From assembly GCF_000378465.1 (NCBI RefSeq), contig NZ_KB899914.1, forward strand, positions 1-64,000: DNA of 64,000 bases. The letters run 5' to 3'. Source of the DNA: Elioraea tepidiphila DSM 17972 (GTDB lineage: Bacteria; Pseudomonadota; Alphaproteobacteria; Acetobacterales; Acetobacteraceae). Below the pieces are notes generated by a model. The model was not told the DNA's origin. It searched no databases and saw only the letters and a program-made list of their open reading frames with translations. The position numbers and the translations under genes were made by a program. Shown here in pieces: positions 1-64,000 of this stretch (position 1 is the first letter of the stretch; every line of letters begins with the position of its first letter).

Positions 1-184
1 CCGGGCGTCGCCGCGCACCATGAGGCCGCGGCGCCGTGCTGCCGGTCGCGCGATACAACTGCGACCAACGCACCGCGCTCGCCACGCTCACCGAGAACAG
101 CTTGGCCGCCTCGCGGCAACTCGCGCCATTCCGCATGGCCGCCACGACGCGATCACGCAGATCACAGGACAGGGCTCGGGTCAT
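1..184 (-). CDS. IS630-family transposase, N-terminal part (partial)
   Basis: The minus-strand frame from the ATG at 184 begins MTRALSCDLRDRVVAAMRNG and continues into a helix-turn-helix with S-x-REAAKLFSVSVASAVRWSQ. This is the hallmark start of IS630-family transposases (Tc1/mariner superfamily), whose N-terminal domain binds the element's ends. About 61 residues are visible before the window edge, so the DDE catalytic domain is not seen. Many IS630 elements split the transposase into two frames; whether this copy is intact cannot be told. It is divergent from the eipB gene at 313. Confidence 0.8.
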   Translation of the reverse strand, partial: MTRALSCDLRDRVVAAMRNGASCREAAKLFSVSVASAVRWSQLYRATGSTAPRPHGARRRP

Positions 185-277
185 CGGCTGCTGGCCTCCA
201 GCCCAGCCAGCAGCTTGAATCAGAAAACCAAACGCGCCGGAACACCCAATCCGATTCCACCAGAAGGAATCAGGCTC
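1..277 (-). mobile_element. IS630-family insertion sequence, one end (truncated by window edge)
   Basis: The window opens inside an insertion sequence. Reading the minus strand, a transposase N-terminus starts at 184. The stretch between it and about 277 is non-coding and carries the terminal region: a GAGCCTGATTCC-type end next to a TA dinucleotide at 278-279, plus a small GATTCC/GGAATC inverted repeat. IS630/Tc1-type elements insert at TA, which fits this boundary. The other end lies outside the window, so the exact tip and the TA duplication cannot be confirmed. Confidence 0.7.
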
Positions 278-312
278 TAGTGTCGTGCCGTCATCCCCAT
301 GGGACTCCGCCG

Positions 313-1110
313 ATGCCTGTGCGCTTCCGACCGGCTGCCGTCGTCGCCGTCTGCCTGCTTGCCGCTGCGCCGGCCGCACAGGCCGTCGAATTGACCTCGC
401 ACCGCGCCGCCTACCGGCTGGTGCTCGACCCGGCGCGGCCGAACCAGGATGTCGAGAGCGCGAACGGAGCGATGCTCTATGAGGTGGTCGATCGCTGCGG
501 CGCGTGGACGGTGCAGCAGCGCTTCACCCTTCAGGTTGTGGGGCGCAGCGGGCAGGCCTACGAGATGTCGTCGGACTACGTGACCTGGGAGGCCCGGGAG
601 GGGACCCGCCTGCGCTTCCGCCTGCGCCAGGCGACCGACGGGACAGTCACCAAGACGATTGCCGGGGAGGCGACCCTCGACGGGCCCGGCGGCACCGGAT
701 CGGCACGGCTGACCGCGCCTGAGCAGCGCGAGATCGCGCTGCCGCGCGGCACGCTGTTCCCGATGATCCACACGCTGCGCCTGCTCGAGGCGGCGCGGCG
801 CGGCGATCGCGTGCTGGCAGCGCCGGTGTTCGACGGCACCTCCGAGGACGGCGCGCAGGACACCAACACCGTGATCGCCGGCCGGCTGCCCGCCGACCCC
901 GCGGTCGGCTTCGCGGCCCTGCGCGACGTCGCGTCCTGGCGCGTGCGGATCGCCTTCTTCGCGCCCGGCGGCACCGGCCAGCCGGAATACGAGGTCGGCA
1001 TCCGCTATTTCGAGAACGGGGTCGCGGACGAGTTGAAGATGGACTTCATCGAGTTCGCCGTCGCAGGGTACCTGGCCGAGTTCGAGCGGTTGCCCGGCGG
1101 GTGCAACTGA
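313..1110 (+). CDS. eipB: EipB-like cell envelope integrity protein (DUF1849)
   Basis: A 265-residue periplasmic protein of the alphaproteobacterial EipB (DUF1849) family, which forms a spiral beta structure and supports envelope integrity in Brucella. The ATG at 313 is preferred over the GTG at 280, because it opens directly into a signal peptide (MPVRFRP followed by a hydrophobic stretch and AAAPAAQA, cleavage near residue 24). The family signature HRAAYRL follows at about residue 30. Cys62 (DRCGAW) and the penultimate Cys264 match the conserved disulfide pair of EipB. The gene begins only 36 bases from the end of the IS element, so its native promoter may have been displaced. Confidence 0.85.
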   Translation: MPVRFRPAAVVAVCLLAAAPAAQAVELTSHRAAYRLVLDPARPNQDVESANGAMLYEVVDRCGAWTVQQRFTLQVVGRSGQAYEMSSDYVTWEAREGTRLRFRLRQATDGTVTKTIAGEATLDGPGGTGSARLTAPEQREIALPRGTLFPMIHTLRLLEAARRGDRVLAAPVFDGTSEDGAQDTNTVIAGRLPADPAVGFAALRDVASWRVRIAFFAPGGTGQPEYEVGIRYFENGVADELKMDFIEFAVAGYLAEFERLPGGCN

Positions 1111-1183
1111 CGGTGCGACGCCGCGCGCGGCCCTGACCTGCCGCCCGGGGTTGGCGCGCCGCCCCGGGAGCATGATATGACCC

Positions 1184-1287
1184 TCTCGGGAGGCTGGCGG
1201 CGGACGGGCTCCTCGCCAACCCGGCCAGGTCCGGAAGGAAGCAGCCGTAACGGGTTCTTGCCCGGGTCGTTCAGCCAGTCTCCCACC
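1184..1287 (+). ncRNA. ffs: Signal recognition particle RNA, small bacterial type (4.5S)
   Basis: The apical SRP domain is unmistakable: CCAGGTCCGGAAGGAAGCAG lies in the middle, around 1224-1243, and contains the GGAA tetraloop and the asymmetric internal loop that Ffh binds. The outer arms close the hairpin: GGGAGGCTGG at 1188-1197 pairs with CCAGTCTCCC at 1275-1284, with one G-U pair. The ends are estimated from this stem. The gene sits 48 bases upstream of dnaX, a common arrangement in alphaproteobacteria. Confidence 0.93.
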
Positions 1288-1334
1288 GTTTCCGCGAGAG
1301 CCTGGGGGCCACGAAGGGGAGCGCGGCAGGCGCG

Positions 1335-3137
1335 ATGTCCGACCTGTTCGGCAGTCCTGCCGAGGAACCACCGCCGCCCGAGGGGCCCGGCCTGTTCGGC
1401 GCGGCCGACCCCGCGCCGCAGCCGCCACCCCGCCAGGGGCCAGCCCCGTACCGGGTGCTCGCGCGCAAATACCGTCCGCAGGGTTTCGAGTCCCTGATCG
1501 GCCAGGAGGCGATGGTGAAAACGCTCACCAACGCCTTCGCGACCGGCCGGATCGCCCATGCCTTCATGCTGACCGGCGTGCGCGGGGTGGGCAAGACGAC
1601 GACCGCGCGCATCATCGCCCGCGCGCTGAACTGCACCGGCGCCGACGGCAGCGTGACCGCGCCGACCATCACCCCCTGCGGCGTCTGCGACTCCTGCCGC
1701 GCGATCGCCGAGGACCGCCATCCCGACGTGATGGAGATCGACGCCGCCTCCAACACCGGCGTGCAGAACGTGCGCGACGTGGTGATCGAGGGCGCGCGCT
1801 ACGCGCCGATCAGCGCGCGCCACAAGGTCTACATCGTCGACGAGGTGCACATGCTCTCGACGGCGGCGTTCAACGCGCTCCTCAAGACGCTCGAGGAGCC
1901 GCCGCCGCATGTGAAGTTCGTCTTCGCCACCACCGAGATCCGCAAGGTGCCGGTGACGGTGCTGTCGCGCTGCCAGCGCTTCGATCTGCGCCGCATCCCG
2001 GCCGACAGGCTCACCGCGCATTTCGGCGAGATCGCCGGCAAGGAAGGGGTCGCGGTCGAGGAGGAGGCGCTGCGCCTGATCGCGCGCGCGGCCGACGGGT
2101 CGGTGCGCGACGGGCTCAGCCTGCTCGACCAGGCGATCGCGCTCGCGGGCGGCGGCGCGGTCACGGCCGAGGCGGTGCGGGGGATGCTGGGTCTCGCGGA
2201 CCGCGGCCAGGTCTGGGACCTGTTCGAGGCGGTGATGGCGGGACGGATCGCCGAGGCGCTCGGGCTGCTCGGCCATGCGCATGCGGCCGGCGCCGATCCG
2301 ACGGTGGTGGTGCAGGACCTGCTCGGCGTCACCCACGCGGTGACGCGCGCCAAGCTGATCCCCGCGGCCGAGGATGGGCTCGCCGCGGAGCTGGAGCGCG
2401 TGCGCGGCCCCGCCCTCGCTGCGCGGCTCTCGGTGCCGCAGCTCGGCCGCGCCTGGCAGATGCTGCTGAAGGGCCTCGCGGAGGTGAACGAGGCCTCCGA
2501 CCGGCTCGCCGCGGCCGAGATGGTGCTGATCCGGCTCGCGCATGTCGCCGAGCTGCCGACCCCGGGCGAACTCGTGCGCCGGCTCGCACGCGGCGAGGAT
2601 GTGCCCGCGGGCGGCTCGGTGCCGTCCGGCGGGGGCGGATTGCGCGCGATCGCGGGCGGGGGCGTGCGGGCGGACGCTGCGCCGGTGGCGGCGCCGCGCG
2701 CGCAGACGGGGATCGCGGGGCTGCGCGATGTCGTCGCGCTCGCGACCTCGAGGCGCGAGGTGCGGCTCGCCGCCGAGATCGCCGAGTACATGCATCTCGT
2801 CCGGATCGAGCAGGGCGTTCTCGAGTTCCGCCCCGAGCCCGATGCGCCGCGCGATCTCGCCGCGCGCGTCGGCGCGCTGCTGACCGAGGCCACCGGGCGG
2901 CGCTGGACGGTGGCGCTCTCGGCCGAGCCAGGCGCGCCGACCCTGGCGGAGGCGGATCGTGACGAAGCGGCCCGGCTCCGGCGCGAGGTCGAGGCGCATC
3001 CCCTGGTGCGGGCGGTGCTGGAGGCGTTCCCCGGCGCGGTGATCGGCGAGATCCGGCGCTGGGACGCGGCCGAGGCTTCCGTGCCCGAGGCCGACGTGAT
3101 CTACGACGATTTCACCGATGGCGAGGACGACGCATGA
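1335..3137 (+). CDS. dnaX: DNA polymerase III subunits gamma/tau
   Basis: A 600-residue clamp-loader ATPase that couples the replicative polymerase to clamp loading. After a 35-residue Pro/Ala-rich leader comes the conserved [11 protein letters not shown] block (residues 39-49), the Walker A motif [10 protein letters not shown] (81-90), a four-Cys zinc module (C100, C115, C118, C121), the IVDEVHML Walker B region and the SRC sensor region ([12 protein letters not shown]). The C-terminal third is Ala/Gly-rich and then forms the tau-like region. No slippery A/T frameshift signal was noticed. The stop overlaps the start of ybaB (ATGA), indicating translational coupling. Confidence 0.97.
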
Positions 3138-3457
3138 AGAATCTCGGCCAGATGATGAAGCAGGCCCAGGCGATGCAGCAGCGCATGGAGGAGATGCAGG
3201 CGCGGCTCGCCGAGCTCGAGGTGCAGGGCAGTGCCGGCGGCGGCATGGTGCGCGTGACGATGTCGGGCAAGGCCGAGGTCAAGCGGGTCAAGATCGACCG
3301 TGCGCTGGTCGATCCCGAGGAGGTGGAGGTGCTGGAGGACCTGGTGGTCGCGGCGATCGCCGATGCCAAGGCGAAGGCCGAGGGGCTGGTCGCCGAGGAG
3401 ATGGCCAAGGTCACGGGCGGGTTGCAGTTGCCGCCTGGGCTCAAACTGCCGTTCTGA
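3134..3457 (+). CDS. ybaB: YbaB/EbfC family nucleoid-associated protein
   Basis: A 107-residue DNA-binding protein of the YbaB/EbfC family, which forms tweezer-like dimers and coats DNA. The sequence begins [20 protein letters not shown] and carries the family core [19 protein letters not shown] (residues 34-52) and the [12 protein letters not shown] helix. Its length is typical. It overlaps dnaX by 4 bases. In most proteobacteria recR follows directly, but here a three-hairpin repeat and an acyl-CoA dehydrogenase follow instead. Confidence 0.95.
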
Positions 3458-3463
3458 AAGAAA

Positions 3464-3593
3464 CGCGGCGGGGGGCCGCAAGGCCCCCCGCACCCCCCCT
3501 GGAGGGCGGCCCTCCCGTTGGTCGGGCCGCGGCCCCCGACCAACGGGAGGGGGCCCCTGTGCAGGGGGTCCGGGGGACCAGCGTGGTCCCCCG
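3464..3593 (+). repeat. Composite three-hairpin intergenic repeat, copy 1
   Basis: About 130 bases between ybaB and gcdH hold three consecutive perfect hairpins. Hairpin A is a 9-bp stem with GCAA loop (3469-3490). Hairpin B has 17-bp arms around CCCGTTGGTCGGG and an 8-base loop (3510-3551). Hairpin C is a 10-bp stem CGGGGGACCA with a GCG loop (3571-3593). The G- and C-rich spacers are themselves partly complementary. The same modules occur in reverse order at 42256-42390. Function is unknown; hairpin A could terminate dnaX-ybaB transcription. Confidence 0.85.
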
Positions 3594-3638
3594 GTCCTCC
3601 TTGACTATACTCACGCCAAACCACGCGGAGGCCCCGCC

Positions 3639-4853
3639 ATGAACGTCATCACACCCGTCAGCAAGAAGCGCTCCCTCGCCAAGTTCACCTGGGAGGACCC
3701 GCTGCTGTTCGAGGAGCTCCTCACCGAGGACGAGCGGATGATCCGCGACTCCGCGCGCGACTACGCGCAGGAGAAGCTGATGCCGCGCGTGCTGGAGGCG
3801 AACCGCCACGAGCGCTTCGACCGCGAGATCATGAACGAGTACGGCGAGATGGGCTTCCTTGGCGCGACCCTCGACAGCCATGGCTGCGCCGGCATTTCCT
3901 ACGTCGCCTACGGCTTGATCGCGCGCGAAATCGAACGCGTCGATTCCGGCTACCGCTCCGCCTGGTCGGTGCAGTCCTCGCTCGTGATGTATCCGATCTG
4001 GGCGTTCGGGTCGGAGGCGCAGAAGGACAAGTACCTGCCGAAGCTGCGCACCGGCGAATGGGTCGGCTGCTTCGGCCTGACCGAGCCCGATGCGGGGTCC
4101 GATCCGGGCAGCATGCGCACGCGCGCGAAGAAGACCGCGAACGGCTATGTGCTGAACGGCTCCAAGACCTGGATCTCGAACTCGCCGATCGCCGACGTGT
4201 TCATCGTCTGGGCCAAGGATGACGCGGGCGAGATCCGCGGCTTCATCCTGGAGAAGGGGATGAAGGGGCTGACCGCGCCGAAGATCGAGGGCAAGTTCTC
4301 GCTGCGCGCCTCGATCACCGGGATGATCATGATGCAGGATGTCGAGGTCGGGGAAGATGCGCTCCTGCCCGGCGTGAAGGGGCTGAAGGGACCGTTCTCC
4401 TGCCTCAACAACGCGCGCTTCGGCATCGCCTGGGGCGTGCTCGGCGCGGCCGAGTTCTGCTGGCACGCCGCGCGCAGCTACACGCTCGAGCGCAAGATGT
4501 TCGGCCGTCCGCTGGCGGCGACCCAGCTCATCCAGAAGAAGCTCGCCGACATGCAGACCGAGATCACGCTCGGGCTGCACGCGGTGCTGCGGCTCGGGCG
4601 GCTGTGGGACGAGGGCAAGGTCGCGCCCGAGATGATCAGCCTGCTCAAGCGCAACAACTGCGGCAAGGCGCTCGACATCGCGCGGGTGAGCCGCGACATG
4701 CATGGCGGCAACGGCATCGTCGACGAGTATCACGTGATCCGCCACGTGATGAACCTCGAGACGGTGAACACCTATGAGGGCACGCACGACGTGCACGCGC
4801 TGATCCTCGGCCGCGCGCAGACGGGGATCGCCGCCTTCGCCGCCGGCGGGTGA
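3639..4853 (+). CDS. gcdH: Glutaryl-CoA dehydrogenase (acyl-CoA dehydrogenase family)
   Basis: A 404-residue flavoenzyme likely to oxidise and decarboxylate glutaryl-CoA to crotonyl-CoA in lysine/tryptophan or glutarate breakdown. Specific signatures are the substrate-binding [15 protein letters not shown] segment around residue 105, the [15 protein letters not shown] flavin motif, and the C-terminal [17 protein letters not shown] segment whose Glu is the catalytic base in this family. The length is typical. The ATG at 3639 was chosen because the conserved N-terminus ([17 protein letters not shown]) starts just after it and an AGGAGGC-like region (GCGGAGGCC) precedes it; the longer upstream frame runs through the repeat. 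No ETF genes are adjacent. Confidence 0.9.
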
Positions 4854-4878
4854 GCGACGGTTCCGTCCCGGTACATCT

Positions 4879-4927
4879 GCGTCACGGAGTGACGCGGCGC
4901 GCGGCGGCGCGATGTCCTCGCGCCGCC
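4879..4927 (+). terminator. Tandem hairpins downstream of gcdH
   Basis: Two perfect inverted repeats lie 25 bases after the gcdH stop: GCGTCAC/GTGACGC with a 3-base loop (4879-4895), and a 10-bp stem GGCGGCGCGA/TCGCGCCGCC with a 5-base loop (4903-4927). No T-run follows. Termination is inferred from position and stem strength. Confidence 0.5.
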
Positions 4928-4998
4928 GTCATCGTGTCCGGCTGCCCCCTGGGTTGACCTCCCGATCCGGGCACGGATGATGGTGGCGGAGGATTTGC

Positions 4999-6195
4999 AT
5001 GACGCCTGTTGCCATCGCTGATCCGGCCCCCGCCGACGCGCGCGTGCGCGACACGGTCGCATTGCTCGATCGGCTGGTGTCCTTCGACACCACCAGCCGC
5101 AACAGCAATCTCGCCTGCATCGGCTTCATCAAGGATTACCTGGCCAGGCACGGTGTCGAGTCGCGGCTCACCCACGATCCCACCGGCACCAAGGCGAATC
5201 TCTACGCGACGATCGGGCCGCAGGGTGTGCCGGGTGTCGCGCTCTCGGGTCATGTCGATGTGGTGCCGGTGGACGGGCAGGACTGGTCTTCCGATCCGTT
5301 CCGGCTGCGTCGCGCGCACGGCCGGCTCTACGGTCGCGGCACCTCGGACATGAAGGGCTTCGTCGCCGCCTGCCTCGCCATGGTGCCCGCGTTCCAGGCG
5401 CGCGGGCTCCGGCGCCCGATCCATCTCTGCTTCACCTATGACGAGGAGGTGGGCTGCCACGGCGCGCGCGTGCTGGCCGCCGATCTCGCTGCGCTGCCGG
5501 TGCGTCCGGAGATGGTGATCGTCGGCGAACCGTCGTCGATGAAGCCGATCCTCGGGCACAAGGGCAAGGTGTCGGCGACCTGCCGGGTCATCGGCCTCGC
5601 CGGCCACTCCTCGCGCCCTGACCGGGCGGTGAACGCTCTGCACGTGGGCGCCGAGATCGTATCGTTCCTCAATCGCCAGCAGGCGCGCATCATCGCCGAG
5701 GGGCCGCACGATGCGCGCTTCGATCCGCCCTGGACCTCCTGCCACGCCGGCGTGTTCCGCTCGGGCTCGGCGCTGAACATTGTCCCGCACGAGGCCGAGA
5801 TCGTGTTCGAGTACCGCCACATCCCGGCGCACGATGCCCGAATGCTGCTGGACGAGCTGCGCGCCCATGCCGAGACAGTGCTGCTGCCGCCGATGCGCGC
5901 GGTGCATCCGGGCGCGGCGATCACGTTCGACGAGCGGCCGCGACTTGCGGGCATGGACCTCGCCGAGGATCATCCGCTCGCCGACCTGGTGCGATCGCTC
6001 ACCGGCGCGAACGAGGCGGGCCGTGTCGCCTACGGCACCGAGGGCGGCATCTTCCAGGAGGCCGGCATGGCGGCGATCGTCTGCGGCCCGGGCGACATCG
6101 CCCAGGCGCACACGCCGGACGAATGGATCGCCGAGAGCGAGCTCGCGGCCTGCGCGGCGTTCCTCGCGCGTCTCGCCGATCGTCTCGCCGCCTGA
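4999..6195 (+). CDS. argE: Acetylornithine deacetylase (M20 peptidase family)
   Basis: A 398-residue zinc-dependent amidohydrolase of the M20 family. The ArgE type removes acetyl groups from N2-acetylornithine. Seen motifs are the FDTTSRNSNLACIGFIKDYL start, HVDVVPVDGQDW (first metal His and Asp), RGTSDMKGF, and TYDEEVGCHGA with the catalytic and metal Glu residues. GHSSRPDRAVNALH marks the dimerisation domain. It is followed after 7 bases by an aspartoacylase-like gene and then a binding protein. This context suggests a catabolic role on N-acyl amino acids as an alternative to arginine synthesis. Confidence 0.88.
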   Translation: MTPVAIADPAPADARVRDTVALLDRLVSFDTTSRNSNLACIGFIKDYLARHGVESRLTHDPTGTKANLYATIGPQGVPGVALSGHVDVVPVDGQDWSSDPFRLRRAHGRLYGRGTSDMKGFVAACLAMVPAFQARGLRRPIHLCFTYDEEVGCHGARVLAADLAALPVRPEMVIVGEPSSMKPILGHKGKVSATCRVIGLAGHSSRPDRAVNALHVGAEIVSFLNRQQARIIAEGPHDARFDPPWTSCHAGVFRSGSALNIVPHEAEIVFEYRHIPAHDARMLLDELRAHAETVLLPPMRAVHPGAAITFDERPRLAGMDLAEDHPLADLVRSLTGANEAGRVAYGTEGGIFQEAGMAAIVCGPGDIAQAHTPDEWIAESELAACAAFLARLADRLAA

Positions 6196-6202
6196 CGCCC
6201 GC

Positions 6203-7186
6203 ATGAGCGCGCCGACCCTGATCGCCCCCCGCCGGCGGGTCGAGATCCCGGTCCCGGACCTGACGCCGTGGCTTGCCGGCAATGCCGGGCTGCCGGGGTT
6301 CTGGACCGTCGCCGGCGCGCAGCCCGGCCCCCACACGGCGATCACCGCGCTGGTGCACGGCAACGAGATCGCGGGTGCGCTGGTGCTGGTGCGTCTGCTC
6401 GAGCGCGGCATCACGCCGCTGCGCGGCAGGCTCAGCCTCGGCTTCGCCAATCTCGACGCCTTCGCGCGCTTCGATCCCGCCAACCCGACCGCCAGCCGCT
6501 ATGTGGACGAGGACCTGAACCGCATCTGGTGCCGCGCGGTTCTGGACGGCGGCACCGAAACCTCGGAACTGCGGCGCGCGCGTGCGATGCGCCCGCTGAT
6601 CGACACGGTGGATGTGCTGCTCGACCTGCATTCGATGCTGTGGGAGAGCGAGCCGCTGCTGATCGCGGGCCAGCCCGAGAAGGGGCGCAAGCTGGCGCTC
6701 GCGGTAGGGGTGCCGCCGCTGGTGGTGGGCGACGAGGGACACTCCGGTGGGCGGCGGCTGATCGACTACCGCCCCTTCGCCGATCCGGGCTCGCCGCGCG
6801 TGGCGATCCTGGTGGAGGCGGGCCAGCATTGGGTGCCCGAAACGGTGGAGACCATGGCGGCGACGGTGGCACGGCTGCTGCTCGCGACCGGCCAGATCGA
6901 CGCGCAGGGCGCGGCGCGCCTCACCGAGGCGCCGCTCGATGCCGGCCCGGTCCGGCTCGCCCAGGTGACGCGCACCGTCACCGCGCAGACGAACGAGTTC
7001 GCATTCGTGCACCCCTATCGCGGCGGCGACATCGTCCGCGGACGCAACACGCTGATCGCGCTCGACGGCGAGACCGAGATCCGCACGCCGCATGACGACT
7101 GCCTGCTGGTGATGCCGTCCTTGCGCACCTGCCGCGGCCATACCGCGGTGCGGCTCGCCCGCCTGATCGATCCGATCCCGGCATAG
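6203..7186 (+). CDS. Succinylglutamate desuccinylase/aspartoacylase family zinc hydrolase
   Basis: A 327-residue M14-like carboxypeptidase fold protein. The zinc-binding HGNE motif is at LVHGNEIAGA (about residues 50-59) and the third ligand His lies in LLDLHSMLWESEPLLI. The segment YVDEDLNRIW, typical of AstE/aspartoacylase, lies between them. The substrate is unknown: N-acyl amino acids such as N-succinylglutamate or N-acetylaspartate are the family's usual targets. No other arginine succinyltransferase pathway gene (astABD) is adjacent. The ATG at 6203, 7 bases after argE, gives a protein of family length; the upstream extension overlaps argE. Confidence 0.82.
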   Translation: MSAPTLIAPRRRVEIPVPDLTPWLAGNAGLPGFWTVAGAQPGPHTAITALVHGNEIAGALVLVRLLERGITPLRGRLSLGFANLDAFARFDPANPTASRYVDEDLNRIWCRAVLDGGTETSELRRARAMRPLIDTVDVLLDLHSMLWESEPLLIAGQPEKGRKLALAVGVPPLVVGDEGHSGGRRLIDYRPFADPGSPRVAILVEAGQHWVPETVETMAATVARLLLATGQIDAQGAARLTEAPLDAGPVRLAQVTRTVTAQTNEFAFVHPYRGGDIVRGRNTLIALDGETEIRTPHDDCLLVMPSLRTCRGHTAVRLARLIDPIPA

Positions 7187-7266
7187 CACGTCGCTCGACC
7201 GGACAGGCGCACGATGGCAGAGTGCCGCCGTGCCCGAACGAGGCGCGTACTGAGGGAGGAACGATC

Positions 7267-8208
7267 ATGCTGAGCCGCACCGTCGCGTGCCTTGCCGCGC
7301 TTGCACTGTCCACAGCCGCGCTGGCGCAGGACTACCCGACGCGCGCCATCACGCTGATCGTGCCCTATCCGCCCGGCGGCAATACCGACCTGATGGCGCG
7401 CGCGTTGCAGCCGGAACTCTCCAAGGCGCTCGGCCAGCCGGTCGTGATCGTCAATCGCGGCGGCGCCGCGGGCTCGATCGGCACGACCGAACTCGCCCGC
7501 GCCCGGCCCGACGGCTACACGATCGCCATGGTGCCGAACAATCCGGTCACCGCGCAGCCGCACCTGAACCGGTTGCAGTATTCCGCCGAGACGCTGCGCT
7601 ACATCTGCCTCGTCTACGACAATCCGCAGGTGCTGGTGCTCGGGCGCAACGCGCCGTTCCGCGACTATGCCGGCATGGTGGCGCATGCGAAGTCCGGCGA
7701 GGAGGCGCTGGTGTACGGCTCGCCCGGCCAGGGCAGCACGCAGCACCTGCTGATGGCGCAGCTTCTGCGCGCGATCGGCGTTCGCGCGCTGCACGTGCCG
7801 TATCAGGGGGCGGGGCCGATGGCGCAGGCGGCACTCGGCGGGCAGATCATGGTCTTCATCGAGAGCCCGACCATCCCCGCCAACAACAACCTGCCGGTGC
7901 TGGCCGTGTTCTCGCGCGAGCGGTTGTCCTCGTTCCCCGACGCGCCGACGCTGGCGGAACTCGGCGTGCCGATCGAGGGCGCCTCGCACGGCGGGCTGGT
8001 GGCCCCCGACGGACTGCCGGATGCGATCGCGACAAAGCTGGAGGCGGCGTGCGAGACGGGGGTGACGTCCGAGACCTTCCGCACCGCGGCCACACGGCTT
8101 GCGGCGGTCGCGCGGTTCATGCCGGGCGCTGCGTTCCGCGAGCGCTTCGTCGCCGAGAGCGAGGCGAACAAGGGCACGATCGCCGCGCTGGGGCTCGCGC
8201 GGGAGTAG
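7267..8208 (+). CDS. Bug-family (TctC-like) tripartite tricarboxylate transporter substrate-binding protein
   Basis: A 313-residue periplasmic binding protein. It has a clear signal peptide (MLSRTVACLAALALSTAALA, cleavage before QDYP), then the Bug-family start YPTRAITLIVPYPPGGNTD and the VIVNRGGAAGSIG core. Bug proteins feed small carboxylates or amides to TctAB permeases or act in sensing; no TctAB is in the window. The ATG at 7267 is supported by the GAGGGAGGA ribosome site; the upstream ATG at 7222 would block the signal peptide. It probably belongs to the argE-aspartoacylase group (80-base gap). Confidence 0.9.
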   Translation: MLSRTVACLAALALSTAALAQDYPTRAITLIVPYPPGGNTDLMARALQPELSKALGQPVVIVNRGGAAGSIGTTELARARPDGYTIAMVPNNPVTAQPHLNRLQYSAETLRYICLVYDNPQVLVLGRNAPFRDYAGMVAHAKSGEEALVYGSPGQGSTQHLLMAQLLRAIGVRALHVPYQGAGPMAQAALGGQIMVFIESPTIPANNNLPVLAVFSRERLSSFPDAPTLAELGVPIEGASHGGLVAPDGLPDAIATKLEAACETGVTSETFRTAATRLAAVARFMPGAAFRERFVAESEANKGTIAALGLARE

Positions 8209-8217
8209 GCGCGGGCT

Positions 8218-8240
8218 GCCGGCTGCGCTATGCAGCCGGC
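8218..8240 (+). terminator. Hairpin after the Bug-family gene
   Basis: A perfect 9-bp stem, GCCGGCTGC/GCAGCCGGC, with a 5-base loop starts 10 bases after the binding-protein stop and ends 4 bases before the tRNA gene. Its position fits a terminator that separates the operon from the tRNA. Confidence 0.6.
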
Positions 8241-8244
8241 GGAT

Positions 8245-8333
8245 GCGGGCGTGGCGGAATTGGCAGACGCGCCGGGCTCAAAATCCGGTTCCCCGCGAGG
8301 GGAGTGTCGGTTCGACCCCGACCGCCCGCACCA
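8245..8333 (+). tRNA. tRNA-Leu (anticodon CAA)
   Basis: Complete cloverleaf: the 7-bp acceptor GCGGGCG pairs with CGCCCGC at 8323-8329, the anticodon stem CCGGG/TCCGG encloses the loop CTCAAAA with anticodon CAA, a long variable arm (CCCC/GGGG, about 8290-8304) marks a class II tRNA, and the T-loop TTCGACC is present. The 3' CCA (8331-8333) is encoded. It reads leucine UUG codons. Confidence 0.96.
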
Positions 8334-8336
8334 GGC

Positions 8337-9038
8337 TCAGAACCGCTCGACCCACGGCCGGAGCGCGATCTCCCAGGCCCAGGCGCTGCGATCCTGGTGC
8401 AACAGATCGAGATAGCTGCGCGCGATCGCATCCGGGTCGAGCAGGCTGTCCGGCGCGTCCGCGGGCTCCGGCCGTCGTGCCGAGCGGATGCCGCCGTCGA
8501 TCACCACATGCGCGACATGAATGCCCTGCGGCTGGAGCTCGCGCGCGAGGCTCTGCGCGAGCCCGCGCAGCGCGAACTTGCCCATCGCGAACGGGGCGGA
8601 CTGCGGATAGCCCTTCACGCTCGCCGAGGCGCCGGTGAACAGGATCGCCCCCTTGCCCGAAGGCGCCATCCGCTTCGTCGCCGCCTGCGCGACGAGGAAC
8701 CCGCCGAAGGCCGAGACCGTGAGCGTGCGCGCGACCTCGGCCGGATCGAGCGTCACGAACGGCCCGCGCACGCGGTAGCTCGCGTTGAACACCACGACAT
8801 CGGGCGGCCCGCCGAGGGCCGCGTCCATCGCCGCGAACAGCGCCTCGACCTGCTCCGGCACGGTCGCGTCGCAACGCTGCGTCACCGCGCCGGTCTCCTC
8901 CGCCAGCCCCGCGAGCTTGTCGACGGACCGCGCCGCGAGCCCCACCCGCATTCCCTCGCGCGCGAACAGCCGCGCGAGCGAGGCGCTGAGCCCCGCACCC
9001 ACGCCCACGATCAACGCGCGCTCGTAGTGATCCCGCAT
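8337..9038 (-). CDS. Short-chain dehydrogenase/reductase family protein with atypical active site
   Basis: A 233-residue Rossmann protein. The N-terminal cofactor loop is VGVGAGLSASLARLF (residues 11-25), the NAS motif is VFNAS (84-88), and the active-site strand is ILFTGASAS with the catalytic Ser. At the YxxxK position the sequence is F150-AMG-K154, so the catalytic Tyr is replaced by Phe. From memory, a subgroup of bacterial SDRs shows this change, so it is probably a family feature and the activity is uncertain. The ATG at 9038 has a GGGAGG ribosome site. The end lies 4 bases from the tRNA on the other strand. Confidence 0.85.
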   Translation of the reverse strand: MRDHYERALIVGVGAGLSASLARLFAREGMRVGLAARSVDKLAGLAEETGAVTQRCDATVPEQVEALFAAMDAALGGPPDVVVFNASYRVRGPFVTLDPAEVARTLTVSAFGGFLVAQAATKRMAPSGKGAILFTGASASVKGYPQSAPFAMGKFALRGLAQSLARELQPQGIHVAHVVIDGGIRSARRPEPADAPDSLLDPDAIARSYLDLLHQDRSAWAWEIALRPWVERF

Positions 9039-9140
9039 CGGAACCTCCCGGACCCGAGCCTCGCATGGCGCGGCTCCGCGCGTCATCGGGCGTGATGCGG
9101 CCAGGAGGGCGCGCTGCGCACCGACTCGTCGCGCCCGCGG

Positions 9141-9704
9141 TCACGGAGAACGCGCCGTCGGGCTGGGCCAACCAAGCATGCGACTGAGCGCGCCGTCCCG
9201 CAGCACGAGCTGGTGCCACAGAGCGGCCAGCACATGGGCCGCGATGGCTGCCAGCATCAGATTGGCCAGCATCTCATGAGCCTCCCCCCAAAGGCGGCCG
9301 CCCGGGATGGGCATGGGCGCCGGGAGGGGCAGCCCGCCAAACACCGTGACGCTCCGGCCACGCGCCCAGCGGTCGAGCAATCCGCTCAGCGGCACCGCGA
9401 CCGTCAGGCCCAGCAGCGTGAGATGCATCGCGGTCGCGGCGAAGCGCGCCCAGGCCGCCGCCGGGGCGATCGGCGGCGCCGAGATCAGCCGCCAGGCCAC
9501 GCGGAGCGCCGCCAGACCGAGCACCAGCACGCCCAGGCTGTAGTGCAGTTGCATCGCGAGGTCCCGGCTGGCGCCGCGCGGGACCTCCTCCATCGTGCTG
9601 CCGACCACCCAGGCCGACAGCACCACCAGCGCGGTCGCCCAGTGGATGACGCGGGTCGCCATCCCGAACGGCTGCGCCGCGACAGCGGTCGCCATCGCTT
9701 TCAC
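9141..9704 (-). CDS. Cytochrome b561-family membrane protein
   Basis: A 187-residue four-helix membrane protein of the bacterial cytochrome b561/DUF4405-like group, which moves electrons from quinol across the inner membrane. Candidate haem ligands are His in VIHWATAL (helix 1), MQLHYSLG (helix 2), and the two His of the EAHEMLANLMLAAIAAHVLA segment (last helices). It is followed upstream on the same strand by a PepSY protein 3 bases away, which suggests an operon. An alternative start is the Met three residues in (9695). Confidence 0.85.
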   Translation of the reverse strand: MKAMATAVAAQPFGMATRVIHWATALVVLSAWVVGSTMEEVPRGASRDLAMQLHYSLGVLVLGLAALRVAWRLISAPPIAPAAAWARFAATAMHLTLLGLTVAVPLSGLLDRWARGRSVTVFGGLPLPAPMPIPGGRLWGEAHEMLANLMLAAIAAHVLAALWHQLVLRDGALSRMLGWPSPTARSP

Positions 9705-9707
9705 CCC

Positions 9708-10019
9708 TCAGCGGCTGCGGGGCGTGACCGCGCCCGTCGTGGCGTCGACGCGCAGCGTGACGCGACGGCCCTGCGCGTCGGCGGCCTTGACCTTCCAGCC
9801 GCCACGCTCCCACTCCAGCTCGGTGACGGCCGAATAGCCCGCGCCGTAGACGGCGGCGATGGCGGCCGGGGCGTCGAATCGGGCGGTGGACGGCGCCACC
9901 GCCTCGCCCGCGCGGCGGTCGGCGCGGTTGCCGTCGTCAGAGGCGAGCACGGCCTGGAACGGGGCGGCGGTGGCGAGCGCCAGGGTCAGCGCGGCCAAGG
10001 GGCGGATGCGAGCCATCAT
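9708..10019 (-). CDS. Small periplasmic PepSY-domain protein
   Basis: A 103-residue secreted protein: MMARIRPLAALTLALATAAP signal peptide, then one PepSY-like domain with AAIAAVYGAGYSAVTELEWERGG and a C-terminal RVTLRVDATTGAVT strand pattern. PepSY domains occur next to cytochrome b561 and metal or haem redox proteins, and some inhibit proteases. AGGAGACC just upstream of the tandem Met codons (10019/10016) sets the start. It is first in a two-gene operon with cytochrome b561 and divergent from a second PepSY gene. Confidence 0.82.
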   Translation of the reverse strand: MMARIRPLAALTLALATAAPFQAVLASDDGNRADRRAGEAVAPSTARFDAPAAIAAVYGAGYSAVTELEWERGGWKVKAADAQGRRVTLRVDATTGAVTPRSR

Positions 10020-10080
10020 CGGTCTCCTGTGTTCTGCGTTGCGGCCTCTCCGCAACGGGCGGCACACTGGTCGCCCCCGC

Positions 10081-10120
10081 CTGAACCGAGGCTGAGCCCT
10101 CTGTTCAGCGACCGTTCAGC
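10081..10120. promoter_or_regulatory. Candidate OmpR-type operator, two oppositely oriented 11-bp-period repeats
   Basis: Between the divergent PepSY genes lie GTTCAGC at 10103-10109 and again at 10114-10120, exactly 11 bases apart. CTGAACC at 10081-10087 and CTGAGCC at 10092-10098 are also 11 apart and read as the complement of the same half-site. Direct heptamers with 11-base period are the classic binding pattern of OmpR/PhoB-family regulators. The regulator encoded at 10457 is the obvious candidate. Confidence 0.55.
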
Positions 10121-10142
10121 CGCGCTCGCGGATCGTGTGCCC

Positions 10143-10457
10143 ATGCGCCGAGCCCTTCTGCTGCTGCCGCTCCTGCTGCTGGTCTCTCGGCACGCCGAGG
10201 CGGACGACCGGCGCGACCACGAGCGGGCGCGCGCCGCGCTTGCCGCCGGCGAGATCCGTCCGCTTGCCGACTTGCTGGCCGAGGTGGAGGGCCGCTACGT
10301 CGGCCGGGTGATCGAGGCCGAACTCGATCGCGAGGACGGTCGCTGGGTCTACGAGATCAAGCTGCTGCCGCCGTCCGGCCGGGTCTTCGCGATCGAGCTC
10401 GATGCTGCGACCGGCGCCCTGCTGCGCAGCCGCGGGCCGGTCCAACAGCGGCGCTGA
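10143..10457 (+). CDS. PepSY-domain periplasmic protein in two-component operon
   Basis: A 104-residue protein with an N-terminal signal peptide (MRRALLLLPLLLLVSRHAEA), then a PepSY-like unit: ARAALAAGEIRPLADLLAEVE followed by VIEAELDREDGRWVYEIKLL and IELDAATGALL. Its stop overlaps the next start (TGATG), so it is translationally coupled to the response regulator. Similar PepSY proteins encoded ahead of OmpR-type systems may act as accessory periplasmic sensors or redox partners; the role here is inferred. The start ATG is 22 bases after the candidate operator. Confidence 0.82.
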   Translation: MRRALLLLPLLLLVSRHAEADDRRDHERARAALAAGEIRPLADLLAEVEGRYVGRVIEAELDREDGRWVYEIKLLPPSGRVFAIELDAATGALLRSRGPVQQRR

Positions 10458-11116
10458 TGCGAGTCCTCGTGGTCGAGGATCACCCGGCGCTGGCTCGTCA
10501 GGTGATGGACGCCCTGAGCGAGGCCGGGTTCGTCGCTGACCGCGCGGCGGACGGCGAGGAGGGCCATTTTCTCGGCGACACCGAGCCCTATGACGCCGTG
10601 GTGCTCGATCTCGGCCTGCCGGTGCTGGACGGGCTGACCGTGCTGAAGCGCTGGCGCGCCGCAGGGCGCGACATGCCCGTGCTGATCCTGACGGCGCGCG
10701 ACGGCTGGAACGAGAAGGTGGCGGGTCTCAACGCGGGGGCCGACGATTACCTGACCAAGCCCTTCGTGATGGCCGAGCTGGTCGCGCGCGTTCAGGCGCT
10801 TGTGCGCCGGGCCCATGGTCGCAGTCGTCCGGAGATCACTCTCGGTCGCCTGGTCGTCGACACCGCGGCTCAGCGTGTGCTGCTCGATGGTGCGGCCGTG
10901 AAGCTGACCGGGCTCGAGTACCGGCTGCTGGCCTATCTCGCCCTGCATGCCGGGCAGGTGGTCTCCAAGACCGAGCTGACGGAGCACCTCTACGCGCAGG
11001 ACTTCGACCGCGACAGCAACACGCTGGAGGTCGTGGTCGGTCGGCTGCGGCGCAAGCTCGGCGAGGGACTGATCGAGACGCTGCGCGGCCAGGGCTACCG
11101 GCTCGTGGGCGGATGA
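10457..11116 (+). CDS. OmpR-family response regulator
   Basis: A 219-residue two-domain regulator. The receiver has the acidic pair VVEDH, the phosphoacceptor Asp51 in VLDLGLP, ILTAR with the conserved Thr, and the Lys in YLTKPF. The C-terminal winged helix (about residues 125-218) ends in TLEVVVGRLRRKLG and the typical IETLRGQGYRL. It resembles the QseB/PmrA/TctD type. It lies between a PepSY gene and its kinase, overlapping both. It probably autoregulates through the repeats at 10081-10120. Confidence 0.93.
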   Translation: MRVLVVEDHPALARQVMDALSEAGFVADRAADGEEGHFLGDTEPYDAVVLDLGLPVLDGLTVLKRWRAAGRDMPVLILTARDGWNEKVAGLNAGADDYLTKPFVMAELVARVQALVRRAHGRSRPEITLGRLVVDTAAQRVLLDGAAVKLTGLEYRLLAYLALHAGQVVSKTELTEHLYAQDFDRDSNTLEVVVGRLRRKLGEGLIETLRGQGYRLVGG

Positions 11117-12462
11117 GGCTGCCGCGCTCGCTGACCCTGCGCCTTGCGCTCGCGGCAGGTCTGTGGGTGACGGCCGGGCTCAGCGCGGCGGGGTGGTTCC
11201 TCACCGGCGTCGCCGTGCACCACGTCGAGGCGGCGTTCGATGCCCGGCTGATGGGCCTGCTCGATGGCGCGGTGGCGGCGGTCGGGGCCGACGAGACCGG
11301 CCGTGTCGTGGTGACGCGCGCGCCGGCGGGGGCGGATTTCGACCGGCCGCTCAGCGGCGCGTACTGGCAGGTGACGGGGCCGGACGGTGCGCTGGCGACC
11401 TCGCGCTCGCTCTGGGACCAGTCGCTGCCGCCGGCCTCGGCCGATCACGAGGGCGTGCTGATCCGCGATGCGCGAGGACCGCGCGGCGAGCCCCTGCGGG
11501 TCGCCGAGCGCGACGTTCTGCTGCCGGATGCGGGAGCGCCGGTGCATGTCGCCGTGGCGCTGTCGCGCGCCGCGACCGAGGCGGAGGTGCAAAGGCTGCG
11601 CGCGGTCCTGCTCGCCGTCGTCGTCGTGCTTGGTCTCGGGCTTGTGACCGGACTGGCCGTCACCGTCGTCGCGGGCCTCGCGCCGTTGCGCCGGCTCCGT
11701 CGGGCGCTCGCCGAGATGCGGGCAGGGACGCGGCAGCGTCTGGACATCACGGGACCGTCCGAGATCGCGCCGGTGGTCGCGGAGATCGACGCTCTCCTGG
11801 CGGCCAATCGCGCGACCGTGGACCGGGCTCGGACCCATGTGGGCAACCTCGCCCATGCGCTGAAGACGCCGCTCGCCGTGCTGCGCAACGCGCTGGAGTC
11901 GTCACAGCCCGATCTGGCGGCCGCGCGCGCCGAGGCCGCGGCGCTCGAGCGCCTGGTGCAGCATCATCTGGCGCGCGCCCGGGCGGCCGCACGCCTGGCG
12001 ATCGCCGCGCCGACGGTGTCGCCCCTCGTCGTGGCCGAAGAGGTCGCAACGGCGCTCCGGCGACTTCTCGGCGATCGCGCCATCGTCATCGACGTGACCG
12101 GCGACAGGGAGGCCAGCGTCGCGGTGGATGCGCAGGACCTGACCGAGATGCTCGGCAATCTGATGGAGAACGGCTGCACATGGGCGACGTCCAAGGTGCA
12201 GGTGCGCGTCGCCACCGAGGGCGAGAGCGTCACCGCCTCGGTGGCGGACGACGGTCCTGGCTTGCCTGAGCGGGACCGGACGACCGCGCTCCAGCGCGGC
12301 GCGCGGCTGGACGAGAGGACGCCCGGCTCGGGCCTCGGGCTCGCGATCGCCGCCGATCTCGCGGCCCTGCATGGCGGCTCGCTCGATCTCACGCGGAGCG
12401 CGGAGGGTGGCCTGTGCGCGATGCTCAGGCTCCCCCGCCGCGGCGCGATCGTATCCGCCTGA
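11113..12462 (+). CDS. Two-component sensor histidine kinase
   Basis: A 449-residue membrane kinase overlapping the regulator gene by 4 bases. TM1 is at about residues 10-32, a periplasmic sensor region of about 140 residues follows, TM2 is around 175-200 (VLLAVVVVLGLGLVTGLAVTVV), then a HAMP segment. The H-box is HVGNLAHALKTPLAVLRNAL with His248, the N-box is LGNLMENGCTW, and the G-boxes are ADDGPGLP and GSGLGLAIAADLA. The HALKTPL form of the H-box is seen in PhoQ-like kinases. The signal is unknown; the redox genes alongside suggest envelope redox or metal stress. Confidence 0.92.
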   Translation: MRLPRSLTLRLALAAGLWVTAGLSAAGWFLTGVAVHHVEAAFDARLMGLLDGAVAAVGADETGRVVVTRAPAGADFDRPLSGAYWQVTGPDGALATSRSLWDQSLPPASADHEGVLIRDARGPRGEPLRVAERDVLLPDAGAPVHVAVALSRAATEAEVQRLRAVLLAVVVVLGLGLVTGLAVTVVAGLAPLRRLRRALAEMRAGTRQRLDITGPSEIAPVVAEIDALLAANRATVDRARTHVGNLAHALKTPLAVLRNALESSQPDLAAARAEAAALERLVQHHLARARAAARLAIAAPTVSPLVVAEEVATALRRLLGDRAIVIDVTGDREASVAVDAQDLTEMLGNLMENGCTWATSKVQVRVATEGESVTASVADDGPGLPERDRTTALQRGARLDERTPGSGLGLAIAADLAALHGGSLDLTRSAEGGLCAMLRLPRRGAIVSA

Positions 12463-12503
12463 TACCGTCTGCACGAAAATCCGACTCTTGCGCGGACGGT
12501 ATC
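12461..12503 (+). terminator. Inverted repeat after the histidine kinase gene
   Basis: GATACCGTC at 12461-12469, overlapping the kinase stop, is matched by GACGGTATC at 12495-12503. Three further inner pairs leave a 19-base loop. The position fits a terminator, but the loop is large, so it could be another regulatory structure ahead of glgX. Confidence 0.4.
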
Positions 12504-12591
12504 GCGCGCAGGGCTGCCGGGTCGCAGCGCAGCCGAGGCTCGCACCGTCGCGCATGACGTTGCCGCCCACCCGCCCCTATAGTCGGGCGGC

Positions 12592-14757
12592 GTGACCGCC
12601 GACTCCTTCCCCAGCCCCCTGCTCGCCCCAGCGTCGGTGCGCGCCACCGCGCCGGTACGCCCGGCGGGCCTGCCCGACCGGCTCGACCGCGGGTCGCCCC
12701 ACCGCCTCGGCGCGCACTGGGACGGACTGGGCGTGAACATCGCCGTCTTCTCCGCCCATGCCGAGCGGATCGAGCTCTGCCTGTTCGACGCCGAGGGTCG
12801 GCACGAGATCGCGCGCTTCGACCTGCCCGAATGCACCGACGAGGTCTGGCACGGCTATCTGCCGGGCGCCGGCCCCGGCCTGGTGTACGGGCTGCGCGCG
12901 CACGGGGCCTTCGATCCGGCCGCCGGGCACCGCTTCAACCCGAACAAGCTGCTGCTCGATCCCTATGCGCGGCAGTTGCGCGGGGAACTCCGCTGGTCGG
13001 ACGCACTCTCCGGCGCACAGCCGAGGAACGAGCGCACGCCCGACCGCCGCGACAGCGCGCCCTTCGTGCCGAAATGCGTCGTCACGCATGACGACTACCC
13101 TTGGGGCGATGACCGCCCGCCCGCGGTGCCGTGGGAGCGCACGGTGATCTACGAGGCGCATCTGCGTGGCATGACCATGCGCCACCCGGCCGTGCCGGCG
13201 GCGCAGCGCGGCAGCTTTGCCGCTCTCGGCCATCCGGCCGTGATCGAGCACCTGCTCCGCCTCGGCATTACCGCGGTGGAGCTCTTGCCGGTGCAGGCGA
13301 TCCTGCACGACCGCGCGCTGTTCGAGCGCGGCCTCGTCAACTACTGGGGCTACCAGCCGCTCGGTTTCTTCGCGCCTGAGCCGCGCTACCTCTCGGCACC
13401 GGAGGCGCGCGACGAGATCCGCGGCACTATCCGCCGCCTTCACCAAGCCGGCATCGAGGTGATCCTGGACGTCGTCTACAACCACACCGGCGAGAGCGAC
13501 GAGACCGGACCAACCCTCTGCTGGCGCGGCCTCGACAACGCGTCCTACTACCGGCTCGCGCCTGACGACCGGCGGCGCTACGTCAACGACAGCGGCACTG
13601 GCAACACGCTCAACCTTGCGCATCCGCGCGTGCTGCAGATGGTGATGGACAGTCTCCGCCACTGGGTGACGTCCTATCACGTGGACGGATTCCGCTTCGA
13701 CCTCGGATCGATCCTTGGGCGTGAGGACAACGGCTTCGACGATGGCGCCGGGTTCTTCGACGCGATCCGCCAGGACCCGGAGCTCGGCCACGTGAAGCTG
13801 ATCGCCGAGCCCTGGCATCTCGGCCCGGACGGCTATCATCTCGGGCGCTTCCCGCCCGGATTCGCCGAGTGGAACGACCGCTACCGCGATACGGTGCGTC
13901 GGTTCTGGGGCGGTGATCCGCTCGCCCGGCCCGAACTCGCCGCGCGGCTGACCGGCTCGGCCGAGCTGTTCGACCGACGCCGCCGGCGTCCCTGGGCGAG
14001 CGTCAACTTCCTCGCCGCGCATGATGGATTCACGCTGCACGATCTCGCCGCCTACGAGCACAAGCACAATCAGGCCAACGGTGAGGGCAACCGCGATGGC
14101 CATGACCAGAACCATAGCCGCAACTGGGGTGTGGAGGGCGAGACCGACGATGCCGCGATCAACGCCACGCGCGCGGCCGTCCGTCGCGCGATGCTCGTGA
14201 CGCTGTTCGCCTCTACCGGCACACCGATGCTGCTCGCCGGCGACGAGTTCGGCCGCACGCAGAAGGGGAACAACAACGCGTACTGCCAGGACAACGCGGT
14301 GAGCTGGATCGACTGGGCGCGCGCGGAGGAGGCTGAGTGGAAACGGCTCCGCAGCTTCGTCGCGCGCTGCATCGCCGCCCGCGCGCGCCTCGCCCCGCTG
14401 CGTCCCGCGCGCTTCCTGCACGGCGCGGCCGAACCGTGGCCCGGGCTCGCCGATACCGCGTGGTTCGATGCCGCGGGCAAGCCGAAGACGCCGGAAGACT
14501 GGTCGCGGCCCGGGCTGATGCTGACGCTGCGCCGCGTCTGGTCCGAGGCCGGCACGACGCAGGCGACGCTGCTGCTGCTGAACGGCGAGTCGGAGTCGCG
14601 CCGGTTCGTCTTGCCCGAGCCATCGCTCGCCTGGGTGCGCATCCTGGACAGTGCCACGCCGGAGGCGCCGGAAGAGCCGGTCGCGGACGACGTGATCGAG
14701 GTCGCGGCGCACGCGGCCGTGCTGCTCGCCTGCACGCTCGGAGCCGCGACGCGATGA
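12592..14757 (+). CDS. glgX: Glycogen debranching enzyme (isoamylase type)
   Basis: A 721-residue GH13 enzyme that cleaves alpha-1,6 branches left on phosphorylase-trimmed glycogen. The N-terminal carbohydrate-binding domain (HWDGLGVNIAVFSAHAERIELCLFD) is followed by the barrel. The catalytic nucleophile is in DGFRFDLGSILGRE, the acid/base Glu in LIAEPWHLG, and the third Asp in FLAAHDGFTLHDL. VVYNHTGE is the conserved region I. Start is GTG at 12592; no upstream ATG fits the conserved N-terminus. It is the first gene of the glgX-malQ-glgP-glgC-glgA run and overlaps malQ by 4 bases. Confidence 0.95.
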   Translation: MTADSFPSPLLAPASVRATAPVRPAGLPDRLDRGSPHRLGAHWDGLGVNIAVFSAHAERIELCLFDAEGRHEIARFDLPECTDEVWHGYLPGAGPGLVYGLRAHGAFDPAAGHRFNPNKLLLDPYARQLRGELRWSDALSGAQPRNERTPDRRDSAPFVPKCVVTHDDYPWGDDRPPAVPWERTVIYEAHLRGMTMRHPAVPAAQRGSFAALGHPAVIEHLLRLGITAVELLPVQAILHDRALFERGLVNYWGYQPLGFFAPEPRYLSAPEARDEIRGTIRRLHQAGIEVILDVVYNHTGESDETGPTLCWRGLDNASYYRLAPDDRRRYVNDSGTGNTLNLAHPRVLQMVMDSLRHWVTSYHVDGFRFDLGSILGREDNGFDDGAGFFDAIRQDPELGHVKLIAEPWHLGPDGYHLGRFPPGFAEWNDRYRDTVRRFWGGDPLARPELAARLTGSAELFDRRRRRPWASVNFLAAHDGFTLHDLAAYEHKHNQANGEGNRDGHDQNHSRNWGVEGETDDAAINATRAAVRRAMLVTLFASTGTPMLLAGDEFGRTQKGNNNAYCQDNAVSWIDWARAEEAEWKRLRSFVARCIAARARLAPLRPARFLHGAAEPWPGLADTAWFDAAGKPKTPEDWSRPGLMLTLRRVWSEAGTTQATLLLLNGESESRRFVLPEPSLAWVRILDSATPEAPEEPVADDVIEVAAHAAVLLACTLGAATR

Positions 14758-16778
14758 CCGATGCCGCGCTCGCCGCCCTCGCCGGGGCCGCCGGACTCGC
14801 GGTGGAATGGCGCGACAATACCGGCAGGCTGAACGCGGTCGGGCCGGAGACGCTGCGCGCCGTGCTCGCCGCCATGGGCTTTCCGGCCGACAGCGACGCG
14901 GCGATCGCCGAGGCGCGTGCGGCGCTTGCGCGCCGTGCCGCCACCCTGCCGCCGGTGCTGACGCTGACGGTCGGCACCGACGGCGTGGCCGTGCCGGGGG
15001 GTGCCGTCGGCGATCGGTGGCGGCTCACGCTGGAGGACGGCACCACGCGCGAGGGCGCGCTGATCGCGGGCTGGAGCGGCGAGGCACGCCTGCCGGGACT
15101 CGACACGCCGGGCTGGCACAGGCTGGAGGTCGGCGGACGGGAAGTCGCGCTCGCCGCCGCGCCGCCGCGCTGTGTCGCCCTGCCCGAACAGGCGCGCGTC
15201 TGGGGTCTCGCCGCGCAGGTCTATGCGTTGCGCCGCGCGGGCGATCGCGGTGTCGGCGATCACGGCGCGCTCGCCGCCCTCGGCGAGGCGGCGGCGCGGC
15301 ACGGGGCCGCGTGCCTGGCGATGAGCCCGCAGCACGCGCTGTTCGCCGCCGACCCCCATCGCTACGGGCCGTATTCGCCGTCTTCGCGGCTGTTCCTCAA
15401 CCCGCTGCATGCCGACCCGTCGCTGGTGTTCGCCGATGCGGAGGGGGCGGTGACGGCCGATGACGGCGATCTGGTCGATTGGCCCGCGGTCTCGGCGCGC
15501 ACGCTCGCGGCCTTCCGCGCGCTGTTCGCGCGCCACGCCGCCGACCCGCGCTTCGCGGCCTTCTGCGCGCGCGAGGGCGAGGCCTTGCGCGATCACGCGC
15601 GCTTCGAGGCGCTGCATGCGCATCAGGTCGCGCACCGCGCGGCCTATGACTGGCGGCGCTGGCCGGCCCCGCTGCGCGACCCGGCGAGCGCGGAGGTCGC
15701 GGCGTTCGCGCGTGCGCACGCGGACGAGGTGGCGTTCCACGAGTTCGCGCAGTTCCTCGCCGATGCCAGTCTTGCCGAGACGCAACGGCGCCTGCGCGCG
15801 GCCGGCATGGCGATCGGCCTGATCACCGATCTCGCGGTCGGCGCCGATCCCGCCGGCAGCCAGGCCTGGTCGCGGCCGGAGCAGATCCTGAATGGCGTCT
15901 CGGTCGGGGCGCCGCCGGATGCGTTCTCGCCGCTGGGCCAGGACTGGGGACTGACCGCCTTCTCGCCGACCGCGCTGATCGACACCGGTTTCGCGGGCTT
16001 CCTCGGCGTGCTGCGCGCGGCGCTGCGCCATGCCGGCGGGGTGCGGATCGATCACGTCATGGGGCTCGCCCGGCTCTGGCTCGTCCCACCGGGCGCAAGC
16101 CCGCGCGAGGGCGTCTATGCGCGCTATCCGCTCGATGACCTGCTGCGCCTCATCGCGCTCGAGTCGTGGCAGCGCAACGCGATCGTGATCGGTGAGGATC
16201 TCGGCACGCTGCCCGACGGGTTCCGCGACCGGCTGGATGCGACCGAGATTCTCGGCATGCGCGTGCTCTGGTTCGAGCGCGATCATGGCGGGGACTTTAC
16301 CGATCCGGCGGCGTGGTCACGCCGCGCGGCGGCGATGACGACGACGCACGACCTGCCCACGGTCGTGGGCTGGTGGCAGGGCCGCGACATCGCCTGGCGC
16401 CGCCGGCTCGACCGCTTTCCCGATGTGGCGGCGGCCGAGGCGGAGGAGGCCGGACGTGCGGCGGATCGGGCCGCGCTCTGGCGGGCGATGTGCCGCTCCG
16501 GTGCCGCCACGGGCGAGGTGCCGGGGATCGAGGCGGCGGAGCGCGTCGTCGATGCGGCGATCCGGCATGTTGGCGGATCCGCCTCGGCGCTGGCGCTGCT
16601 GCCGGTCGAGGACGCCTGCGCGCTCGGCGAGCAGCCGAACCTTCCCGGCACCGTCGACGGCCACCCGAACTGGCGCCGTCGGCTGCCGCTGGACGCAGGA
16701 GCGATCCTGGATCGGGCGGACACGCGGCAGCGGATCGCCGCCTTCGCCGCATCGCGCCGCAACGACGCAAAGCTCTGA
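14754..16778 (+). CDS. malQ: 4-alpha-glucanotransferase (amylomaltase)
   Basis: A 674-residue GH77 enzyme that transfers alpha-1,4-glucan chains and recycles the short maltodextrins left by debranching. Visible motifs are the catalytic Asp in GVRIDHVMGLARLW, the Glu in VIGEDLGTLP, and the Asp in TTHDLPTVVGWW, with RYGPYSPSSRLFLNPL near the substrate loop. The ATG at 14754 lies in an ATGA overlap with glgX. An N-terminal domain of about 140 residues precedes the barrel, as in many proteobacterial MalQ enzymes. Confidence 0.94.
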   Translation: MTDAALAALAGAAGLAVEWRDNTGRLNAVGPETLRAVLAAMGFPADSDAAIAEARAALARRAATLPPVLTLTVGTDGVAVPGGAVGDRWRLTLEDGTTREGALIAGWSGEARLPGLDTPGWHRLEVGGREVALAAAPPRCVALPEQARVWGLAAQVYALRRAGDRGVGDHGALAALGEAAARHGAACLAMSPQHALFAADPHRYGPYSPSSRLFLNPLHADPSLVFADAEGAVTADDGDLVDWPAVSARTLAAFRALFARHAADPRFAAFCAREGEALRDHARFEALHAHQVAHRAAYDWRRWPAPLRDPASAEVAAFARAHADEVAFHEFAQFLADASLAETQRRLRAAGMAIGLITDLAVGADPAGSQAWSRPEQILNGVSVGAPPDAFSPLGQDWGLTAFSPTALIDTGFAGFLGVLRAALRHAGGVRIDHVMGLARLWLVPPGASPREGVYARYPLDDLLRLIALESWQRNAIVIGEDLGTLPDGFRDRLDATEILGMRVLWFERDHGGDFTDPAAWSRRAAAMTTTHDLPTVVGWWQGRDIAWRRRLDRFPDVAAAEAEEAGRAADRAALWRAMCRSGAATGEVPGIEAAERVVDAAIRHVGGSASALALLPVEDACALGEQPNLPGTVDGHPNWRRRLPLDAGAILDRADTRQRIAAFAASRRNDAKL

Positions 16779-16895
16779 CATGCATTGTTACGCGGTGGAC
16801 ATCCGGCTGCCGGCTGCCCGCGTGCCGGCCGTTCTAGTAATCTTCACCCCTGTATGATCCACTGCCGGCCCTGTCAGGCGGAGACGAAACCGGGC

Positions 16896-19403
16896 GTGAC
16901 CATCGAGACGCAGATGCGAAGCGGCAAGCGCCACGACCCCGCGATGCTGCGGGAGGCGATCGTGCGCAAGCTCACCTATGATGTGGGGCGCAGCCAGAAC
17001 GCCGCCTCCGATCGCGAGTGGTTCATGGCGACCGCGCGTGCGGTGCGCGAACTGATCGTCGATCGCTGGATGGCGACAACGCGCTCCGCGTACGAAACGG
17101 GCGCGAAGCAGGTCTACTACCTCTCGCTGGAGTTCCTGATCGGGCGGCTGCTGCGCGACAACATCGACAATCTCGGCCTGACCGAGGAGGTGAGCGACGC
17201 GCTCGCCCCGCTCGGCGTCACGCTGGAGCGCATCCGCATGGCCGAGCCGGACGCCGCACTCGGCAATGGCGGGCTCGGCCGGCTCGCCGCGTGCTTCATG
17301 GAGAGCATGGCGAGCCTCGGCGTGCCGGCCTTCGGCTACGGCATCCGCTACGACCATGGCCTGTTCCGCCAGGTGATCGCGAACGGCTGGCAGCACGAGT
17401 ATCCGGAGGACTGGCTCGCCTTCGGCAATCCCTGGGAGTTCGCCAAGCCCGAAATCGCGCCCGAAATCGGCTTCGGCGGCTGGGTCGAGGGTTCGCTCGC
17501 CGACGAGCCCTGCGTCTGGCGGCCGGGGGAGATGGTGCAGGCGGTCGCCTACGACACCCCGGTGGTCGGCTGGCGCGGCCGCAGCATGACGACGCTCCGG
17601 CTCTGGTCGGCGCGCGCGCCCGATCCGCTGAAGCTCGAAGCGTTCAACCGCGGCGATCACGTCGGCGCGCTCGCCGAGCGCGTGCGCATGGAAGCGATCA
17701 GCAAGGTCCTCTATCCCGGCGACGAGACGCCCGCGGGACAGGAGCTCCGGCTGCGCCAGCAGTATTTCTTCACGTCCGCCGCCTTGCAGGATCTCGTGCG
17801 CCGGCACCTGCGCGTCTATGGCGGTCTCGGCTCGCTGCCCGACAAGGTCGCGATCCAGCTCAACGACACGCATCCCGCCATCGCGGTAGCCGAGCTGATG
17901 CGGATCTGCGTCGATCTCCACCGGGTGCCATGGGACGAGGCATGGCGCATCACCCAGGGATCGATCGCCTACACCAACCACACCCTGCTGCCGGAGGCGC
18001 TCGAGAGCTGGCCCGTTGGCCTGATCGAGCGTCTCCTGCCGCGCCACATGCAGATCATCTACCTGATCAATGCGCGCCATCTCCAGCAGGTGCGCGAGCG
18101 CTTCCCCGGCGACGATGCGCTCGCTGCCTCGGTCAGCCTGATCCACGAGAACGACGAGCGCCGCGTGCGCATGGGCCATCTCGCCTTCATCGGCTCGCAC
18201 TGCGTGAACGGCGTCTCGGCGCTGCACACCAGCCTGTTGCGGCGCACGGTCTTCCACGACCTCGACCGGGTGGCCCCAGGCCGGATCGTCGGCATCACCA
18301 ACGGCATCACCTTCCGCCGCTGGCTGCACCAGTCGAACCGCCGTCTCTGCGCCCTGATCGAGTCGGCGATCGGACCCAAGTTCCGCGACGATCCGCAGGC
18401 GCTCGAGCAGCTCCGGCCTCTTGCCGACGATGCCGCGTTCCAGGGCGATTTCGCGCAGGTGAAGCGGCTGAACAAGCAGGCGCTCGGCGAAACGATCCGG
18501 GCCGAGCTCGGCATCGTCGTCGATCCGGCGGCGATGATGGACGTGCAGATCAAGCGCATCCACGAATACAAGCGCCAGCTGCTCAATCTGCTCGAGACGA
18601 TCGCGCTCGCGGACGCGATCCGCGCCGCCCCGTCCGGCGGCTGGGCGCCGCGCGTGAAGGTGTTCGCCGGCAAGGCGGCCGCGAGCTACCACCGGGCCAA
18701 GCTGATCATCCGTCTTGCCCACGACATCGGTTCCGCGCTCAACGACGATCCCGCGCTGCAGGGTCTGCTGAAGGTCGTGTTCCTGCCGAACTACAATGTC
18801 TCGGCCGCCGAGCTGATCGTGCCGGCCGCCGACCTCTCCGAGCAGATCTCCACCGCCGGCATGGAGGCCTCCGGCACCGGCAACATGAAGCTCGCGCTGA
18901 ACGGCGCGCTGACCATCGGGACGCGCGATGGTGCGACGGTCGAGATCGCCGAGCGCGTGCCCAAGGACACGATCTTCCTGTTCGGCCTGACGGCCGAGGA
19001 GGTCGCCGAACGCAAGGCGCGCGGCAGCGGCGGTTGGCCTGCGATCGCCGCGTCGCCGCGGCTTGCCGCCGTGCTCGAGGCGCTCGAGCGCGGCGACTAC
19101 TCCCCCGACGACCCCGACCGTTACCGCGACCTGGTCGCCTCGCTGCGCGGCCCGGACCCGTTCATGGTCGCCTCCGATTTCGAGGCGTACTGGGCTGCGC
19201 AACGGCGTGCCGACCGGCTCTGGCGCGACCCGGCCGCCTGGACCCGGGCGGCCATCCTGAACACGGCCAACATGGCCTGGTTCTCGTCCGACCGCACGAT
19301 CGCCGAGTACGCGACCAAGGTCTGGAACATTCCCGTGCCGCGACGGGCGCTCGGCCAGGCCGCCGAACTCCCGCCGTCGCAGGAGAGTCAGCGCGGCGGC
19401 TGA
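16896..19403 (+). CDS. glgP: Glycogen/alpha-glucan phosphorylase
   Basis: A GT35 enzyme releasing glucose-1-phosphate from alpha-1,4 glucan ends. It carries [14 protein letters not shown] near the N-terminus, the [17 protein letters not shown] block, [28 protein letters not shown], and the pyridoxal-phosphate Lys in [19 protein letters not shown]. The start is uncertain: GTG 16896 gives 835 residues, ATG 16914 gives 829 and ATG 16854 gives 849. The homologous region ([15 protein letters not shown]) is included in all of them. The 118-base gap after malQ may hold an internal promoter. Confidence 0.95.
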
Positions 19404-19465
19404 ACGCCCCACTGGCGCGGCCGCACCTCCCCCTGGCAGGATCAGGCCAGTCAGGGGAACGCAGC

Positions 19466-20737
19466 ATGAGCATTGATGGCCGAGCCTCACTTCCCAGGCC
19501 CCTCGCGCGAAGCGCGATGGCCTTCGTGCTGGCGGGCGGACGGGGCTCACGGCTGATGGAACTCACCGACCGGCGGGCCAAGCCGGCCGTGTTCTTCGCC
19601 GGCAAGTCGCGCATCATCGACTTCGCCCTCTCCAACGCGATCAATTCGGGCATCCGCCGTCTCGCGGTCGCGACCCAGTACAAGGCGCACAGCCTGATCC
19701 GCCACCTTCAGCGCGGCTGGAACTTCCTTCGCCCCGAGCGCAACGAGAGCTTCGACATCCTGCCCGCGAGCCAGCGCGTCTCCGAGACCATGTGGTACCG
19801 CGGCACGGCCGATGCCGTATATCAGAACATCGACATCATCGAGGACCACGCGCCGCGCCACATCGTCGTGCTGGCGGGGGACCACGTCTACAAGATGGAC
19901 TACGAGGTGATGCTGCAGCAGCATGTCGAGACGCGCGCCGACGTCACGGTCGCCTGCATCACCGTGCCGCGCGTCGAGGCAAGCGGGTTCGGCGTCATGC
20001 ACGTGGATGCGGATGGCCTGATCGTGGATTTCGTCGAGAAGCCCGCCGATCCGCCCGCCATCCCGGGCCAGCCGGACCGCGCCCTCGCCTCGATGGGAAT
20101 CTACGTCTTCGACACGCCCTTCCTGGTCGACCAGTTGCGGCGCGACGCGACGGACACGGCCTCGACGCACGATTTCGGCCGGGACATGATCCCGTATCTG
20201 GTCCGCAACGGACGGGCGATGGCCCACCGCTTCGAGCAGTCCTGCGTGCGTTCCTCGGCCGAGGCGGTGCCGTACTGGCGCGATGTCGGCACCGTCGATG
20301 CGTACTGGGAAGCCAACATCGATCTCACCGACATCGTTCCCGACCTCGACCTGTTCGATCAGGACTGGCCGATCTGGACCTATGCCGAGGTCGTGCCGCC
20401 GGCGAAGTTCGTCCATGACGAGGCCGGCCGGCGCGGCGAGGCGGTCTCCTCGCTGGTTTCGGGCGGCTGCATCATCTCCGGGGCGGCCGTGCACCGCTCG
20501 CTGCTGTTCACCGGCGTGCACGTGCACTCCTACGCATCGCTGAACGGCGCGGTGCTGCTGCCGCAGGTGGATGTCGGGCGCGGCGCACGGCTGACCAACG
20601 TGGTGGTCGATCGCGGCGTGCGCATCCCGGCCGGCCTGGTGGTGGGCGAGGATCCGCAGGCGGACGCCGCACGGTTCCGCCGCACCGAACGCGGCATCTG
20701 CCTCATCACCGCGCCGATGATCGCCCGGCTCGGCTGA
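19466..20737 (+). CDS. glgC: Glucose-1-phosphate adenylyltransferase
   Basis: A 423-residue ADP-glucose pyrophosphorylase, the committed step of glycogen synthesis. Seen are the nucleotide loop [33 protein letters not shown], the activator/substrate region [27 protein letters not shown], and the glucose-phosphate site FVEKP. The C-terminal half is a left-handed beta helix. The ATG at 19466 has a GGGGAACG ribosome site. It is regulated allosterically in the family, with a fructose-6-phosphate/pyruvate type expected in alphaproteobacteria (inference). Confidence 0.96.
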
Positions 20738-20747
20738 CGCGGCGCGG

Positions 20748-22175
20748 ATGCGCGTCCTCGCCGTCGCCTCGGAGGCGGTGCCGCTCGTCAAGACCGGCGG
20801 CCTCGCCGATGTCGTCGGAGCGCTGCCGGGCGCGCTCGCGGCCGAAGGGATCACCGTCACCACGCTGCTGCCCGGCTACCCCGCTGTCCTGCGCGCGCTC
20901 GACGGCGCCACCGAGATCGCGCGCTACCGGACGCTGCCGGGGGGATCGGCGCGGGTGCTGCGCGGGCGGGCAGGAACGCTCGATCTTGCGGTGCTCGACG
21001 CGCCCGCGCTGTTCGACCGCCCCGGCAACCCGTATCTCGGGCCGGACCGCACCGACTGGGCCGACAACGGCATCCGCTTCGCCGCCCTCGGCGCGGCGGC
21101 GGCACGGCTCGCGACCGAAGGCGCGGGGTTCGATGCGGTGCACGCGCATGACTGGCAGGCCGGCCTCACCGGCGCCTATCTGCGCCACGGCGACGCGTCC
21201 CGGCCGGTGCTGTTCACGGTCCACAACCTCGCCTTCCAGGGCGCCTTCCCCGCCGCGCTGTTCCCGCAGCTCGGCCTGCCGGATGCCGCCTTCGCGCTCG
21301 CCGGCCTCGAATTCTATGGCGGCGTCGGCTTCCTCAAGGCGGGGCTGTGGTACGCGGATGCGATCAGCACGGTCTCGCCCACCTACGCCGCCGAGATCGC
21401 CACGGCGGAAGGCGGGATGGGGCTCGATGGTCTGCTCGTCGGCCGTGCTTCGGTGCTGCACGGCATCCTGAACGGGCTCGACGCGGATGAATGGGACCCG
21501 GCGCGCGACCCCCATCTCGAAGCCCGGTTCGACGCGGACGATCCGTCGCCGCGCGCCGCGAACCGCGCCGCCCTTTGCCGCGCCTTCGGGCTTGAACCGG
21601 ATGCCCGGGTGCCGGTGTTCGGCTTCGTCGGCCGCTTCACCTGGCAGAAGGGTGTCGACCTGATCCTCGACGCGCTGCCCGCGTTGCTCGGTACCGGCGG
21701 GGTGCTCGCGCTGCTCGGCAACGGCGAGGCCGGGATCGAGGCGCGCGCCGAGGCGGCCGCACGGCAGCATCACGGGCGTGTCGGCCTCGCCACGGGCTTC
21801 GACGAGCGGCGCGCCCGGCTGGTCTATGCCGGCGCGGACTGCGTGCTGGTGCCCTCGCGCTTCGAGCCCTGCGGACTGACCCAGCTCTGCGCGCTGCGCT
21901 ACGGCGCAGTGCCGCTCGTTGCGCGCACGGGAGGACTCGCCGACACGGTCGTGGATGCGAACGAGATGGCGCTGCGCCAGGGCTGGGGCACGGGGGTGGT
22001 GTTCAACCCGGTCTCGGCGGGAATGCTCGCCGCCGCATTGCGGCGCGCCGCCGCGCTGTTCGCCGACGCACCGACGTGGCGGCGCATCCAGGCGAACGCG
22101 ATGCGCACCGATGTCTCCTGGGCGCGCTCGGCCGCGCACTACGCAGCGCTGTTCCGCTCGCTCGCCCGGCGGTAG
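20748..22175 (+). CDS. glgA: Glycogen synthase (ADP-glucose)
   Basis: A 475-residue GT5 glycosyltransferase that extends alpha-1,4 glucan from ADP-glucose. The ADP-glucose loop KTGGLADVVGALPGAL lies at residues 14-29, followed by AHDWQAGL, ISTVSPTYAAEI, FVGRFTWQKGVDL, and the C-terminal PSRFEPCGLTQLCALRYG motif with the catalytic Glu. It begins 10 bases after glgC and closes the cluster, convergent with the efflux pump. Confidence 0.96.
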   Translation: MRVLAVASEAVPLVKTGGLADVVGALPGALAAEGITVTTLLPGYPAVLRALDGATEIARYRTLPGGSARVLRGRAGTLDLAVLDAPALFDRPGNPYLGPDRTDWADNGIRFAALGAAAARLATEGAGFDAVHAHDWQAGLTGAYLRHGDASRPVLFTVHNLAFQGAFPAALFPQLGLPDAAFALAGLEFYGGVGFLKAGLWYADAISTVSPTYAAEIATAEGGMGLDGLLVGRASVLHGILNGLDADEWDPARDPHLEARFDADDPSPRAANRAALCRAFGLEPDARVPVFGFVGRFTWQKGVDLILDALPALLGTGGVLALLGNGEAGIEARAEAAARQHHGRVGLATGFDERRARLVYAGADCVLVPSRFEPCGLTQLCALRYGAVPLVARTGGLADTVVDANEMALRQGWGTGVVFNPVSAGMLAAALRRAAALFADAPTWRRIQANAMRTDVSWARSAAHYAALFRSLARR

Positions 22176-22184
22176 TGCGCCGCG

Positions 22185-25100
22185 CTACTCGGCCGGCGCG
22201 CGCTCCGGCGCGGGCGCGCGTCTCACCCACCCCGTCACCCGCTCGCGCAGCCCCTGGAACACCGCATAGAGCATCGGGATCACGAAGATGCCGACCAGGG
22301 CCGCGGCGATCATGCCGGCGAACACGCCGATCGAGACGTTCCGGCGCGCGATCTCGGCCGCGCCCGACGCCGTGACCAGCGGCACGAGGCCCATGATGAA
22401 GGCAAGCGAGGTCATCATCACGGGGCGGAAGCGCAGCCGCGCGCCCTCGGTCGCGGCCTCCAGCAGGGCGACCCCCTTCTCGCGCTGCTCCTTCGCGAAC
22501 TCGACGATGAGGATGCCGTTCTTCGCCGCGAGCGCGATCAGCACGACGATGCCGATCTGCGCGTAGAGGTCGAGCGGTGCCCGGACGGCGAGGATGCCGA
22601 GGAAGGCGCCGAGCAATCCGACCGAGACCGAGAGTAGCACCGGCACCGGAATGGTCCAGCTCTCATACAGAGCCACCAGGAACAGATAGGCGAACAGCAC
22701 CGCCATCGCCAGGATCGCCGCCGTCTGCCCCTCGGCGCGCTTCTCCTGGAACGAGATGTCGGACCACTCATAGGCGTAGCCCGACGGCAGGGTGCGGTCG
22801 GCGACCTGTTCCATGAGCGCGAGCGCCTGGCCGGACGACACGCCCGGGGCCCCCGACCCGAGCAGCTGGGCGGCGCGGTAGTTGTTGAAGCGCGTGATGC
22901 TCTGCGGCCCCTCGTCGATGCGGATCTCGGCAAGGCTGCGCATCGGCACCATCTCGCCGGCCGCGTTGCGGACATGGATGCGCAGGATGTCGCCGACAGC
23001 GCGGCGATCCTCCGCCTCGGCCTGGACCGACACCTGCCAGGTGCGACCGAACAGGTTGAAGTCGTTCACATAGGCGCCACCCAGCACCGCTTGCAGCGTG
23101 CCGAAGACGTCGCCGATGCGCACGCCGAGCGTCGCCGCCTTGTCGCGGTCGAGATCAAGGCGGATCGACGGCGAGGAGGCGCTGAACGTTGAGAATACGC
23201 GCGTCAGTCCCTGTTGCTGGTTCGCCGCCACGATCAGACCCCGCGTCACTTGCGCGAGCTCCTTCGGGTCGCGCCCCTCCAGATCCTGGAGCATGAAGGT
23301 GAAGCCGCCGCCGGTGCCCAGGCCCACGATCGGCGGCACGTTGAGCGGCATGGCGAGGCCGTCGCGCAGGCCGGCGAGCCCGGCACCCATACGTGCGAGC
23401 GCGGGCTGCACCGCGAGGGCGGGATCGCGCCGCTCCTCGAACGGTTTCAGCAGGCCGATGATGAAGGCGGCATTCGATTGTGCCGCACCCTCGATGAAGT
23501 TGAAGCCGACAATGGTCGAGACATTCGCCACCGCCGGGTCGGCGGCGACGATCCGCTCCACCTCCTCGGCGACAGCGAGGGCGCGCGGCACCGAGGCCGC
23601 GTCGGGCAGCTGGATCTGGACGAAGAAAGCCCCCTGATCCTCCTCCGGCACGAAGCCGGTCGGCGTGATGCGCGCGATCCCGACGACGCCCGCCATGCAG
23701 GCGGCGACCACCAGCAGCGAGACCGCCGAGATCCGCATCAGCCGCCGTACCACGCCGGCATAGCCGTTCGCGGTCGCGTCGATCGCCCGCATGATCGCCG
23801 CGATCGGCCCGCGCCGTGGCCCGTGGGCCGGACGCAGCAGCACCGCCGCGAGCGCCGGCGAGAGCGTCAGCGCATTGATCGCCGAGAGCACCATCGCGAC
23901 CGAGATCGTGACCGCGAACTGGCGGAACAGCTCGCCCGAGATGCCGGGAATGAAGGCGATCGGCACGAACACCGAGAGCAGCACGAGCGTGATCGCGATG
24001 ATCGGTGCGGTGATCTCGGCCATCGCCTTCTTCACCGCGTCCGCCGGCGCGAGCTGCGGCTCCTCGTGCATCACCCGCTCGACGTTCTCGACCACCACGA
24101 TCGCGTCATCGACGACGATGCCGATCGCCAGCACCATGGCCAGCAGGCTGACGGTGTTTGCCGAATAGCCGAGGGCGAGCAGGACGACGAAGGTGCCGAT
24201 CAGGCTGACCGGCACGGCGATGGTCGGGATCAGCGTGGCGCGCAGATTGCCGAGGAAGAGGAACACCACGAGCACGACCAGCACGAAGGCCTCGAGCAGC
24301 GTCTTCTGCACTTCGTGGATCGTCTCGGTGACGAAGGTGGTCGCGTCATAGGCGACGGTCCACTGCATGCCCTCGGGGAAGCGGGTCGCGAGCTCGGCCA
24401 TCGCCGCCTGCACGGCGCGCGCGGTGGCGACCGCATTCGCCCCGGGCGACTGATAGACGGCGAAGAGCTGCCCGTCCCGGCCGTTGAAGCGCGTGCGCAC
24501 ATCGGCGAGCCGCGCGCCGAGCTCGATCCGGGCGATGTCGCCGAGCCGCAGCATCGACCCGTCGGGGTTGGCGCGCAGCACGATCGCGGCGAACTCCTCC
24601 GCGGTGGTCAGGCGCCCCTGGGTCGTGATGGTGAGCTGGAGCTGCTGGTCGTCGCTGATCGGCTCGGCGCCGATCCGCCCGACCGGCGCCTGCACGTTCT
24701 GCGCCTGGATCGCCGCGATCACGTCGCCGGGCGTCAGGCCGAGCTGGGTGAGGCGCTCCGTCCGCACCCAGACTCGCATCGCGTAGTCGAGCGGGCCGAA
24801 CAGGGTGACATCGCCCACGCCGGGCACGCGCTTGATCACGTCGAGCACGTTGATGGTGAGATAGTTCGACAGGAACAGTCCGTCGTAGCGGCCATCGGGT
24901 GCGTGCACGGCGATCACGTTCAGCATCGCCGAGGACTGCTTCTTCACCGTCACACCCTGCTGGCGCACCTCCGCCGGCAATCCGGCGAGCGCCACCTGCA
25001 CGCGGTTGTTGACGTTGACGGTGTTGATGTCGGGATCGGTGCCGAGCTCGAAGCTGACATTCAGCCGGTAGGTGCCATCATTGGCCGAGAGGCTCCGCAT

Positions 25101-25334
25101 GTAGATCATGCGATCGACACCGATCACCTGGCTCTCGATCACCTGGCCGACGGTCTGCTCGATCACGGCTGCGCTCGCACCGGGATAGCGAGCGGTGACG
25201 CTGACCTGCGGCGGCACGATGTCGGGATACTGCGCGACGGGGATCCGGCTCAGCGCCAGCAGACCCGCGATCGTGGTGACGATCGCGATCACGGCCGCGA
25301 GCCGCGGCCGATCGACGAAAACGGCCGAGATCAT
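22185..25334 (-). CDS. RND multidrug efflux permease (HAE1/AcrB family)
   Basis: A 1049-residue inner-membrane proton antiporter. It begins [20 protein letters not shown] and shows the first-half FPGA-like ARYPGASA segment, the proton-relay pair in [20 protein letters not shown], and the relay Lys in [17 protein letters not shown]. Length and layout are those of AcrB/MexB trimers. The adaptor gene ends 4 bases upstream in the same orientation. No TolC-type outer membrane factor or TetR repressor is adjacent, so the outer channel must come from elsewhere. Confidence 0.95.
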
Positions 25335-25338
25335 GCGC

Positions 25339-26448
25339 TCAGCCCCCGCGCGCGGGTCGCGGCGCGGCGGGCACGCCCTGCACCGGCTGGCCGGGACGGA
25401 TGCGCTGCAGCCCGTCGACGATCAGCATTTCGCCGTCGGTGAGCCCCTGTTCGACGACGATGCGCCCGCCCTCAAGCGGCTGACCGAGCCGCAGCCGTTT
25501 GATCGCCGCCCGGCCATCCTCGACCACGAACACATAGGCGCCCTGCTGGTCCAGCATCATGGCCGATTGCGGGATGACCACGCGCTGTTCCGGCTCCGGC
25601 CCCTCGATCGCGACCGAGACGAACTGACCGTCGATCAGGCGGCGGTCCGGGTTGGCGATGCGCGCGCGCACCGTCACCGTGTCGGTGCCCTGCGCCACCG
25701 TGACATCGACGAAGTCGATTTGCCCGACCTGATCGTAGTGCGAGCCGTCCTGGAAGCGCAGGCGCACGCGCGGCCGGCGCTCGGCATCGCGCCTCGCCTC
25801 GCGGTCGAGGCCGAGGAAGACGCGCTGGCTGACGGGGAAGGTGACGTACATCGGATCCTGGCCGACCAGCAGCGCGAGCGGGCCGGTGTCGGGGCCGACG
25901 ACATTGCCCGGCGAGACGGCGGCGCGGCCGATCCGGCCGGCCACCGGCGCGCGGATCAGGGTGTAGCCGAGATTGATCTCGGCGCGCGTCAGCGCCGCCT
26001 GCGCCTCCAGCACCTGGGCGGCCGCCATCTCGGCCTCGGCCTTGCGCTGGTCGCGCACGGCGGGGGAGGTGTCGCGGGTGCGCAACAGCTCCTCGGCGCG
26101 GGCGAGCTGCGCATCGGCGTTGACCTTGGCCGCCTCGGCCGAGGCCAGCGTCGCCTTGGCGGCGTCGACGGCCGCGAGATAGGGCGCGCGTTCGATGATG
26201 AACAGCAGGTCCTCCTTCTGCACCTCCTGCCCCTCGCGAAAGGCGCGCTCCTCGAGGAACCCGTTCACGCGCGCGACCAGGTTCACGCGCTCGATCGCTT
26301 CGATGCGACCAACAAACGAAACGGTCTCCGTCACGGGCTCCGGCGCGATCCGCACGACGCCGACGGGCGGGGCCGGCTGGGCCGACGCGGCGCCCGCCGT
26401 CAGGATGAGAGCGAGAGCGAGGGTAAGATCGGCCAACGGCGCACGCAT
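25339..26448 (-). CDS. RND efflux periplasmic adaptor (membrane fusion protein)
   Basis: A 369-residue adaptor that links the permease to an outer membrane channel. Signal peptide [24 protein letters not shown], barrel-sandwich segment [22 protein letters not shown], a long alpha hairpin (about 85-160, [25 protein letters not shown]), then [18 protein letters not shown] and the beta-barrel/MP domains. Without a classical lipobox it is likely soluble or weakly attached. The ATG at 26448 was chosen over the upstream Met at 26637, which lacks homology and would bury the signal peptide. Confidence 0.93.
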
Positions 26449-26663
26449 GAGGGTCCTCGATCCGACGCAGGGGCAACGACCGTAGCCCGATCGACCCCCG
26501 CCATTCCACACCGTCTGAACCGCGGTTCGCCAATGCATCGTCGTGCCGCGAACATTTCCCTTGAGAGCCGAAACGAGGCTTTGCACACTCCCCTCGCCGA
26601 CTTCCCGGCACAGCACAGGATGCGGCCCGCCCCCCAAAGAGGCCGCTGAGGAGGAACACGATC

Positions 26664-27929
26664 ATGCGAGCGATGCTTCTGGCGTCGGCGGCAGTCCTTG
26701 TTTGGGCCTCCGCGCAGGCGCAGCAGGCGACCAGCGATCAGGCGCTCGAGCGGATGCGCGGCTTCCAGACGACCGGCACCCCGCTCGAGGCGCAGACCGT
26801 GCCGCAGACCGGCCGCCGCGCGGACCAGATCCGGCGCAATCTCGAACGCATCAAGCTGCCGCCCGGCTTCCGGATCGATCTTTACGCGGTGGTGCCCGAT
26901 GCGCGCCACATGGCGGTCAGCCGCAACAACGCGAATGTCTTTGTCGGCACCCGCAAGACCGATCTCTGGGTGGTGGTCGATCGCGACAAGGATCGCGTCG
27001 CCGACGAAGTGAAGCGGATGGCGCCCGCGATCCGCTTCACCCAGCCGAACCCGTGCTACAGCCCGGACGGCTTCCTCTACGTGGTCGAGCACAACCGGGT
27101 GCTCGTCTTCCCGGCGATCGAGTTCTTCCACGAGGGGCCCGACGTCGCCGTCGACGTCGTGGTGCCGCAGGGCGGGCTGATCCCGCGCGAGGAGGAGAGC
27201 TTCAATCACGGCCACCGGCTCTGCCGCATCGGGCCGGACAACAAGCTCTACATCTCGCTCGGCCAACCCTACAACGTGCAGCCACGCGAGAAGCTCGAGC
27301 TCTATGAGCGCCTCGGCATCGGCGGCATCATCCGCATGGACCGTGACGGCAGGAACCGCGAGGTGTTCGCGCGCGGCGTCCGTAACTCGGTCGGCATCGA
27401 GTTCCATCCGCGCACCGGCGAGCTCTGGTTCACCGACAACCAGGTGGACGGCATGGGCGACGACATCCCGCCCGGTGAGATCAATCGCGCCACGGCCGCC
27501 GGTCAGCATTTCGGCATGCCCTGGTACGGCGGCGGCCGCGTGCGCACGAACGAGTACAAGGACTCCGAGCCGCCCGCCGGCGTCCGCTTCCCCGAGGCGG
27601 AGATGGTCGCGCATGCCGCCGATCTGGGGCTGATGTTCTACACCGGACGGATGTTCCCCGAGCGCTACCGCGGCGGGCTGTTCAGCGCCCAGCGCGGCTC
27701 GTGGAACCGCACCACGCCGGTCGGTGCGCGCGTGATGTTCACGCCGATGAAGCCCGACGGCTCGGGCCTGGCGGGCGAGCCCGAGGTCTTCGCCTCAGGC
27801 TGGCTCGATGAGGAGACCGGCGAGTACTACGGCCGGATCGTCGATGTGGCGCAACTGCCCGACGGCTCGCTGCTGGTCAGCGACGATACGGCGGGCGCGA
27901 TCTACCGCATCTCGTACCAGGCGCAGTGA
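26664..27929 (+). CDS. PQQ-dependent sugar dehydrogenase, L-sorbosone dehydrogenase-like
   Basis: A 421-residue secreted beta-propeller protein. Signal peptide MRAMLLASAAVLVWASAQAQ, then LPPGFRIDLYAVVPDARHMAVS, SFNHGHRLCRIGPDNKLYISLG, and GVRNSVGIEFHPRTGELWFTDN, which match the soluble glucose/sorbosone dehydrogenase (GSDH) family. The substrate is unknown; aldoses or sugar aldehydes are the family's usual ones. The following gene, overlapping by 4 bases, is a small cytochrome c that probably accepts the electrons. An AGGAGGAAC ribosome site precedes the ATG. Confidence 0.88.
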   Translation: MRAMLLASAAVLVWASAQAQQATSDQALERMRGFQTTGTPLEAQTVPQTGRRADQIRRNLERIKLPPGFRIDLYAVVPDARHMAVSRNNANVFVGTRKTDLWVVVDRDKDRVADEVKRMAPAIRFTQPNPCYSPDGFLYVVEHNRVLVFPAIEFFHEGPDVAVDVVVPQGGLIPREEESFNHGHRLCRIGPDNKLYISLGQPYNVQPREKLELYERLGIGGIIRMDRDGRNREVFARGVRNSVGIEFHPRTGELWFTDNQVDGMGDDIPPGEINRATAAGQHFGMPWYGGGRVRTNEYKDSEPPAGVRFPEAEMVAHAADLGLMFYTGRMFPERYRGGLFSAQRGSWNRTTPVGARVMFTPMKPDGSGLAGEPEVFASGWLDEETGEYYGRIVDVAQLPDGSLLVSDDTAGAIYRISYQAQ

Positions 27930-28279
27930 GCGCGCGGCGCATGATCGGGGCGGCCGTTGCGGCGGCCGCCCTTCTCCTCCCGGCCGTCGCCGCGCCGGCA
28001 GAGGAGGGCGATCCGCGCCAGGGCCGGCGGCTGGCGGCGCAGTCGTGCCAGGGCTGCCACGGCATGGACGGGATCTCGAAGCAGGCCAATGCCCCCACCA
28101 TCGCCGGACATCCGGTGGACTATTTCATTCGCCAGCTGACCGCGTATCGTGATGGGGGGCGGCACGACGAGCAGATGAGCATCGCCGCGCGCGACCTGAC
28201 GGACGAGCAGATCCGGGCGCTCGCCGCCTATTATTCGGCCATCGAGCTGGAGGCAGTGCGGATCCCGGGCCGCGACTGA
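27926..28279 (+). CDS. Periplasmic class I cytochrome c
   Basis: A 117-residue monohaem cytochrome with an N-terminal signal sequence (residues 1-25), haem motif C41-QG-C44-H45, and probable axial Met84 in EQMSIAARDLTDEQI, followed by the LAAYYSAIE C-terminal helix of the c4/c553 type. The GTG start at 27926 overlaps the dehydrogenase stop (GTGA), indicating coupled expression; ATG 27941 is an alternative. Most likely it is the electron acceptor of the upstream sugar dehydrogenase. Confidence 0.9.
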   Translation: MSARRMIGAAVAAAALLLPAVAAPAEEGDPRQGRRLAAQSCQGCHGMDGISKQANAPTIAGHPVDYFIRQLTAYRDGGRHDEQMSIAARDLTDEQIRALAAYYSAIELEAVRIPGRD

Positions 28280-28288
28280 GGAAGGGCC

Positions 28289-28687
28289 ATGGCGGACGAG
28301 GACGACGTTCCCGAACTCGGCATCTCCACGGAAACCGTCTGCTGGGTGATCGCGCGTGCGCGCGCCTTCGACGCCAAGGAGGCGGGCGATGGCGACGCCG
28401 ACCCGGACGATGACGATCCCGAGGCGCATCTGCTCGAGGAGGAGGGCGACACGATCGCCGAGGAGCTCCGTGACGCGATCGCCGAGATGAACGAGGACGA
28501 GCAGGCCGCGCTGATCGCGCTCGCCTGGATCGGCCGCGGCGAGTTCGATGTCTCGGAGTGGGACGAGGCCGTGCGTACCGCCAAGGAGCGCAACCTGCGC
28601 AATGCCGATGACTACCTGGTCGGCATGCCGCTGCTGGGCGACTATCTGGAGGAGGGGCTGTCGGCGTTCGGGCTTTCGTGCGACTGA
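28289..28687 (+). CDS. DUF3775 domain protein
   Basis: A 132-residue acidic cytosolic protein. It has the DUF3775 layout: LGISTETVCWVIARARAFDAK at the N-terminus, an Asp/Glu-rich segment (residues 34-52), then DTIAEELRDAIAEMNEDEQAALIALAWIGRG and the AKERNLRNADDYLVGMPLLGDYLEEGL end. Function is unknown. It follows cytochrome c by 9 bases and overlaps the sirtuin gene by 10, so the four genes may be cotranscribed. Confidence 0.85.
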   Translation: MADEDDVPELGISTETVCWVIARARAFDAKEAGDGDADPDDDDPEAHLLEEEGDTIAEELRDAIAEMNEDEQAALIALAWIGRGEFDVSEWDEAVRTAKERNLRNADDYLVGMPLLGDYLEEGLSAFGLSCD

Positions 28688-29391
28688 TCCCGCGCGATGC
28701 GTCGATCGTGGTGCTGACCGGGGCGGGCATCTCGCGCGAGAGCGGCCTCGCCACCTTCCGCGACGCCGACGGCATCTGGGCCAAGGTGCGCATCGAGGAC
28801 GTCGCCACGCCGGAGGCGTTCGCGCGCGACCCGGCCCGGGTGCACGCTTTCTACAATGCGCGGCGGCGGCAGATCACCGATCCGCACGTGCAGCCGAACG
28901 CGGCGCATCACGCGGTCGCGCGGCTGTCCCATGACTGGCCCGGGGGCGTGACCGTCGTGACGCAGAACGTCGATGACCTGCACGATCGTGCCGGCACCGC
29001 GAACCTGATCCACATGCACGGCGAGCTCGCCAAGGCGCGTTGCCGGTTGTGCGGCGCGGTGATGCCGTGGCGCGAGGACCTCTCGGTCGAGACGCCGTGC
29101 CCGTCCTGCGGCCAGGCCGGCGGAATGCGGCCGCACGTGGTGTGGTTCGGCGAGATGCCGCTAGCCATGGAGCAGATCGGCGCGGCCCTCGACCGCTGCG
29201 GGCTGTTCGTTTCGATCGGCACCTCGGGCGCGGTCTATCCGGCGGCCGGGTTCGTCGCCGAGGTGCGCGGGCGCGCGCGCACGGTGGAGCTCAACCTGGA
29301 ACCGAGCGAAGGCAGCCACCTGTTCGACGAGGCGATCCATGGGCGGGCGACTGAAGTCGTACCCGCGTTCGTGGCCCGCTTGATGGGCTAG
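28678..29391 (+). CDS. cobB: NAD-dependent protein deacylase (sirtuin, CobB type)
   Basis: A 237-residue class III sirtuin. The NAD loop is LTGAGISRESGLATFRD (13-29), TQNVDDLH is at 95-102, the catalytic His114 is in HMHGEL, and the zinc site is C122/C125 and C141/C144. Tyr59 and Arg62 in AFYNARRR correspond to the Y-x-x-R pair that allows removal of succinyl and malonyl groups. The start is GTG at 28678; the conserved core begins 10 residues in. Probable substrates include acyl-CoA synthetases and other metabolic enzymes (inference). Confidence 0.93.
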   Translation: MRLIPRDASIVVLTGAGISRESGLATFRDADGIWAKVRIEDVATPEAFARDPARVHAFYNARRRQITDPHVQPNAAHHAVARLSHDWPGGVTVVTQNVDDLHDRAGTANLIHMHGELAKARCRLCGAVMPWREDLSVETPCPSCGQAGGMRPHVVWFGEMPLAMEQIGAALDRCGLFVSIGTSGAVYPAAGFVAEVRGRARTVELNLEPSEGSHLFDEAIHGRATEVVPAFVARLMG

Positions 29392-29477
29392 CGGTACGGC
29401 GGAGCCGGCGCGCAGAGCGTCCGCGACCAGGGACGCACACGATAGCGCTTGGCCTTGCCTCAGCCGCGAAAGCGTCG

Positions 29478-29502
29478 TGGGGGGACCACGCTGGTCCCCC
29501 CA
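29478..29502. terminator. Bidirectional hairpin, related to repeat module C
   Basis: A perfect 11-bp stem TGGGGGGACCA/TGGTCCCCCCA with a CGC loop lies between the convergent sirtuin and EF-G genes. Its core is the same as hairpin C of the composite repeat, and the C-rich text AGCCCCCCCTGCACC after it also matches the repeat. Confidence 0.65.
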
Positions 29503-29517
29503 GCCCCCCCTGCACCT

Positions 29518-31524
29518 TCAGCCCGCCGCCGCCGCGCGCGCCGCGGCCGCGCCCTGCACCTCGGCGAGGTGGTCGAACCGATGCACGTAGGTGCCGAGGC
29601 CCATGCTCATCGACCGGAGTTCGATGATCATGCCGTGCAGCTCGGCCGCCGGCACCAGCGCCTGCACCTCGTCCCAGCCGGGCCAGCCCTCACGCTCGGA
29701 GTAGCCCAGGATCTGGCCGCGACGCTCCGACAGAAGCCGCTGCGCCGCCGCCGTAAACCCGTTCGGCACATACATCGACACGTGGTGGATCGGTTCGAGC
29801 AACACCGGCCCCGCCGCCGCCAGTCCTTCCTGCATCGCCATCCGCGTCGCAGTCGCGAACGCCATGTCGCTGCTGTCCACCGAGTGGAACCCGCCATCGA
29901 CCAGCGTCACCGCGATGTCCACCACCGGATGGCCGAGCGGCCCCTTGCGCGTCGACTCCTCGGCCGACTCGCCGACCGCCGGGATGAACCGCCGCGGCAC
30001 CACGCCGCCGACGATCTTGTCGATGAAGGCGAACCCCTCGCCGCGGCCGCGCGGCTCGATCTCGAGCGTCACGTCCGCGAACTGGCCGTGCCCGCCGGTC
30101 TGGCGCTTCAGCCGCGCATGCTGGCGCACCGGCCGACGGATCGTCTCGCGATAGGGCGTGCGCGGCTTCGCGACCGTCACCTTCACCCCATGCGCCTTGC
30201 CCAGCCGCGCCACCGCCGTCTGCAGATGGATGTCGCCCTGGCCCTCGATCAGGATCTGGCCGAGCTCCGCGTCCTGCGTCACCGACAGCGACGGGTCCTC
30301 CTCCATCAGCTTGCCGAGCGCGGCGGTCAGCCGCACATCATCCTTGCGGTCCTCGGTCGCGACCGCGAGCGCATGCACGGGCGGCAGCGGCGCAGGGAAC
30401 GGCAACTGCGCGGTATCCTTGCCCGTCGAGATCGTTCTGCCGGTGGCGAGCCCCTCCAGCCGGCCGAGCGCCACCACGTCGCCCGACGCCGCCTCCGGCA
30501 CCTTCTCCGCCTCCAGGCCCGGGAAGCGCGTGATCCCGCCGAGCCGCGTGCCCTCCAGCGTGGTGCCGTCCTTCAGCGGGCCACGCCAGATGCGCGCATA
30601 GGAGAGCTTGCCGCCATGGCCGGTGTGCACGCTCTTGAAGATCTGCGCGACCGGCCCCTCCAACGCCGGATCGAGCCCGCGCCGGGCGGCGGTCTCGACG
30701 ACATCGGGCGCGTCATGGCGCAGCGCCTTCCACAGCCGCCGCACGCCCCCGCCCCGCTCGGCGCAGCCGAGCAGCACGGCATCCACCGCGCCGGCGACGA
30801 GGTCCTGGTGCATCACGCGGTAGAGGTCCTCAGGGGTCGCGACCGAGTCCTCGATCAGCTTCTCCAGCAGCGCGTCGTCGTGATCGGCCAGCGTCTCGGC
30901 GAGCACGGTGCGCGCCTCGCGCTCGCGCTCGACCACCGCCTCCGGCATGCGGATCAACTCTGACGGCTCTCCGCGCCGGTAGCGATAGGCGCGCTCGCTG
31001 ACGAGATCGACATACCCGGTGATCTCCTCGCCCTCGCGGATCGGCACCTGGCGCAGCACCAGCGGCCGGCGCGACTGCGTCTGCAACGCCTCCATCGTTT
31101 CGCGCACGCTGCTCTCGGCCATGGTGTCGATCTTGTTGACGAACACCAGGCATGGCACGCCCTGCTCCTCGAGCATGCGGAACACGGGGGCGAGGCCCAG
31201 CGCGCGGGTGGGGTCCGGCTCGCAGACCAGGACCGCCATGTCGGCGATGGCGAGCGCGCTCGCCGCCTCATGGGCGAACTCGACCGAGCCCGGGCAGTCG
31301 AGCAAGGCGAAGCTCTCGCCGAGATAGGTACAGTGGCCGAGCCGGGTCTCGGTGCCCATGGTGCGGTCGCGCGCCTCGGTCGGGCGCTTGAGCGGCGAGC
31401 CGGCGGCGGCGAGCATCGCCTCGAACAGCGTGGATTTCCCCGCCCCCTGCGGGCCGACCAGCGCGATCGCGCGCGGCCCGTGCCGGCCAGTGCCGTTGGG
31501 GGCGGGGGTGTCTTTCTCTGGCAT
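29518..31524 (-). CDS. Elongation factor G paralogue (EF-G-like GTPase)
   Basis: A 668-residue translational GTPase related to EF-G and shorter than canonical EF-G (about 690-700). Motifs: P-loop GPQGAGKST (24-32), G3 LLDCPGSVEF (75-83) and NKID (130-133); domains II-V follow with TGGHGQFADVTLEIEP and the PMSMGLGTYVH-like end. Canonical EF-G has DTPGHVDF with the catalytic His; here the His position is Ser80. This marks the EF-G-like group found alongside true EF-G in alphaproteobacteria, so this is not the housekeeping fusA of the str operon. The role may be a specialised ribosome function; it is unknown here. Confidence 0.85.
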   Translation of the reverse strand: MPEKDTPAPNGTGRHGPRAIALVGPQGAGKSTLFEAMLAAAGSPLKRPTEARDRTMGTETRLGHCTYLGESFALLDCPGSVEFAHEAASALAIADMAVLVCEPDPTRALGLAPVFRMLEEQGVPCLVFVNKIDTMAESSVRETMEALQTQSRRPLVLRQVPIREGEEITGYVDLVSERAYRYRRGEPSELIRMPEAVVEREREARTVLAETLADHDDALLEKLIEDSVATPEDLYRVMHQDLVAGAVDAVLLGCAERGGGVRRLWKALRHDAPDVVETAARRGLDPALEGPVAQIFKSVHTGHGGKLSYARIWRGPLKDGTTLEGTRLGGITRFPGLEAEKVPEAASGDVVALGRLEGLATGRTISTGKDTAQLPFPAPLPPVHALAVATEDRKDDVRLTAALGKLMEEDPSLSVTQDAELGQILIEGQGDIHLQTAVARLGKAHGVKVTVAKPRTPYRETIRRPVRQHARLKRQTGGHGQFADVTLEIEPRGRGEGFAFIDKIVGGVVPRRFIPAVGESAEESTRKGPLGHPVVDIAVTLVDGGFHSVDSSDMAFATATRMAMQEGLAAAGPVLLEPIHHVSMYVPNGFTAAAQRLLSERRGQILGYSEREGWPGWDEVQALVPAAELHGMIIELRSMSMGLGTYVHRFDHLAEVQGAAAARAAAAG

Positions 31525-31657
31525 CTGCGGCGTCTCCCCGGCCGCTTGTGCGCGCGGCCTGTCCCGAGGTTACGGGGCGCCCGCCATCCCGCCAGGGGAC
31601 GGAGGGTCGCCCCTCCGCCGCCAACTCTACCCGTCCTGGCGCCGAGCGCGACCGGAA

Positions 31658-32782
31658 TCAGCGCGGCGGCGCGAGGCGCTGCCAGGCCGCCACCGCACCG
31701 GCGAGCGTGCCATGCCCGATCTCCGGCGTGCCGAGGCGGTTCGCGCGCACCGGCTCATTCGGCACCTGGTTGGCGATCCAGCGGTCGGAGAGCCGCACGA
31801 TCAGCGCCACGTCCTGGTCGGCGACCGCGTCCATGTCGAGGGCGGCGAGCACCGCGTGCGGCGGATCGGCATTGGCGAGCCCGGGATTCGGATTCATCCG
31901 CACGACCGGCCCGTCCTCTACCGGATCGGCCGGGTTGGTCGGCAGCCTGCCCCCCAGCATGATGTGCGCGTGCAGCGGCGCAGAGTTCGGCGGCTCCTTC
32001 AGGATCGCGCGCAGCATGTAGCCGACCTCGACGCCGAGGCGTCGGAGCTTGAGCCCCATGTCCTCGGAGGGCGGGGCGAGCGGTTTCTCGCGACCGTCCA
32101 CGCGCGCCGTGCCGAGCGAGAGCAGCGCGATCTCGCCGGGCCGCCAGCCATAGCCGAGCGCCTCGACTGCGGCGATCGCGGCGGGGCAGTTCCACCCGGC
32201 GATCGCGCCGTCCCAGTAGGTGCCGCCGCCGAACCGCGCGGCATCGTCGAAATAGAGGACCGGCGCGTTCGAGCTCGCGTGGATCGCCTCGGCCAGCGAC
32301 GCGGAGGGCCGGCGCGGCGGCGGCTCGAACGCGGCCGAGGGGGAACTGAGATCCGACCGGAACAGCACGCCGCGCTGCGCCGGGAGGTCGTAGGCGCAGA
32401 TCAGCAGATGCGGCAGAAGCCTGCCGCGATTGCCCGCGCGCGAGCCGACCTCCGGCAGCGGCTTGTCCCACGGTCCCAGGATCGCGCGCAGCCCGGCGAG
32501 CTTGCCGGTCGCGGCGTAGCGGCCAGGCCAGATGCCCGGCGCGGCGAAGATGCTCCGGCGCTTCGCCTGATCGAGGAACAGGCCGAGCAGCTCTTCGAGC
32601 GTCAGGTCCATCAGCAGCCCGCCCAGCACCAGAGACCCGCCCGAGTTCGCAGCGGCGAGGTCGAACTCGGCCAGCACGTCATGGCCGCGCGCCGACAGCC
32701 CGTAGAGATTGATGAGGGCGCGCACCTGGATCAGCGCCCAGGCGCCGCCGCCGTCGAGGCTGAGGATACGGTGCCGTGTCAT
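31658..32782 (-). CDS. Patatin-like phospholipase family protein
   Basis: A 374-residue acyl hydrolase of the patatin family. The oxyanion loop is SLDGGGAW (8-15), the nucleophile Ser47 is in AANSGGS (family consensus G-x-S-x-G, here with Ala-Asn before the Ser), and the catalytic Asp191 is in YWDGAIAG. Family members cleave fatty acids from lipids. No signal peptide is seen. The ATG at 32782 opens at the conserved RHRILSLDGGG; the upstream extension to 32896 is unrelated. Confidence 0.85.
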   Translation of the reverse strand: MTRHRILSLDGGGAWALIQVRALINLYGLSARGHDVLAEFDLAAANSGGSLVLGGLLMDLTLEELLGLFLDQAKRRSIFAAPGIWPGRYAATGKLAGLRAILGPWDKPLPEVGSRAGNRGRLLPHLLICAYDLPAQRGVLFRSDLSSPSAAFEPPPRRPSASLAEAIHASSNAPVLYFDDAARFGGGTYWDGAIAGWNCPAAIAAVEALGYGWRPGEIALLSLGTARVDGREKPLAPPSEDMGLKLRRLGVEVGYMLRAILKEPPNSAPLHAHIMLGGRLPTNPADPVEDGPVVRMNPNPGLANADPPHAVLAALDMDAVADQDVALIVRLSDRWIANQVPNEPVRANRLGTPEIGHGTLAGAVAAWQRLAPPR

Positions 32783-32907
32783 CGCCGTTCGCCTCCCGGA
32801 TGGTTGCGCTCCTGATGCTGCGTCGTCATGACGTTGCGCTGCAACCCGCTTGACGAGGGCGGGCGCGCGGGGGACACCGCACGCGCCGCAGGACAAGGAG
32901 AGGTTGG

Positions 32908-33771
32908 ATGGACGCGGTGTCGCGCGCGACCGCGATCGGTGCGCTGGCGGTCGTGCTGTGGTCGACGCTCGCGCTCCTGACGGTGCTCGCCGTGGGCGTG
33001 CCGCCGTTGCAACTCGTCGCGATGACCTTCGCGATCGCGGGCACGGTCGGGATTGCCGCGCGTGCGCTACGCAGCGGCGGCAGGACGAAACGCTCCGTGC
33101 CGGTCGGGGCCTGGGTCCTCGGCGTGGCGGGGCTGTTCGGCTATCACGCCTTCTACTTCGCCGCCTTGGCGCTCGCGCCCGCGGTCGAGGCGAACCTGAT
33201 CAACTATCTCTGGCCGCTGCTGATCGTGCTGTTCGCCGGTCTGCTGCCGGGCCAGCGGCTGGGTGCGCGGCATCTCGTCGGCGCGGCGCTCGGCCTCGGC
33301 GGCTGCGCGCTCGCGATCGGCGGCGGTGCCGGGTTCGATGCCGCGCATCTTCCGGGCTATGCCTGCGCGCTCGGCGCGGCTCTCGCGTGGTCGGGATACT
33401 CGGTGCTGAACCGTCGCTTCGGCGAGGTACCGTCGGATGCGGTGGCCGGATTCTGCCTTGTGACGGCGCTGCTCGCCGCCGTCGTCCATCTCGCCTTCGA
33501 GACGACGCGCTGGCCCGAGGGCGGCGCCTGGGTCGCGGTGCTGGGGCTCGGGCTCGGCCCGGTCGGGCTCGCGTTCTTCGTCTGGGATCACGGGGTCAAG
33601 CACGGCGATCTGCGCCTGCTCGGCGTACTCGCCTATTTCGCGCCCGTGTTCTCGACGCTCTGGCTGGTCCTCGCCGGCCGGGCCGAGGGCGGCATTGCGC
33701 TCTGGGTCGGCTGTGCCCTGGTGGTCGCCGGCGCGCTGGTCGCGACGGGGCTCAGAACCGCAGGTCGCTGA
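32908..33771 (+). CDS. DMT-superfamily transporter (EamA domains, exporter)
   Basis: A 287-residue membrane protein with about ten predicted helices in two EamA repeats. Recognisable parts are VLWSTLALLTVLAVGVPPLQ in the first helix, AFYFAALALAPAVEANLINYLWPLLIVLFA, and the second-repeat LAYFAPVFSTLWLVLAGRAE. The pattern resembles YddG-type aromatic amino acid exporters. An AGGAGAGG site precedes the ATG. It is divergent from the patatin gene, and its 3' end overlaps the DUF3574 gene by 20 bases. Confidence 0.85.
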   Translation: MDAVSRATAIGALAVVLWSTLALLTVLAVGVPPLQLVAMTFAIAGTVGIAARALRSGGRTKRSVPVGAWVLGVAGLFGYHAFYFAALALAPAVEANLINYLWPLLIVLFAGLLPGQRLGARHLVGAALGLGGCALAIGGGAGFDAAHLPGYACALGAALAWSGYSVLNRRFGEVPSDAVAGFCLVTALLAAVVHLAFETTRWPEGGAWVAVLGLGLGPVGLAFFVWDHGVKHGDLRLLGVLAYFAPVFSTLWLVLAGRAEGGIALWVGCALVVAGALVATGLRTAGR

Positions 33772-34120
33772 CCGGAAGCTCGACGCGCAGCACCGATTGC
33801 TGGCCGAAGCGCTCGGCCCAGGCGCGTGCCACCGCCTCGACGGGTCCGCGCTCGCCCGACGGATGCAGCACGATGAGCACCAGTGTGGGTTCGGTGATCG
33901 TGCGGCCGGTCCCGGTGTCGCGCCAGCCGCCGGTGCCGGCGATCAGGGTGAACCCGGCCGGCAGATGCCGCGCGACCGTGTCGGCGACAAAGACCTCGAC
34001 CGCGCGGTCATCGACCACACCTCCAGCCGGGATCGCGCGGCCGAGATAGAGCGTGGTCTGCACATGCGTTGGCGGAGCGGCGCAGGAAGCGAGCAGAGCC
34101 GCGAGCGCCAGCGCCCTCAC
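33752..34120 (-). CDS. DUF3574 lipoprotein
   Basis: A 122-residue protein starting at a GTG (34120) that overlaps the stop of the upstream cupin gene (GTGA). The N-terminus VRALALAALLASCAAPP is a lipoprotein signal with lipobox LLASC. The body matches DUF3574: TTLYLGRAIPAGGVVDDRAVEVFVADTVARHLPAGFTL, then GRTITEPTLVLIVLHP and VEAVARAWAERFGQQSVLRVE. Function is unknown. The longer frame to 34294 has no signal and was rejected as the start. Confidence 0.8.
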   Translation of the reverse strand: MRALALAALLASCAAPPTHVQTTLYLGRAIPAGGVVDDRAVEVFVADTVARHLPAGFTLIAGTGGWRDTGTGRTITEPTLVLIVLHPSGERGPVEAVARAWAERFGQQSVLRVELPVSDLRF

Positions 34121-34563
34121 CGCGGCACCGGCCGCCAGTCGGGCGGGGCGAGCTCGAACCCCTCGAAGGTGAAGGCCGGACTGACGGTGCAGCCGACCAG
34201 CGTCCAGCGCCCGAGGCTCGCGGCGGTCTGCCACCATCCGGCTGGCACGATTCGCTGCGGCATCTGCCGGGCGCCGAGATCGGGGCCGAGCCACGTCGCC
34301 TCGGCGTCATGACCATCGGGCGACACCGTCAGCACCAGGGGCGCGCCGCCGTGCCAGTGCCAGAGCTCGGTCGCGTCCACGCGATGCCAGTGCGACGTCT
34401 CCTCGCCCTTGAGCAGGAACAGGATCGCCGTTCCCGCGCCGCGCGAGCCGTCGGCGGGCGTGTCGCGCCAGGTCTCGCGATACCAGCCGCCCTCGGGGTG
34501 CGGGGCGAGACCGAGCGCCGCGATCACCGCATCCGGATCGGTGCGGGGATCGATCAGGTTCAT
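34117..34563 (-). CDS. Cupin family protein (DUF985)
   Basis: A 148-residue single-domain cupin of the DUF985/Cupin_5 family. Signatures: LGLAPHPEGGWYRETWRD, FLLKGEETSHWHRVDATELWHWHGG with clustered His residues likely to bind a metal, and PAGWWQTAASLGRWTLVGCTVSPAFTFEGFEL at the C-terminus. The enzymatic role is not established. It lies between the GST gene (5 bases upstream) and the DUF3574 lipoprotein, probably one operon. Confidence 0.87.
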   Translation of the reverse strand: MNLIDPRTDPDAVIAALGLAPHPEGGWYRETWRDTPADGSRGAGTAILFLLKGEETSHWHRVDATELWHWHGGAPLVLTVSPDGHDAEATWLGPDLGARQMPQRIVPAGWWQTAASLGRWTLVGCTVSPAFTFEGFELAPPDWRPVPR

Positions 34564-34567
34564 CGCG

Positions 34568-35176
34568 TCACTTCGGCGCGACCGGCGCGGTCTCGACGAA
34601 GGCGCGGTGCTTCGAGGCACTCTCGAACCACACCGCGAGCTTCGGATGCGTCTCGCGCCAGGGCTCGGCGGCGAAGCGGAAATCGAGATAGCCGAGCGCG
34701 CAGCCCACCGTGATCGAGCCGATCGTGAACGGCCCCATCAGGCTGTCCGCCTCGCGCTCCAGCAGATCGAGCGTGCGCGCGATCGCATCGCGCATGCGCG
34801 CCATCGCCGCCGTCCGCGCCGCCTCCTCGGGGCGAAGGCTCTCGCCGCGCCGCGCCACCGCCGCCTCCATGATCCCGTGGCCGAGCGCGTGCAGCCTGAG
34901 CGCGGCCAGGCGCGCGCCACGCTCGGCCGGGTAGAGGGGCGGGGCCGCGCCGATCCCGTCGAGGTATTCGCAGATCAGCGGGCTGTCCATGTAGGCGATG
35001 CCGTCCGCGCCGATCAGGGTCGGGATCTTGCCGAGCGGGTTGACCGCCAGCAGGTCGGGCGGCGAGGCGTGCACATCGCACCAGACCTTCTCGATCCGGT
35101 CGTCGATGTCGCGCGCGATCGCGCAGGCCATCACCTTGCGCACGAAGGGGCTCGCCGGCGAGTGGAACAGCTTCAC
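34568..35176 (-). CDS. Glutathione S-transferase family protein
   Basis: A 202-residue GST. The N-terminal thioredoxin domain begins VKLFHSPASPFVRKVMACA, with NPLGKIPTLI (cis-Pro) and DSPLICEYLD binding the gamma-glutamyl group. The helical C-terminal domain contains FTIGSITVGCALGYLDFRF. The GTG start at 35176 is preceded by AAAGGA and sits at the expected beta-1 strand. It ends a run with gloB 13 bases upstream, a sensible pairing for glutathione-linked detoxification. Confidence 0.88.
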   Translation of the reverse strand: MKLFHSPASPFVRKVMACAIARDIDDRIEKVWCDVHASPPDLLAVNPLGKIPTLIGADGIAYMDSPLICEYLDGIGAAPPLYPAERGARLAALRLHALGHGIMEAAVARRGESLRPEEAARTAAMARMRDAIARTLDLLEREADSLMGPFTIGSITVGCALGYLDFRFAAEPWRETHPKLAVWFESASKHRAFVETAPVAPK

Positions 35177-35189
35177 GCGGAACGTCCTT

Positions 35190-35921
35190 TCAGCGGAAGG
35201 AATCCTTGGCCGCGCGCAGTGCCGCGAACGCGGCCGCATCGCGCGCGTGCAGGAACGGGTTCGCCGCCTTCTCGGCGCCGAGCGTCACCGGCACGGTGGG
35301 CCGCCCGGCCGCCCGCTGCGCCTCGACCTCGGCGGCGCGCGCGCGCAAGGCAGCGTTGTCGGGCTCCACCGTCAGCGCGAAACGGGCGTTGGACTGGGTG
35401 TACTCGTGCCCGCAGAGCACGAGCGTGTCGTCCGGAAGCGCGGCGAGCCGCGTCAGCGCGGCGAAGAACTCCTCGGCCGAGCCCTCGAACATCCGCCCGC
35501 AGCCGAGCGAGAACAGCGTATCGCCGCAGGCGAGCACGCCCGCCTCGGGAAAGTGATAGGCGATGTGGCCGCGCGTGTGGCCCGGCGTGTCGATCACCAC
35601 GGCCTCGCTCTCGCCGACCGCGACCGTGTCGCCCGGGCTCACCGCACGGTCAAGCGCGGGCAGGCGGTGCGCATCCGCCGCCGCGCCGATCACAGCCGCG
35701 CCATGCGCCGCCTTCAGCGCCGCCACCCCGCCGACATGATCGCCGTGATGGTGCGTCAGCAGGATGAGCGCGGGCTCCCAGCCCCGCGCCGCGAGCGCGG
35801 CCTCGACCGGTCCGTCCTCGCCGGGATCGACCACGGCGACCGTGCCGGTGGCCTCATCGCGCAGCAGCCAGACATAGTTGTCGGAGAGGGCGGGGACGGG
35901 GACGATCTCGAGACGTGCCAT
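35190..35921 (-). CDS. gloB: Hydroxyacylglutathione hydrolase (glyoxalase II)
   Basis: A 243-residue metallo-beta-lactamase fold enzyme that hydrolyses S-lactoylglutathione to lactate and glutathione. The metal motif T56-HHHGDH (His57, His59, Asp61, His62) is followed by DTPGHTRGHIAYHF and the C-terminal CGHEYTQSNARFAL and ANPFLHARD typical of GloB. Length is near the usual 255. It is divergent from a methyltransferase gene, a pairing often seen in alphaproteobacteria. Confidence 0.95.
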   Translation of the reverse strand: MARLEIVPVPALSDNYVWLLRDEATGTVAVVDPGEDGPVEAALAARGWEPALILLTHHHGDHVGGVAALKAAHGAAVIGAAADAHRLPALDRAVSPGDTVAVGESEAVVIDTPGHTRGHIAYHFPEAGVLACGDTLFSLGCGRMFEGSAEEFFAALTRLAALPDDTLVLCGHEYTQSNARFALTVEPDNAALRARAAEVEAQRAAGRPTVPVTLGAEKAANPFLHARDAAAFAALRAAKDSFR

Positions 35922-36002
35922 GGCGCGTTCCTACCACCCGCCCCTCTCCCGGCCAACCGAGCCGGCGCTGGGTTTGGGCCCAGCGCGTGCTATGAGGGCG
36001 CG

Positions 36003-36725
36003 ATGGCGGAGGATGCCGGCGCCCTCACCCGCTTCTACGCCTCGCCGCACGGCAAGGTGGTGACCACCACGCTGCGGACGAGGCTGCGCGCGCTCTGGCC
36101 GGTCGTTCCGGGGACGCGCACGCTTGGGCTCGGCTATGCGTTGCCCTATCTGCGCGTCTGGCGCACCGAGCCGCGCGACCGCACGGTCGCCTGCCTGCCG
36201 GTGCAGATGGGGCCCGCACGCTGGCCGCGCCACCGGCCGAACCTCGCCTGCGTGGCCGAGGAGGACCGGCTGCCGTTTCCTGACCTCCATTTCGATCGCG
36301 TTCTGATGGTGCATGCGCTGGAACACGCCGGTCAGACGCGGCGGATGCTGCGCGAGGCGTGGCGGGTGCTCAAGGACGACGGGCGGCTGATCGTGGTGGT
36401 GCCGAACCGCACCGGCTGGTGGGCCTATGCCGAGCGTACGCCCTTCGGCCATGGCCGCCCGTTCTCGGCCGATCAGCTCGCGCGGCTGCTGGAGGCGACG
36501 ATGTTCCGCGCGCTCCGTCGCGACGGCGCGCTCTACCTGCCGCCCTTCGCCTGGCGGCCACTGCTCCGCACGGCCGGCGCCTGGGAGCGGCTCGGCCGGC
36601 GGCTCGGCCCGCGCCTCGCCGGTGTCGTCATCGTCGAGGCGTCAAAGGACATGTACGCCGCCATCCCGGCAGCCGAGGCAGCGCCCGCGCGCAGGCGCGT
36701 GATGACTGCGGTGGACAGCGGCTGA
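36003..36725 (+). CDS. Class I SAM-dependent methyltransferase
   Basis: A 240-residue protein of the methyltransferase type 11 kind. The SAM loop is a divergent TLGLGYALPYLRVW; EEDRLPFPDLHFDRVLMVHALEHA and AWRVLKDDGRLIVVVPNR are the standard motifs II-III. The substrate is unknown. The ATG at 36003 is just after the divergent promoter region with gloB. It is a conserved neighbour of gloB in this bacterial class. Confidence 0.82.
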   Translation: MAEDAGALTRFYASPHGKVVTTTLRTRLRALWPVVPGTRTLGLGYALPYLRVWRTEPRDRTVACLPVQMGPARWPRHRPNLACVAEEDRLPFPDLHFDRVLMVHALEHAGQTRRMLREAWRVLKDDGRLIVVVPNRTGWWAYAERTPFGHGRPFSADQLARLLEATMFRALRRDGALYLPPFAWRPLLRTAGAWERLGRRLGPRLAGVVIVEASKDMYAAIPAAEAAPARRRVMTAVDSG

Positions 36726-36735
36726 AAGGCGGTGA

Positions 36736-36759
36736 CGGCCGGCCCCGCCGGGCCGGCCG
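36736..36759. terminator. Bidirectional hairpin between methyltransferase and PRC-barrel genes
   Basis: A perfect 10-bp stem CGGCCGGCCC/GGGCCGGCCG with a 4-base loop starts 11 bases after the methyltransferase stop and ends 19 bases before the stop of the convergent PRC-barrel gene. Confidence 0.6.
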
Positions 36760-36778
36760 CCTGCCGCGCCTGCCGCGA

Positions 36779-37276
36779 TCAGGCCGGATACTCGAACGCC
36801 GGCAGCTCGCGCAGGCTGTCACGCGTGGCCCCGGGTAGGGTCACGTTGCCCTCGCGGTCGATCTGCAGCCGCTCGAACGGCACCGCGACCAGCTTGGCGC
36901 CGATGCCCAGGAAACCGCCGACCGACAGCACCGCCACGGGCACGCGCTCGTCCGGCGTGATGATCAGGTCGTCGATCGAGCCGATGCTCTCGCGCTCGCC
37001 GTTGCGCACGGTCGCGCCGACCACCTTGGAGGCGCGCATGCCGGACGCGGCGACCGCGGCCGGATCGGCCGCGCGCGGGGCGGCGGGCATCGCCTGCGAG
37101 GGCGTGGCCGGTGTCGCGGGCATGGCGGCGGGCGGGGTCGGGGGCGCGACGCGCTCGGGAAGCGGCTGGCCCGGCATGGCGGGCGCCGCCGGATCGGTGG
37201 TGGTCTGCTGCGCCAATGCCGGGCTGACGATGACGCCGGCGAGCAGCATCGCCCTGATCGTGTCGTTGAGTCGCAT
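36779..37276 (-). CDS. Secreted PRC-barrel domain protein
   Basis: A 165-residue protein: signal peptide MRLNDTIRAMLLAGVIVSPA-LAQ, a Pro/Ala/Met-rich linker (residues about 27-75), then a PRC-barrel domain (ASKVVGATVRNGERESIGSIDDLIITPDERVPVAVLSVGGFLGIGAKLVAVP). Such proteins are common in the alphaproteobacterial periplasm and of unknown function. The linker is low-complexity. The upstream long frame to 38296 antisense to recX/azlC is not real. Confidence 0.85.
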   Translation of the reverse strand: MRLNDTIRAMLLAGVIVSPALAQQTTTDPAAPAMPGQPLPERVAPPTPPAAMPATPATPSQAMPAAPRAADPAAVAASGMRASKVVGATVRNGERESIGSIDDLIITPDERVPVAVLSVGGFLGIGAKLVAVPFERLQIDREGNVTLPGATRDSLRELPAFEYPA

Positions 37277-37404
37277 GGTCCATTCCTTCCTTCGCTCTGG
37301 ACCGTCGGGCGGAGGTTCATGCGCCGGCCCGCGATCTGACCGGAGAACGGCGCATCGCGGGCACGGTTTCGTCCGGCTCACCCGCCTGTCATGCTTCTGC
37401 GGCC

Positions 37405-37986
37405 ATGACGCGCCGGCCGCGCCCGCTTCCGCCCCCGACCGAGGCCTCGCTGCACGAGGCCGCGGTCGCGCATCTCGCGCGTTTCGCGGCGACGCGGGCG
37501 GGGCTGCTGCGCGTGCTCGCCAACCGGATCGCGCGCTGGGCTCGGACGGCCGAGGTCTCCGACGACGAGCGCGACCGCGCGATCGCAGCGGCGCGCGCCG
37601 CCGCCGAGGCGGTGGTGGCGCGCCTCGCCGCGGCCGGGGCGGTGGACGATGCGGCCTTCGCCGCCGCGCGTGCCCGCCGGCTCGCGCGCAGCGGCCGGTC
37701 CGCCGCGGCGATCGGGGCGCATCTCGCGGCGAAGGGCGCCGGCGAGGCGGCAGGTGATGCGATCGACGCCGCCCTGCCGGATGACGATGCCCGCCTCGCC
37801 GCCGTTCTGATCGCCGCGCGCAAGCGGCGCATCGGTCCCTATGGTCCGCCCGACCCGCCGCCCGAGGCGCGCCGCAAGGCGCTCGCCGCGCTGGCCCGCG
37901 CCGGCTTTCCGCGCGCGCTCGCCGAGGCCGCGCTGGCGATGGACGCCGAGGAGGCGGAGGCACGCATCGCCGCGTTCCGTCGCTGA
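37405..37986 (+). CDS. recX: RecX-family regulatory protein
   Basis: A 193-residue, Arg/Ala-rich helical protein. It has the RecX three-helix repeats: SLHEAAVAHLARFAATRAGLLRVLANRI, GAVDDAAFAAARARRLARSGRS with the FAxxxxRxL pattern, and the C-terminal RRKALAALARAGFPRALAEAALAM. RecX modulates RecA filaments. It is not beside recA here. Its stop overlaps the azlC start (TGATG). Confidence 0.82.
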   Translation: MTRRPRPLPPPTEASLHEAAVAHLARFAATRAGLLRVLANRIARWARTAEVSDDERDRAIAAARAAAEAVVARLAAAGAVDDAAFAAARARRLARSGRSAAAIGAHLAAKGAGEAAGDAIDAALPDDDARLAAVLIAARKRRIGPYGPPDPPPEARRKALAALARAGFPRALAEAALAMDAEEAEARIAAFRR

Positions 37987-38693
37987 TGCGCGTGATCGCC
38001 ACCGGCGCGGGGTTCCGCCGCGGCGCGCGCGCGACCCTGCCCCTGACCGTCGGGCTCGTTCCCTTCGGCCTGGTTGTCGGCGTGCTGGCGCAGGCGCAGG
38101 GCCTCTCGGCGCTGGAACAGGCGCTGATGAGCGCGCTCGTCTTCGCCGGCTCCTCGCAGATCCTGGCGCTGGAGTTCTGGACCGACCCGGCGCCGATCGC
38201 CTCGGCCACCCTCGCGGCGCTCGCGGTGAACGTGCGCTTCGCGCTGATGGGCCCCTCGCTCGCGCCCTGGATCGACGCGCTGAAGGGCGTGCGCAAATGG
38301 GCGACCGTGAGCGCGATCGTCGATCACGCCTGGGCGCTGGCGATCGCCGAGATGCGCGCGGGCCGGCACGACGCGCTGTTCTATCTCGGCTCGGCGGTGA
38401 CGCTGTGGAGCGCCTGGCTCGCGACCACGATCCTCGGTCATGCGCTCGGCGCAGTGGTGGCGTTGCCGCGCGGTCATCCGCTGTTCTTCGCCGCCCCGGC
38501 CTGTTTCATCGCGCTGCTGGTGCCGATCTGGCGCGGACGCGGCGATGCCGCGCCCTGGGCGATCGCGGCCGCGGTGTCGCTCGGCGTCGGGCCGCTGTTG
38601 CCGAACCCGGCGCTGGCGGTGGTGAGCGGCGCGGTCGCGGGCAGCCTCGCCGGCGCGCTGCGCGAGACCGCGGGCGGGGCAGGGCAGCGATGA
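37986..38693 (+). CDS. azlC: AzlC-family amino acid exporter, large subunit
   Basis: A 235-residue membrane protein of the AzlC/YgaZ family, which with AzlD exports branched-chain amino acids or analogues. It begins with a basic segment then TLPLTVGLVPFGLVVGVLAQAQG, and contains SALVFAGSSQILALEFW and NVRFALMGPSLAPWI. Translational coupling to recX upstream and to azlD downstream (ATGA overlap) is seen. Confidence 0.9.
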   Translation: MRVIATGAGFRRGARATLPLTVGLVPFGLVVGVLAQAQGLSALEQALMSALVFAGSSQILALEFWTDPAPIASATLAALAVNVRFALMGPSLAPWIDALKGVRKWATVSAIVDHAWALAIAEMRAGRHDALFYLGSAVTLWSAWLATTILGHALGAVVALPRGHPLFFAAPACFIALLVPIWRGRGDAAPWAIAAAVSLGVGPLLPNPALAVVSGAVAGSLAGALRETAGGAGQR

Positions 38694-38992
38694 GCCTCGA
38701 CCCCGTCACGCTCGCCGCGATCCTCGGCATGGCGCTCGCCACCTTCGCCTGCCGCGCCTCGGGCTATCTGGTGCTGCGGCGCGTGCAGCCGGGGCCGTTC
38801 CTGCGCGCCTTCCTGGGCCATGTGCCGGGCACGCTGTTCGTCGCCTTCGCCGCCCCGGCGGTGGTGCGCGAGGGGTGGCCCGGGTTCGTCGGCGCGGCGG
38901 CGACGCTGCTCGTCATGCGCGCGACCGGCTCGACGCCGTTGGCGCTGCTGGTCGGAGTCGCGGCCTTCTGGCTCGCGCGCACGCTCATGTAG
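38690..38992 (+). CDS. azlD: AzlD-domain protein, exporter small subunit
   Basis: A 100-residue protein with three to four hydrophobic helices: LAAILGMALATFACRASGYLVL, FLRAFLGHVPGTLFVAFAAPAVV, and PLALLVGVAAFWLARTL. This is the AzlD/YgaH partner of AzlC. It overlaps azlC by 4 bases. Confidence 0.9.
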   Translation: MSLDPVTLAAILGMALATFACRASGYLVLRRVQPGPFLRAFLGHVPGTLFVAFAAPAVVREGWPGFVGAAATLLVMRATGSTPLALLVGVAAFWLARTLM

Positions 38993-39029
38993 TGCACGGG
39001 CTGACGCGCCGCGACCCGGCGATGACGAG

Positions 39030-39203
39030 GTGGAGCGGTTCGATCTCTGGCCGATCGCCCCGGTGTTCGCCGCGGTGCGCGACACGGACGCGTTCAAGTT
39101 CAACGTCAATCTGATGCTGATCGACCTGTTCCTGCGCGAAGGCCTGATCCCGGCCGGCGAGGGCGCGACGCGGCTGCGCGCGGCGCTCGATCAGGGCGGC
39201 TGA
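39030..39203 (+). CDS. Small conserved-looking protein of unknown function
   Basis: A 57-residue frame from a GTG at 39030: VERFDLWPIAPVFAAVRDTD, then AFKFNVNLMLIDLFLREGLI and a short Arg/Leu-rich tail ending DQGG. The balanced composition with aromatic, Asn and Asp residues differs from the Arg/Ala-rich shadow ORFs of this genome, and it fills the only gap between azlD and the chemoreceptor. I do not recognise a named family. The start is uncertain, and the same frame extends upstream into azlD. Confidence 0.55.
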   Translation: MERFDLWPIAPVFAAVRDTDAFKFNVNLMLIDLFLREGLIPAGEGATRLRAALDQGG

Positions 39204-39358
39204 GGAGCTGCTGCCCGCGCAGACCTCCGCTGTAACCGCCGCACGCCGACCGGGGGTGCGTCGTAACGCGAACTTAAGGCGCCGAGGTAATGGTGGTGGC
39301 CACACGGGGCCCGGCGCGGCGGACCGCAGCGGCCCTGTCGCAACGAAGGAAGGTCGCC

Positions 39359-41056
39359 ATGCGCTTCACCAATCTCCGCTTCACGCCCAAGATCGCCGTG
39401 CTGGCCGTGTGCCTGACGCTGCTGCTGGCCGCTGTCGCCGGTGCCGGATTAAAGGGCATCACCGCCCTTTCGGGCCGTCTGGACGAGGTCGCGGCGGCCG
39501 GGCATTCGGCCAGTCAGGCCGGTACACTCGGCCGGGCGGCGCTGCAGATCCGCCGGCGCGAAAACCAGCTCGCCGCCGAACCGACCGCGGCGGTCGTGTC
39601 GGTGGCCCGCGCGGCGATGAGCGAGCAGGGCGCGCTCTTCCGCCAGACGGTGGCGGAAGCAAGGGCCAGCGCCGGCGCGGCGCGGCAAGCGGTGCTCGCC
39701 CGGCTGGAGCCCGCCTTCGTCGCCTACCAGGCAGCGGCGGAGAGGACTCTCGCCGCCGCCGAGGCGGTCGCCGCCGGACGCGACGATCGGACGGCGGTGC
39801 TGGAGGCGCTGCGCAACTCCGTGGCCGCGTTCGATACGGTCGAGGAGCTTGCGCGCGACCTCGACCGGACCGCCATCCGGGTCGCTGAAACCCTGGCCGC
39901 AGAGTCGGTCGCCGAGGCCAACGTCCTTCTCACCGTGATGCTTGCCTTTGCCGGCGTCGGCCTCACCGCGGCGGGCGCACTGGCCTGGGCGATCGGGGCG
40001 CGCGGAATCGCCGCGCCGGTACGCGCGGCCGCAGGCCGGCTCAAGGCGCTGGCCGAGGGGGATACCGAGAGCCCGATCCCCGGCGAGGGCCGACGGGACG
40101 AGGTCGGCGACATCGCGGCGGCGATGGCCGTCTTCCGCGACAATCTGATCCGCACCCGCGAGATGCAGGAGGAGATGGCCCGGAAAGACCAGGAAGCCAG
40201 GCAGGAACGACGGCGCGCTCTGCTCGCAGCAGCGGACCAGTTTGAGGCCGAGGTCGGCTCGGTCGTGAAGAGCGTCGCCGCCGCTGCAACCGAGATGGAA
40301 GCATCCGCGACGGGGATGGCTGCGGGAGCGGAGGAGACCTCGCGGCAGGCGACGGCGGTGGCTGCGGCGGCGGAGCAGGCGAGTGCGAACGTGCAGACCG
40401 TCGCCTCGGCCGCCGAGGAACTTGCCGCCTCGATCGCCGAGATCAGCCGCCAGGTCGCGGAGAGCACGCGCATCGCCTCGGAGGCGGTGTCGGAGGCGAC
40501 CCGCACGAACAGCACCGTCGAGTCGCTGGCCGCGAGCGCGCACCGGATCGGCGAGGTGGTGCGTCTGATCAACGACATCGCCGGCCAGACCAACCTGCTG
40601 GCGCTGAACGCGACGATCGAGGCGGCGCGCGCCGGCGAGGCGGGCAAGGGCTTCGCGGTGGTCGCCTCGGAGGTGAAGAACCTCGCCTCGCAGACGGCGA
40701 AGGCGACCGAGGAGATCGGCGGCCAGATCGCCGCGGTGCAGGGCGAGACCGGCCGGGTGGTGGAGGCGATCCGGGCGATCGGCGGCACGATCGAGAAGAT
40801 CAGCGGCATCGCCGCCTCGATCGCGGCGGCGGTGGAACAGCAGGGGGCGGCGACCGCCGAGATCGCGCGCAACGTGCAGCAGGCGGCCGCCGGCACGGGC
40901 GCGGTGTCGGCGAATATCGGCTCGGTGCAGGAGGCGGCCGCCGGCTCCGGCGCGGCCGCCGCACAGGTCCAGGGCGCGGCCGCCGAACTCAGCCGCGGCG
41001 CCGAGACCCTGCGCACCCAGGTCGAGCGCTTCCTCGCCGAGATGAAGGCCGCCTGA
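39359..41056 (+). CDS. Methyl-accepting chemotaxis protein
   Basis: A 565-residue chemoreceptor. TM1 is at about residues 11-30, a helical periplasmic domain of about 155 residues follows, TM2 is around 187-210, then a HAMP domain and the cytoplasmic signalling hairpin. The receptor tip contains [23 protein letters not shown] followed by [17 protein letters not shown]. The ATG at 39359 has a GAAGGAAGG site. No che genes are nearby, so it is an orphan receptor; the ligand is unknown. Part of its signalling domain is identical in DNA to the receptor at 56795. Confidence 0.93.
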
Positions 41057-41083
41057 CCGCCACGCCACACAGCAAAACACCAC

Positions 41084-41107
41084 GAAGGGGGCCGCAAGGC
41101 CCCCTTC
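41084..41107. terminator. Bidirectional hairpin with GCAA tetraloop
   Basis: A perfect 10-bp stem GAAGGGGGCC/GGCCCCCTTC closed by GCAA lies between the convergent chemoreceptor and CoA-transferase genes. Apart from its first three bases it is the same as hairpin A of the composite repeat. Confidence 0.7.
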
Positions 41108-41128
41108 CCCCATCCCACAAGAACCAGA

Positions 41129-42250
41129 TCAGGACGCGAACTCAGCCCTGATCCGGTCCGAATGCTCGCCGATCGCCGGGATGCGCCCCGGCTCGCGCGT
41201 GCCCTCGGCCCAGCGCACCGGCGGCGCGGCGTAGCGCACGGGGCCGTTCGGCGTCGTGACCTCGATCCGGCGGAGAGCCGGATGCTTCGCGAGATCGGCG
41301 ACTTCGTTGACGAAGCCGTAGGCGATCGCGCCCCGGTCGAGGCGCGCGCGGGCTTCCTCGCGCGACAGCGTGGCGAAGATCGCCGCGATGTGGCCGTCCA
41401 CCTCGGCGCGGTTCTTCACGCGGATCACGTTTGTCTCGAAGCCGGGTCGTTTCGGCAGCTCCGGTTCCAGCAGCACGTGGGTGCAGAGATTCGCCCATTC
41501 GCGCTCGTTCTGGATCGAGATCAGCACAAGCGATCCGTCGGCCAGCGCAAAGGCGCCGTAGGGCGAGATCGAGGGGTGCGCGAGGCCGACGCGCTTCGGC
41601 GCCACCCCTGAACCCTCGTATGTGATGAGCGGCACGTTCATCCAGTCGGCCATGCCGTCGAACAGGCTGACCGCGAGCCCCGCACCCTTGCCGGTGATGC
41701 CGCGCTGGATCAGTGCTTCGAGCACCCCCGCATAGGCCGCCATGCCGCAGGCGATGTCGCAGACCGACACGCCGACGCGGCCTGGCCCGGCGGGGTGGCC
41801 GGTGACGGCGCAGAGCCCGCTCTCCGCCTGCACCAGCAGGTCGTAGGCCTTCATCTTCGCGTACTCGCCTTCCTCGCCGTAGCCGGAGATGTCCACGGTG
41901 ATCAGGCGCGGGTTCTTCTCACGCAGGCTGGCGGAGCCGAAGCCGGCGCGCGCGGCCGCGCCCGGCGCGAGGTTCTGGATGAACACGTCAGCGCGCGCGA
42001 TGATGCGATGGAGCAGTGCCGCGTCGTCGGGGTTCTTGATGTCGGCGACCAGCGATTCCTTGCCGCGGTTGAGCCAGACGAAGTAGCTCGACATGCCCTT
42101 GGCGTAGTCGTCGTACCCGCGCGCAAAGTCACCCTCGGGGCGTTCGAGCTTGATCACCCGCGCACCGGCATCGGCGAGCTTGCAGGACAGGAACGGTGCC
42201 GCGACGGCTTGTTCCAGCGTGAGGACGAGCAGGCCTTCGAGTGGGTTCAT
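41129..42250 (-). CDS. CaiB/BaiF-family (class III) CoA-transferase
   Basis: A 373-residue CoA-transferase. It begins MNPLEGLLVLTLEQAVAAPF, then LADAGARVIKLERPEGDFAR, the catalytic Asp region (FVWLNRGKESLVADIKNPDD and VFIQNLAPGAAARAGFG), and the family's C-terminal HPALRRIEVTTPNGPVRYAAPPVR. Family members move CoA between carboxylic acids such as succinate, mesaconate or citramalate. It is downstream of an acyl-CoA dehydrogenase on the same strand, but the hairpin repeat lies between them. The substrate is not predictable from the sequence. Confidence 0.9.
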   Translation of the reverse strand: MNPLEGLLVLTLEQAVAAPFLSCKLADAGARVIKLERPEGDFARGYDDYAKGMSSYFVWLNRGKESLVADIKNPDDAALLHRIIARADVFIQNLAPGAAARAGFGSASLREKNPRLITVDISGYGEEGEYAKMKAYDLLVQAESGLCAVTGHPAGPGRVGVSVCDIACGMAAYAGVLEALIQRGITGKGAGLAVSLFDGMADWMNVPLITYEGSGVAPKRVGLAHPSISPYGAFALADGSLVLISIQNEREWANLCTHVLLEPELPKRPGFETNVIRVKNRAEVDGHIAAIFATLSREEARARLDRGAIAYGFVNEVADLAKHPALRRIEVTTPNGPVRYAAPPVRWAEGTREPGRIPAIGEHSDRIRAEFAS

Positions 42251-42255
42251 TCAGT

Positions 42256-42390
42256 TGCGGGGGGACCACGCTGGTCCCCCGCACCCCCCTGCACCTGGGG
42301 GCCCCCTCCCGTTGGTCGGGGCCCGCGTCGCGACCAACGGGAGCGACGCCCTCCAGGGGGGGGTGCGGGGGGCCTTGCGGCCCCCCGCCT
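42256..42390 (-). repeat. Composite three-hairpin intergenic repeat, copy 2 (reverse orientation)
   Basis: The same modules as at 3464-3593 but reverse-complemented: hairpin C (GCGGGGGACCA family, about 42258-42282), hairpin B with arms around CCCGTTGGTCGGG and CGACCAACGGGAG (42306-42342), and hairpin A (GCGGGGGGCC, loop TTGC, about 42366-42388). The C-rich spacers CACCCCCCTGCACCTGGGGG and CCCTCCAGGGGGGGGTG match those of copy 1. It lies between the acyl-CoA dehydrogenase and the CoA-transferase. Confidence 0.85.
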
Positions 42391-42398
42391 CCTTTCCT

Positions 42399-43568
42399 TC
42401 AGTAGCTTCTCGGCAAGCCCAAGACGTGCTCCGCGAGATACGACAGCACGAGGTTGGTGCTGATCGGCGCCACCTGATAGAGCCGCGTCTCGCGGAACTT
42501 CCGCTCCACGTCGTACTCCTCGGCGAAGCCGAAGCCGCCATGCGTCTGCACGCACATCTCGGCCGCGGCCCAACTCGCCTCGGCGGCGAGCATCTTCGCC
42601 ATGTTCGCCTCCGCGCCGCAGTTCAGCCCAGCCTCGAACTTCTCGCAGCCCTCGCGCACCATCAGCTCGGCTGCGCGCATCTGCGCATAGGCGCGCGCGA
42701 TCGGGAACTGGATGCCCTGGTTCTGCCCGATCGGCCGGCCGAACACGCGGCGGTCCTTGGCATAGGCGCTCGCCTTGCTGATGAACCACTTGGCATCGCC
42801 GATGCACTCGGCGGCGATCAGCAGCCGCTCGGCGTTCATCCCGTCGAGGATGTAGCGGAATCCCTTCCCCTCCTCGCCCACGAGCGAGTCCGCCGGGATC
42901 ACCATGTTGTCGAAGAACACCTCGCAGGAGTTGTGGTTCATCATGGTACGGATCGGGCGGATCGTCAGGCCCTTGCCGAGCACCGCCTTCATGTCGACGA
43001 GGAAGGTGGAGAGCCCCTCGGTCTTCTTCTTCACCTGGTCGCGCGGCGTGGTGCGCGCGAGCAGCAGCATCAGGTCGGAATGTTCCGCACGCGAGGTCCA
43101 GACCTTCTGGCCGTTCACCACCCAGGTGTCGCCCTCGCGTTTGGCGGTGGTGCGCAGGCTGGTGGTGTCGGTGCCGCTGGTCGGCTCGGTCACGCCGAAG
43201 GCCTGGAGCCTGAGCTCGCCCGAGGCGATCTTGGGCAGGTAGCGCGCCTTCTGTTCCGCCGAGCCGTGCCGCAGCACCGTCCCCATGATGTACATCTGCG
43301 CGTGGCAGGCCGCACCGTTGCAGCCCTGCTCCTGGATCGTCTCCAGGATGGCGGCCGCGGCCGAGAGCGGCAGGCCGGCACCGCCGAACTCCTCGGGGAT
43401 CAGCGCTGCGAGATAGCCCGCCTCGGTCAGCGCGCGGACGAACTCGGTCGGGTAGCCGCGCTCGGCGTCGAGCTTGCGCCAGTACTCGCCGGGGAACTGC
43501 GCGCAGAGCTTGGCGACCTCGCCGCGCAGATCGGCCCAGGCATCCTGTCGGGCGAGCGTCTGGTCCAT
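42399..43568 (-). CDS. Acyl-CoA dehydrogenase family protein
   Basis: A 389-residue flavoprotein. FGVTEPTSGTDTTSLRTTA is the flavin/substrate motif, RVFGRPIGQNQGIQFPIA and QTHGGFGFAEEYDVERKFRE are standard C-terminal blocks. The usual C-terminal base (Glu in YEGT) is absent: the segment reads RLYQVAPISTNLVLSYLAEH. A Glu in MNAERLLIAAE sits where isovaleryl-type enzymes carry their base. The natural substrate is unknown; the CoA-transferase downstream suggests a pathway that first activates a carboxylic acid. Confidence 0.9.
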   Translation of the reverse strand: MDQTLARQDAWADLRGEVAKLCAQFPGEYWRKLDAERGYPTEFVRALTEAGYLAALIPEEFGGAGLPLSAAAAILETIQEQGCNGAACHAQMYIMGTVLRHGSAEQKARYLPKIASGELRLQAFGVTEPTSGTDTTSLRTTAKREGDTWVVNGQKVWTSRAEHSDLMLLLARTTPRDQVKKKTEGLSTFLVDMKAVLGKGLTIRPIRTMMNHNSCEVFFDNMVIPADSLVGEEGKGFRYILDGMNAERLLIAAECIGDAKWFISKASAYAKDRRVFGRPIGQNQGIQFPIARAYAQMRAAELMVREGCEKFEAGLNCGAEANMAKMLAAEASWAAAEMCVQTHGGFGFAEEYDVERKFRETRLYQVAPISTNLVLSYLAEHVLGLPRSY

Positions 43569-43622
43569 GCGTCACCTCCGCCCCGGCTGATAGCCGCGCG
43601 GGCAGGGGCGGGCAAGGCGGCG

Positions 43623-44210
43623 TCAGACCAGGGCCGGGACGATCGAGAGCACCAGCAGCACGGCCATGGTCAGGTTGAACGCGCGCAGCCGCGCGGGCGA
43701 GCGCAGGATGCGTCCCGTGCCGGCGCCGACCACTGCCCAGAACCCGACCGAGGGCGGCGAGACCAGCAGGAAGACCACCGCGATCAGCAGCGTTTCCAGC
43801 AGGATGTCGCCGCCGGGGCGGGTGAAGGCGGGGATCGCGGCGAGCGCCAGCAGCCAGGCTTTCGGATTGACCCACTGGAAGGCCGCTGCGCCGAAGAAGC
43901 CGAGCGGCGGCCTGCGGGCGCCCTCACCCGGCGCGCCGGCGCGCGCGATCTTCCAGGCGAGCCAGACGATCCAGGCCGCGCCGATCCACTTCAACACCGC
44001 GTGCAGCTCCGGGCTCGCGGCGAAGGGGCCGGCCAGGCCGAGACCGACCAGCACGATCATCACCGGGAAGCCGATCGTGATGCCGGCCATGTGCGGCACG
44101 GTCGCGCGCACGCCGTGATTCGCCGCGGACGCCGCGACCATGATGACGTTCGGCCCCGGTGTCACCGAGGTCGCGAAGGCGAAGGCCACCAGCGCCGGCA
44201 GCGTCTCCAT
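43623..44210 (-). CDS. LysE-family translocator
   Basis: A 195-residue inner-membrane exporter with about six helices. It starts METLPALVAFAFATSVTPGPNVIMV, the hallmark LysE/RhtB N-terminus with the TPGPN motif, and contains FQWVNPKAWLLALAAIPAF. Family members export amino acids such as lysine, threonine or homoserine lactone. The ATG at 44210 fits the motif; the upstream frame to 44339 is antisense to the next gene's promoter region. Confidence 0.9.
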   Translation of the reverse strand: METLPALVAFAFATSVTPGPNVIMVAASAANHGVRATVPHMAGITIGFPVMIVLVGLGLAGPFAASPELHAVLKWIGAAWIVWLAWKIARAGAPGEGARRPPLGFFGAAAFQWVNPKAWLLALAAIPAFTRPGGDILLETLLIAVVFLLVSPPSVGFWAVVGAGTGRILRSPARLRAFNLTMAVLLVLSIVPALV

Positions 44211-44313
44211 GCGCCGATGATGGGACAGCGTCCCTGACCTTGTCAGCGGTTGCGCGGGGCTCGGGGCGGCATGCGAGGGTTGCGGCGCCTGCATGAACCG
44301 CCGGGGGAGTCGC

Positions 44314-45324
44314 ATGCGCGTCGCGATGTTCAGCACCAAGCCCTATGACCGCCGCAGCTTCGAGGAGCGCAACGCGCCGCACGGCCACGAGATCACCTAT
44401 TTCGAGCCGCGGCTGTCGGCGCAGACCGCGTCGCTGGCCGACGGGTTCCCTGCCGTCTGCCTGTTCGTCAACGACGAGGCGAACGCGGCCGCGATCGCGC
44501 GGCTCGCGCAGGGCGGCACGAAGCTGATCGCGCTGCGCTGCGCGGGGTTCAACAATGTCGATCTCGCCGCCGCCGAGCAGCACGGCATCGCGGTCGCGCG
44601 CGTGCCCGCCTATTCGCCGCACGCCGTGGCCGAGTTCACGGTCGGGCTGATGCTGTCGCTGGTGCGCAACATCCACCGCGCCTATCAGCGCACGCGCGAC
44701 AACAATTTCGCGCTCGACGGCCTGCTCGGCTTCGACCTGCACGGCAAGACGGTCGGCGTGGTCGGCACGGGCAAGATCGGCGCGATCGTCGCGCGGATCC
44801 TGCTCGCGGGCTTCGGCTGCCGCGTGCTCGCGTCCGATCCGTATCCGGATGAGGCGCTTGTCGCGCTTGGCGTGCGCTACGGCGAGCCGCGCGCGGTGAT
44901 CGCGGCGAGCGATCTCGTCACGCTGCACTGCCCGCTGACCCCCGAGACCCACCACCTGCTGGATGCGGCGGGATTCGCGCGCATGAAGCGCGGCGCGATG
45001 GTGGTGAACACCTCGCGCGGCGCGATCCTCGACGCGGAAGCGGCGATCGAGGCGCTGAAGTCCGGCCAGCTCGGCGGGCTCGCGATCGATGTCTACGAGC
45101 AGGAGGCCGATCTGTTCTTCGAGGACCTGTCGAACGAGATCATCCAGGACGACACGCTGCAGCGGCTGATGATGTTCCCGAACGTGCTGGTGACCGGCCA
45201 CCAGGCGTTCTTCACCCGCGAGGCGCTGGAGAACATCGCCGACACGACGCTCGGCAACATCACGGCGTTCGCGCGCGGCGAGGCGCTGGAGAATGCCGTG
45301 ACGGCGGCAGGCACGCGGGGATGA
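44314..45324 (+). CDS. 2-hydroxyacid dehydrogenase, D-lactate dehydrogenase type
   Basis: A 336-residue NAD-dependent D-2-hydroxyacid dehydrogenase. [20 protein letters not shown] at the N-terminus is typical of fermentative D-lactate dehydrogenases (LdhA). The NAD site is [17 protein letters not shown], the active-site Arg lies in [11 protein letters not shown], the Glu in [15 protein letters not shown], and the His in [15 protein letters not shown]. The ATG at 44314 has a GGGGGAGT site; ATG 44293 is an alternative. It is divergent from lysE. Confidence 0.9.
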
Positions 45325-45333
45325 CCCGGGCCG

Positions 45334-45972
45334 TCACCCTTTCGCGGCCTCGCGCTCCGCGACCAGCGCGTCGTCGATCGCGCGCGCGCGCAAGGCGGCC
45401 GGGCGGGTGCTGATCCGCTCCCAGTAGCGCTCGAACGACCCGAGTCGGGGGATGGTGCCGAACTGCATCCCCCACCCGATCTGCGAGCCCAGATAGACAT
45501 CGACCGCGCTGAACGTGGCGCCGAGGACGTAATCGCCCTGCGACACCAACCCGTCGAGCACGGTGACGACATCGTCGAAGCTGCCATAGCCGGCGATGCC
45601 GCGACGTTCGGGTGGTACAATGAATCCGAGCGCTTTGTCGGCGAGCGCATGCTCCACCGGCCCCGCGGCGAAGAACATCCAGCGATAGTACGGGCCGCGC
45701 AGCGGACTGCCGATCTGGGGCGCCAGCCCGGCCTCGGGGAAGATATCGGCCAGATAGGCGCAGATCGCCGCCGCCTCCGTCACCACCGTCTCGCCGTGCC
45801 GCAGGGTCGGCACCTTGCCCATCGGGTTCAGCCCCAGATAGGCGGTGGCCTTCATGGTGGTGCCGTATTCCAGGATCTCGGCGCGATAGGGGCGCCCGAC
45901 CTCCTCGAGCATCCAGCGCGCGATCCGGCCGCGCGACATCGGGTTGGTGTAGAGGACAAGCTCGTCGTTCAT
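45334..45972 (-). CDS. Glutathione S-transferase family protein
   Basis: A 212-residue GST. N-terminal domain: LVLYTNPMSRGRIARWMLEEVG, NPMGKVPTLRHGETVVTEAAAICAYLAD (cis-Pro and Glu-Ala for glutathione). The C-terminal helical domain contains LGATFSAVDVYLGSQIGWGM, the N-capping box region. Substrate unknown. It ends 9 bases from the convergent D-lactate dehydrogenase-type gene and lies 7 bases after the amidohydrolase gene. Confidence 0.9.
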   Translation of the reverse strand: MNDELVLYTNPMSRGRIARWMLEEVGRPYRAEILEYGTTMKATAYLGLNPMGKVPTLRHGETVVTEAAAICAYLADIFPEAGLAPQIGSPLRGPYYRWMFFAAGPVEHALADKALGFIVPPERRGIAGYGSFDDVVTVLDGLVSQGDYVLGATFSAVDVYLGSQIGWGMQFGTIPRLGSFERYWERISTRPAALRARAIDDALVAEREAAKG

Positions 45973-45979
45973 CGCCGCC

Positions 45980-47449
45980 TCACGCGGACGCGCGCGGGTT
46001 CTTGAGCAGGACGCCCGGGCGCGCGCCGGTGACGCCCTCGCCCCAACGATACACGGTTTCGCCGTTCACCCAGACCTGCTCGATGCCGGGGCTCGGCCTC
46101 ATCGGATCCTCGAAGCTCGCGGCATCGATCACCACCGCCGGGTCGAACAGCACGAGATCGGCATGGGCGCCGGGGCGGATCACCCCGCGATCCTTCAGCC
46201 CGAACACCTGCGCGGTGAGCCCGGTCATCTTGCGCACCGCCTCCTCCATCGAGATCAGGCCGAGCTCTCGCGCGTAGTGGCCGAGCACGCGCGGGAAGGT
46301 GCCCCAGAGCCGCGGATGCGGGAAGGAGTCGTGCGGCAGCCCGTCCGAGCCGATCATCGCGCGCGGATGGGCGATGATGCGGCGCACGTCCTCCTCGTTC
46401 ATCTGGTAGTAGATCGCACCCGCCGGCAGCAGCTTCTCGGCCGCCTCCTTGCGCGTGCAACCCCATTCGGCGGCGACGTCGGCGAGGTCCTTGCCCTGCA
46501 TTTCCGGATGCGGCACCGACCAGGTGACGATCACGCGCACCTCGTCGCGCAGCCGCTCCGGCATCAGCACGGTGCTGCTGGCGTGGTATGGATAGACATC
46601 GACCCAGACCCGCTGGCGTGCGGCCGCCTCGTCGAGCTTGCGCAGCGTCTCGACCGAGCGGCCCCAGTTCTGCGGCATCGTGCACTTGTAGTGGCTCATC
46701 ACCACGGGAACGTTCGCCGCGCGGCCGATGCGCAGCGTCTCCTCGATCGAATCGAGGATGCCGTCCGCCTCGTCGCGCATGTGCGTGACGTACATGCCGC
46801 CCGCCTCGGTCAGCGCCTCGGCGACCGCGATCACCTCCTCGGTCGTGGCGTTGATCGCTGGCGGATACCAGAGCCCGGTTGAGAGGCCCCAGGCGCCCTG
46901 CGCGAGCGCCTCCTTGAGCCGGTCCTTCATCCGCGCGGCTTCCGCGTCGGTCGCGGCGCGGCCAAGCTCCCCGTCGCCCATCTCGCGCGTGCGCAGCGTC
47001 GTGTGGCCGACAAAGGCGATCGCGTTCACGGCCGAGCCCTGGCGATCGAAGTCCTCGGCATAGGCGGCGAAGCTGTCGTAGCGCCACCAGGACTCGTCGC
47101 CGAGCAGGTCGAGCGGCGGCGGCGGGCGGCGCTCGCGCGTCAGCGGGCTGAGCGAGACGCCGCAATTGCCCGCGACCACGGTGGTGACCCCCTGGCTCAG
47201 CTTGCAGTGCAGGCACTCGGGCCCGCACAACACCGCACGGTCGTCATGGGTGTGCGCGTCGATGAAGCCGGGGGCGATGGCGCGGCCGGCGGCGTCGATC
47301 TCGACATCGGCCGAGGTCGCGCCGAGCTCGCCCACCGCGATGATGCGATCGCCGGTGACGCCGACGTCGCCCGTGCGCCGCGGAGCGCCGGTGCCGTCGA
47401 AGATCAGCGCGTTGCGGACGATCAGGTCGCAGCGGAACACGGTGGCCAT
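45980..47449 (-). CDS. N-acyl-D-amino-acid deacylase (amidohydrolase family)
   Basis: A 489-residue metal-dependent amidohydrolase. The metal motif PGFIDAHTHDD, the Cys/metal region ITVVAGNCGVSLSP-like GVTTVVAGNCGVS, STGLWYPP, THMRDEADGILDSIEETL, VVMSHYKC, and GSDGLPHDSFPHPRLWGTFPRVLGHY are all characteristic of D-aminoacylases, which release D-amino acids from N-acyl forms. The ATG at 47449 opens at MATVFRCDLIVRNALIFDGTG, the typical beta-sandwich start. The frame continues upstream to 47716 without homology. It may be cotranscribed with the GST. Confidence 0.9.
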   Translation of the reverse strand: MATVFRCDLIVRNALIFDGTGAPRRTGDVGVTGDRIIAVGELGATSADVEIDAAGRAIAPGFIDAHTHDDRAVLCGPECLHCKLSQGVTTVVAGNCGVSLSPLTRERRPPPPLDLLGDESWWRYDSFAAYAEDFDRQGSAVNAIAFVGHTTLRTREMGDGELGRAATDAEAARMKDRLKEALAQGAWGLSTGLWYPPAINATTEEVIAVAEALTEAGGMYVTHMRDEADGILDSIEETLRIGRAANVPVVMSHYKCTMPQNWGRSVETLRKLDEAAARQRVWVDVYPYHASSTVLMPERLRDEVRVIVTWSVPHPEMQGKDLADVAAEWGCTRKEAAEKLLPAGAIYYQMNEEDVRRIIAHPRAMIGSDGLPHDSFPHPRLWGTFPRVLGHYARELGLISMEEAVRKMTGLTAQVFGLKDRGVIRPGAHADLVLFDPAVVIDAASFEDPMRPSPGIEQVWVNGETVYRWGEGVTGARPGVLLKNPRASA

Positions 47450-47607
47450 GGGGCGATCCTCGTCGAAGCGGACACGGCGATCATGGCGCGCATGGTGGTG
47501 CCGGGCCAAGGGGCGGGGCTCGTCCGGCGGGCCATTCCCAGGCGCACGAGAGCGATCTAGGGTTGCATCGGTCGGACGATCAACGTCCGCGACGCGAGGA
47601 GGAAACC

Positions 47608-48930
47608 ATGACAGCCATCCTGTCCCGCCGCGCCGCCTTCGCGGGCGGCGCATTCGCGCTTGCCGCCGCGGGCTCCGCGGCCTCGCCGCGCACAGCCCTC
47701 GCCCAAAGCGCACCACGCACCGCCTCCGCCGACGAGATTGCGCGCGGCTTCTCGCGCCAGCGCCTCGGGCGGATCGCGGGGGTGATGCAGGCCGAGGCCG
47801 AGCGCGGCTCGTTCCCCGGCGCGGTGACCCTGATCGCGCGCGAGGGCGACATCGTCCATTTCGAGACGCACGGGCATCAGGACGCGGCGAAGACGAAGGC
47901 CATGCCGCGCGACGCGATCTTCCTCCAGGCCTCGATGACCAAGCCGATCACCTCGGCCCTGGCGATGATGCTGGTCGAGCGCGGCCAGATGAAGCTCGAC
48001 GATCCGATTCGTACGTACCTGCCGGAACTCGCCGAGCTGAAGGTGGAGATCCGGCGCGAGGGGCAGGCGCCCGAGCTCGTCGCCCCCGCACGCCTGCCCA
48101 CCGTGCATGACCTGCTGCGCCACAGCGCCGGCTTCATCTACGCCAACCCCGCCTCTCCCTCGGCCGCGATCCGCGCCGCCTACGAGCAGCACGACATCGA
48201 GGCGCGCAAGGGGCCGGTGACGGGTGACGAGATGCTGAAGCGACTCGGCACCATTCCGCTCGCGTTCCAGCCGGGCACGATGTTCCACTACTCGATCGCG
48301 ACCGACGTGCTCGGCCTGGTGATCGAGCGCGTCGCCGGCGGCCCGCTGGATGTCGTGATGCGGCGCGAACTGCTCGATCCGCTGGGAATGGCCGACACGA
48401 CCTGGTACGTGCCGGAGGCGAAGCGCACCCGCATCGCCGAGGCGCCCGACAGCGATCCGGCCAAGGCGGAGATGTGGCAGAGCTACCGCATCCTCGAGAA
48501 CCCCTCGGGCACGTCCTACTTCAAGGGCGGTGCGGGACTCGTCTCGACCGCGTCGGACTATCTGCGCTTCGCGCAGATGATCGCCAATGGCGGCGTGCTG
48601 GACGGGCAGCGCTATCTGGCCGCCCCCGTGGTGCGCTTCATGCTGTCGAACCACATCCTCGGCATGGGCGGCTCGACGGCGGCGACCACCGGGCCCGGCT
48701 ACGGGTTCGGGCTCGGCTTCGGCGTGCGGCTCGCCGACGGCATGGGCACGGCACCCGGCAGTCCGGGCGACGCGATGTGGGCCGGCGCCTGGGGCACGTC
48801 CTTCACCATCGACCCGGCCGAGAAGCTGGTGGCGATCCTCATGGCGCAGGGACCGTCGAACCGGTTCCGCACCCGGATGATCTTCAAGAACCTGGTGTAC
48901 GGCGCAATGGTGGAGAGCCTGCGCGTGTAG
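47608..48930 (+). CDS. Secreted serine hydrolase (beta-lactamase/esterase class C fold)
   Basis: A 440-residue hydrolase with an N-terminal twin-Arg-like signal (LSRRAAFAGGAFALAAAGSA, cleavage near TALAQS). The catalytic motif S109-MTK112 and Tyr228 in HYSIATD place it in the class C beta-lactamase-related esterase family (EstB/LovD type), most often carboxylesterases or peptidases. VHDLLRHSAGF is also conserved. A GGAGGAAACC site precedes the ATG at 47608. The substrate is unknown. It is divergent from the D-aminoacylase gene. Confidence 0.87.
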   Translation: MTAILSRRAAFAGGAFALAAAGSAASPRTALAQSAPRTASADEIARGFSRQRLGRIAGVMQAEAERGSFPGAVTLIAREGDIVHFETHGHQDAAKTKAMPRDAIFLQASMTKPITSALAMMLVERGQMKLDDPIRTYLPELAELKVEIRREGQAPELVAPARLPTVHDLLRHSAGFIYANPASPSAAIRAAYEQHDIEARKGPVTGDEMLKRLGTIPLAFQPGTMFHYSIATDVLGLVIERVAGGPLDVVMRRELLDPLGMADTTWYVPEAKRTRIAEAPDSDPAKAEMWQSYRILENPSGTSYFKGGAGLVSTASDYLRFAQMIANGGVLDGQRYLAAPVVRFMLSNHILGMGGSTAATTGPGYGFGLGFGVRLADGMGTAPGSPGDAMWAGAWGTSFTIDPAEKLVAILMAQGPSNRFRTRMIFKNLVYGAMVESLRV

Positions 48931-48942
48931 CAGACGGCCGCT

Positions 48943-48970
48943 CCCCTCTTCCGCGCCTGCGGGAGAGGGG
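48943..48970 (+). terminator. Hairpin after the serine hydrolase
   Basis: A 12-bp stem (CCCCTCTTCCGC pairing with GCGGGAGAGGGG, one T-G pair) with a 4-base loop begins 13 bases after the stop. It likely ends the serine hydrolase transcript. The remaining 160 bases to the PhoX gene show no clear feature. Confidence 0.6.
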
Positions 48971-49135
48971 GCGATGCGCGGGCCCCTGCCTGGTGCCCGG
49001 TCCTTCCGGTTCGCCCGCCCGGCATGGGGAGCGGCCGGTTCGCACCTGTCATCAAAGCTTCGCGGTCGCCGCGAGTGTGCGGCGCTACATACACGGCCAT
49101 GGCGCAGTTGCTGCGCCCATCGAAGGGAGCGATCG

Positions 49136-51166
49136 ATGACCGACCGGACCATTGCCGTCCATGACGACGGCGAGGGCGATGAGCCCGTCTGCAACAGCTC
49201 TGCCAACCCCACCTTCGCGGGCATCGTCCAGACGCGGCTGTCGCGCCGCGGCGCGCTGCTCGGCGGGCTGACGGCCGCGCTCGGCGCGATGTTCGTGCAG
49301 CCCGGCGGCGCGCCGGCCCGCGCTGCCACGCCATCAGAGACCATGCTCGGCTTCGCCGCCGTGCCCGTGTCCGAGACGGACACGATCGTTGTGCCGCCCG
49401 GCTACACCGCGCGCGTGATCGCTGCCTGGGGCGAGCCCATCACCGGCACCATGCCCGCCTTCAGCCTGGCCAACACCGGCGCCGAGCAGGGCATGCAGAT
49501 CGGCCAGCACCACGACGGCATGCACTTCTTCCCGATCGAGGGACGCTCGCCCTACGAAGGCTCGTCGACCGACGGCCTGCTGGTGATGAACCATGAATAC
49601 ATCGAGCCGCGCTTCCTGCACGCCTCGATGCGCGGGGGCAGGTTCAGCGCCAGCGCGGTCCGCATCGTCGACGGCAAGCGCGACAGCGACGAGGTGCTGA
49701 AAGAGCTGAACGCGCACGGCGTGGCCGTCGTGCGCATCGCCAGGCAGGCCGACGGCACCTGGGCGATCCAGCGCGATCCGCGCAACCGCCGCATCACCGG
49801 GCTCACGCCGATGGAGATCGGCGGTCCCGTGCGCGGCACGCCCTTCGTGCGCACCAAGTACAGCCCCGACGGCACGCGCACCCGCGGTACGCTGAACAAC
49901 TGCGCGCACGGTGTGACCCCCTGGAACACCTACCTCACCTGCGAGGAGAACTGGGCCGGCTACTTCCGCAACGGCACGGTAGTGGACCAGAAGCCCGATC
50001 TGCCGCGCGAGCACGCCCGCTACGGCGTGCGCACCGAACGCTCGCGCTACGCCTGGGAGCTCGCGGCCAGCGGCGCCGACGAGTTCGTCCGCTTCGACGC
50101 GACCAAGCGCGGGAGCGATCCGACGCAGGACTACCGCAACGAGCCGAACGCCTTCGGCTGGGTGGTGGAGATCGATCCGTTCGACCCGAACAGCGTGCCG
50201 GTGAAGCGCACCCATCTCGGCCGCTTCGCGCACGAGGGCGTGGTCTTCGGCCCCGTGACCGAAGGCAAGCCGGTGGTGGCCTATGCTGGCGACGATGCCA
50301 TCAACGAGTACATCTACAAGTTCGTCTCGGCGAAGCCCTACCACGCCGCGACCGCGAACGGCTCACTGCTCGACGAGGGCACGCTCTACGTCGCGAAGTT
50401 CAACGACGACGGCTCGGGCGAGTGGCTCGCGCTGGCGCCGGGCCAGAACGGGCTGACGCCCGAGAACGGCTTCGGCAGCCTCGCCGAGATCCTGGTGAAC
50501 ACGCGCGCCGCCGCCGACCGGGCGGGGGCGACCAAGATGGACCGGCCGGAATGGGGCGCGGTCGATCCGCGCGACGGGCGCGTCTATTTCACCCTGACCA
50601 ACAACTCCCGGCGCGAGGAGACCCAGGTGAACGCGGCGAACCCGCGCGCGCGCAACCTGTTCGGCCACATCATCCGCTGGCGCGAGAACGGCGACGACCA
50701 CGCGGCAACGCGGTTCACCTGGGATCTGTTCGTGATCGCCGGCCCCGAGGACAGCAGCCGCGACCTCGCCGGCCGGCCGCTGACCGCCGACAGCATCTTC
50801 GCCTGCCCGGACGGGCTCTGGTTCGATGCGGCCGGGCGGCTCTGGATCCAGACCGACATCGGCGAGAGCGCGATGAACCGCGGGCCGCTCGCGCCCTTCG
50901 GCAACAACGCCATGCTGGCGGCCGATCCCGTGAGCGGCGAGATCCGGCGTTTCCTGACGGGACCGATGGGCCAGGAGATCACCGGCGTCGTCACCACACC
51001 CGATCGCCGGACCATGTTCATCAACGTCCAGCATCCCGGCGCGACCACCTCGGCGGAGGATTTCGAGGCCGGGAAGCTGACCAGCCACTGGCCGAACGGC
51101 GAGGGCTATCCGCGCTCGGCCACGGTCGTGATCACCAAGGACGACGGCGGCGTGATCGGCACCTGA
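49136..51166 (+). CDS. phoX: PhoX-family (DUF839) phosphatase, Tat-exported
   Basis: A 676-residue protein of the PhoX family: calcium/iron alkaline phosphatases that are folded in the cytoplasm and exported by Tat. The Tat signal is RLSRRGALLGGLTAALGAMF around residues 33-52. The propeller contains LLVMNHEY, NNCAHGVTPWNTYLTCEENWAGYF with the Cys and Glu expected as metal ligands, FGWVVEIDPFDP, and LGRFAHEG. WIQTDIGESAMN lies near the C-terminus. An AAGGGAGCGATCG site precedes the ATG. No Pho box was identified upstream. Confidence 0.88.
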   Translation: MTDRTIAVHDDGEGDEPVCNSSANPTFAGIVQTRLSRRGALLGGLTAALGAMFVQPGGAPARAATPSETMLGFAAVPVSETDTIVVPPGYTARVIAAWGEPITGTMPAFSLANTGAEQGMQIGQHHDGMHFFPIEGRSPYEGSSTDGLLVMNHEYIEPRFLHASMRGGRFSASAVRIVDGKRDSDEVLKELNAHGVAVVRIARQADGTWAIQRDPRNRRITGLTPMEIGGPVRGTPFVRTKYSPDGTRTRGTLNNCAHGVTPWNTYLTCEENWAGYFRNGTVVDQKPDLPREHARYGVRTERSRYAWELAASGADEFVRFDATKRGSDPTQDYRNEPNAFGWVVEIDPFDPNSVPVKRTHLGRFAHEGVVFGPVTEGKPVVAYAGDDAINEYIYKFVSAKPYHAATANGSLLDEGTLYVAKFNDDGSGEWLALAPGQNGLTPENGFGSLAEILVNTRAAADRAGATKMDRPEWGAVDPRDGRVYFTLTNNSRREETQVNAANPRARNLFGHIIRWRENGDDHAATRFTWDLFVIAGPEDSSRDLAGRPLTADSIFACPDGLWFDAAGRLWIQTDIGESAMNRGPLAPFGNNAMLAADPVSGEIRRFLTGPMGQEITGVVTTPDRRTMFINVQHPGATTSAEDFEAGKLTSHWPNGEGYPRSATVVITKDDGGVIGT

Positions 51167-51193
51167 CGGACGCTGGCTGATCGTGTGACGACA

Positions 51194-51219
51194 GGGGCTC
51201 CGCGGCGACGCGGAGTCCC
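51194..51219. terminator. Bidirectional hairpin between the two PhoX-type genes
   Basis: An 11-bp stem (GGGGCTCCGCG with CGCGGAGTCCC, one G-T pair) and a GCGA loop lie 28 bases after the stop of the first gene and before the convergent second one. Confidence 0.6.
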
Positions 51220-51227
51220 ATCGCGTT

Positions 51228-52868
51228 TCATCCGCCGATCGCGCCGCCTGCCGCGCGCGCGATCGCGATCACCGTGCTGCGTGGCGGCACGGCCGGCTCG
51301 AACGCTGGCCAGCGCGTCGCCGGGCGGGTGAAGTCGGCCTCGTCCTCGGCCCCTGGCGTGCGCACGGCGCTGAACAGCGTCTCGGCATCGGGCGAGAGCC
51401 GCACCCCGCCGATGCGCGCCGCGCGCGGTGCCGCGTAGAGCAGGTTCAACACGCCCCGCTGTGCGCCGGGCGCGGTGCCGCAGAGATAGATCCCGTCGGC
51501 GATGCCGGTCGTGCGCTGCAGCGCTCCCTGCGCCGTGCCGATCAAGAGCCGCCCGCGCGGATCGACCTCCAGCACGGCGGGGGCGGCGAGCCAGACCTGC
51601 GTGCCCGCACCGTAGCGCGCGGTGGCGCCCGGCTGGCGCGGGTCGCCGCCCAGGATCAGCACCGCACCGGACGCGGTCTCCGCCGCGGGATCGCCGTTTG
51701 CGGGGGTGATCTCAACCACATGACCGAACGAGTTGACCGCGCGCGGGTTCAGCGCGTCGGTGCGCCCGTCGCGCTGCGGATTGCCGCGGCAGGCGAGGAA
51801 CAAGCGCCCGTCGGGATGCGCGGCGAGCCCGGCCGGCGCGTCGAACGGCGTTGCCCCGGCAGCCTCGGCGGCGGCGCGGGTGTCGATCAGCGCATCGGGC
51901 GTTGCCGGCAGCGGGCGCCACCGGAGCATGGCGTTCTCGACGCGCGCGACCGCGAGCTGGCCTTCGTCGAGCAGCGTCGTGTTGGCCTCCGCGCCCTCGC
52001 CATCGGGCGCGCGCGCGGCGACGAAGCGGTAGAGGAAGCCGTCGCGGCGCGCCTCGCTGAGATACACGACCGGCCTGCCGTCGGCGGCGCGCGCCACGGT
52101 CACGTCGTCCTTGGCGAAGCGGCCGAGGGCGGTGTGCTTCACCGGCACCGAGGTCGGGTCCAGGGGGTTCACCTCGACCAGCCAGCCGAACCGGTTCGTC
52201 TCGTTCGCCACGCCACCGCGCCACGCGGCGAGTTCGGCCGTGGCGTCGCCCTCGGCGAGCAGCAGCGTGCCCCACGGTGTCGCGCAGCCGCCCTCGGCGC
52301 GCAGCACGCCGCGCGCCGCCCGGCCGGCGGGGTCCTCCGCCGTCCGCAGCCGGGCATGGCCGGCGGCGGGGCCGGCGAAGCGGCAGAGCGTGGTCGCGGT
52401 GATGCGGCGCGCCTGGAACCCGCCATCCACCACCACCCAGCGCCCGCCGGCCCACATCAGGTTGATCACCGAGGCACCGACCATGCCCTGCTCCACGGCC
52501 GGCATGGGGCGCAGCGAGGGGAACGCCATCGCCGGATCGACGCGCGCATGCGTCGCCGCCAGGATCAGCCGCGGCACGTTGTCCGCCGCCGGCGGCGGGC
52601 GCAGGATCGCGACCACGCGCGCGTCCCAGCCGAACTGCGTGGCGGCCCCCTCGGGTGTCGGCACGTTCGGGTTCCAGGCCGGCGCGTCGAACGCGACGCG
52701 ATCGCCCCAGCGGATCAGCACGTCACGGCGATAGCCGCGCGCGATCCGGTCATCCAGCATCACCGGCTGGCTGACATCGGCGACATCCGAGACGATCGAC
52801 TGGGCGAAGGCCGGGGCCGCGACCGCCGCGGCACCCGACGCGAGCAGGGCGCGGCGGGTGAGCATCAC
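51228..52868 (-). CDS. PhoX-like (DUF839) protein with altered metal site
   Basis: A 546-residue paralogue-like protein with a Tat signal (MMLTRRALLASGAAAVAAPAFA). It keeps the DUF839 framework FGWLVEVNPLDPTSVPVKHTALGRFAKDD and a Cys in GGCATPWGTLLLAEGD, but where the first PhoX reads GRFAHEG this one reads GRFAKDD, and the MNHEY segment is replaced by AATHARV. It is 130 residues shorter. Phosphatase activity is therefore doubtful; a structural or divergent catalytic role is possible. It overlaps the molybdoenzyme gene by 4 bases (ATGA), indicating a two-gene operon. Confidence 0.82.
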   Translation of the reverse strand: MMLTRRALLASGAAAVAAPAFAQSIVSDVADVSQPVMLDDRIARGYRRDVLIRWGDRVAFDAPAWNPNVPTPEGAATQFGWDARVVAILRPPPAADNVPRLILAATHARVDPAMAFPSLRPMPAVEQGMVGASVINLMWAGGRWVVVDGGFQARRITATTLCRFAGPAAGHARLRTAEDPAGRAARGVLRAEGGCATPWGTLLLAEGDATAELAAWRGGVANETNRFGWLVEVNPLDPTSVPVKHTALGRFAKDDVTVARAADGRPVVYLSEARRDGFLYRFVAARAPDGEGAEANTTLLDEGQLAVARVENAMLRWRPLPATPDALIDTRAAAEAAGATPFDAPAGLAAHPDGRLFLACRGNPQRDGRTDALNPRAVNSFGHVVEITPANGDPAAETASGAVLILGGDPRQPGATARYGAGTQVWLAAPAVLEVDPRGRLLIGTAQGALQRTTGIADGIYLCGTAPGAQRGVLNLLYAAPRAARIGGVRLSPDAETLFSAVRTPGAEDEADFTRPATRWPAFEPAVPPRSTVIAIARAAGGAIGG

Positions 52869-55171
52869 TCCTCCTCGATCGGTGGCGGGGCGTGAACGCG
52901 CACTGGAGGCACGGGTTCCGTCCAGCGTTCGATCTCAACCAGACAGGACTGCGCCACCGGCCCCTGGCCCAGCCGCGAGGTGCCCTCGTCGCGCGTCAGC
53001 ACGTTGGGGTTGCCGTGCACGCAGAGCGCCCCCGGCGCGCCGGGCTCGAGCGGGTCGAGCCAAGCGCCGGTCGCCATCGCCACCACGCCGGGCAGGATGC
53101 CTTCCGTCACCACCACGCCGCCGAGGCATGCGCCGCGGTCGTTGAAGATGCGCACCACGTCGCCCGTCTTGATGCCGCGCGCGGCGGCATCCGCGGGCCC
53201 GATCAGGATCGGCTCGCGGCCCACCACCTTCGAGGCGAGGCTGACGCGCCCCTGGTCAAGCTGCCCATGCAGCCGCGTGGCCGGCTGGAACGACAGGAGA
53301 TGGAGCGGGAAGCGCGCCGCCTCGGGCGCGCCGAGCCACTCCTTCGGCGCGCGCCAGACCGGATGGCCCGGGCAGTCGTCATAGCCGAAGCCGGCGATCG
53401 TCTCGCTGAAGAGCTCGACCTTGCCCGAGGGCGTGTTCAGCGGCTCGGCGTAGGGGTCGGCGCGGAACCCCTCGAACAGCACGAAGGGGCGCTCGGGCGG
53501 GGTGAATTCGAGATGGCCCGCGTCCCAGAACCTGTCGAAATCCGGCGTCTCCAGCCCCGCCGCCGTCCAGCCCGCGCGCGCGGTGTCGTAGAGGTGCCTG
53601 AGCCACGCCCCCTCGTCGCGCTGCTCGGTGAAGCGCTCGCGCACGCCGAGCGCATCGGCGATGTCGGCGAAGATCGCGACGTCGTTGCGCGCCTGGCCCT
53701 GCGTCGGCACGGCCTGCTTCATCGCCATCACGAACCGGTCGCGCGAGGAGGCGGCGATGTCGTTGCGTTCCAGCGTGGTGGTCGCCGGCAGCACGATGTC
53801 GGCGTGGCGCGCGAGCGCGGTCCACCACGGCTCATGAACGACGATCGTCTCGGCGCGCGCCCAGGCGCGCAGGAAGCGGTTCAGGTCCTGATGGTGGTGG
53901 AACGGATTGCCGCCGGCCCAGTAGATCAGCTTCGTGTCGGGATAGACGATGCGCTTGCCGTTGTACTCGCACACCCCACCGGGCTTCTCCAGCATGTCGG
54001 TGACGCGCGCGACCGGGATGAACAGCCCGGTCGGGTTGCGCCCGGCCGAGAGAGCGGGCACGGGCAGGTCGTGGCGCGGGTTGCCCACCCCATTGATCGA
54101 GCCGTAGCCGAAGGTGAACCCGGTGCCCGGCCTGCCGATACCCCCGGTGATCGCGGCGAGCGCGACCGTCATCCAGTAGGGCTGCTCGCCGTAGTCCTGG
54201 CGCTGGATCGACCAGGCCGAGGTGATCATGGTGGGCTGGGTCGCGATCGCGCGCGCGAGTTCCACGATCGTCGCGGCCGCGATGCCGGTGATCGACGCGG
54301 CCCACTCGGGCGTCTTCGGCTGGCCGTCGGAACCACCCAGGATATAGGCACGCAAGATCGGCCAGCCGGTACAGTGGGTGGCGAGGAAGTCCTTGTCCTC
54401 GCGCCCCTCGGCGACGATCTCGTGCGCCAGCGCCAGCATCAGCGCGGTGTCGGTGCCGGGGCGGATCGGCAGCCACTCGGCGCGCAGGAAATCGGGCGCG
54501 TCCTGGCGCAGCGGCGAGACGTTCACGATGCGGATCCCGGCCGCGCCGGCCTCGCGCAGCCAGCGCCGGTACTGGCCCTCGCCGGCGCCGCCCGAGCACA
54601 CCTCGCCGTTCTTCAGCGGCAGGCCCCCGAAGCAGAGCAGCACGCGCGCATTGGCGATGATCGAGGGCCAGTCGGTGGCGGGGCCGGTGATGCAGTCGTT
54701 CGTGCCGACGATGTGCGGCATCAGCGTCATGCCGGCGGCGTAGGAGTAGTTGGTGAGCTGGCCGGTGCAGCCGCCGAGCGCGTTGAGGCAGCGGTGAAGC
54801 TGCGTGCGCGCGTGATGGAACCGGCCCGCGGAGGACCAGCCATAGGAGCCGCCGAAGATCGCGGTGTTGCCATGCGCCTGCCGCACCCGGTCGAGTTCGC
54901 CGGAGACGAGCCGGATCGCGGTGTCCCAGTCGACCGGCACGAAGGCCTCGCCGCCGCGCAGCGCGCCCGATCTCGGCCCGTGGCGCAGATAGCCCGCGCG
55001 CACATAGGGCCGGTCGATCCGGCAGGACGCGTGGACGATGTCCGGTACGCTCTCGATCAAGGAGCCCGGGAAGCGGTCGCGCGCGAAGGGGCGCACGGCG
55101 GTGACCCGCCCGTCCTCGACCAGCGCATCGAAGGCGCCCCAGTGGCTGGCGTGGGGAACGGCAACGGTCAT
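52865..55171 (-). CDS. Molybdopterin-dependent oxidoreductase, BisC/DorA (DMSO reductase) type
   Basis: A 768-residue bis-MGD molybdoenzyme of the family that reduces S- or N-oxides (biotin sulfoxide, TMAO, DMSO). No N-terminal Cys cluster for an iron-sulfur centre is seen, as in BisC/DorA. The Mo-ligand Ser region is GGSYGWSSAGRFHHARTQLHR. Cofactor motifs are AWSIQRQDYGEQPYWM, YGSINGVGNPRHDLPVPALS and the C-terminal VHGNPNVLTRDEGTSRLGQGP. No Tat signal, so it is probably cytoplasmic, like BisC. ATG 55171 is the conserved start (VAVPHASHWGAFDALVEDGR). Confidence 0.9.
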   Translation of the reverse strand: MTVAVPHASHWGAFDALVEDGRVTAVRPFARDRFPGSLIESVPDIVHASCRIDRPYVRAGYLRHGPRSGALRGGEAFVPVDWDTAIRLVSGELDRVRQAHGNTAIFGGSYGWSSAGRFHHARTQLHRCLNALGGCTGQLTNYSYAAGMTLMPHIVGTNDCITGPATDWPSIIANARVLLCFGGLPLKNGEVCSGGAGEGQYRRWLREAGAAGIRIVNVSPLRQDAPDFLRAEWLPIRPGTDTALMLALAHEIVAEGREDKDFLATHCTGWPILRAYILGGSDGQPKTPEWAASITGIAAATIVELARAIATQPTMITSAWSIQRQDYGEQPYWMTVALAAITGGIGRPGTGFTFGYGSINGVGNPRHDLPVPALSAGRNPTGLFIPVARVTDMLEKPGGVCEYNGKRIVYPDTKLIYWAGGNPFHHHQDLNRFLRAWARAETIVVHEPWWTALARHADIVLPATTTLERNDIAASSRDRFVMAMKQAVPTQGQARNDVAIFADIADALGVRERFTEQRDEGAWLRHLYDTARAGWTAAGLETPDFDRFWDAGHLEFTPPERPFVLFEGFRADPYAEPLNTPSGKVELFSETIAGFGYDDCPGHPVWRAPKEWLGAPEAARFPLHLLSFQPATRLHGQLDQGRVSLASKVVGREPILIGPADAAARGIKTGDVVRIFNDRGACLGGVVVTEGILPGVVAMATGAWLDPLEPGAPGALCVHGNPNVLTRDEGTSRLGQGPVAQSCLVEIERWTEPVPPVRVHAPPPIEEE

Positions 55172-55292
55172 GGGCTGAGCCCTCCTTCGGCGCGTCAGGT
55201 TCACCACGCGGTCCCATCCGAGGCAAGACCCTGCCCGGGGTTCCGCAGCGTCGCGGGGCCGCCTAGACTGGCCCCCAGCCAAGGAGAACCCC

Positions 55293-56696
55293 ATGACCCC
55301 GCCCTATGCCGCCAACAGCGCCGCCGCCCGCGACGTCGCCAACGTGCTGCACCCATACACCGACCTGAAGTCGCATCTCGACACCGGGCCGCTGGTGATC
55401 GCGCGCGGCAAGGGTGTGCGGGTGTGGGACGATGCCGGCAAGGAATACATCGAGGCCATGGCGGGGCTCTGGTGCGCGGCACTGGGCTTCGACAACGAGC
55501 GGCTGGTGCAGGCCGCGGTGAAGCAGATGCGCGAGCTGCCCTACTACCACGGCTTCACCGGCCGGTCTCACACGCCGATGATCGATCTCGCCGAGATGCT
55601 CATCCAGCGCGCGCCGGTGCCGATGAGCAAGGTGTTCTTCGCCAATTCGGGTTCCGAGGCGAACGACTCCGCGATCAAGATGATCTGGTACGCCAACAAC
55701 GCCTGGGGCCGGCCGCAGAAGAAGAAGATCATCGGCCGCGTACGCGGCTATCACGGCATCACCATCGCCTCCGGCTCCGCGACCGGCCAGGCGGCCAACC
55801 ACAAGGCGTTCGACCTGCCGCTGCCGGGCTTCATCCACACGCTCTGCCCGACCTACTACCACGAGGGCAAGGAGGGCGAGACCGAGGAGCAGTTCTCGAT
55901 GCGCTGCGCCGAGGAGCTCGAGAAGCTGATCCTGGCCGAGGGCCCGGACACGGTGGCGGCGATGTTCTGCGAGCCGATCATGGGCGCGGGCGGCGTGGTG
56001 GTGCCGCCGCGCGGCTACTTCCAGGCGATCCAGCCCGTGCTGAAGAAGTACGACATCCTGCTGGTGGCCGACGAGGTGATCTGCGGCTTCGGCCGCACCG
56101 GCAACTACTGGGGTACGCAGACCTACGGCCTGGAGCCCGACATCCTGGTCTGCGCCAAGGCGCTCTCGAACTCCTTCCTGCCGATCTCGGCGGTGATGGT
56201 GAACCAGCGCGTGTTCGACGGGCTCGCGGCCAAGAGCCACGAGATCGGCACCTTCGGCCACGGCTTCACCTATTCCGGCCACCCGGTCCCGGCGGCGGTC
56301 GCCATCGAGACGCTGAAGATCTACGACGAGATCGACATCGTCGGTCATGTGCGCGAGGTCGGCGCATATTTCCAGAGCGAGCTCCGCCGCCGCTTCCAGG
56401 ACCATCCGCTGGTGGGCGAGGTGCGCGGCATCGGCCTGATCGGCGCGGTCGAGCTGGTCGAGGACAAGGCGGCGCGCCGGAACTTCCCGCCCGCGCGCAA
56501 GGTGGGCGCGAAGTTCGTCAAGCTCGCTGAACAGCAGGGTCTGATCAGCCGGGCCATGGTGCTGGACAGCATCGGCTTCTCGCCGCCGCTCGTGATCACG
56601 AAGTCCGAGATCGGCGAGATGCTCGACCGGTTCGGCCGTGCGCTGGACGAGCTCGCCGTGCAGCTCCGCCGCGAGGCCATAGCTCCAGTCGCGTGA
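55293..56696 (+). CDS. Class III (omega) aminotransferase
   Basis: A 467-residue PLP enzyme that transfers amino groups from omega-amines, beta-alanine or similar substrates to pyruvate. Motifs: YHGFTGRSHTPMIDLAE, FFANSGSEANDSAIKMIWY, the cofactor Asp in VADEVICGFGRTG, the PLP Lys in ILVCAKALSNSFLPISAVM, and TFGHGFTYSGHPV. An AAGGAGAACC site precedes the ATG. Likely partners are polyamine or beta-alanine catabolism; the substrate is not certain. It is divergent from the molybdoenzyme. Confidence 0.9.
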   Translation: MTPPYAANSAAARDVANVLHPYTDLKSHLDTGPLVIARGKGVRVWDDAGKEYIEAMAGLWCAALGFDNERLVQAAVKQMRELPYYHGFTGRSHTPMIDLAEMLIQRAPVPMSKVFFANSGSEANDSAIKMIWYANNAWGRPQKKKIIGRVRGYHGITIASGSATGQAANHKAFDLPLPGFIHTLCPTYYHEGKEGETEEQFSMRCAEELEKLILAEGPDTVAAMFCEPIMGAGGVVVPPRGYFQAIQPVLKKYDILLVADEVICGFGRTGNYWGTQTYGLEPDILVCAKALSNSFLPISAVMVNQRVFDGLAAKSHEIGTFGHGFTYSGHPVPAAVAIETLKIYDEIDIVGHVREVGAYFQSELRRRFQDHPLVGEVRGIGLIGAVELVEDKAARRNFPPARKVGAKFVKLAEQQGLISRAMVLDSIGFSPPLVITKSEIGEMLDRFGRALDELAVQLRREAIAPVA

Positions 56697-56794
56697 GACC
56701 CGGCGCCGGCCAGATCGTTCCGAACTCGGTCGATTAGGCGTCGATTAACAGGCGCCCGTCATGGTCCCCGCCATCAAGGAAGGCGGAGTGGACG

Positions 56795-59116
56795 ATGACG
56801 GTGCTGAGGAACCTGCCGATCGCCGGGAAGCTCGCCCTGTCGGCGGGCTTGACGCTGCTGTTGATGGCGGCGCTGGTGGTGGGCGTGATGCGCGGCCTCG
56901 ACGTGATCGAGCGCGCAGGCGATGCCCATGCCGAAGCCGTGGCGCGCGAGTCGCAGGCTCGCGGCGCGATCGCTTCGCTCCGCTCGGCCCCGACCTTCGC
57001 CCGTGACATCCAGGTGGCGCAGTCCCTGCCGGCGATCGATACGGCCGAGCGGGGCGCCATTGCGGCGGCCGAGGAGGCCACCGCCGCGCTTGGCCGCATC
57101 GTCGCCGATGAATCCGACCCCGCGCGGCGTGCCCTGGTCACCGAGACCACCGCCGCGGTTCAGCGTTACATCGCGGCCGTGCGCGACCTCGCGGCGATGC
57201 GCCGCGAGCAGATCACGCTGCGCGACGAGCGGTTCATCCCCGGCGGCGAGACCTTCGCCGCCCGGCAGGAAGGGGCGATCGCCGGGGCGGAGCTCGACGG
57301 GCTCGATCCGGTGACCGAGGGTGAGCTGAAGAACCGCCTCGCGGGCGTCGGCAACGCGGTCGCCGACCTGCGCATCGCCACCACCCAGTATCTCGCCACG
57401 GGCGAGGACATCCAGGCGGTGATCCTGCGCCGCGCCGGGCTGACCGCGCGTGCGGCGATGGATGGCGCGTTGCAGATCCGCGTCTCGAACGGTCTCTCCG
57501 GCGAACTGCGCATCCTCGACGAGGCCCTGCGGCATCTGTCGGACACGGCTCAGGCGCTGGCTGCGATCTCCAGCCGCATGCTCACGCACGACCGTGAGCA
57601 AACCGAGCCTGCGCGGGTGGCAGCCGAGGCCGCGCTGGCGCGGCTGGTAGCGGCGTATGGCGCCCAGCAGCAGGCGATGGACGCGGCCGCCGAGGCGGCG
57701 ATCGCCGATGTACACCGGGTGCTGGTGTGGCTCGCCGCGGCGATCGCCGCGCTGATGGTGCTGGGCGCCGTCCTGACCTCGCGCGCCGTGGCGCGGCCGA
57801 TCCGCAGCATGACGGAGGCGCTGGCGCGCATCGCCACCGGCGAGACCCGCTTCGCGGTCGGGTTCCAGGGCCGCACGGACGAGATCGGCCGCATGGCCGA
57901 GGCGACCGAGCGGCTGAAGACCGAGGTCGAGCGTGCCTTCGCGCAGGGACAGATGCTGGAGCAGATGCCGACCGCGGTGATGGTTGCCGATCCGCGCCAG
58001 GATTTCCGCATCAGCTACGTGAACGCCGAGTCGCGCCGGCTGATCGGCGGGCTCGAGGAGGTGTTGAAGGTCAAGGCCGATGCGCTGGTCGGGCAGAACA
58101 TCGATGTGCTGCACCGCGACCCGGCGCGGATGCGCGCCATCATCTCCGATCCGGCGAAGCTGCCGCATGCCGCACGCATCAAGCTCGGGCCGGAGACGAT
58201 CGCGCTGCGTGTGAGCGCGCTCACCGACCAGCATGGCGGCTATGTCGGCGCGATGCTGACCTGGACGGCGATCACCGCCCAGGCCCGCATGGCCGACGAT
58301 TTCGAGGCGTCGGTGGGCAAGGTGGCGCGCTCGGTGGCGGCGGCGGCGGAGACCATGAAGGGCACCGCAGAGTCGCTCTCCGAGGTCGCTTCCGACACCG
58401 GCAAGCGGGCGGTCGCGGTGGCGGCGGCGACCGAGCAGGCAAGCACCAACGTGCAGACGGTGGCGGCCTCGGCCGAGGAGCTTGCGGCCTCGGTGCAGGA
58501 GATCAGCCGCCAGGTGGCGGAGAGCACGGCGATCGCCTCGCGCGCCGCATCGGAGGCCCAGGCGACCGACAGCACGGTGAAGGGGCTGGCCGAGGCCGCG
58601 GCGCGGATCGGTGACGTGGTGCGTCTGATCAACGACATCGCCGGCCAGACCAACCTGCTGGCGCTGAACGCGACGATCGAGGCGGCGCGCGCCGGCGAGG
58701 CGGGCAAGGGCTTCGCGGTGGTCGCCTCGGAGGTGAAGAATCTCGCGACCCAGACCGCCAAGGCGACCGAGGAGATCAGCGCCCAGATCAGCGCGATGCA
58801 GGGCGCGACGGACGCGGCCGTGGCGGCCATCCGGTCGATCGGCGAGACGATCGGCCGGATGAACGCGATCGCCGCCTCGATCGCGGCGGCGGTGGAACAG
58901 CAGGGGGCGGCGACGCGGGAGATCGCGCGGTCGGTACAGCAGGCGGCGGTCGGCACCTCGGAAGTGTCGGCGACGATCGGCGGCGTGACCCAGGCGGTCG
59001 ACATGGCCGGCGGCCAGGCGGCCCAGGTGCTCGACGCGGCGAATGCGCTCTCCGGCGAGGCGGCGACGTTGCAGGGCGAGGTGGCGCGCTTCCTGACGGC
59101 CATCCGGGCGGCGTAG
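56795..59116 (+). CDS. Methyl-accepting chemotaxis protein with PAS domain
   Basis: A 773-residue receptor. TM1 is at about 11-31, a large periplasmic helical region (about 32-305) follows, TM2 is about 308-330, then HAMP ([18 protein letters not shown]), a PAS segment (about 385-490, [20 protein letters not shown], with a linker [11 protein letters not shown]), and the signalling domain with [22 protein letters not shown]. It probably senses both periplasmic and cytosolic or redox signals. Its signalling region shares a 125-base identical DNA tract with the receptor at 39359. No che genes are nearby. Confidence 0.93.
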
Positions 59117-59137
59117 CGGCCCTCGGAGGCGGGGGGT

Positions 59138-59156
59138 GGGGAGGAGCGTCCTCCCC
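59138..59156. terminator. Bidirectional hairpin between chemoreceptor and homospermidine synthase genes
   Basis: A perfect 8-bp stem GGGGAGGA/TCCTCCCC with a GCG loop lies between the convergent genes, inside a G-rich then C-rich tract. Confidence 0.65.
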
Positions 59157-59163
59157 CCGCCCT

Positions 59164-60585
59164 TCAGCGAACGATCACGTTCCTGAACTGCCAGGGATCG
59201 CTCGGATCGATGTCCTCCGGGAACAGACCCGGCCGGCCCCTCAGCGGCGTCCAGTCGGTGTAGGCGCCGATCACCGGCCCGAGATACGGCATCTGCACCT
59301 CCAGCACGCGGCGCCAGCCGATCTCGTCGGCGTCCACCACACCGGCGCGCGGGTTCTCGATCGCCCAGACCATGCCGCCCAGCACGGCCGAGGTGACCTG
59401 CAACGCGGTCGCGTTCTGATAGGGCGCAAGTCGTCGCGTCTCGCCGATGCTGAGCTGGCTGCCGAACCAGTAGGCGTTCTTCGCGTGCCCGTAGAGCAGC
59501 ACGCCGAGCTCATCGATGCCCTCGACGATCTCCTCGTTCATCAGCCGGAGCTTGGGCTGGCGCTCGAAGGCGCGGCCCTGGAACTCGTGCAGGCTCAGCA
59601 CCGTGTCGTCGGAGGGATGATAGGCGTAGTGGCAGGTCGGCCGATACGCAACCGTGCCGTCCTCGTCGCGCAACGTCAGGTAGTCGGCAATCGAGATCGA
59701 TTCGTTGTGCGTGATCAGCCAACCGATCTGCGGTCCCGGAGTCGGCGCCCAGGAGCGCACGCGCGTCGCGCAGCCGGGCCGGTTCAGATAGATCGCCGCA
59801 TCGCAGCCATAGGGATGACGCGCGCCGTCGGGCGGCATTGCCTTCTCATGCGTGCCCCAGCCGAGCTCCGCGGGCTGCATGCCCTCGCCCAGGAAGCCCT
59901 CGATCGACCAGGTGTTGACGAATTCGCCCCAGCGCTTGGGAATGCTGGCGCGCTGGGTGTCGCGCTCGGCGATGTGGATGCCCTTGACGCCGAGATCGCG
60001 CGCGAGCCGAGCCCAGCCCGGCTGGTCCTTCGGCTCGTCCACCGCACGGCCGAGATCCTCGGCGAGGTTGAGCAGCGCCTGCTTGACGAAATGGCTCACC
60101 ATGCCCGGGTTGGCGCCGTGCGCGATCAGCGCGGTCGGGTCGGGCGCGTCGGGTCGGCGCAGCGCGCGCGCGGACTCGCGCAGCCCGTAGTTGGAGCGCT
60201 CCGTCACCGAGAGCGACGGGTCGGTGTAGCCGCCCGGCCAGGGTTCGACGCAGGTGTCGAGGTAGAGCGCGCCCCACTCGCGGCAAAGCTGGATCAGCGC
60301 GACAGAGGCGACCTCGACCGAGAGGTTCACGCAGAAACCGCCCCCCGACAGCAGCGGCGCAAGTTCCTGGCGCAGGTTCTCGCGCGTCAACGCGAGCCTG
60401 CGGAAGCGGATGCCGTTCTCCTCGGCGATCGGCCGGCCCGCCTCGTCGGGGTCGATGATCACCATCCGATCGCGGGGCGCATCGATATGGCGCAGGATCA
60501 AGGGCAACGCACCCCGGCCGATCGAGCCGAAGCCGATCATCACGATCGGCCCGGGGAAGCTTGTGTGGATGGGCCACTCGGCCAT
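59164..60585 (-). CDS. hss: Homospermidine synthase
   Basis: A 473-residue NAD-dependent enzyme that joins two putrescines (or putrescine and spermidine) into homospermidine, the main polyamine in many alphaproteobacteria. The Rossmann loop is IVMIGFGSIGRGALPLILRH, followed by the substrate-pocket segments CVNLSVEVASVALIQLCREWGALYLDTCVEPWPGG, LIAHGANPGMVSHFVKQALL and HIAERDTQR. Its length matches the bacterial family (about 475). The ATG at 60585 is the conserved start. Confidence 0.94.
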   Translation of the reverse strand: MAEWPIHTSFPGPIVMIGFGSIGRGALPLILRHIDAPRDRMVIIDPDEAGRPIAEENGIRFRRLALTRENLRQELAPLLSGGGFCVNLSVEVASVALIQLCREWGALYLDTCVEPWPGGYTDPSLSVTERSNYGLRESARALRRPDAPDPTALIAHGANPGMVSHFVKQALLNLAEDLGRAVDEPKDQPGWARLARDLGVKGIHIAERDTQRASIPKRWGEFVNTWSIEGFLGEGMQPAELGWGTHEKAMPPDGARHPYGCDAAIYLNRPGCATRVRSWAPTPGPQIGWLITHNESISIADYLTLRDEDGTVAYRPTCHYAYHPSDDTVLSLHEFQGRAFERQPKLRLMNEEIVEGIDELGVLLYGHAKNAYWFGSQLSIGETRRLAPYQNATALQVTSAVLGGMVWAIENPRAGVVDADEIGWRRVLEVQMPYLGPVIGAYTDWTPLRGRPGLFPEDIDPSDPWQFRNVIVR

Positions 60586-60714
60586 GGGGCGTCCTCCATC
60601 AGTCGAGCGTCCGGGCAGTCCCGGCCGGAACGAGGCGCGCGGATATAGGGGATCTTCGCCGCGGGAGGGTCCCGACCTCGGCAGGTCAGGTCAGCACAGC
60701 CGGCAGGATGCGGC

Positions 60715-62256
60715 TCACGCCGCTTCGTCGTCGCTGCGGCCGCTGCGCCCCGGCTTGCGGGTCGGCAGGCGCATGAAGTCAGGCATGTCGGCGCCGAAGC
60801 CGAGCACCTCGTCCTCCGGCTCCGGCCGCTCGCGCTCACGCTCGCGCCGCCGGCCCCGCTGCGCTGCGCGCGGCTCGCTGCGCGGCGGCTCGGTCTTGGG
60901 CGCGGGCTGGCGCGGCGTCGCCGCCGGCGGCTTGGCCGCGCGCTTCGGCTTCTCCTCGGGCGCCGAGCGGGGCCGGCCACGCCCGCGGCCGCGGCCGCGA
61001 CGCTCGCGCGGCTCGAGCACATCCATGCTGACGGGATCCAGGCCCTCGATCTGGATGCGCGGGATCGGCTTGCCGATCAGCTTCTCGATCGCGGCGAGCG
61101 CCTCGTCCTCCTCCACGGTCGCGAGGGTGAAGGCACGGCCCGACAGGCCCGCCCGGCCGGTACGGCCGATCCGGTGCACGTAGTCCTCGGCGTGGAACGG
61201 CACGTCGAAGTTGAACACGTGGGAGAGCCCGCCGATGTCGATGCCGCGCGCGGCGACGTCGGAGCAGACCAGGATCTTGATCTCGTCGGCCTTGAACCGC
61301 TCCAGCGTCTCGGTGCGTTTCGGCTGCGTCATGTCGCCATGCAGCATGCCGGCATTGAAACCGTGGCGCGACAGGCTGCGATAGAGCACCTCGACATCGC
61401 GCTTGCGGTTGCAGAACACCAGCGCGTTCTTGACGTCCTCGCTGCGCAGCAGCCGGCGCAGCGCCTCGCGCTTGTCGTGCTCGCGCACCACCGCGAGATG
61501 CTGCGCGACGGTGGAGGCGACCGTGGCCGGCGGGGCGACCGTGATCTGCTTCGGATTGTGCAGGAAGGCATCCGCCAGCCGCTTGATCTCGGGCGGCATG
61601 GTGGCGCTGAAGAACAGCGTCTGGCGCATCCGCGGCAGCAGCGACACGATCCGCTCGACATCGGGGATGAACCCCATGTCGAGCATCCGGTCAGCCTCGT
61701 CGATCACCAGCACCCGCACGTCCGTCAGCAGCAGACCGCCGCGCTCGAACAGGTCGATCAGCCGGCCCGGCGTGGCGATCAGCACATCCACGCCCTTGTT
61801 CAGCCGGGCGATCTGGTCGCCCATGCTCTCGCCGCCGATGATCAGCGCGTAGTCGAAGCGAAGATACTTCGCATACTTCACGAAGTTGTCCGCCACCTGG
61901 GCGGCGAGCTCGCGCGTCGGTTCCAGGATCAGCGCGCGCGGCATGCGCGCCCGCGCCCGGCCGGACTGCATGATGTCGAGCATCGGCAGGGTGAAGGAGG
62001 CCGTCTTGCCGGTGCCGGTCTGGGCCGAGCCCAGCACGTCGCGGCCCATCAGCACGATCGGGATCGCCTGCTCCTGGATCGGCGTCGGATGCAGGTAGCC
62101 GGCATCGGCGACCGCCCGCAGCACCGGCTCGGAGAGCCCGAGATCGGCGAAGGTGGTGCGCGGCGCGGCCGGCGGCGGGGCGGCCTCGGCGGCGGGCAAG
62201 TCCAGGGCGGTGTCCGGCGCAGCGTCGTCGCCGGAAAGGGCAATGGGGTCGGTCAC
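60715..62256 (-). CDS. rhlE: DEAD-box RNA helicase (RhlE type)
   Basis: A 513-residue helicase for ribosome assembly or RNA decay. Q motif FADLGLSEPVLRAVADAGYLHPTPIQEQ, motif I AQTGTGKT, motif II DEAD in VIDEADRMLDMGF, motif III SAT, and motif VI HRIGRTGR. A basic, Arg/Pro/Gly-rich tail of about 110 residues follows (RGRGRGRPRSAPEEKP), typical of RhlE. GTG 62256 is taken as the start because it lies 35 residues before the conserved core; the frame could begin as far up as 62313. Confidence 0.92.
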   Translation of the reverse strand: MTDPIALSGDDAAPDTALDLPAAEAAPPPAAPRTTFADLGLSEPVLRAVADAGYLHPTPIQEQAIPIVLMGRDVLGSAQTGTGKTASFTLPMLDIMQSGRARARMPRALILEPTRELAAQVADNFVKYAKYLRFDYALIIGGESMGDQIARLNKGVDVLIATPGRLIDLFERGGLLLTDVRVLVIDEADRMLDMGFIPDVERIVSLLPRMRQTLFFSATMPPEIKRLADAFLHNPKQITVAPPATVASTVAQHLAVVREHDKREALRRLLRSEDVKNALVFCNRKRDVEVLYRSLSRHGFNAGMLHGDMTQPKRTETLERFKADEIKILVCSDVAARGIDIGGLSHVFNFDVPFHAEDYVHRIGRTGRAGLSGRAFTLATVEEDEALAAIEKLIGKPIPRIQIEGLDPVSMDVLEPRERRGRGRGRGRPRSAPEEKPKRAAKPPAATPRQPAPKTEPPRSEPRAAQRGRRRERERERPEPEDEVLGFGADMPDFMRLPTRKPGRSGRSDDEAA

Positions 62257-62416
62257 GGATCGTCCGCTCAGGCGAGGCTCGGCGCGGTGCGCGCCCCTCA
62301 CGCCCGGCCGCACTAGGGGAGAGGCGGCCGGGCGTCAAGGAAAACCGGGGCGTCGGGCCGGCTCGACACCGTGCACGGCTTGGCGAGCACGCCGTCGCGG
62401 GCCAGGATCGCGCGGC

Positions 62417-63130
62417 ATGCCCGCCGAGCCCCTTCCGCTGCTGCTGCTGCCCGGCCTGCTGTGCGATGCGGCCCTCTGGACCCATCAGGCGCATCATCTC
62501 GGCCGCGATCGCACCGTCACCGTCGCCGACCTCCGCCATGACGACAGCCTGGATGCCATGGCCGCGCGGGTGCTGGCCGCCGCCCCGCCGCGTTTCGCCC
62601 TCGCGGCCCTGTCGATGGGCGGCTACGTCGCCTTCGCGATGCTGCGCGCGGCGCGCGAGCGCATCGCCCGGCTCGCCTTGCTTGACACCTCGGCGCGGGC
62701 GGATACCGACGAGCAGCGCACACGCCGGCGCGTGCTGCTCGACCTCTCGCGGCGCGGCCAGTTCAAGGGCGTCACGCCGCGGCTGCTGCCCTACTATCTG
62801 CACCCCGACTGCCTCGCCGCGCCCGAGCCCGGCGGCACGGTGATGGCGATGGCCGAGCGGCTCGGCCCCGAGGTGTTCCTGCGCCAGCAGCACGCGATCA
62901 TGCACCGGCCCGACAGCCGCGATCTGCTGCGCGGCATCGCCACGCCGACGCTGGTGATCTGCGGCCGCGAGGACGCGGCGACGCCGCTTGAGCACTCGGA
63001 GGAGATCGCCGCGCTGATCCCCGGCGCCCGGCTCGCGGTGATCGAGGAGTGCGGCCATCTTTCGCCGCTGGAGCGGCCTCAGGCGGTCACGGCCCTGCTG
63101 CGCCTCTGGCTCGAGGGCGCATTGCCGTGA
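62417..63130 (+). CDS. Alpha/beta hydrolase
   Basis: A 237-residue alpha/beta hydrolase fold protein. LLLLPGLLCDAALWTHQAHHL is the oxyanion-hole region, the nucleophile Ser is in LAALSMGGYVAFAM, the acid in VICGREDAATPLEHSEEIA, and the His in EECGHLSPLERPQAV. Substrate unknown, perhaps an ester or lactone. The stop overlaps a short downstream frame (GTGA), and a M81 peptidase gene follows. Confidence 0.87.
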   Translation: MPAEPLPLLLLPGLLCDAALWTHQAHHLGRDRTVTVADLRHDDSLDAMAARVLAAAPPRFALAALSMGGYVAFAMLRAARERIARLALLDTSARADTDEQRTRRRVLLDLSRRGQFKGVTPRLLPYYLHPDCLAAPEPGGTVMAMAERLGPEVFLRQQHAIMHRPDSRDLLRGIATPTLVICGREDAATPLEHSEEIAALIPGARLAVIEECGHLSPLERPQAVTALLRLWLEGALP

Positions 63131-63225
63131 CGCGGCTGCGCATCGCCCTGGTCTATGACATCCCGGTCGCGTGCAGCCGCGCGACCGCCACGATGAGCAT
63201 ACGCGGCCTCTCCGGAGCTCCCTGA
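63127..63225 (+). CDS. Very short overlapping ORF between hydrolase and M81 gene
   Basis: A 32-codon frame begins with a GTG overlapping the hydrolase stop (GTGA) and ends at a TGA that overlaps the next ATG (TGATG). It reads TRLRIALVYDIPVACS and then a basic, Gly-ending tail. The first half resembles the N-terminus of ATP-grasp ligase-like proteins (RIALVYD), so it could be a remnant. It could also be a leader that couples translation, or chance. Confidence 0.3.
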   Translation: MTRLRIALVYDIPVACSRATATMSIRGLSGAP

Positions 63226-64000
63226 TGCGCCTCTTCGCCGCCTCCCTCGCGACCGAGACCAACACCTTCGCGCCGATCCCGACCGATCGGCGCGCCTTCG
63301 TCTCGGCGTTCTATGCGCGTCCCGGCGAGCACCCGCCCTGGCCGACGCTGTGTTCGGCGCCGATGATCGCCGCGCGCGAGCTCGCCGCCGCCGAGGGGCT
63401 GACGCTGATCGAAGGCACCGCGACCTGGGCCGAGCCGGCCGGGCTGGTCGGCCGCGCCGCCTACGAAAGCCTGCGTGACGAGATTCTCGACCAGCTCCGC
63501 GCCGCCCTGCCGGTGGACATCGTGTTGCTCGGCCTGCACGGCGCCATGGTCGCGGAGGGCTACGACGACTGCGAAGGCGACCTGCTCGCGCGCGTGCGCG
63601 CGATTGCGGGTCCCGGCTGCACGATCGGCGCCGAACTCGACCTGCACGCGCATCTGACCGAGACGATGGTGCGGGCCGCCGATCTGATCGTCTCGTTCAA
63701 GGAGTTCCCGCACACGGACTTCCTCGCCCGCGCGCGCGACCTCGCCCGGCTCTGCCTGGCGCGCGCCCGCGGCGCGATCCGGCCCGCACCCGCGCTGTTC
63801 GACATGCGCGCGATCGGCGGCTTCATGACCAGCCGCGAGCCGGGCCGATCCTTCGTCGACCGGTTGCTGGCGATGGAAGGGCGCGACGGCATCCTCTCGA
63901 TCAGCGTCAATCACGGCTTCCAGGCGGCGGACGTGTACGATGTCGGGTCCAAGGTGCTGGTCTATGCGGACGGCGACGCCGACGCAGCCGCGCGGCTCGC
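63225..64000 (+). CDS. M81-family metallopeptidase, MlrC type (partial)
   Basis: The first 258 residues of a M81 (DUF1485) protein of the MlrC/microcystinase C family; the C-terminal part is beyond the window. Conserved parts visible are MRLFAASLATETNTFAPIPT, VLLGLHGAMVAEGYDDCEGDLLARVR, and the metal-binding ELDLHAHLTETMVRAADLIVSFKEFPHTD, then ALFDMRAIGGFMTSREPGRSFVDRL. Such enzymes act on small linear peptides or amides. The ATG at 63225 overlaps a short upstream frame. Confidence 0.9.
   Translation, partial: MRLFAASLATETNTFAPIPTDRRAFVSAFYARPGEHPPWPTLCSAPMIAARELAAAEGLTLIEGTATWAEPAGLVGRAAYESLRDEILDQLRAALPVDIVLLGLHGAMVAEGYDDCEGDLLARVRAIAGPGCTIGAELDLHAHLTETMVRAADLIVSFKEFPHTDFLARARDLARLCLARARGAIRPAPALFDMRAIGGFMTSREPGRSFVDRLLAMEGRDGILSISVNHGFQAADVYDVGSKVLVYADGDADAAARL

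Follow-up and report, generated by a model that had tools for sequence, protein, structure and literature searches.

Inverted hairpin hetero-dimers dispersed between the genes of Elioraea, with terminator-like ends and a loop pair that recurs in Acidobacteriota

Introduction

The window analysed here (64,000 nucleotides of Elioraea tepidiphila DSM 17972, contig NZ_KB899914.1) holds two copies of a composite palindromic sequence, and the question they raise is what kind of element this is and by what process it was copied. An earlier note, made from the letters of the window, described three hairpins in the same order in both copies, placed between genes and in opposite orientation, and took them for a family of palindromic elements, perhaps REP-like or MITE-like, dispersed around the chromosome of this lineage.

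Results

Both copies were recovered with identical module order and opposite orientation, at 3468-3594 (+) and 42257-42388 (-), and their neighbours, as identified by Pfam, are those claimed. Copy 1 starts 10 nt past the stop of the YbaB gene and is followed by an acyl-CoA dehydrogenase gene at 3639 (+), whilst copy 2 lies between a CoA-transferase gene and the acyl-CoA dehydrogenase gene at 42399-43568 (-), both placements being intergenic. The copies rank second and third among the longest inverted-repeat pairs of the window, and these pairs overlap, one being 88 nt long with 83% complementarity and the other 46 nt with 93%. The fold of each copy, on either strand, is better than that of any of 200 dinucleotide-shuffled sequences (z between -5.8 and -8.3).

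Module B of the earlier note is not a single hairpin but resolves into two adjacent 25-nt hairpins, B1 and B2, each with a 7-bp stem and an 11-nt loop; the string by which the module had been recognised, CCCGTTGGTCGGG, is most of one of these loops plus stem bases. In copy 1 (all on the plus strand), outer hairpin A (3468-3491; 10-bp stem, GCAA loop, minus strand T-rich outward) is followed by the 5′ strand of a closing helix (3493-3505, CCCCCC...), by B1 (3506-3530; stem GCGGCCC/GGGCCGC, loop TCCCGTTGGTC at 3513-3523) and B2 (3531-3555; stem GGCCCCC/GGGGGCC, loop GACCAACGGGA at 3538-3548, complementary to that of B1), then by the 3′ strand of the closing helix (3556-3568, ending in TGCAGGGGG), part of which pairs with the 5′ strand, and by outer hairpin C (3570-3594; 11-bp stem, GCG loop), after which comes TCCTCCTT. 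Copy 2, on the minus strand, has hairpin A at 42365-42388, B hairpins at 42325-42349 (stem GCGTCGC/GCGACGC, loop 42332-42342) and 42300-42324 (stem GGCCCCC/GGGGCCC with one mismatch, loop 42307-42317), and hairpin C at 42257-42282.

The full copies are inverted hetero-dimers, each built from two half-units, and a half-unit consists of an outer terminator-like hairpin, a C- or G-run spacer and a B hairpin with its 11-nt loop. Half-elements are also found alone, as at 29480-29515 (-), where there is only a C-type hairpin with its G-run/TGCA spacer, and the outer hairpins, with T-rich tracts outward of them, are interchangeable. The three-hairpin reading is rejected: the B1 and B2 stems pair locally (mean 13.4 of 14) and their cross-pairing is below every permutation, none of 2000 being as low as observed in Elioraea. 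In a 13-copy alignment, loop-loop pairs included, 93.6% of the cells are paired and 18 pairs are altered on both sides, no measure being matched in 500 shuffles. The two B stems differ in 28/28 Elioraea pairs and are identical in 0/28, a count unchanged without the local-pair filter (in Acidobacteria, 137 against 127 filtered); each copy at a shared site was counted on its own, so that relatedness inflates these statistics. The most conserved part of the element is the 11-nt loop, though it is locally unpaired. CGTC occurs only within one common stem, GCGTCGC.

The earlier note had staked its proposal of a family on further copies with the modules in conserved order, and there are many: blastn gives 60 matches in the own genome (G000, a 4.3 Mb draft), at no fewer than about 38 distinct places, a lower bound based on scoring 40 of 77 first-look candidates. 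The element occurs in four of six Elioraea congeners, and it is absent from the 53 other relatives searched. Different G000 copies are 0.64 to 0.95 identical, and the range for seven ortholog pairs, 0.63 to 0.88, overlaps that of the paralogs.

The same loop pair also occurs, with the same local stem types among the matches listed, in high-copy repeats of Acidobacteriota, with 50-87 matches per genome in five genomes. There too hetero-pairs are in excess, and the elements have a common 12-nt end repeat. A core common to two phyla suggests transfer or a shared recognising factor.

Complementarity of the loops exceeds permutation in both groups (4 of 2000 permutations attain it in Elioraea and likewise 4 of 2000 in Acidobacteria, among elements having two or more local pairs in each half, a restriction that favours local pairing). 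This would be expected of a structured RNA, a 3′-UTR element or small RNA whose loops kiss or whose two hairpins switch to one long hairpin, and the two folds are indeed close in Elioraea: averaged over 25 cores, the long hairpin minus the two hairpins comes to -4.8 kcal/mol, with single values running from -11.3 to +1.7, compared with -25.5 kcal/mol for hypothetical homodimers, all energies being computed without a kissing term. We nevertheless find this reading very doubtful, as any inverted dimer yields complementary loops, the element is near-identical on either strand and has no fixed strand, and in 137 Acidobacteria cores the long hairpin is the more stable fold by 9 to 36 kcal/mol. No known Rfam RNA family reaches gathering score in the window, where a search of both copies up to E 5 gives sub-threshold matches only, most of them to families of microRNAs, and none was found up to E 1 at five other loci.

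At nine G000 sites the element is present in a congener too, and the site of copy 2 is itself occupied in congeners G002, G001 and G006. The hairpin modules at such interspecies sites differ as wholes, being swapped, flipped or lost, with coordinated multi-base differences of stem and loop where the G000-G002 flanks are mostly 91-95% identical. An in-place flip of orientation is seen at L006/L059 (0.82 when flipped versus 0.71), and some copies coincide with rearrangement breakpoints. All this is what a by-product of DNA instability would leave, in which terminator palindromes that arose by chance were amplified through recombination and perfected by template switching around a functionless core. 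Template switching, however, leaves unexplained why a locally unpaired 11-nt loop should be the most conserved part, and the loop recurs in another phylum (among the matches listed), so that we consider such an origin decidedly improbable.

Gene ends differ among congeners in having the element: the ybaB end in G003, G004 and G005 has another hairpin instead (G001 being outside this comparison), and at L034 no element could be recognised beside the left gene in G001, which has a different right neighbour. Such differences, together with the many copies and the inverted dimers of a conserved hairpin, fit a miniature mobile element mobilised in trans, by an enzyme that would read folded single strands as RAYT does in the case of REPINs; the B hairpins would be the recognition sites of this enzyme and the terminator look incidental. 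A loop and local stem types common to high-copy elements of another phylum are expected of a recognised site, and the lack of target duplication also agrees: no end-adjacent direct repeat longer than 3 nt was seen at 13 Elioraea elements, and at 43 Acidobacteria elements such repeats are no higher than the permutation level; a MITE with target duplication was rejected on these results. On the other hand, nine sites are held in common with a congener, as described above, and none of seven sites queried proved to be empty between two intact flanks (comparisons excluding G006 at L015, G002 and G001 at L012, G002 at L010, G006 and G002 at L034 and L021, and G002 at L023, a contig end). The REP transposase domain Y1_Tnp (RAYT, PF01797) was found in none of the seven Elioraea genomes, which are drafts, four of them less than 90% complete, and in four of eight Acidobacteria genomes bearing the core; a RAYT-driven REPIN was rejected on the Elioraea result. 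We therefore regard the mobile element as unlikely.

Other carriers were looked for as well. The gene between two C45 copies resembles, by eye, an Fe-S oxidase subunit, not an element-flanked transposase. Plasmid carriage was rejected, with a single 35-nt match (Embleya) for the Elioraea element and none for that of Acidobacteria. One viral contig, L195, bears an Elioraea-type element; this locus has no near-identity match among phages, and phage carriage was rejected.

The placement of the element relative to genes points to their 3′ ends, the median distance being 4 nt to stop codons (38 gene 3′ ends) versus 18.5 nt at 34 gene 5′ ends. Outward of 65 outer hairpins the T content is 40-54% at positions 4-8 versus 8-25% at positions 22-30, and the features of an intrinsic terminator are found together, in that a G/C-rich hairpin with a T-rich tract behind it lies close to the 3′ end of a gene. 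T-tracts are also present at element ends that no gene faces with its 3′ end, and they could reflect a target preference instead. Flanking genes are tandem in 28 cases, convergent in five and divergent in three (n=36 of about 38 G000 places, by crude automatic gene calls), not clearly unlike the gaps of the window (17, 6 and 2; n=25), and no bias towards convergent genes was found by these counts.

Discussion

Judged from its sequence, the element is probably a bidirectional terminator or 3′-end module maintained by recombination. In its full form, that of a REP/BIME-like composite family of the Elioraea lineage acting as a bidirectional terminator or structured 3′ end, and copied and homogenised by recombination-type processes, we give this reading a probability of roughly 0.5. 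Transcription reaching the element from either side would end at an outer hairpin and its T-tract. Copies would be multiplied and kept alike by recombining with one another, by gene conversion or by template switching, and not by a known REP-type transposase; gene conversion between copies is what we infer from their similarity. Unlike B stems would prevent the formation of one long, unstable perfect palindrome. Such palindrome avoidance fits Acidobacteria less well, because there the long hairpin is favoured and 13/137 cores have stems identical over five bases.

A wider proposal, which we hold tentatively as possible rather than probable, is that of mobile hairpin hetero-dimers in two phyla, in which one 11-nt loop in both orientations and two local stems would form a recognition core of elements both in the alphaproteobacterial genus Elioraea and in Edaphobacter/Granulicella/Terriglobus-group Acidobacteria, spread by a non-RAYT enzyme or a host pathway that favours unlike halves. 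A shared recognising factor, if true, could be sought by comparison across the two phyla.

With the Elioraea elements, REP/BIME-like repeats gain a family whose core is unusual and for which no transposase is known; the in-place flips of these elements and their coincidence with breakpoints indicate that such repeats shape the chromosome. The Elioraea family also offers a natural test of why REP dimers so often are hetero-dimers, a preference reported to lack an obvious explanation, protection from palindrome-cutting enzymes having been proposed (PMC3733652).

REPINs, or REP doublets associated with RAYT, are described as intergenic inverted pairs of a conserved hairpin, with solo singlets and compensatory changes (PMC3116915, PMC8266576). 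The Elioraea element shares all of this, being an intergenic inverted doublet of a conserved hairpin with solo halves and compensatory changes. It differs in lacking a conserved GTAG, as judged by eye from the alignment of 13 copies, in the genomes without a Y1_Tnp match, in a conserved part that is a long 11-nt loop, in the additional outer terminator-like hairpins, and in the lack of homodimers among 28 pairs.

CGTC-tagged REPs are common in Alphaproteobacteria without a dedicated transposase, and form head-to-head dimers with an excess of hetero-dimers in many families and structured spacers in some dimers; CGTC is terminal in them, their stems are 8-9 bp long and start with AT pairs, their loops measure 4-5 nt and their tail is CCA-like (PMC3733652). 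By eye, the CGTC end, AT-start stem, 4-5 nt loop and CCA tail are not what is seen in Elioraea, where the stems are 7-bp and G/C-rich, the loops 11-nt and the CCA-like tail absent. The likeness lies in the occurrence in Alphaproteobacteria, the dimers, the hetero-dimer excess, the structured spacer and the lack of a dedicated transposase, no Y1_Tnp having been found.

MITEs have an inverted-repeat architecture and a target-site duplication. The former is shared by the present elements, down to the 12-nt end repeat of those in Acidobacteria, whereas no duplication is seen in Elioraea or Acidobacteria elements; given this, the solo half-elements and the full copies being inverted dimers, the REP-like half of the earlier suggestion is a better fit than its MITE-like half. 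Bacterial interspersed mosaic elements (BIMEs) and the rhizobial RIME/ABC elements are intergenic mosaics of palindromic modules and, compared by description only, the Elioraea element resembles BIMEs in being an intergenic mosaic of several interchangeable palindromic modules.

Results

Both full copies of the composite hairpin repeat in the window are intergenic, copy 1 at 3468-3594 (+), flanked by genes for YbaB and for an acyl-CoA dehydrogenase, and copy 2 at 42257-42388 (-), flanked by genes for a family III CoA-transferase and for a second acyl-CoA dehydrogenase; the oppositely oriented pair beside acyl-CoA dehydrogenases described in an earlier note is thus borne out, with identical module order. 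On either strand, each folds better than 200/200 shuffles. Elsewhere in the window, 40345-40808 and 58405-58868 carry two neighbouring direct repeats (153 nt at 77% and 300 nt at 85% identity) that are perhaps paralogous coding sequence, and a Signal recognition particle RNA (1191-1284) and a tRNA (8245-8330) reach their Rfam gathering scores.

Read 5' to 3', the element consists of outer hairpin A, the closing-helix strand CCCCCC, hairpins B1 and B2 (each a 7-bp stem with an 11-nt loop), GGGGGG and outer hairpin C. In an alignment of 13 copies 93.6% of cells are paired, 18 pairs are altered on both sides, and none of five pairing measures is reached by any of 500 shuffles. The 28 B1/B2 pairs collected take in copies at sites common to related genomes and are not fully independent; 23 of them abut (14 nt between loops, i.e., two stem arms) and 20 have full loop complementarity. 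An alternative pairing of B1 stem with B2 stem was rejected, its complementarity in the 13 copies lying below 500/500 shuffles. Stem cross-pairing on the 28 pairs is likewise below all 2000 permutations, and the halves are therefore inverted units with a shared loop and unlike stems. The stems come from a common pool (GCGTCGC and GGCCCCC are each found as B1 and as B2), and the outer hairpins are of interchangeable kinds, among them GCC-GCAA-GGC, GCC-ATT-GGC, ACCA-GCG-TGGT and ACGA-CCG-TCGT.

The whole-genome search suggested in the earlier note did turn up further copies: with copy 1 as query, the genome of E. tepidiphila (G000) gives 60 matches, by our own count at least ~38 distinct places, including full elements, elements with only one B hairpin (L018, L021), truncated forms and solo half-units made of one outer hairpin and ACCCCCCTGCA or similar. 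A covariance model built from the 13 copies and scanned, with stricter filters, across 60 genomes matched in five, all of them Elioraea (42 matches in G000, both strands counted, 29 in G006, 14 in G002, seven in G001 and two in G005), and under those filters neither the congeners G003 and G004 nor the 53 other genomes gave a match. A loop-pair pattern was found in 2/385 sampled Alphaproteobacteria genomes, 13 times in G000 and once, without local stems, in the other.

At 36 of the ~38 places, the element starts at a median distance of 4 nt from adjacent gene ends (n = 38) and 18.5 nt from adjacent gene starts (n = 34), with 28 tandem, five convergent and three divergent arrangements, as against 17, six and two at 25 ordinary gaps of the window; closeness to stop codons is therefore notable, and gene orientation is not. 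Outward of 65 outer hairpins, a set in which orthologous sites are counted and a few may be non-members, T makes up 40-54% at positions 4-8 versus 8-25% at positions 22-30.

Flank comparison, limited to element-bearing loci (37 of G000 against those of G001, G002, G005 and G006), matched element and both flanks in at least one congener at nine G000 sites; at that of copy 2, the element is also in G002, G001 and G006. Within common sites whole modules differ: a GCGTCGC/GCGACGC stem stands against GCGCCGC/GCGGCGC, outer loops vary jointly with their closing pairs, and B2 is present or absent. At L012 the full element of G000 corresponds to a single outer hairpin in G006, where the right flank of L010 has A and C with the B hairpins missing; the hairpin that follows ybaB is a solo one in G006 and a different, unrelated-looking one in G003, G004 and G005. 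Flipping one element raises likeness in 4/7 aligned ortholog pairs, most clearly at L006/L059 (0.82 flipped versus 0.71 unflipped, with flanks ~95% identical); the other three pairs still keep 0.70-0.75 when flipped because the element is nearly palindromic. Different G000 copies are 0.64-0.95 identical, versus 0.63-0.88 for orthologs in flank orientation (12 copies).

A second short palindrome, TCCCATCGCGGCAAGCCGCGATGGGA, lies at G000:C13:18832-18857 (L011, L048) and about 11 other G000 sites (~12 in all at <=3 mismatches; 19 matches counting both strands). One copy is nested in an outer-hairpin loop in G000 and G002 and absent from the same G006 site, which is an insertion or loss at base resolution. 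Among the loci, L046 (G000:C15:50972-51235) and L167 stand out: two elements lie side by side at L046, and long C or G runs occur within or beside element spacers, possibly hypermutable or an assembly error.

The neighbours of L010 and L009 in G000 (G000:C6:171905 and 176990) have traded places in G006, where both junctions (L270 on C13 and L240 on C302) carry remnants of elements, and G001 retains the L009 arrangement of G000. We infer an inversion, the G006 junctions lying on two contigs. The left flank of L001 (ybaB) and the right flank of L018 also adjoin in G006. The repeats may thus act as rearrangement points, both G000/G006 breakpoints being at elements.

The exact loop pair, sought in one genome per species, gave at least 113 stretches; among the matches listed are four from Elioraea, Acidobacteria of the Edaphobacter/Granulicella/Terriglobus group, Acidobacteriales/Acidobacteriaceae bins and one 'bacterium'. 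A relaxed pattern occurs in 14/237 Acidobacteriota genomes, with 87, 86, 59, 58, 50 and 7 matches in six and a single match in eight, some of which, without symmetry, look like chance; the pattern read backwards gives 0 or 1 per genome. In 45 Acidobacteria elements both ends carry the end hairpin (GTCCTGCCGGAC or a close variant), and their lengths are 170-236 nt. By crude gene calls, the neighbours of 77 Acidobacteria elements could be classed (31 convergent, 36 tandem, 10 divergent); a further five elements are too distant from genes and seven lie inside predicted reading frames. Some arms (e.g., L101, L122) carry a terminator-like hairpin GGGCGTTCGCACGCC followed by TTTTT, facing the core.

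In 91-96% of 137 Acidobacteria elements the two loop-flanking bases pair locally, mainly as CC/GG or GC/GC; 66 elements are CC+GC, 32 CC+CC, one GC+GC and 38 include another type. That hetero-pair number is reached by 0/2000 permutations (mean 45.0), and cross-pairing is equally low in 44/2000. In Elioraea CC+GC makes up 19/28 (reached by 21/2000 permutations) and GC+GC 0/28. Local pairing and hetero-pairs, neither of them built into the search, match between the two groups. Several points speak against homology: the search itself fixed the loops, the outer modules appear unrelated, 13/137 Acidobacteria cores have identical stems over five bases, and these cores strongly prefer one long hairpin. 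On balance we judge shared ancestry, or one factor that recognises both cores, to be more probable than coincidence.

Discussion

Most likely the element would serve as a structured 3' end that also terminates transcription arriving from either side. Its proposed spread and homogenisation by recombination among copies fits the module differences, the flips and the breakpoints. The main rival is movement by a single-strand transposase of another class. No Y1_Tnp, the REP transposase domain, was found in seven Elioraea genomes and no target duplications were seen at the elements, which speaks against the two standard engines.

No paper on Edaphobacter palindromic intergenic repeats was found in a literature search that covered few subscription papers, nor do titles and abstract openings on rhizobial mosaics, Granulicella/hairpin repeats, mosaic hairpin repeats, Acidobacteria RAYT or Elioraea repeats describe the element. 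Tyrosine transposases flanked by terminal repeats are mentioned for Acidobacteria in PMC3733652. The nearest known kinds to the Elioraea element, in which the tag of neither was seen, are the REP doublets/REPINs (PMC3116915, PMC8266576) and the CGTC REPs (PMC3733652).
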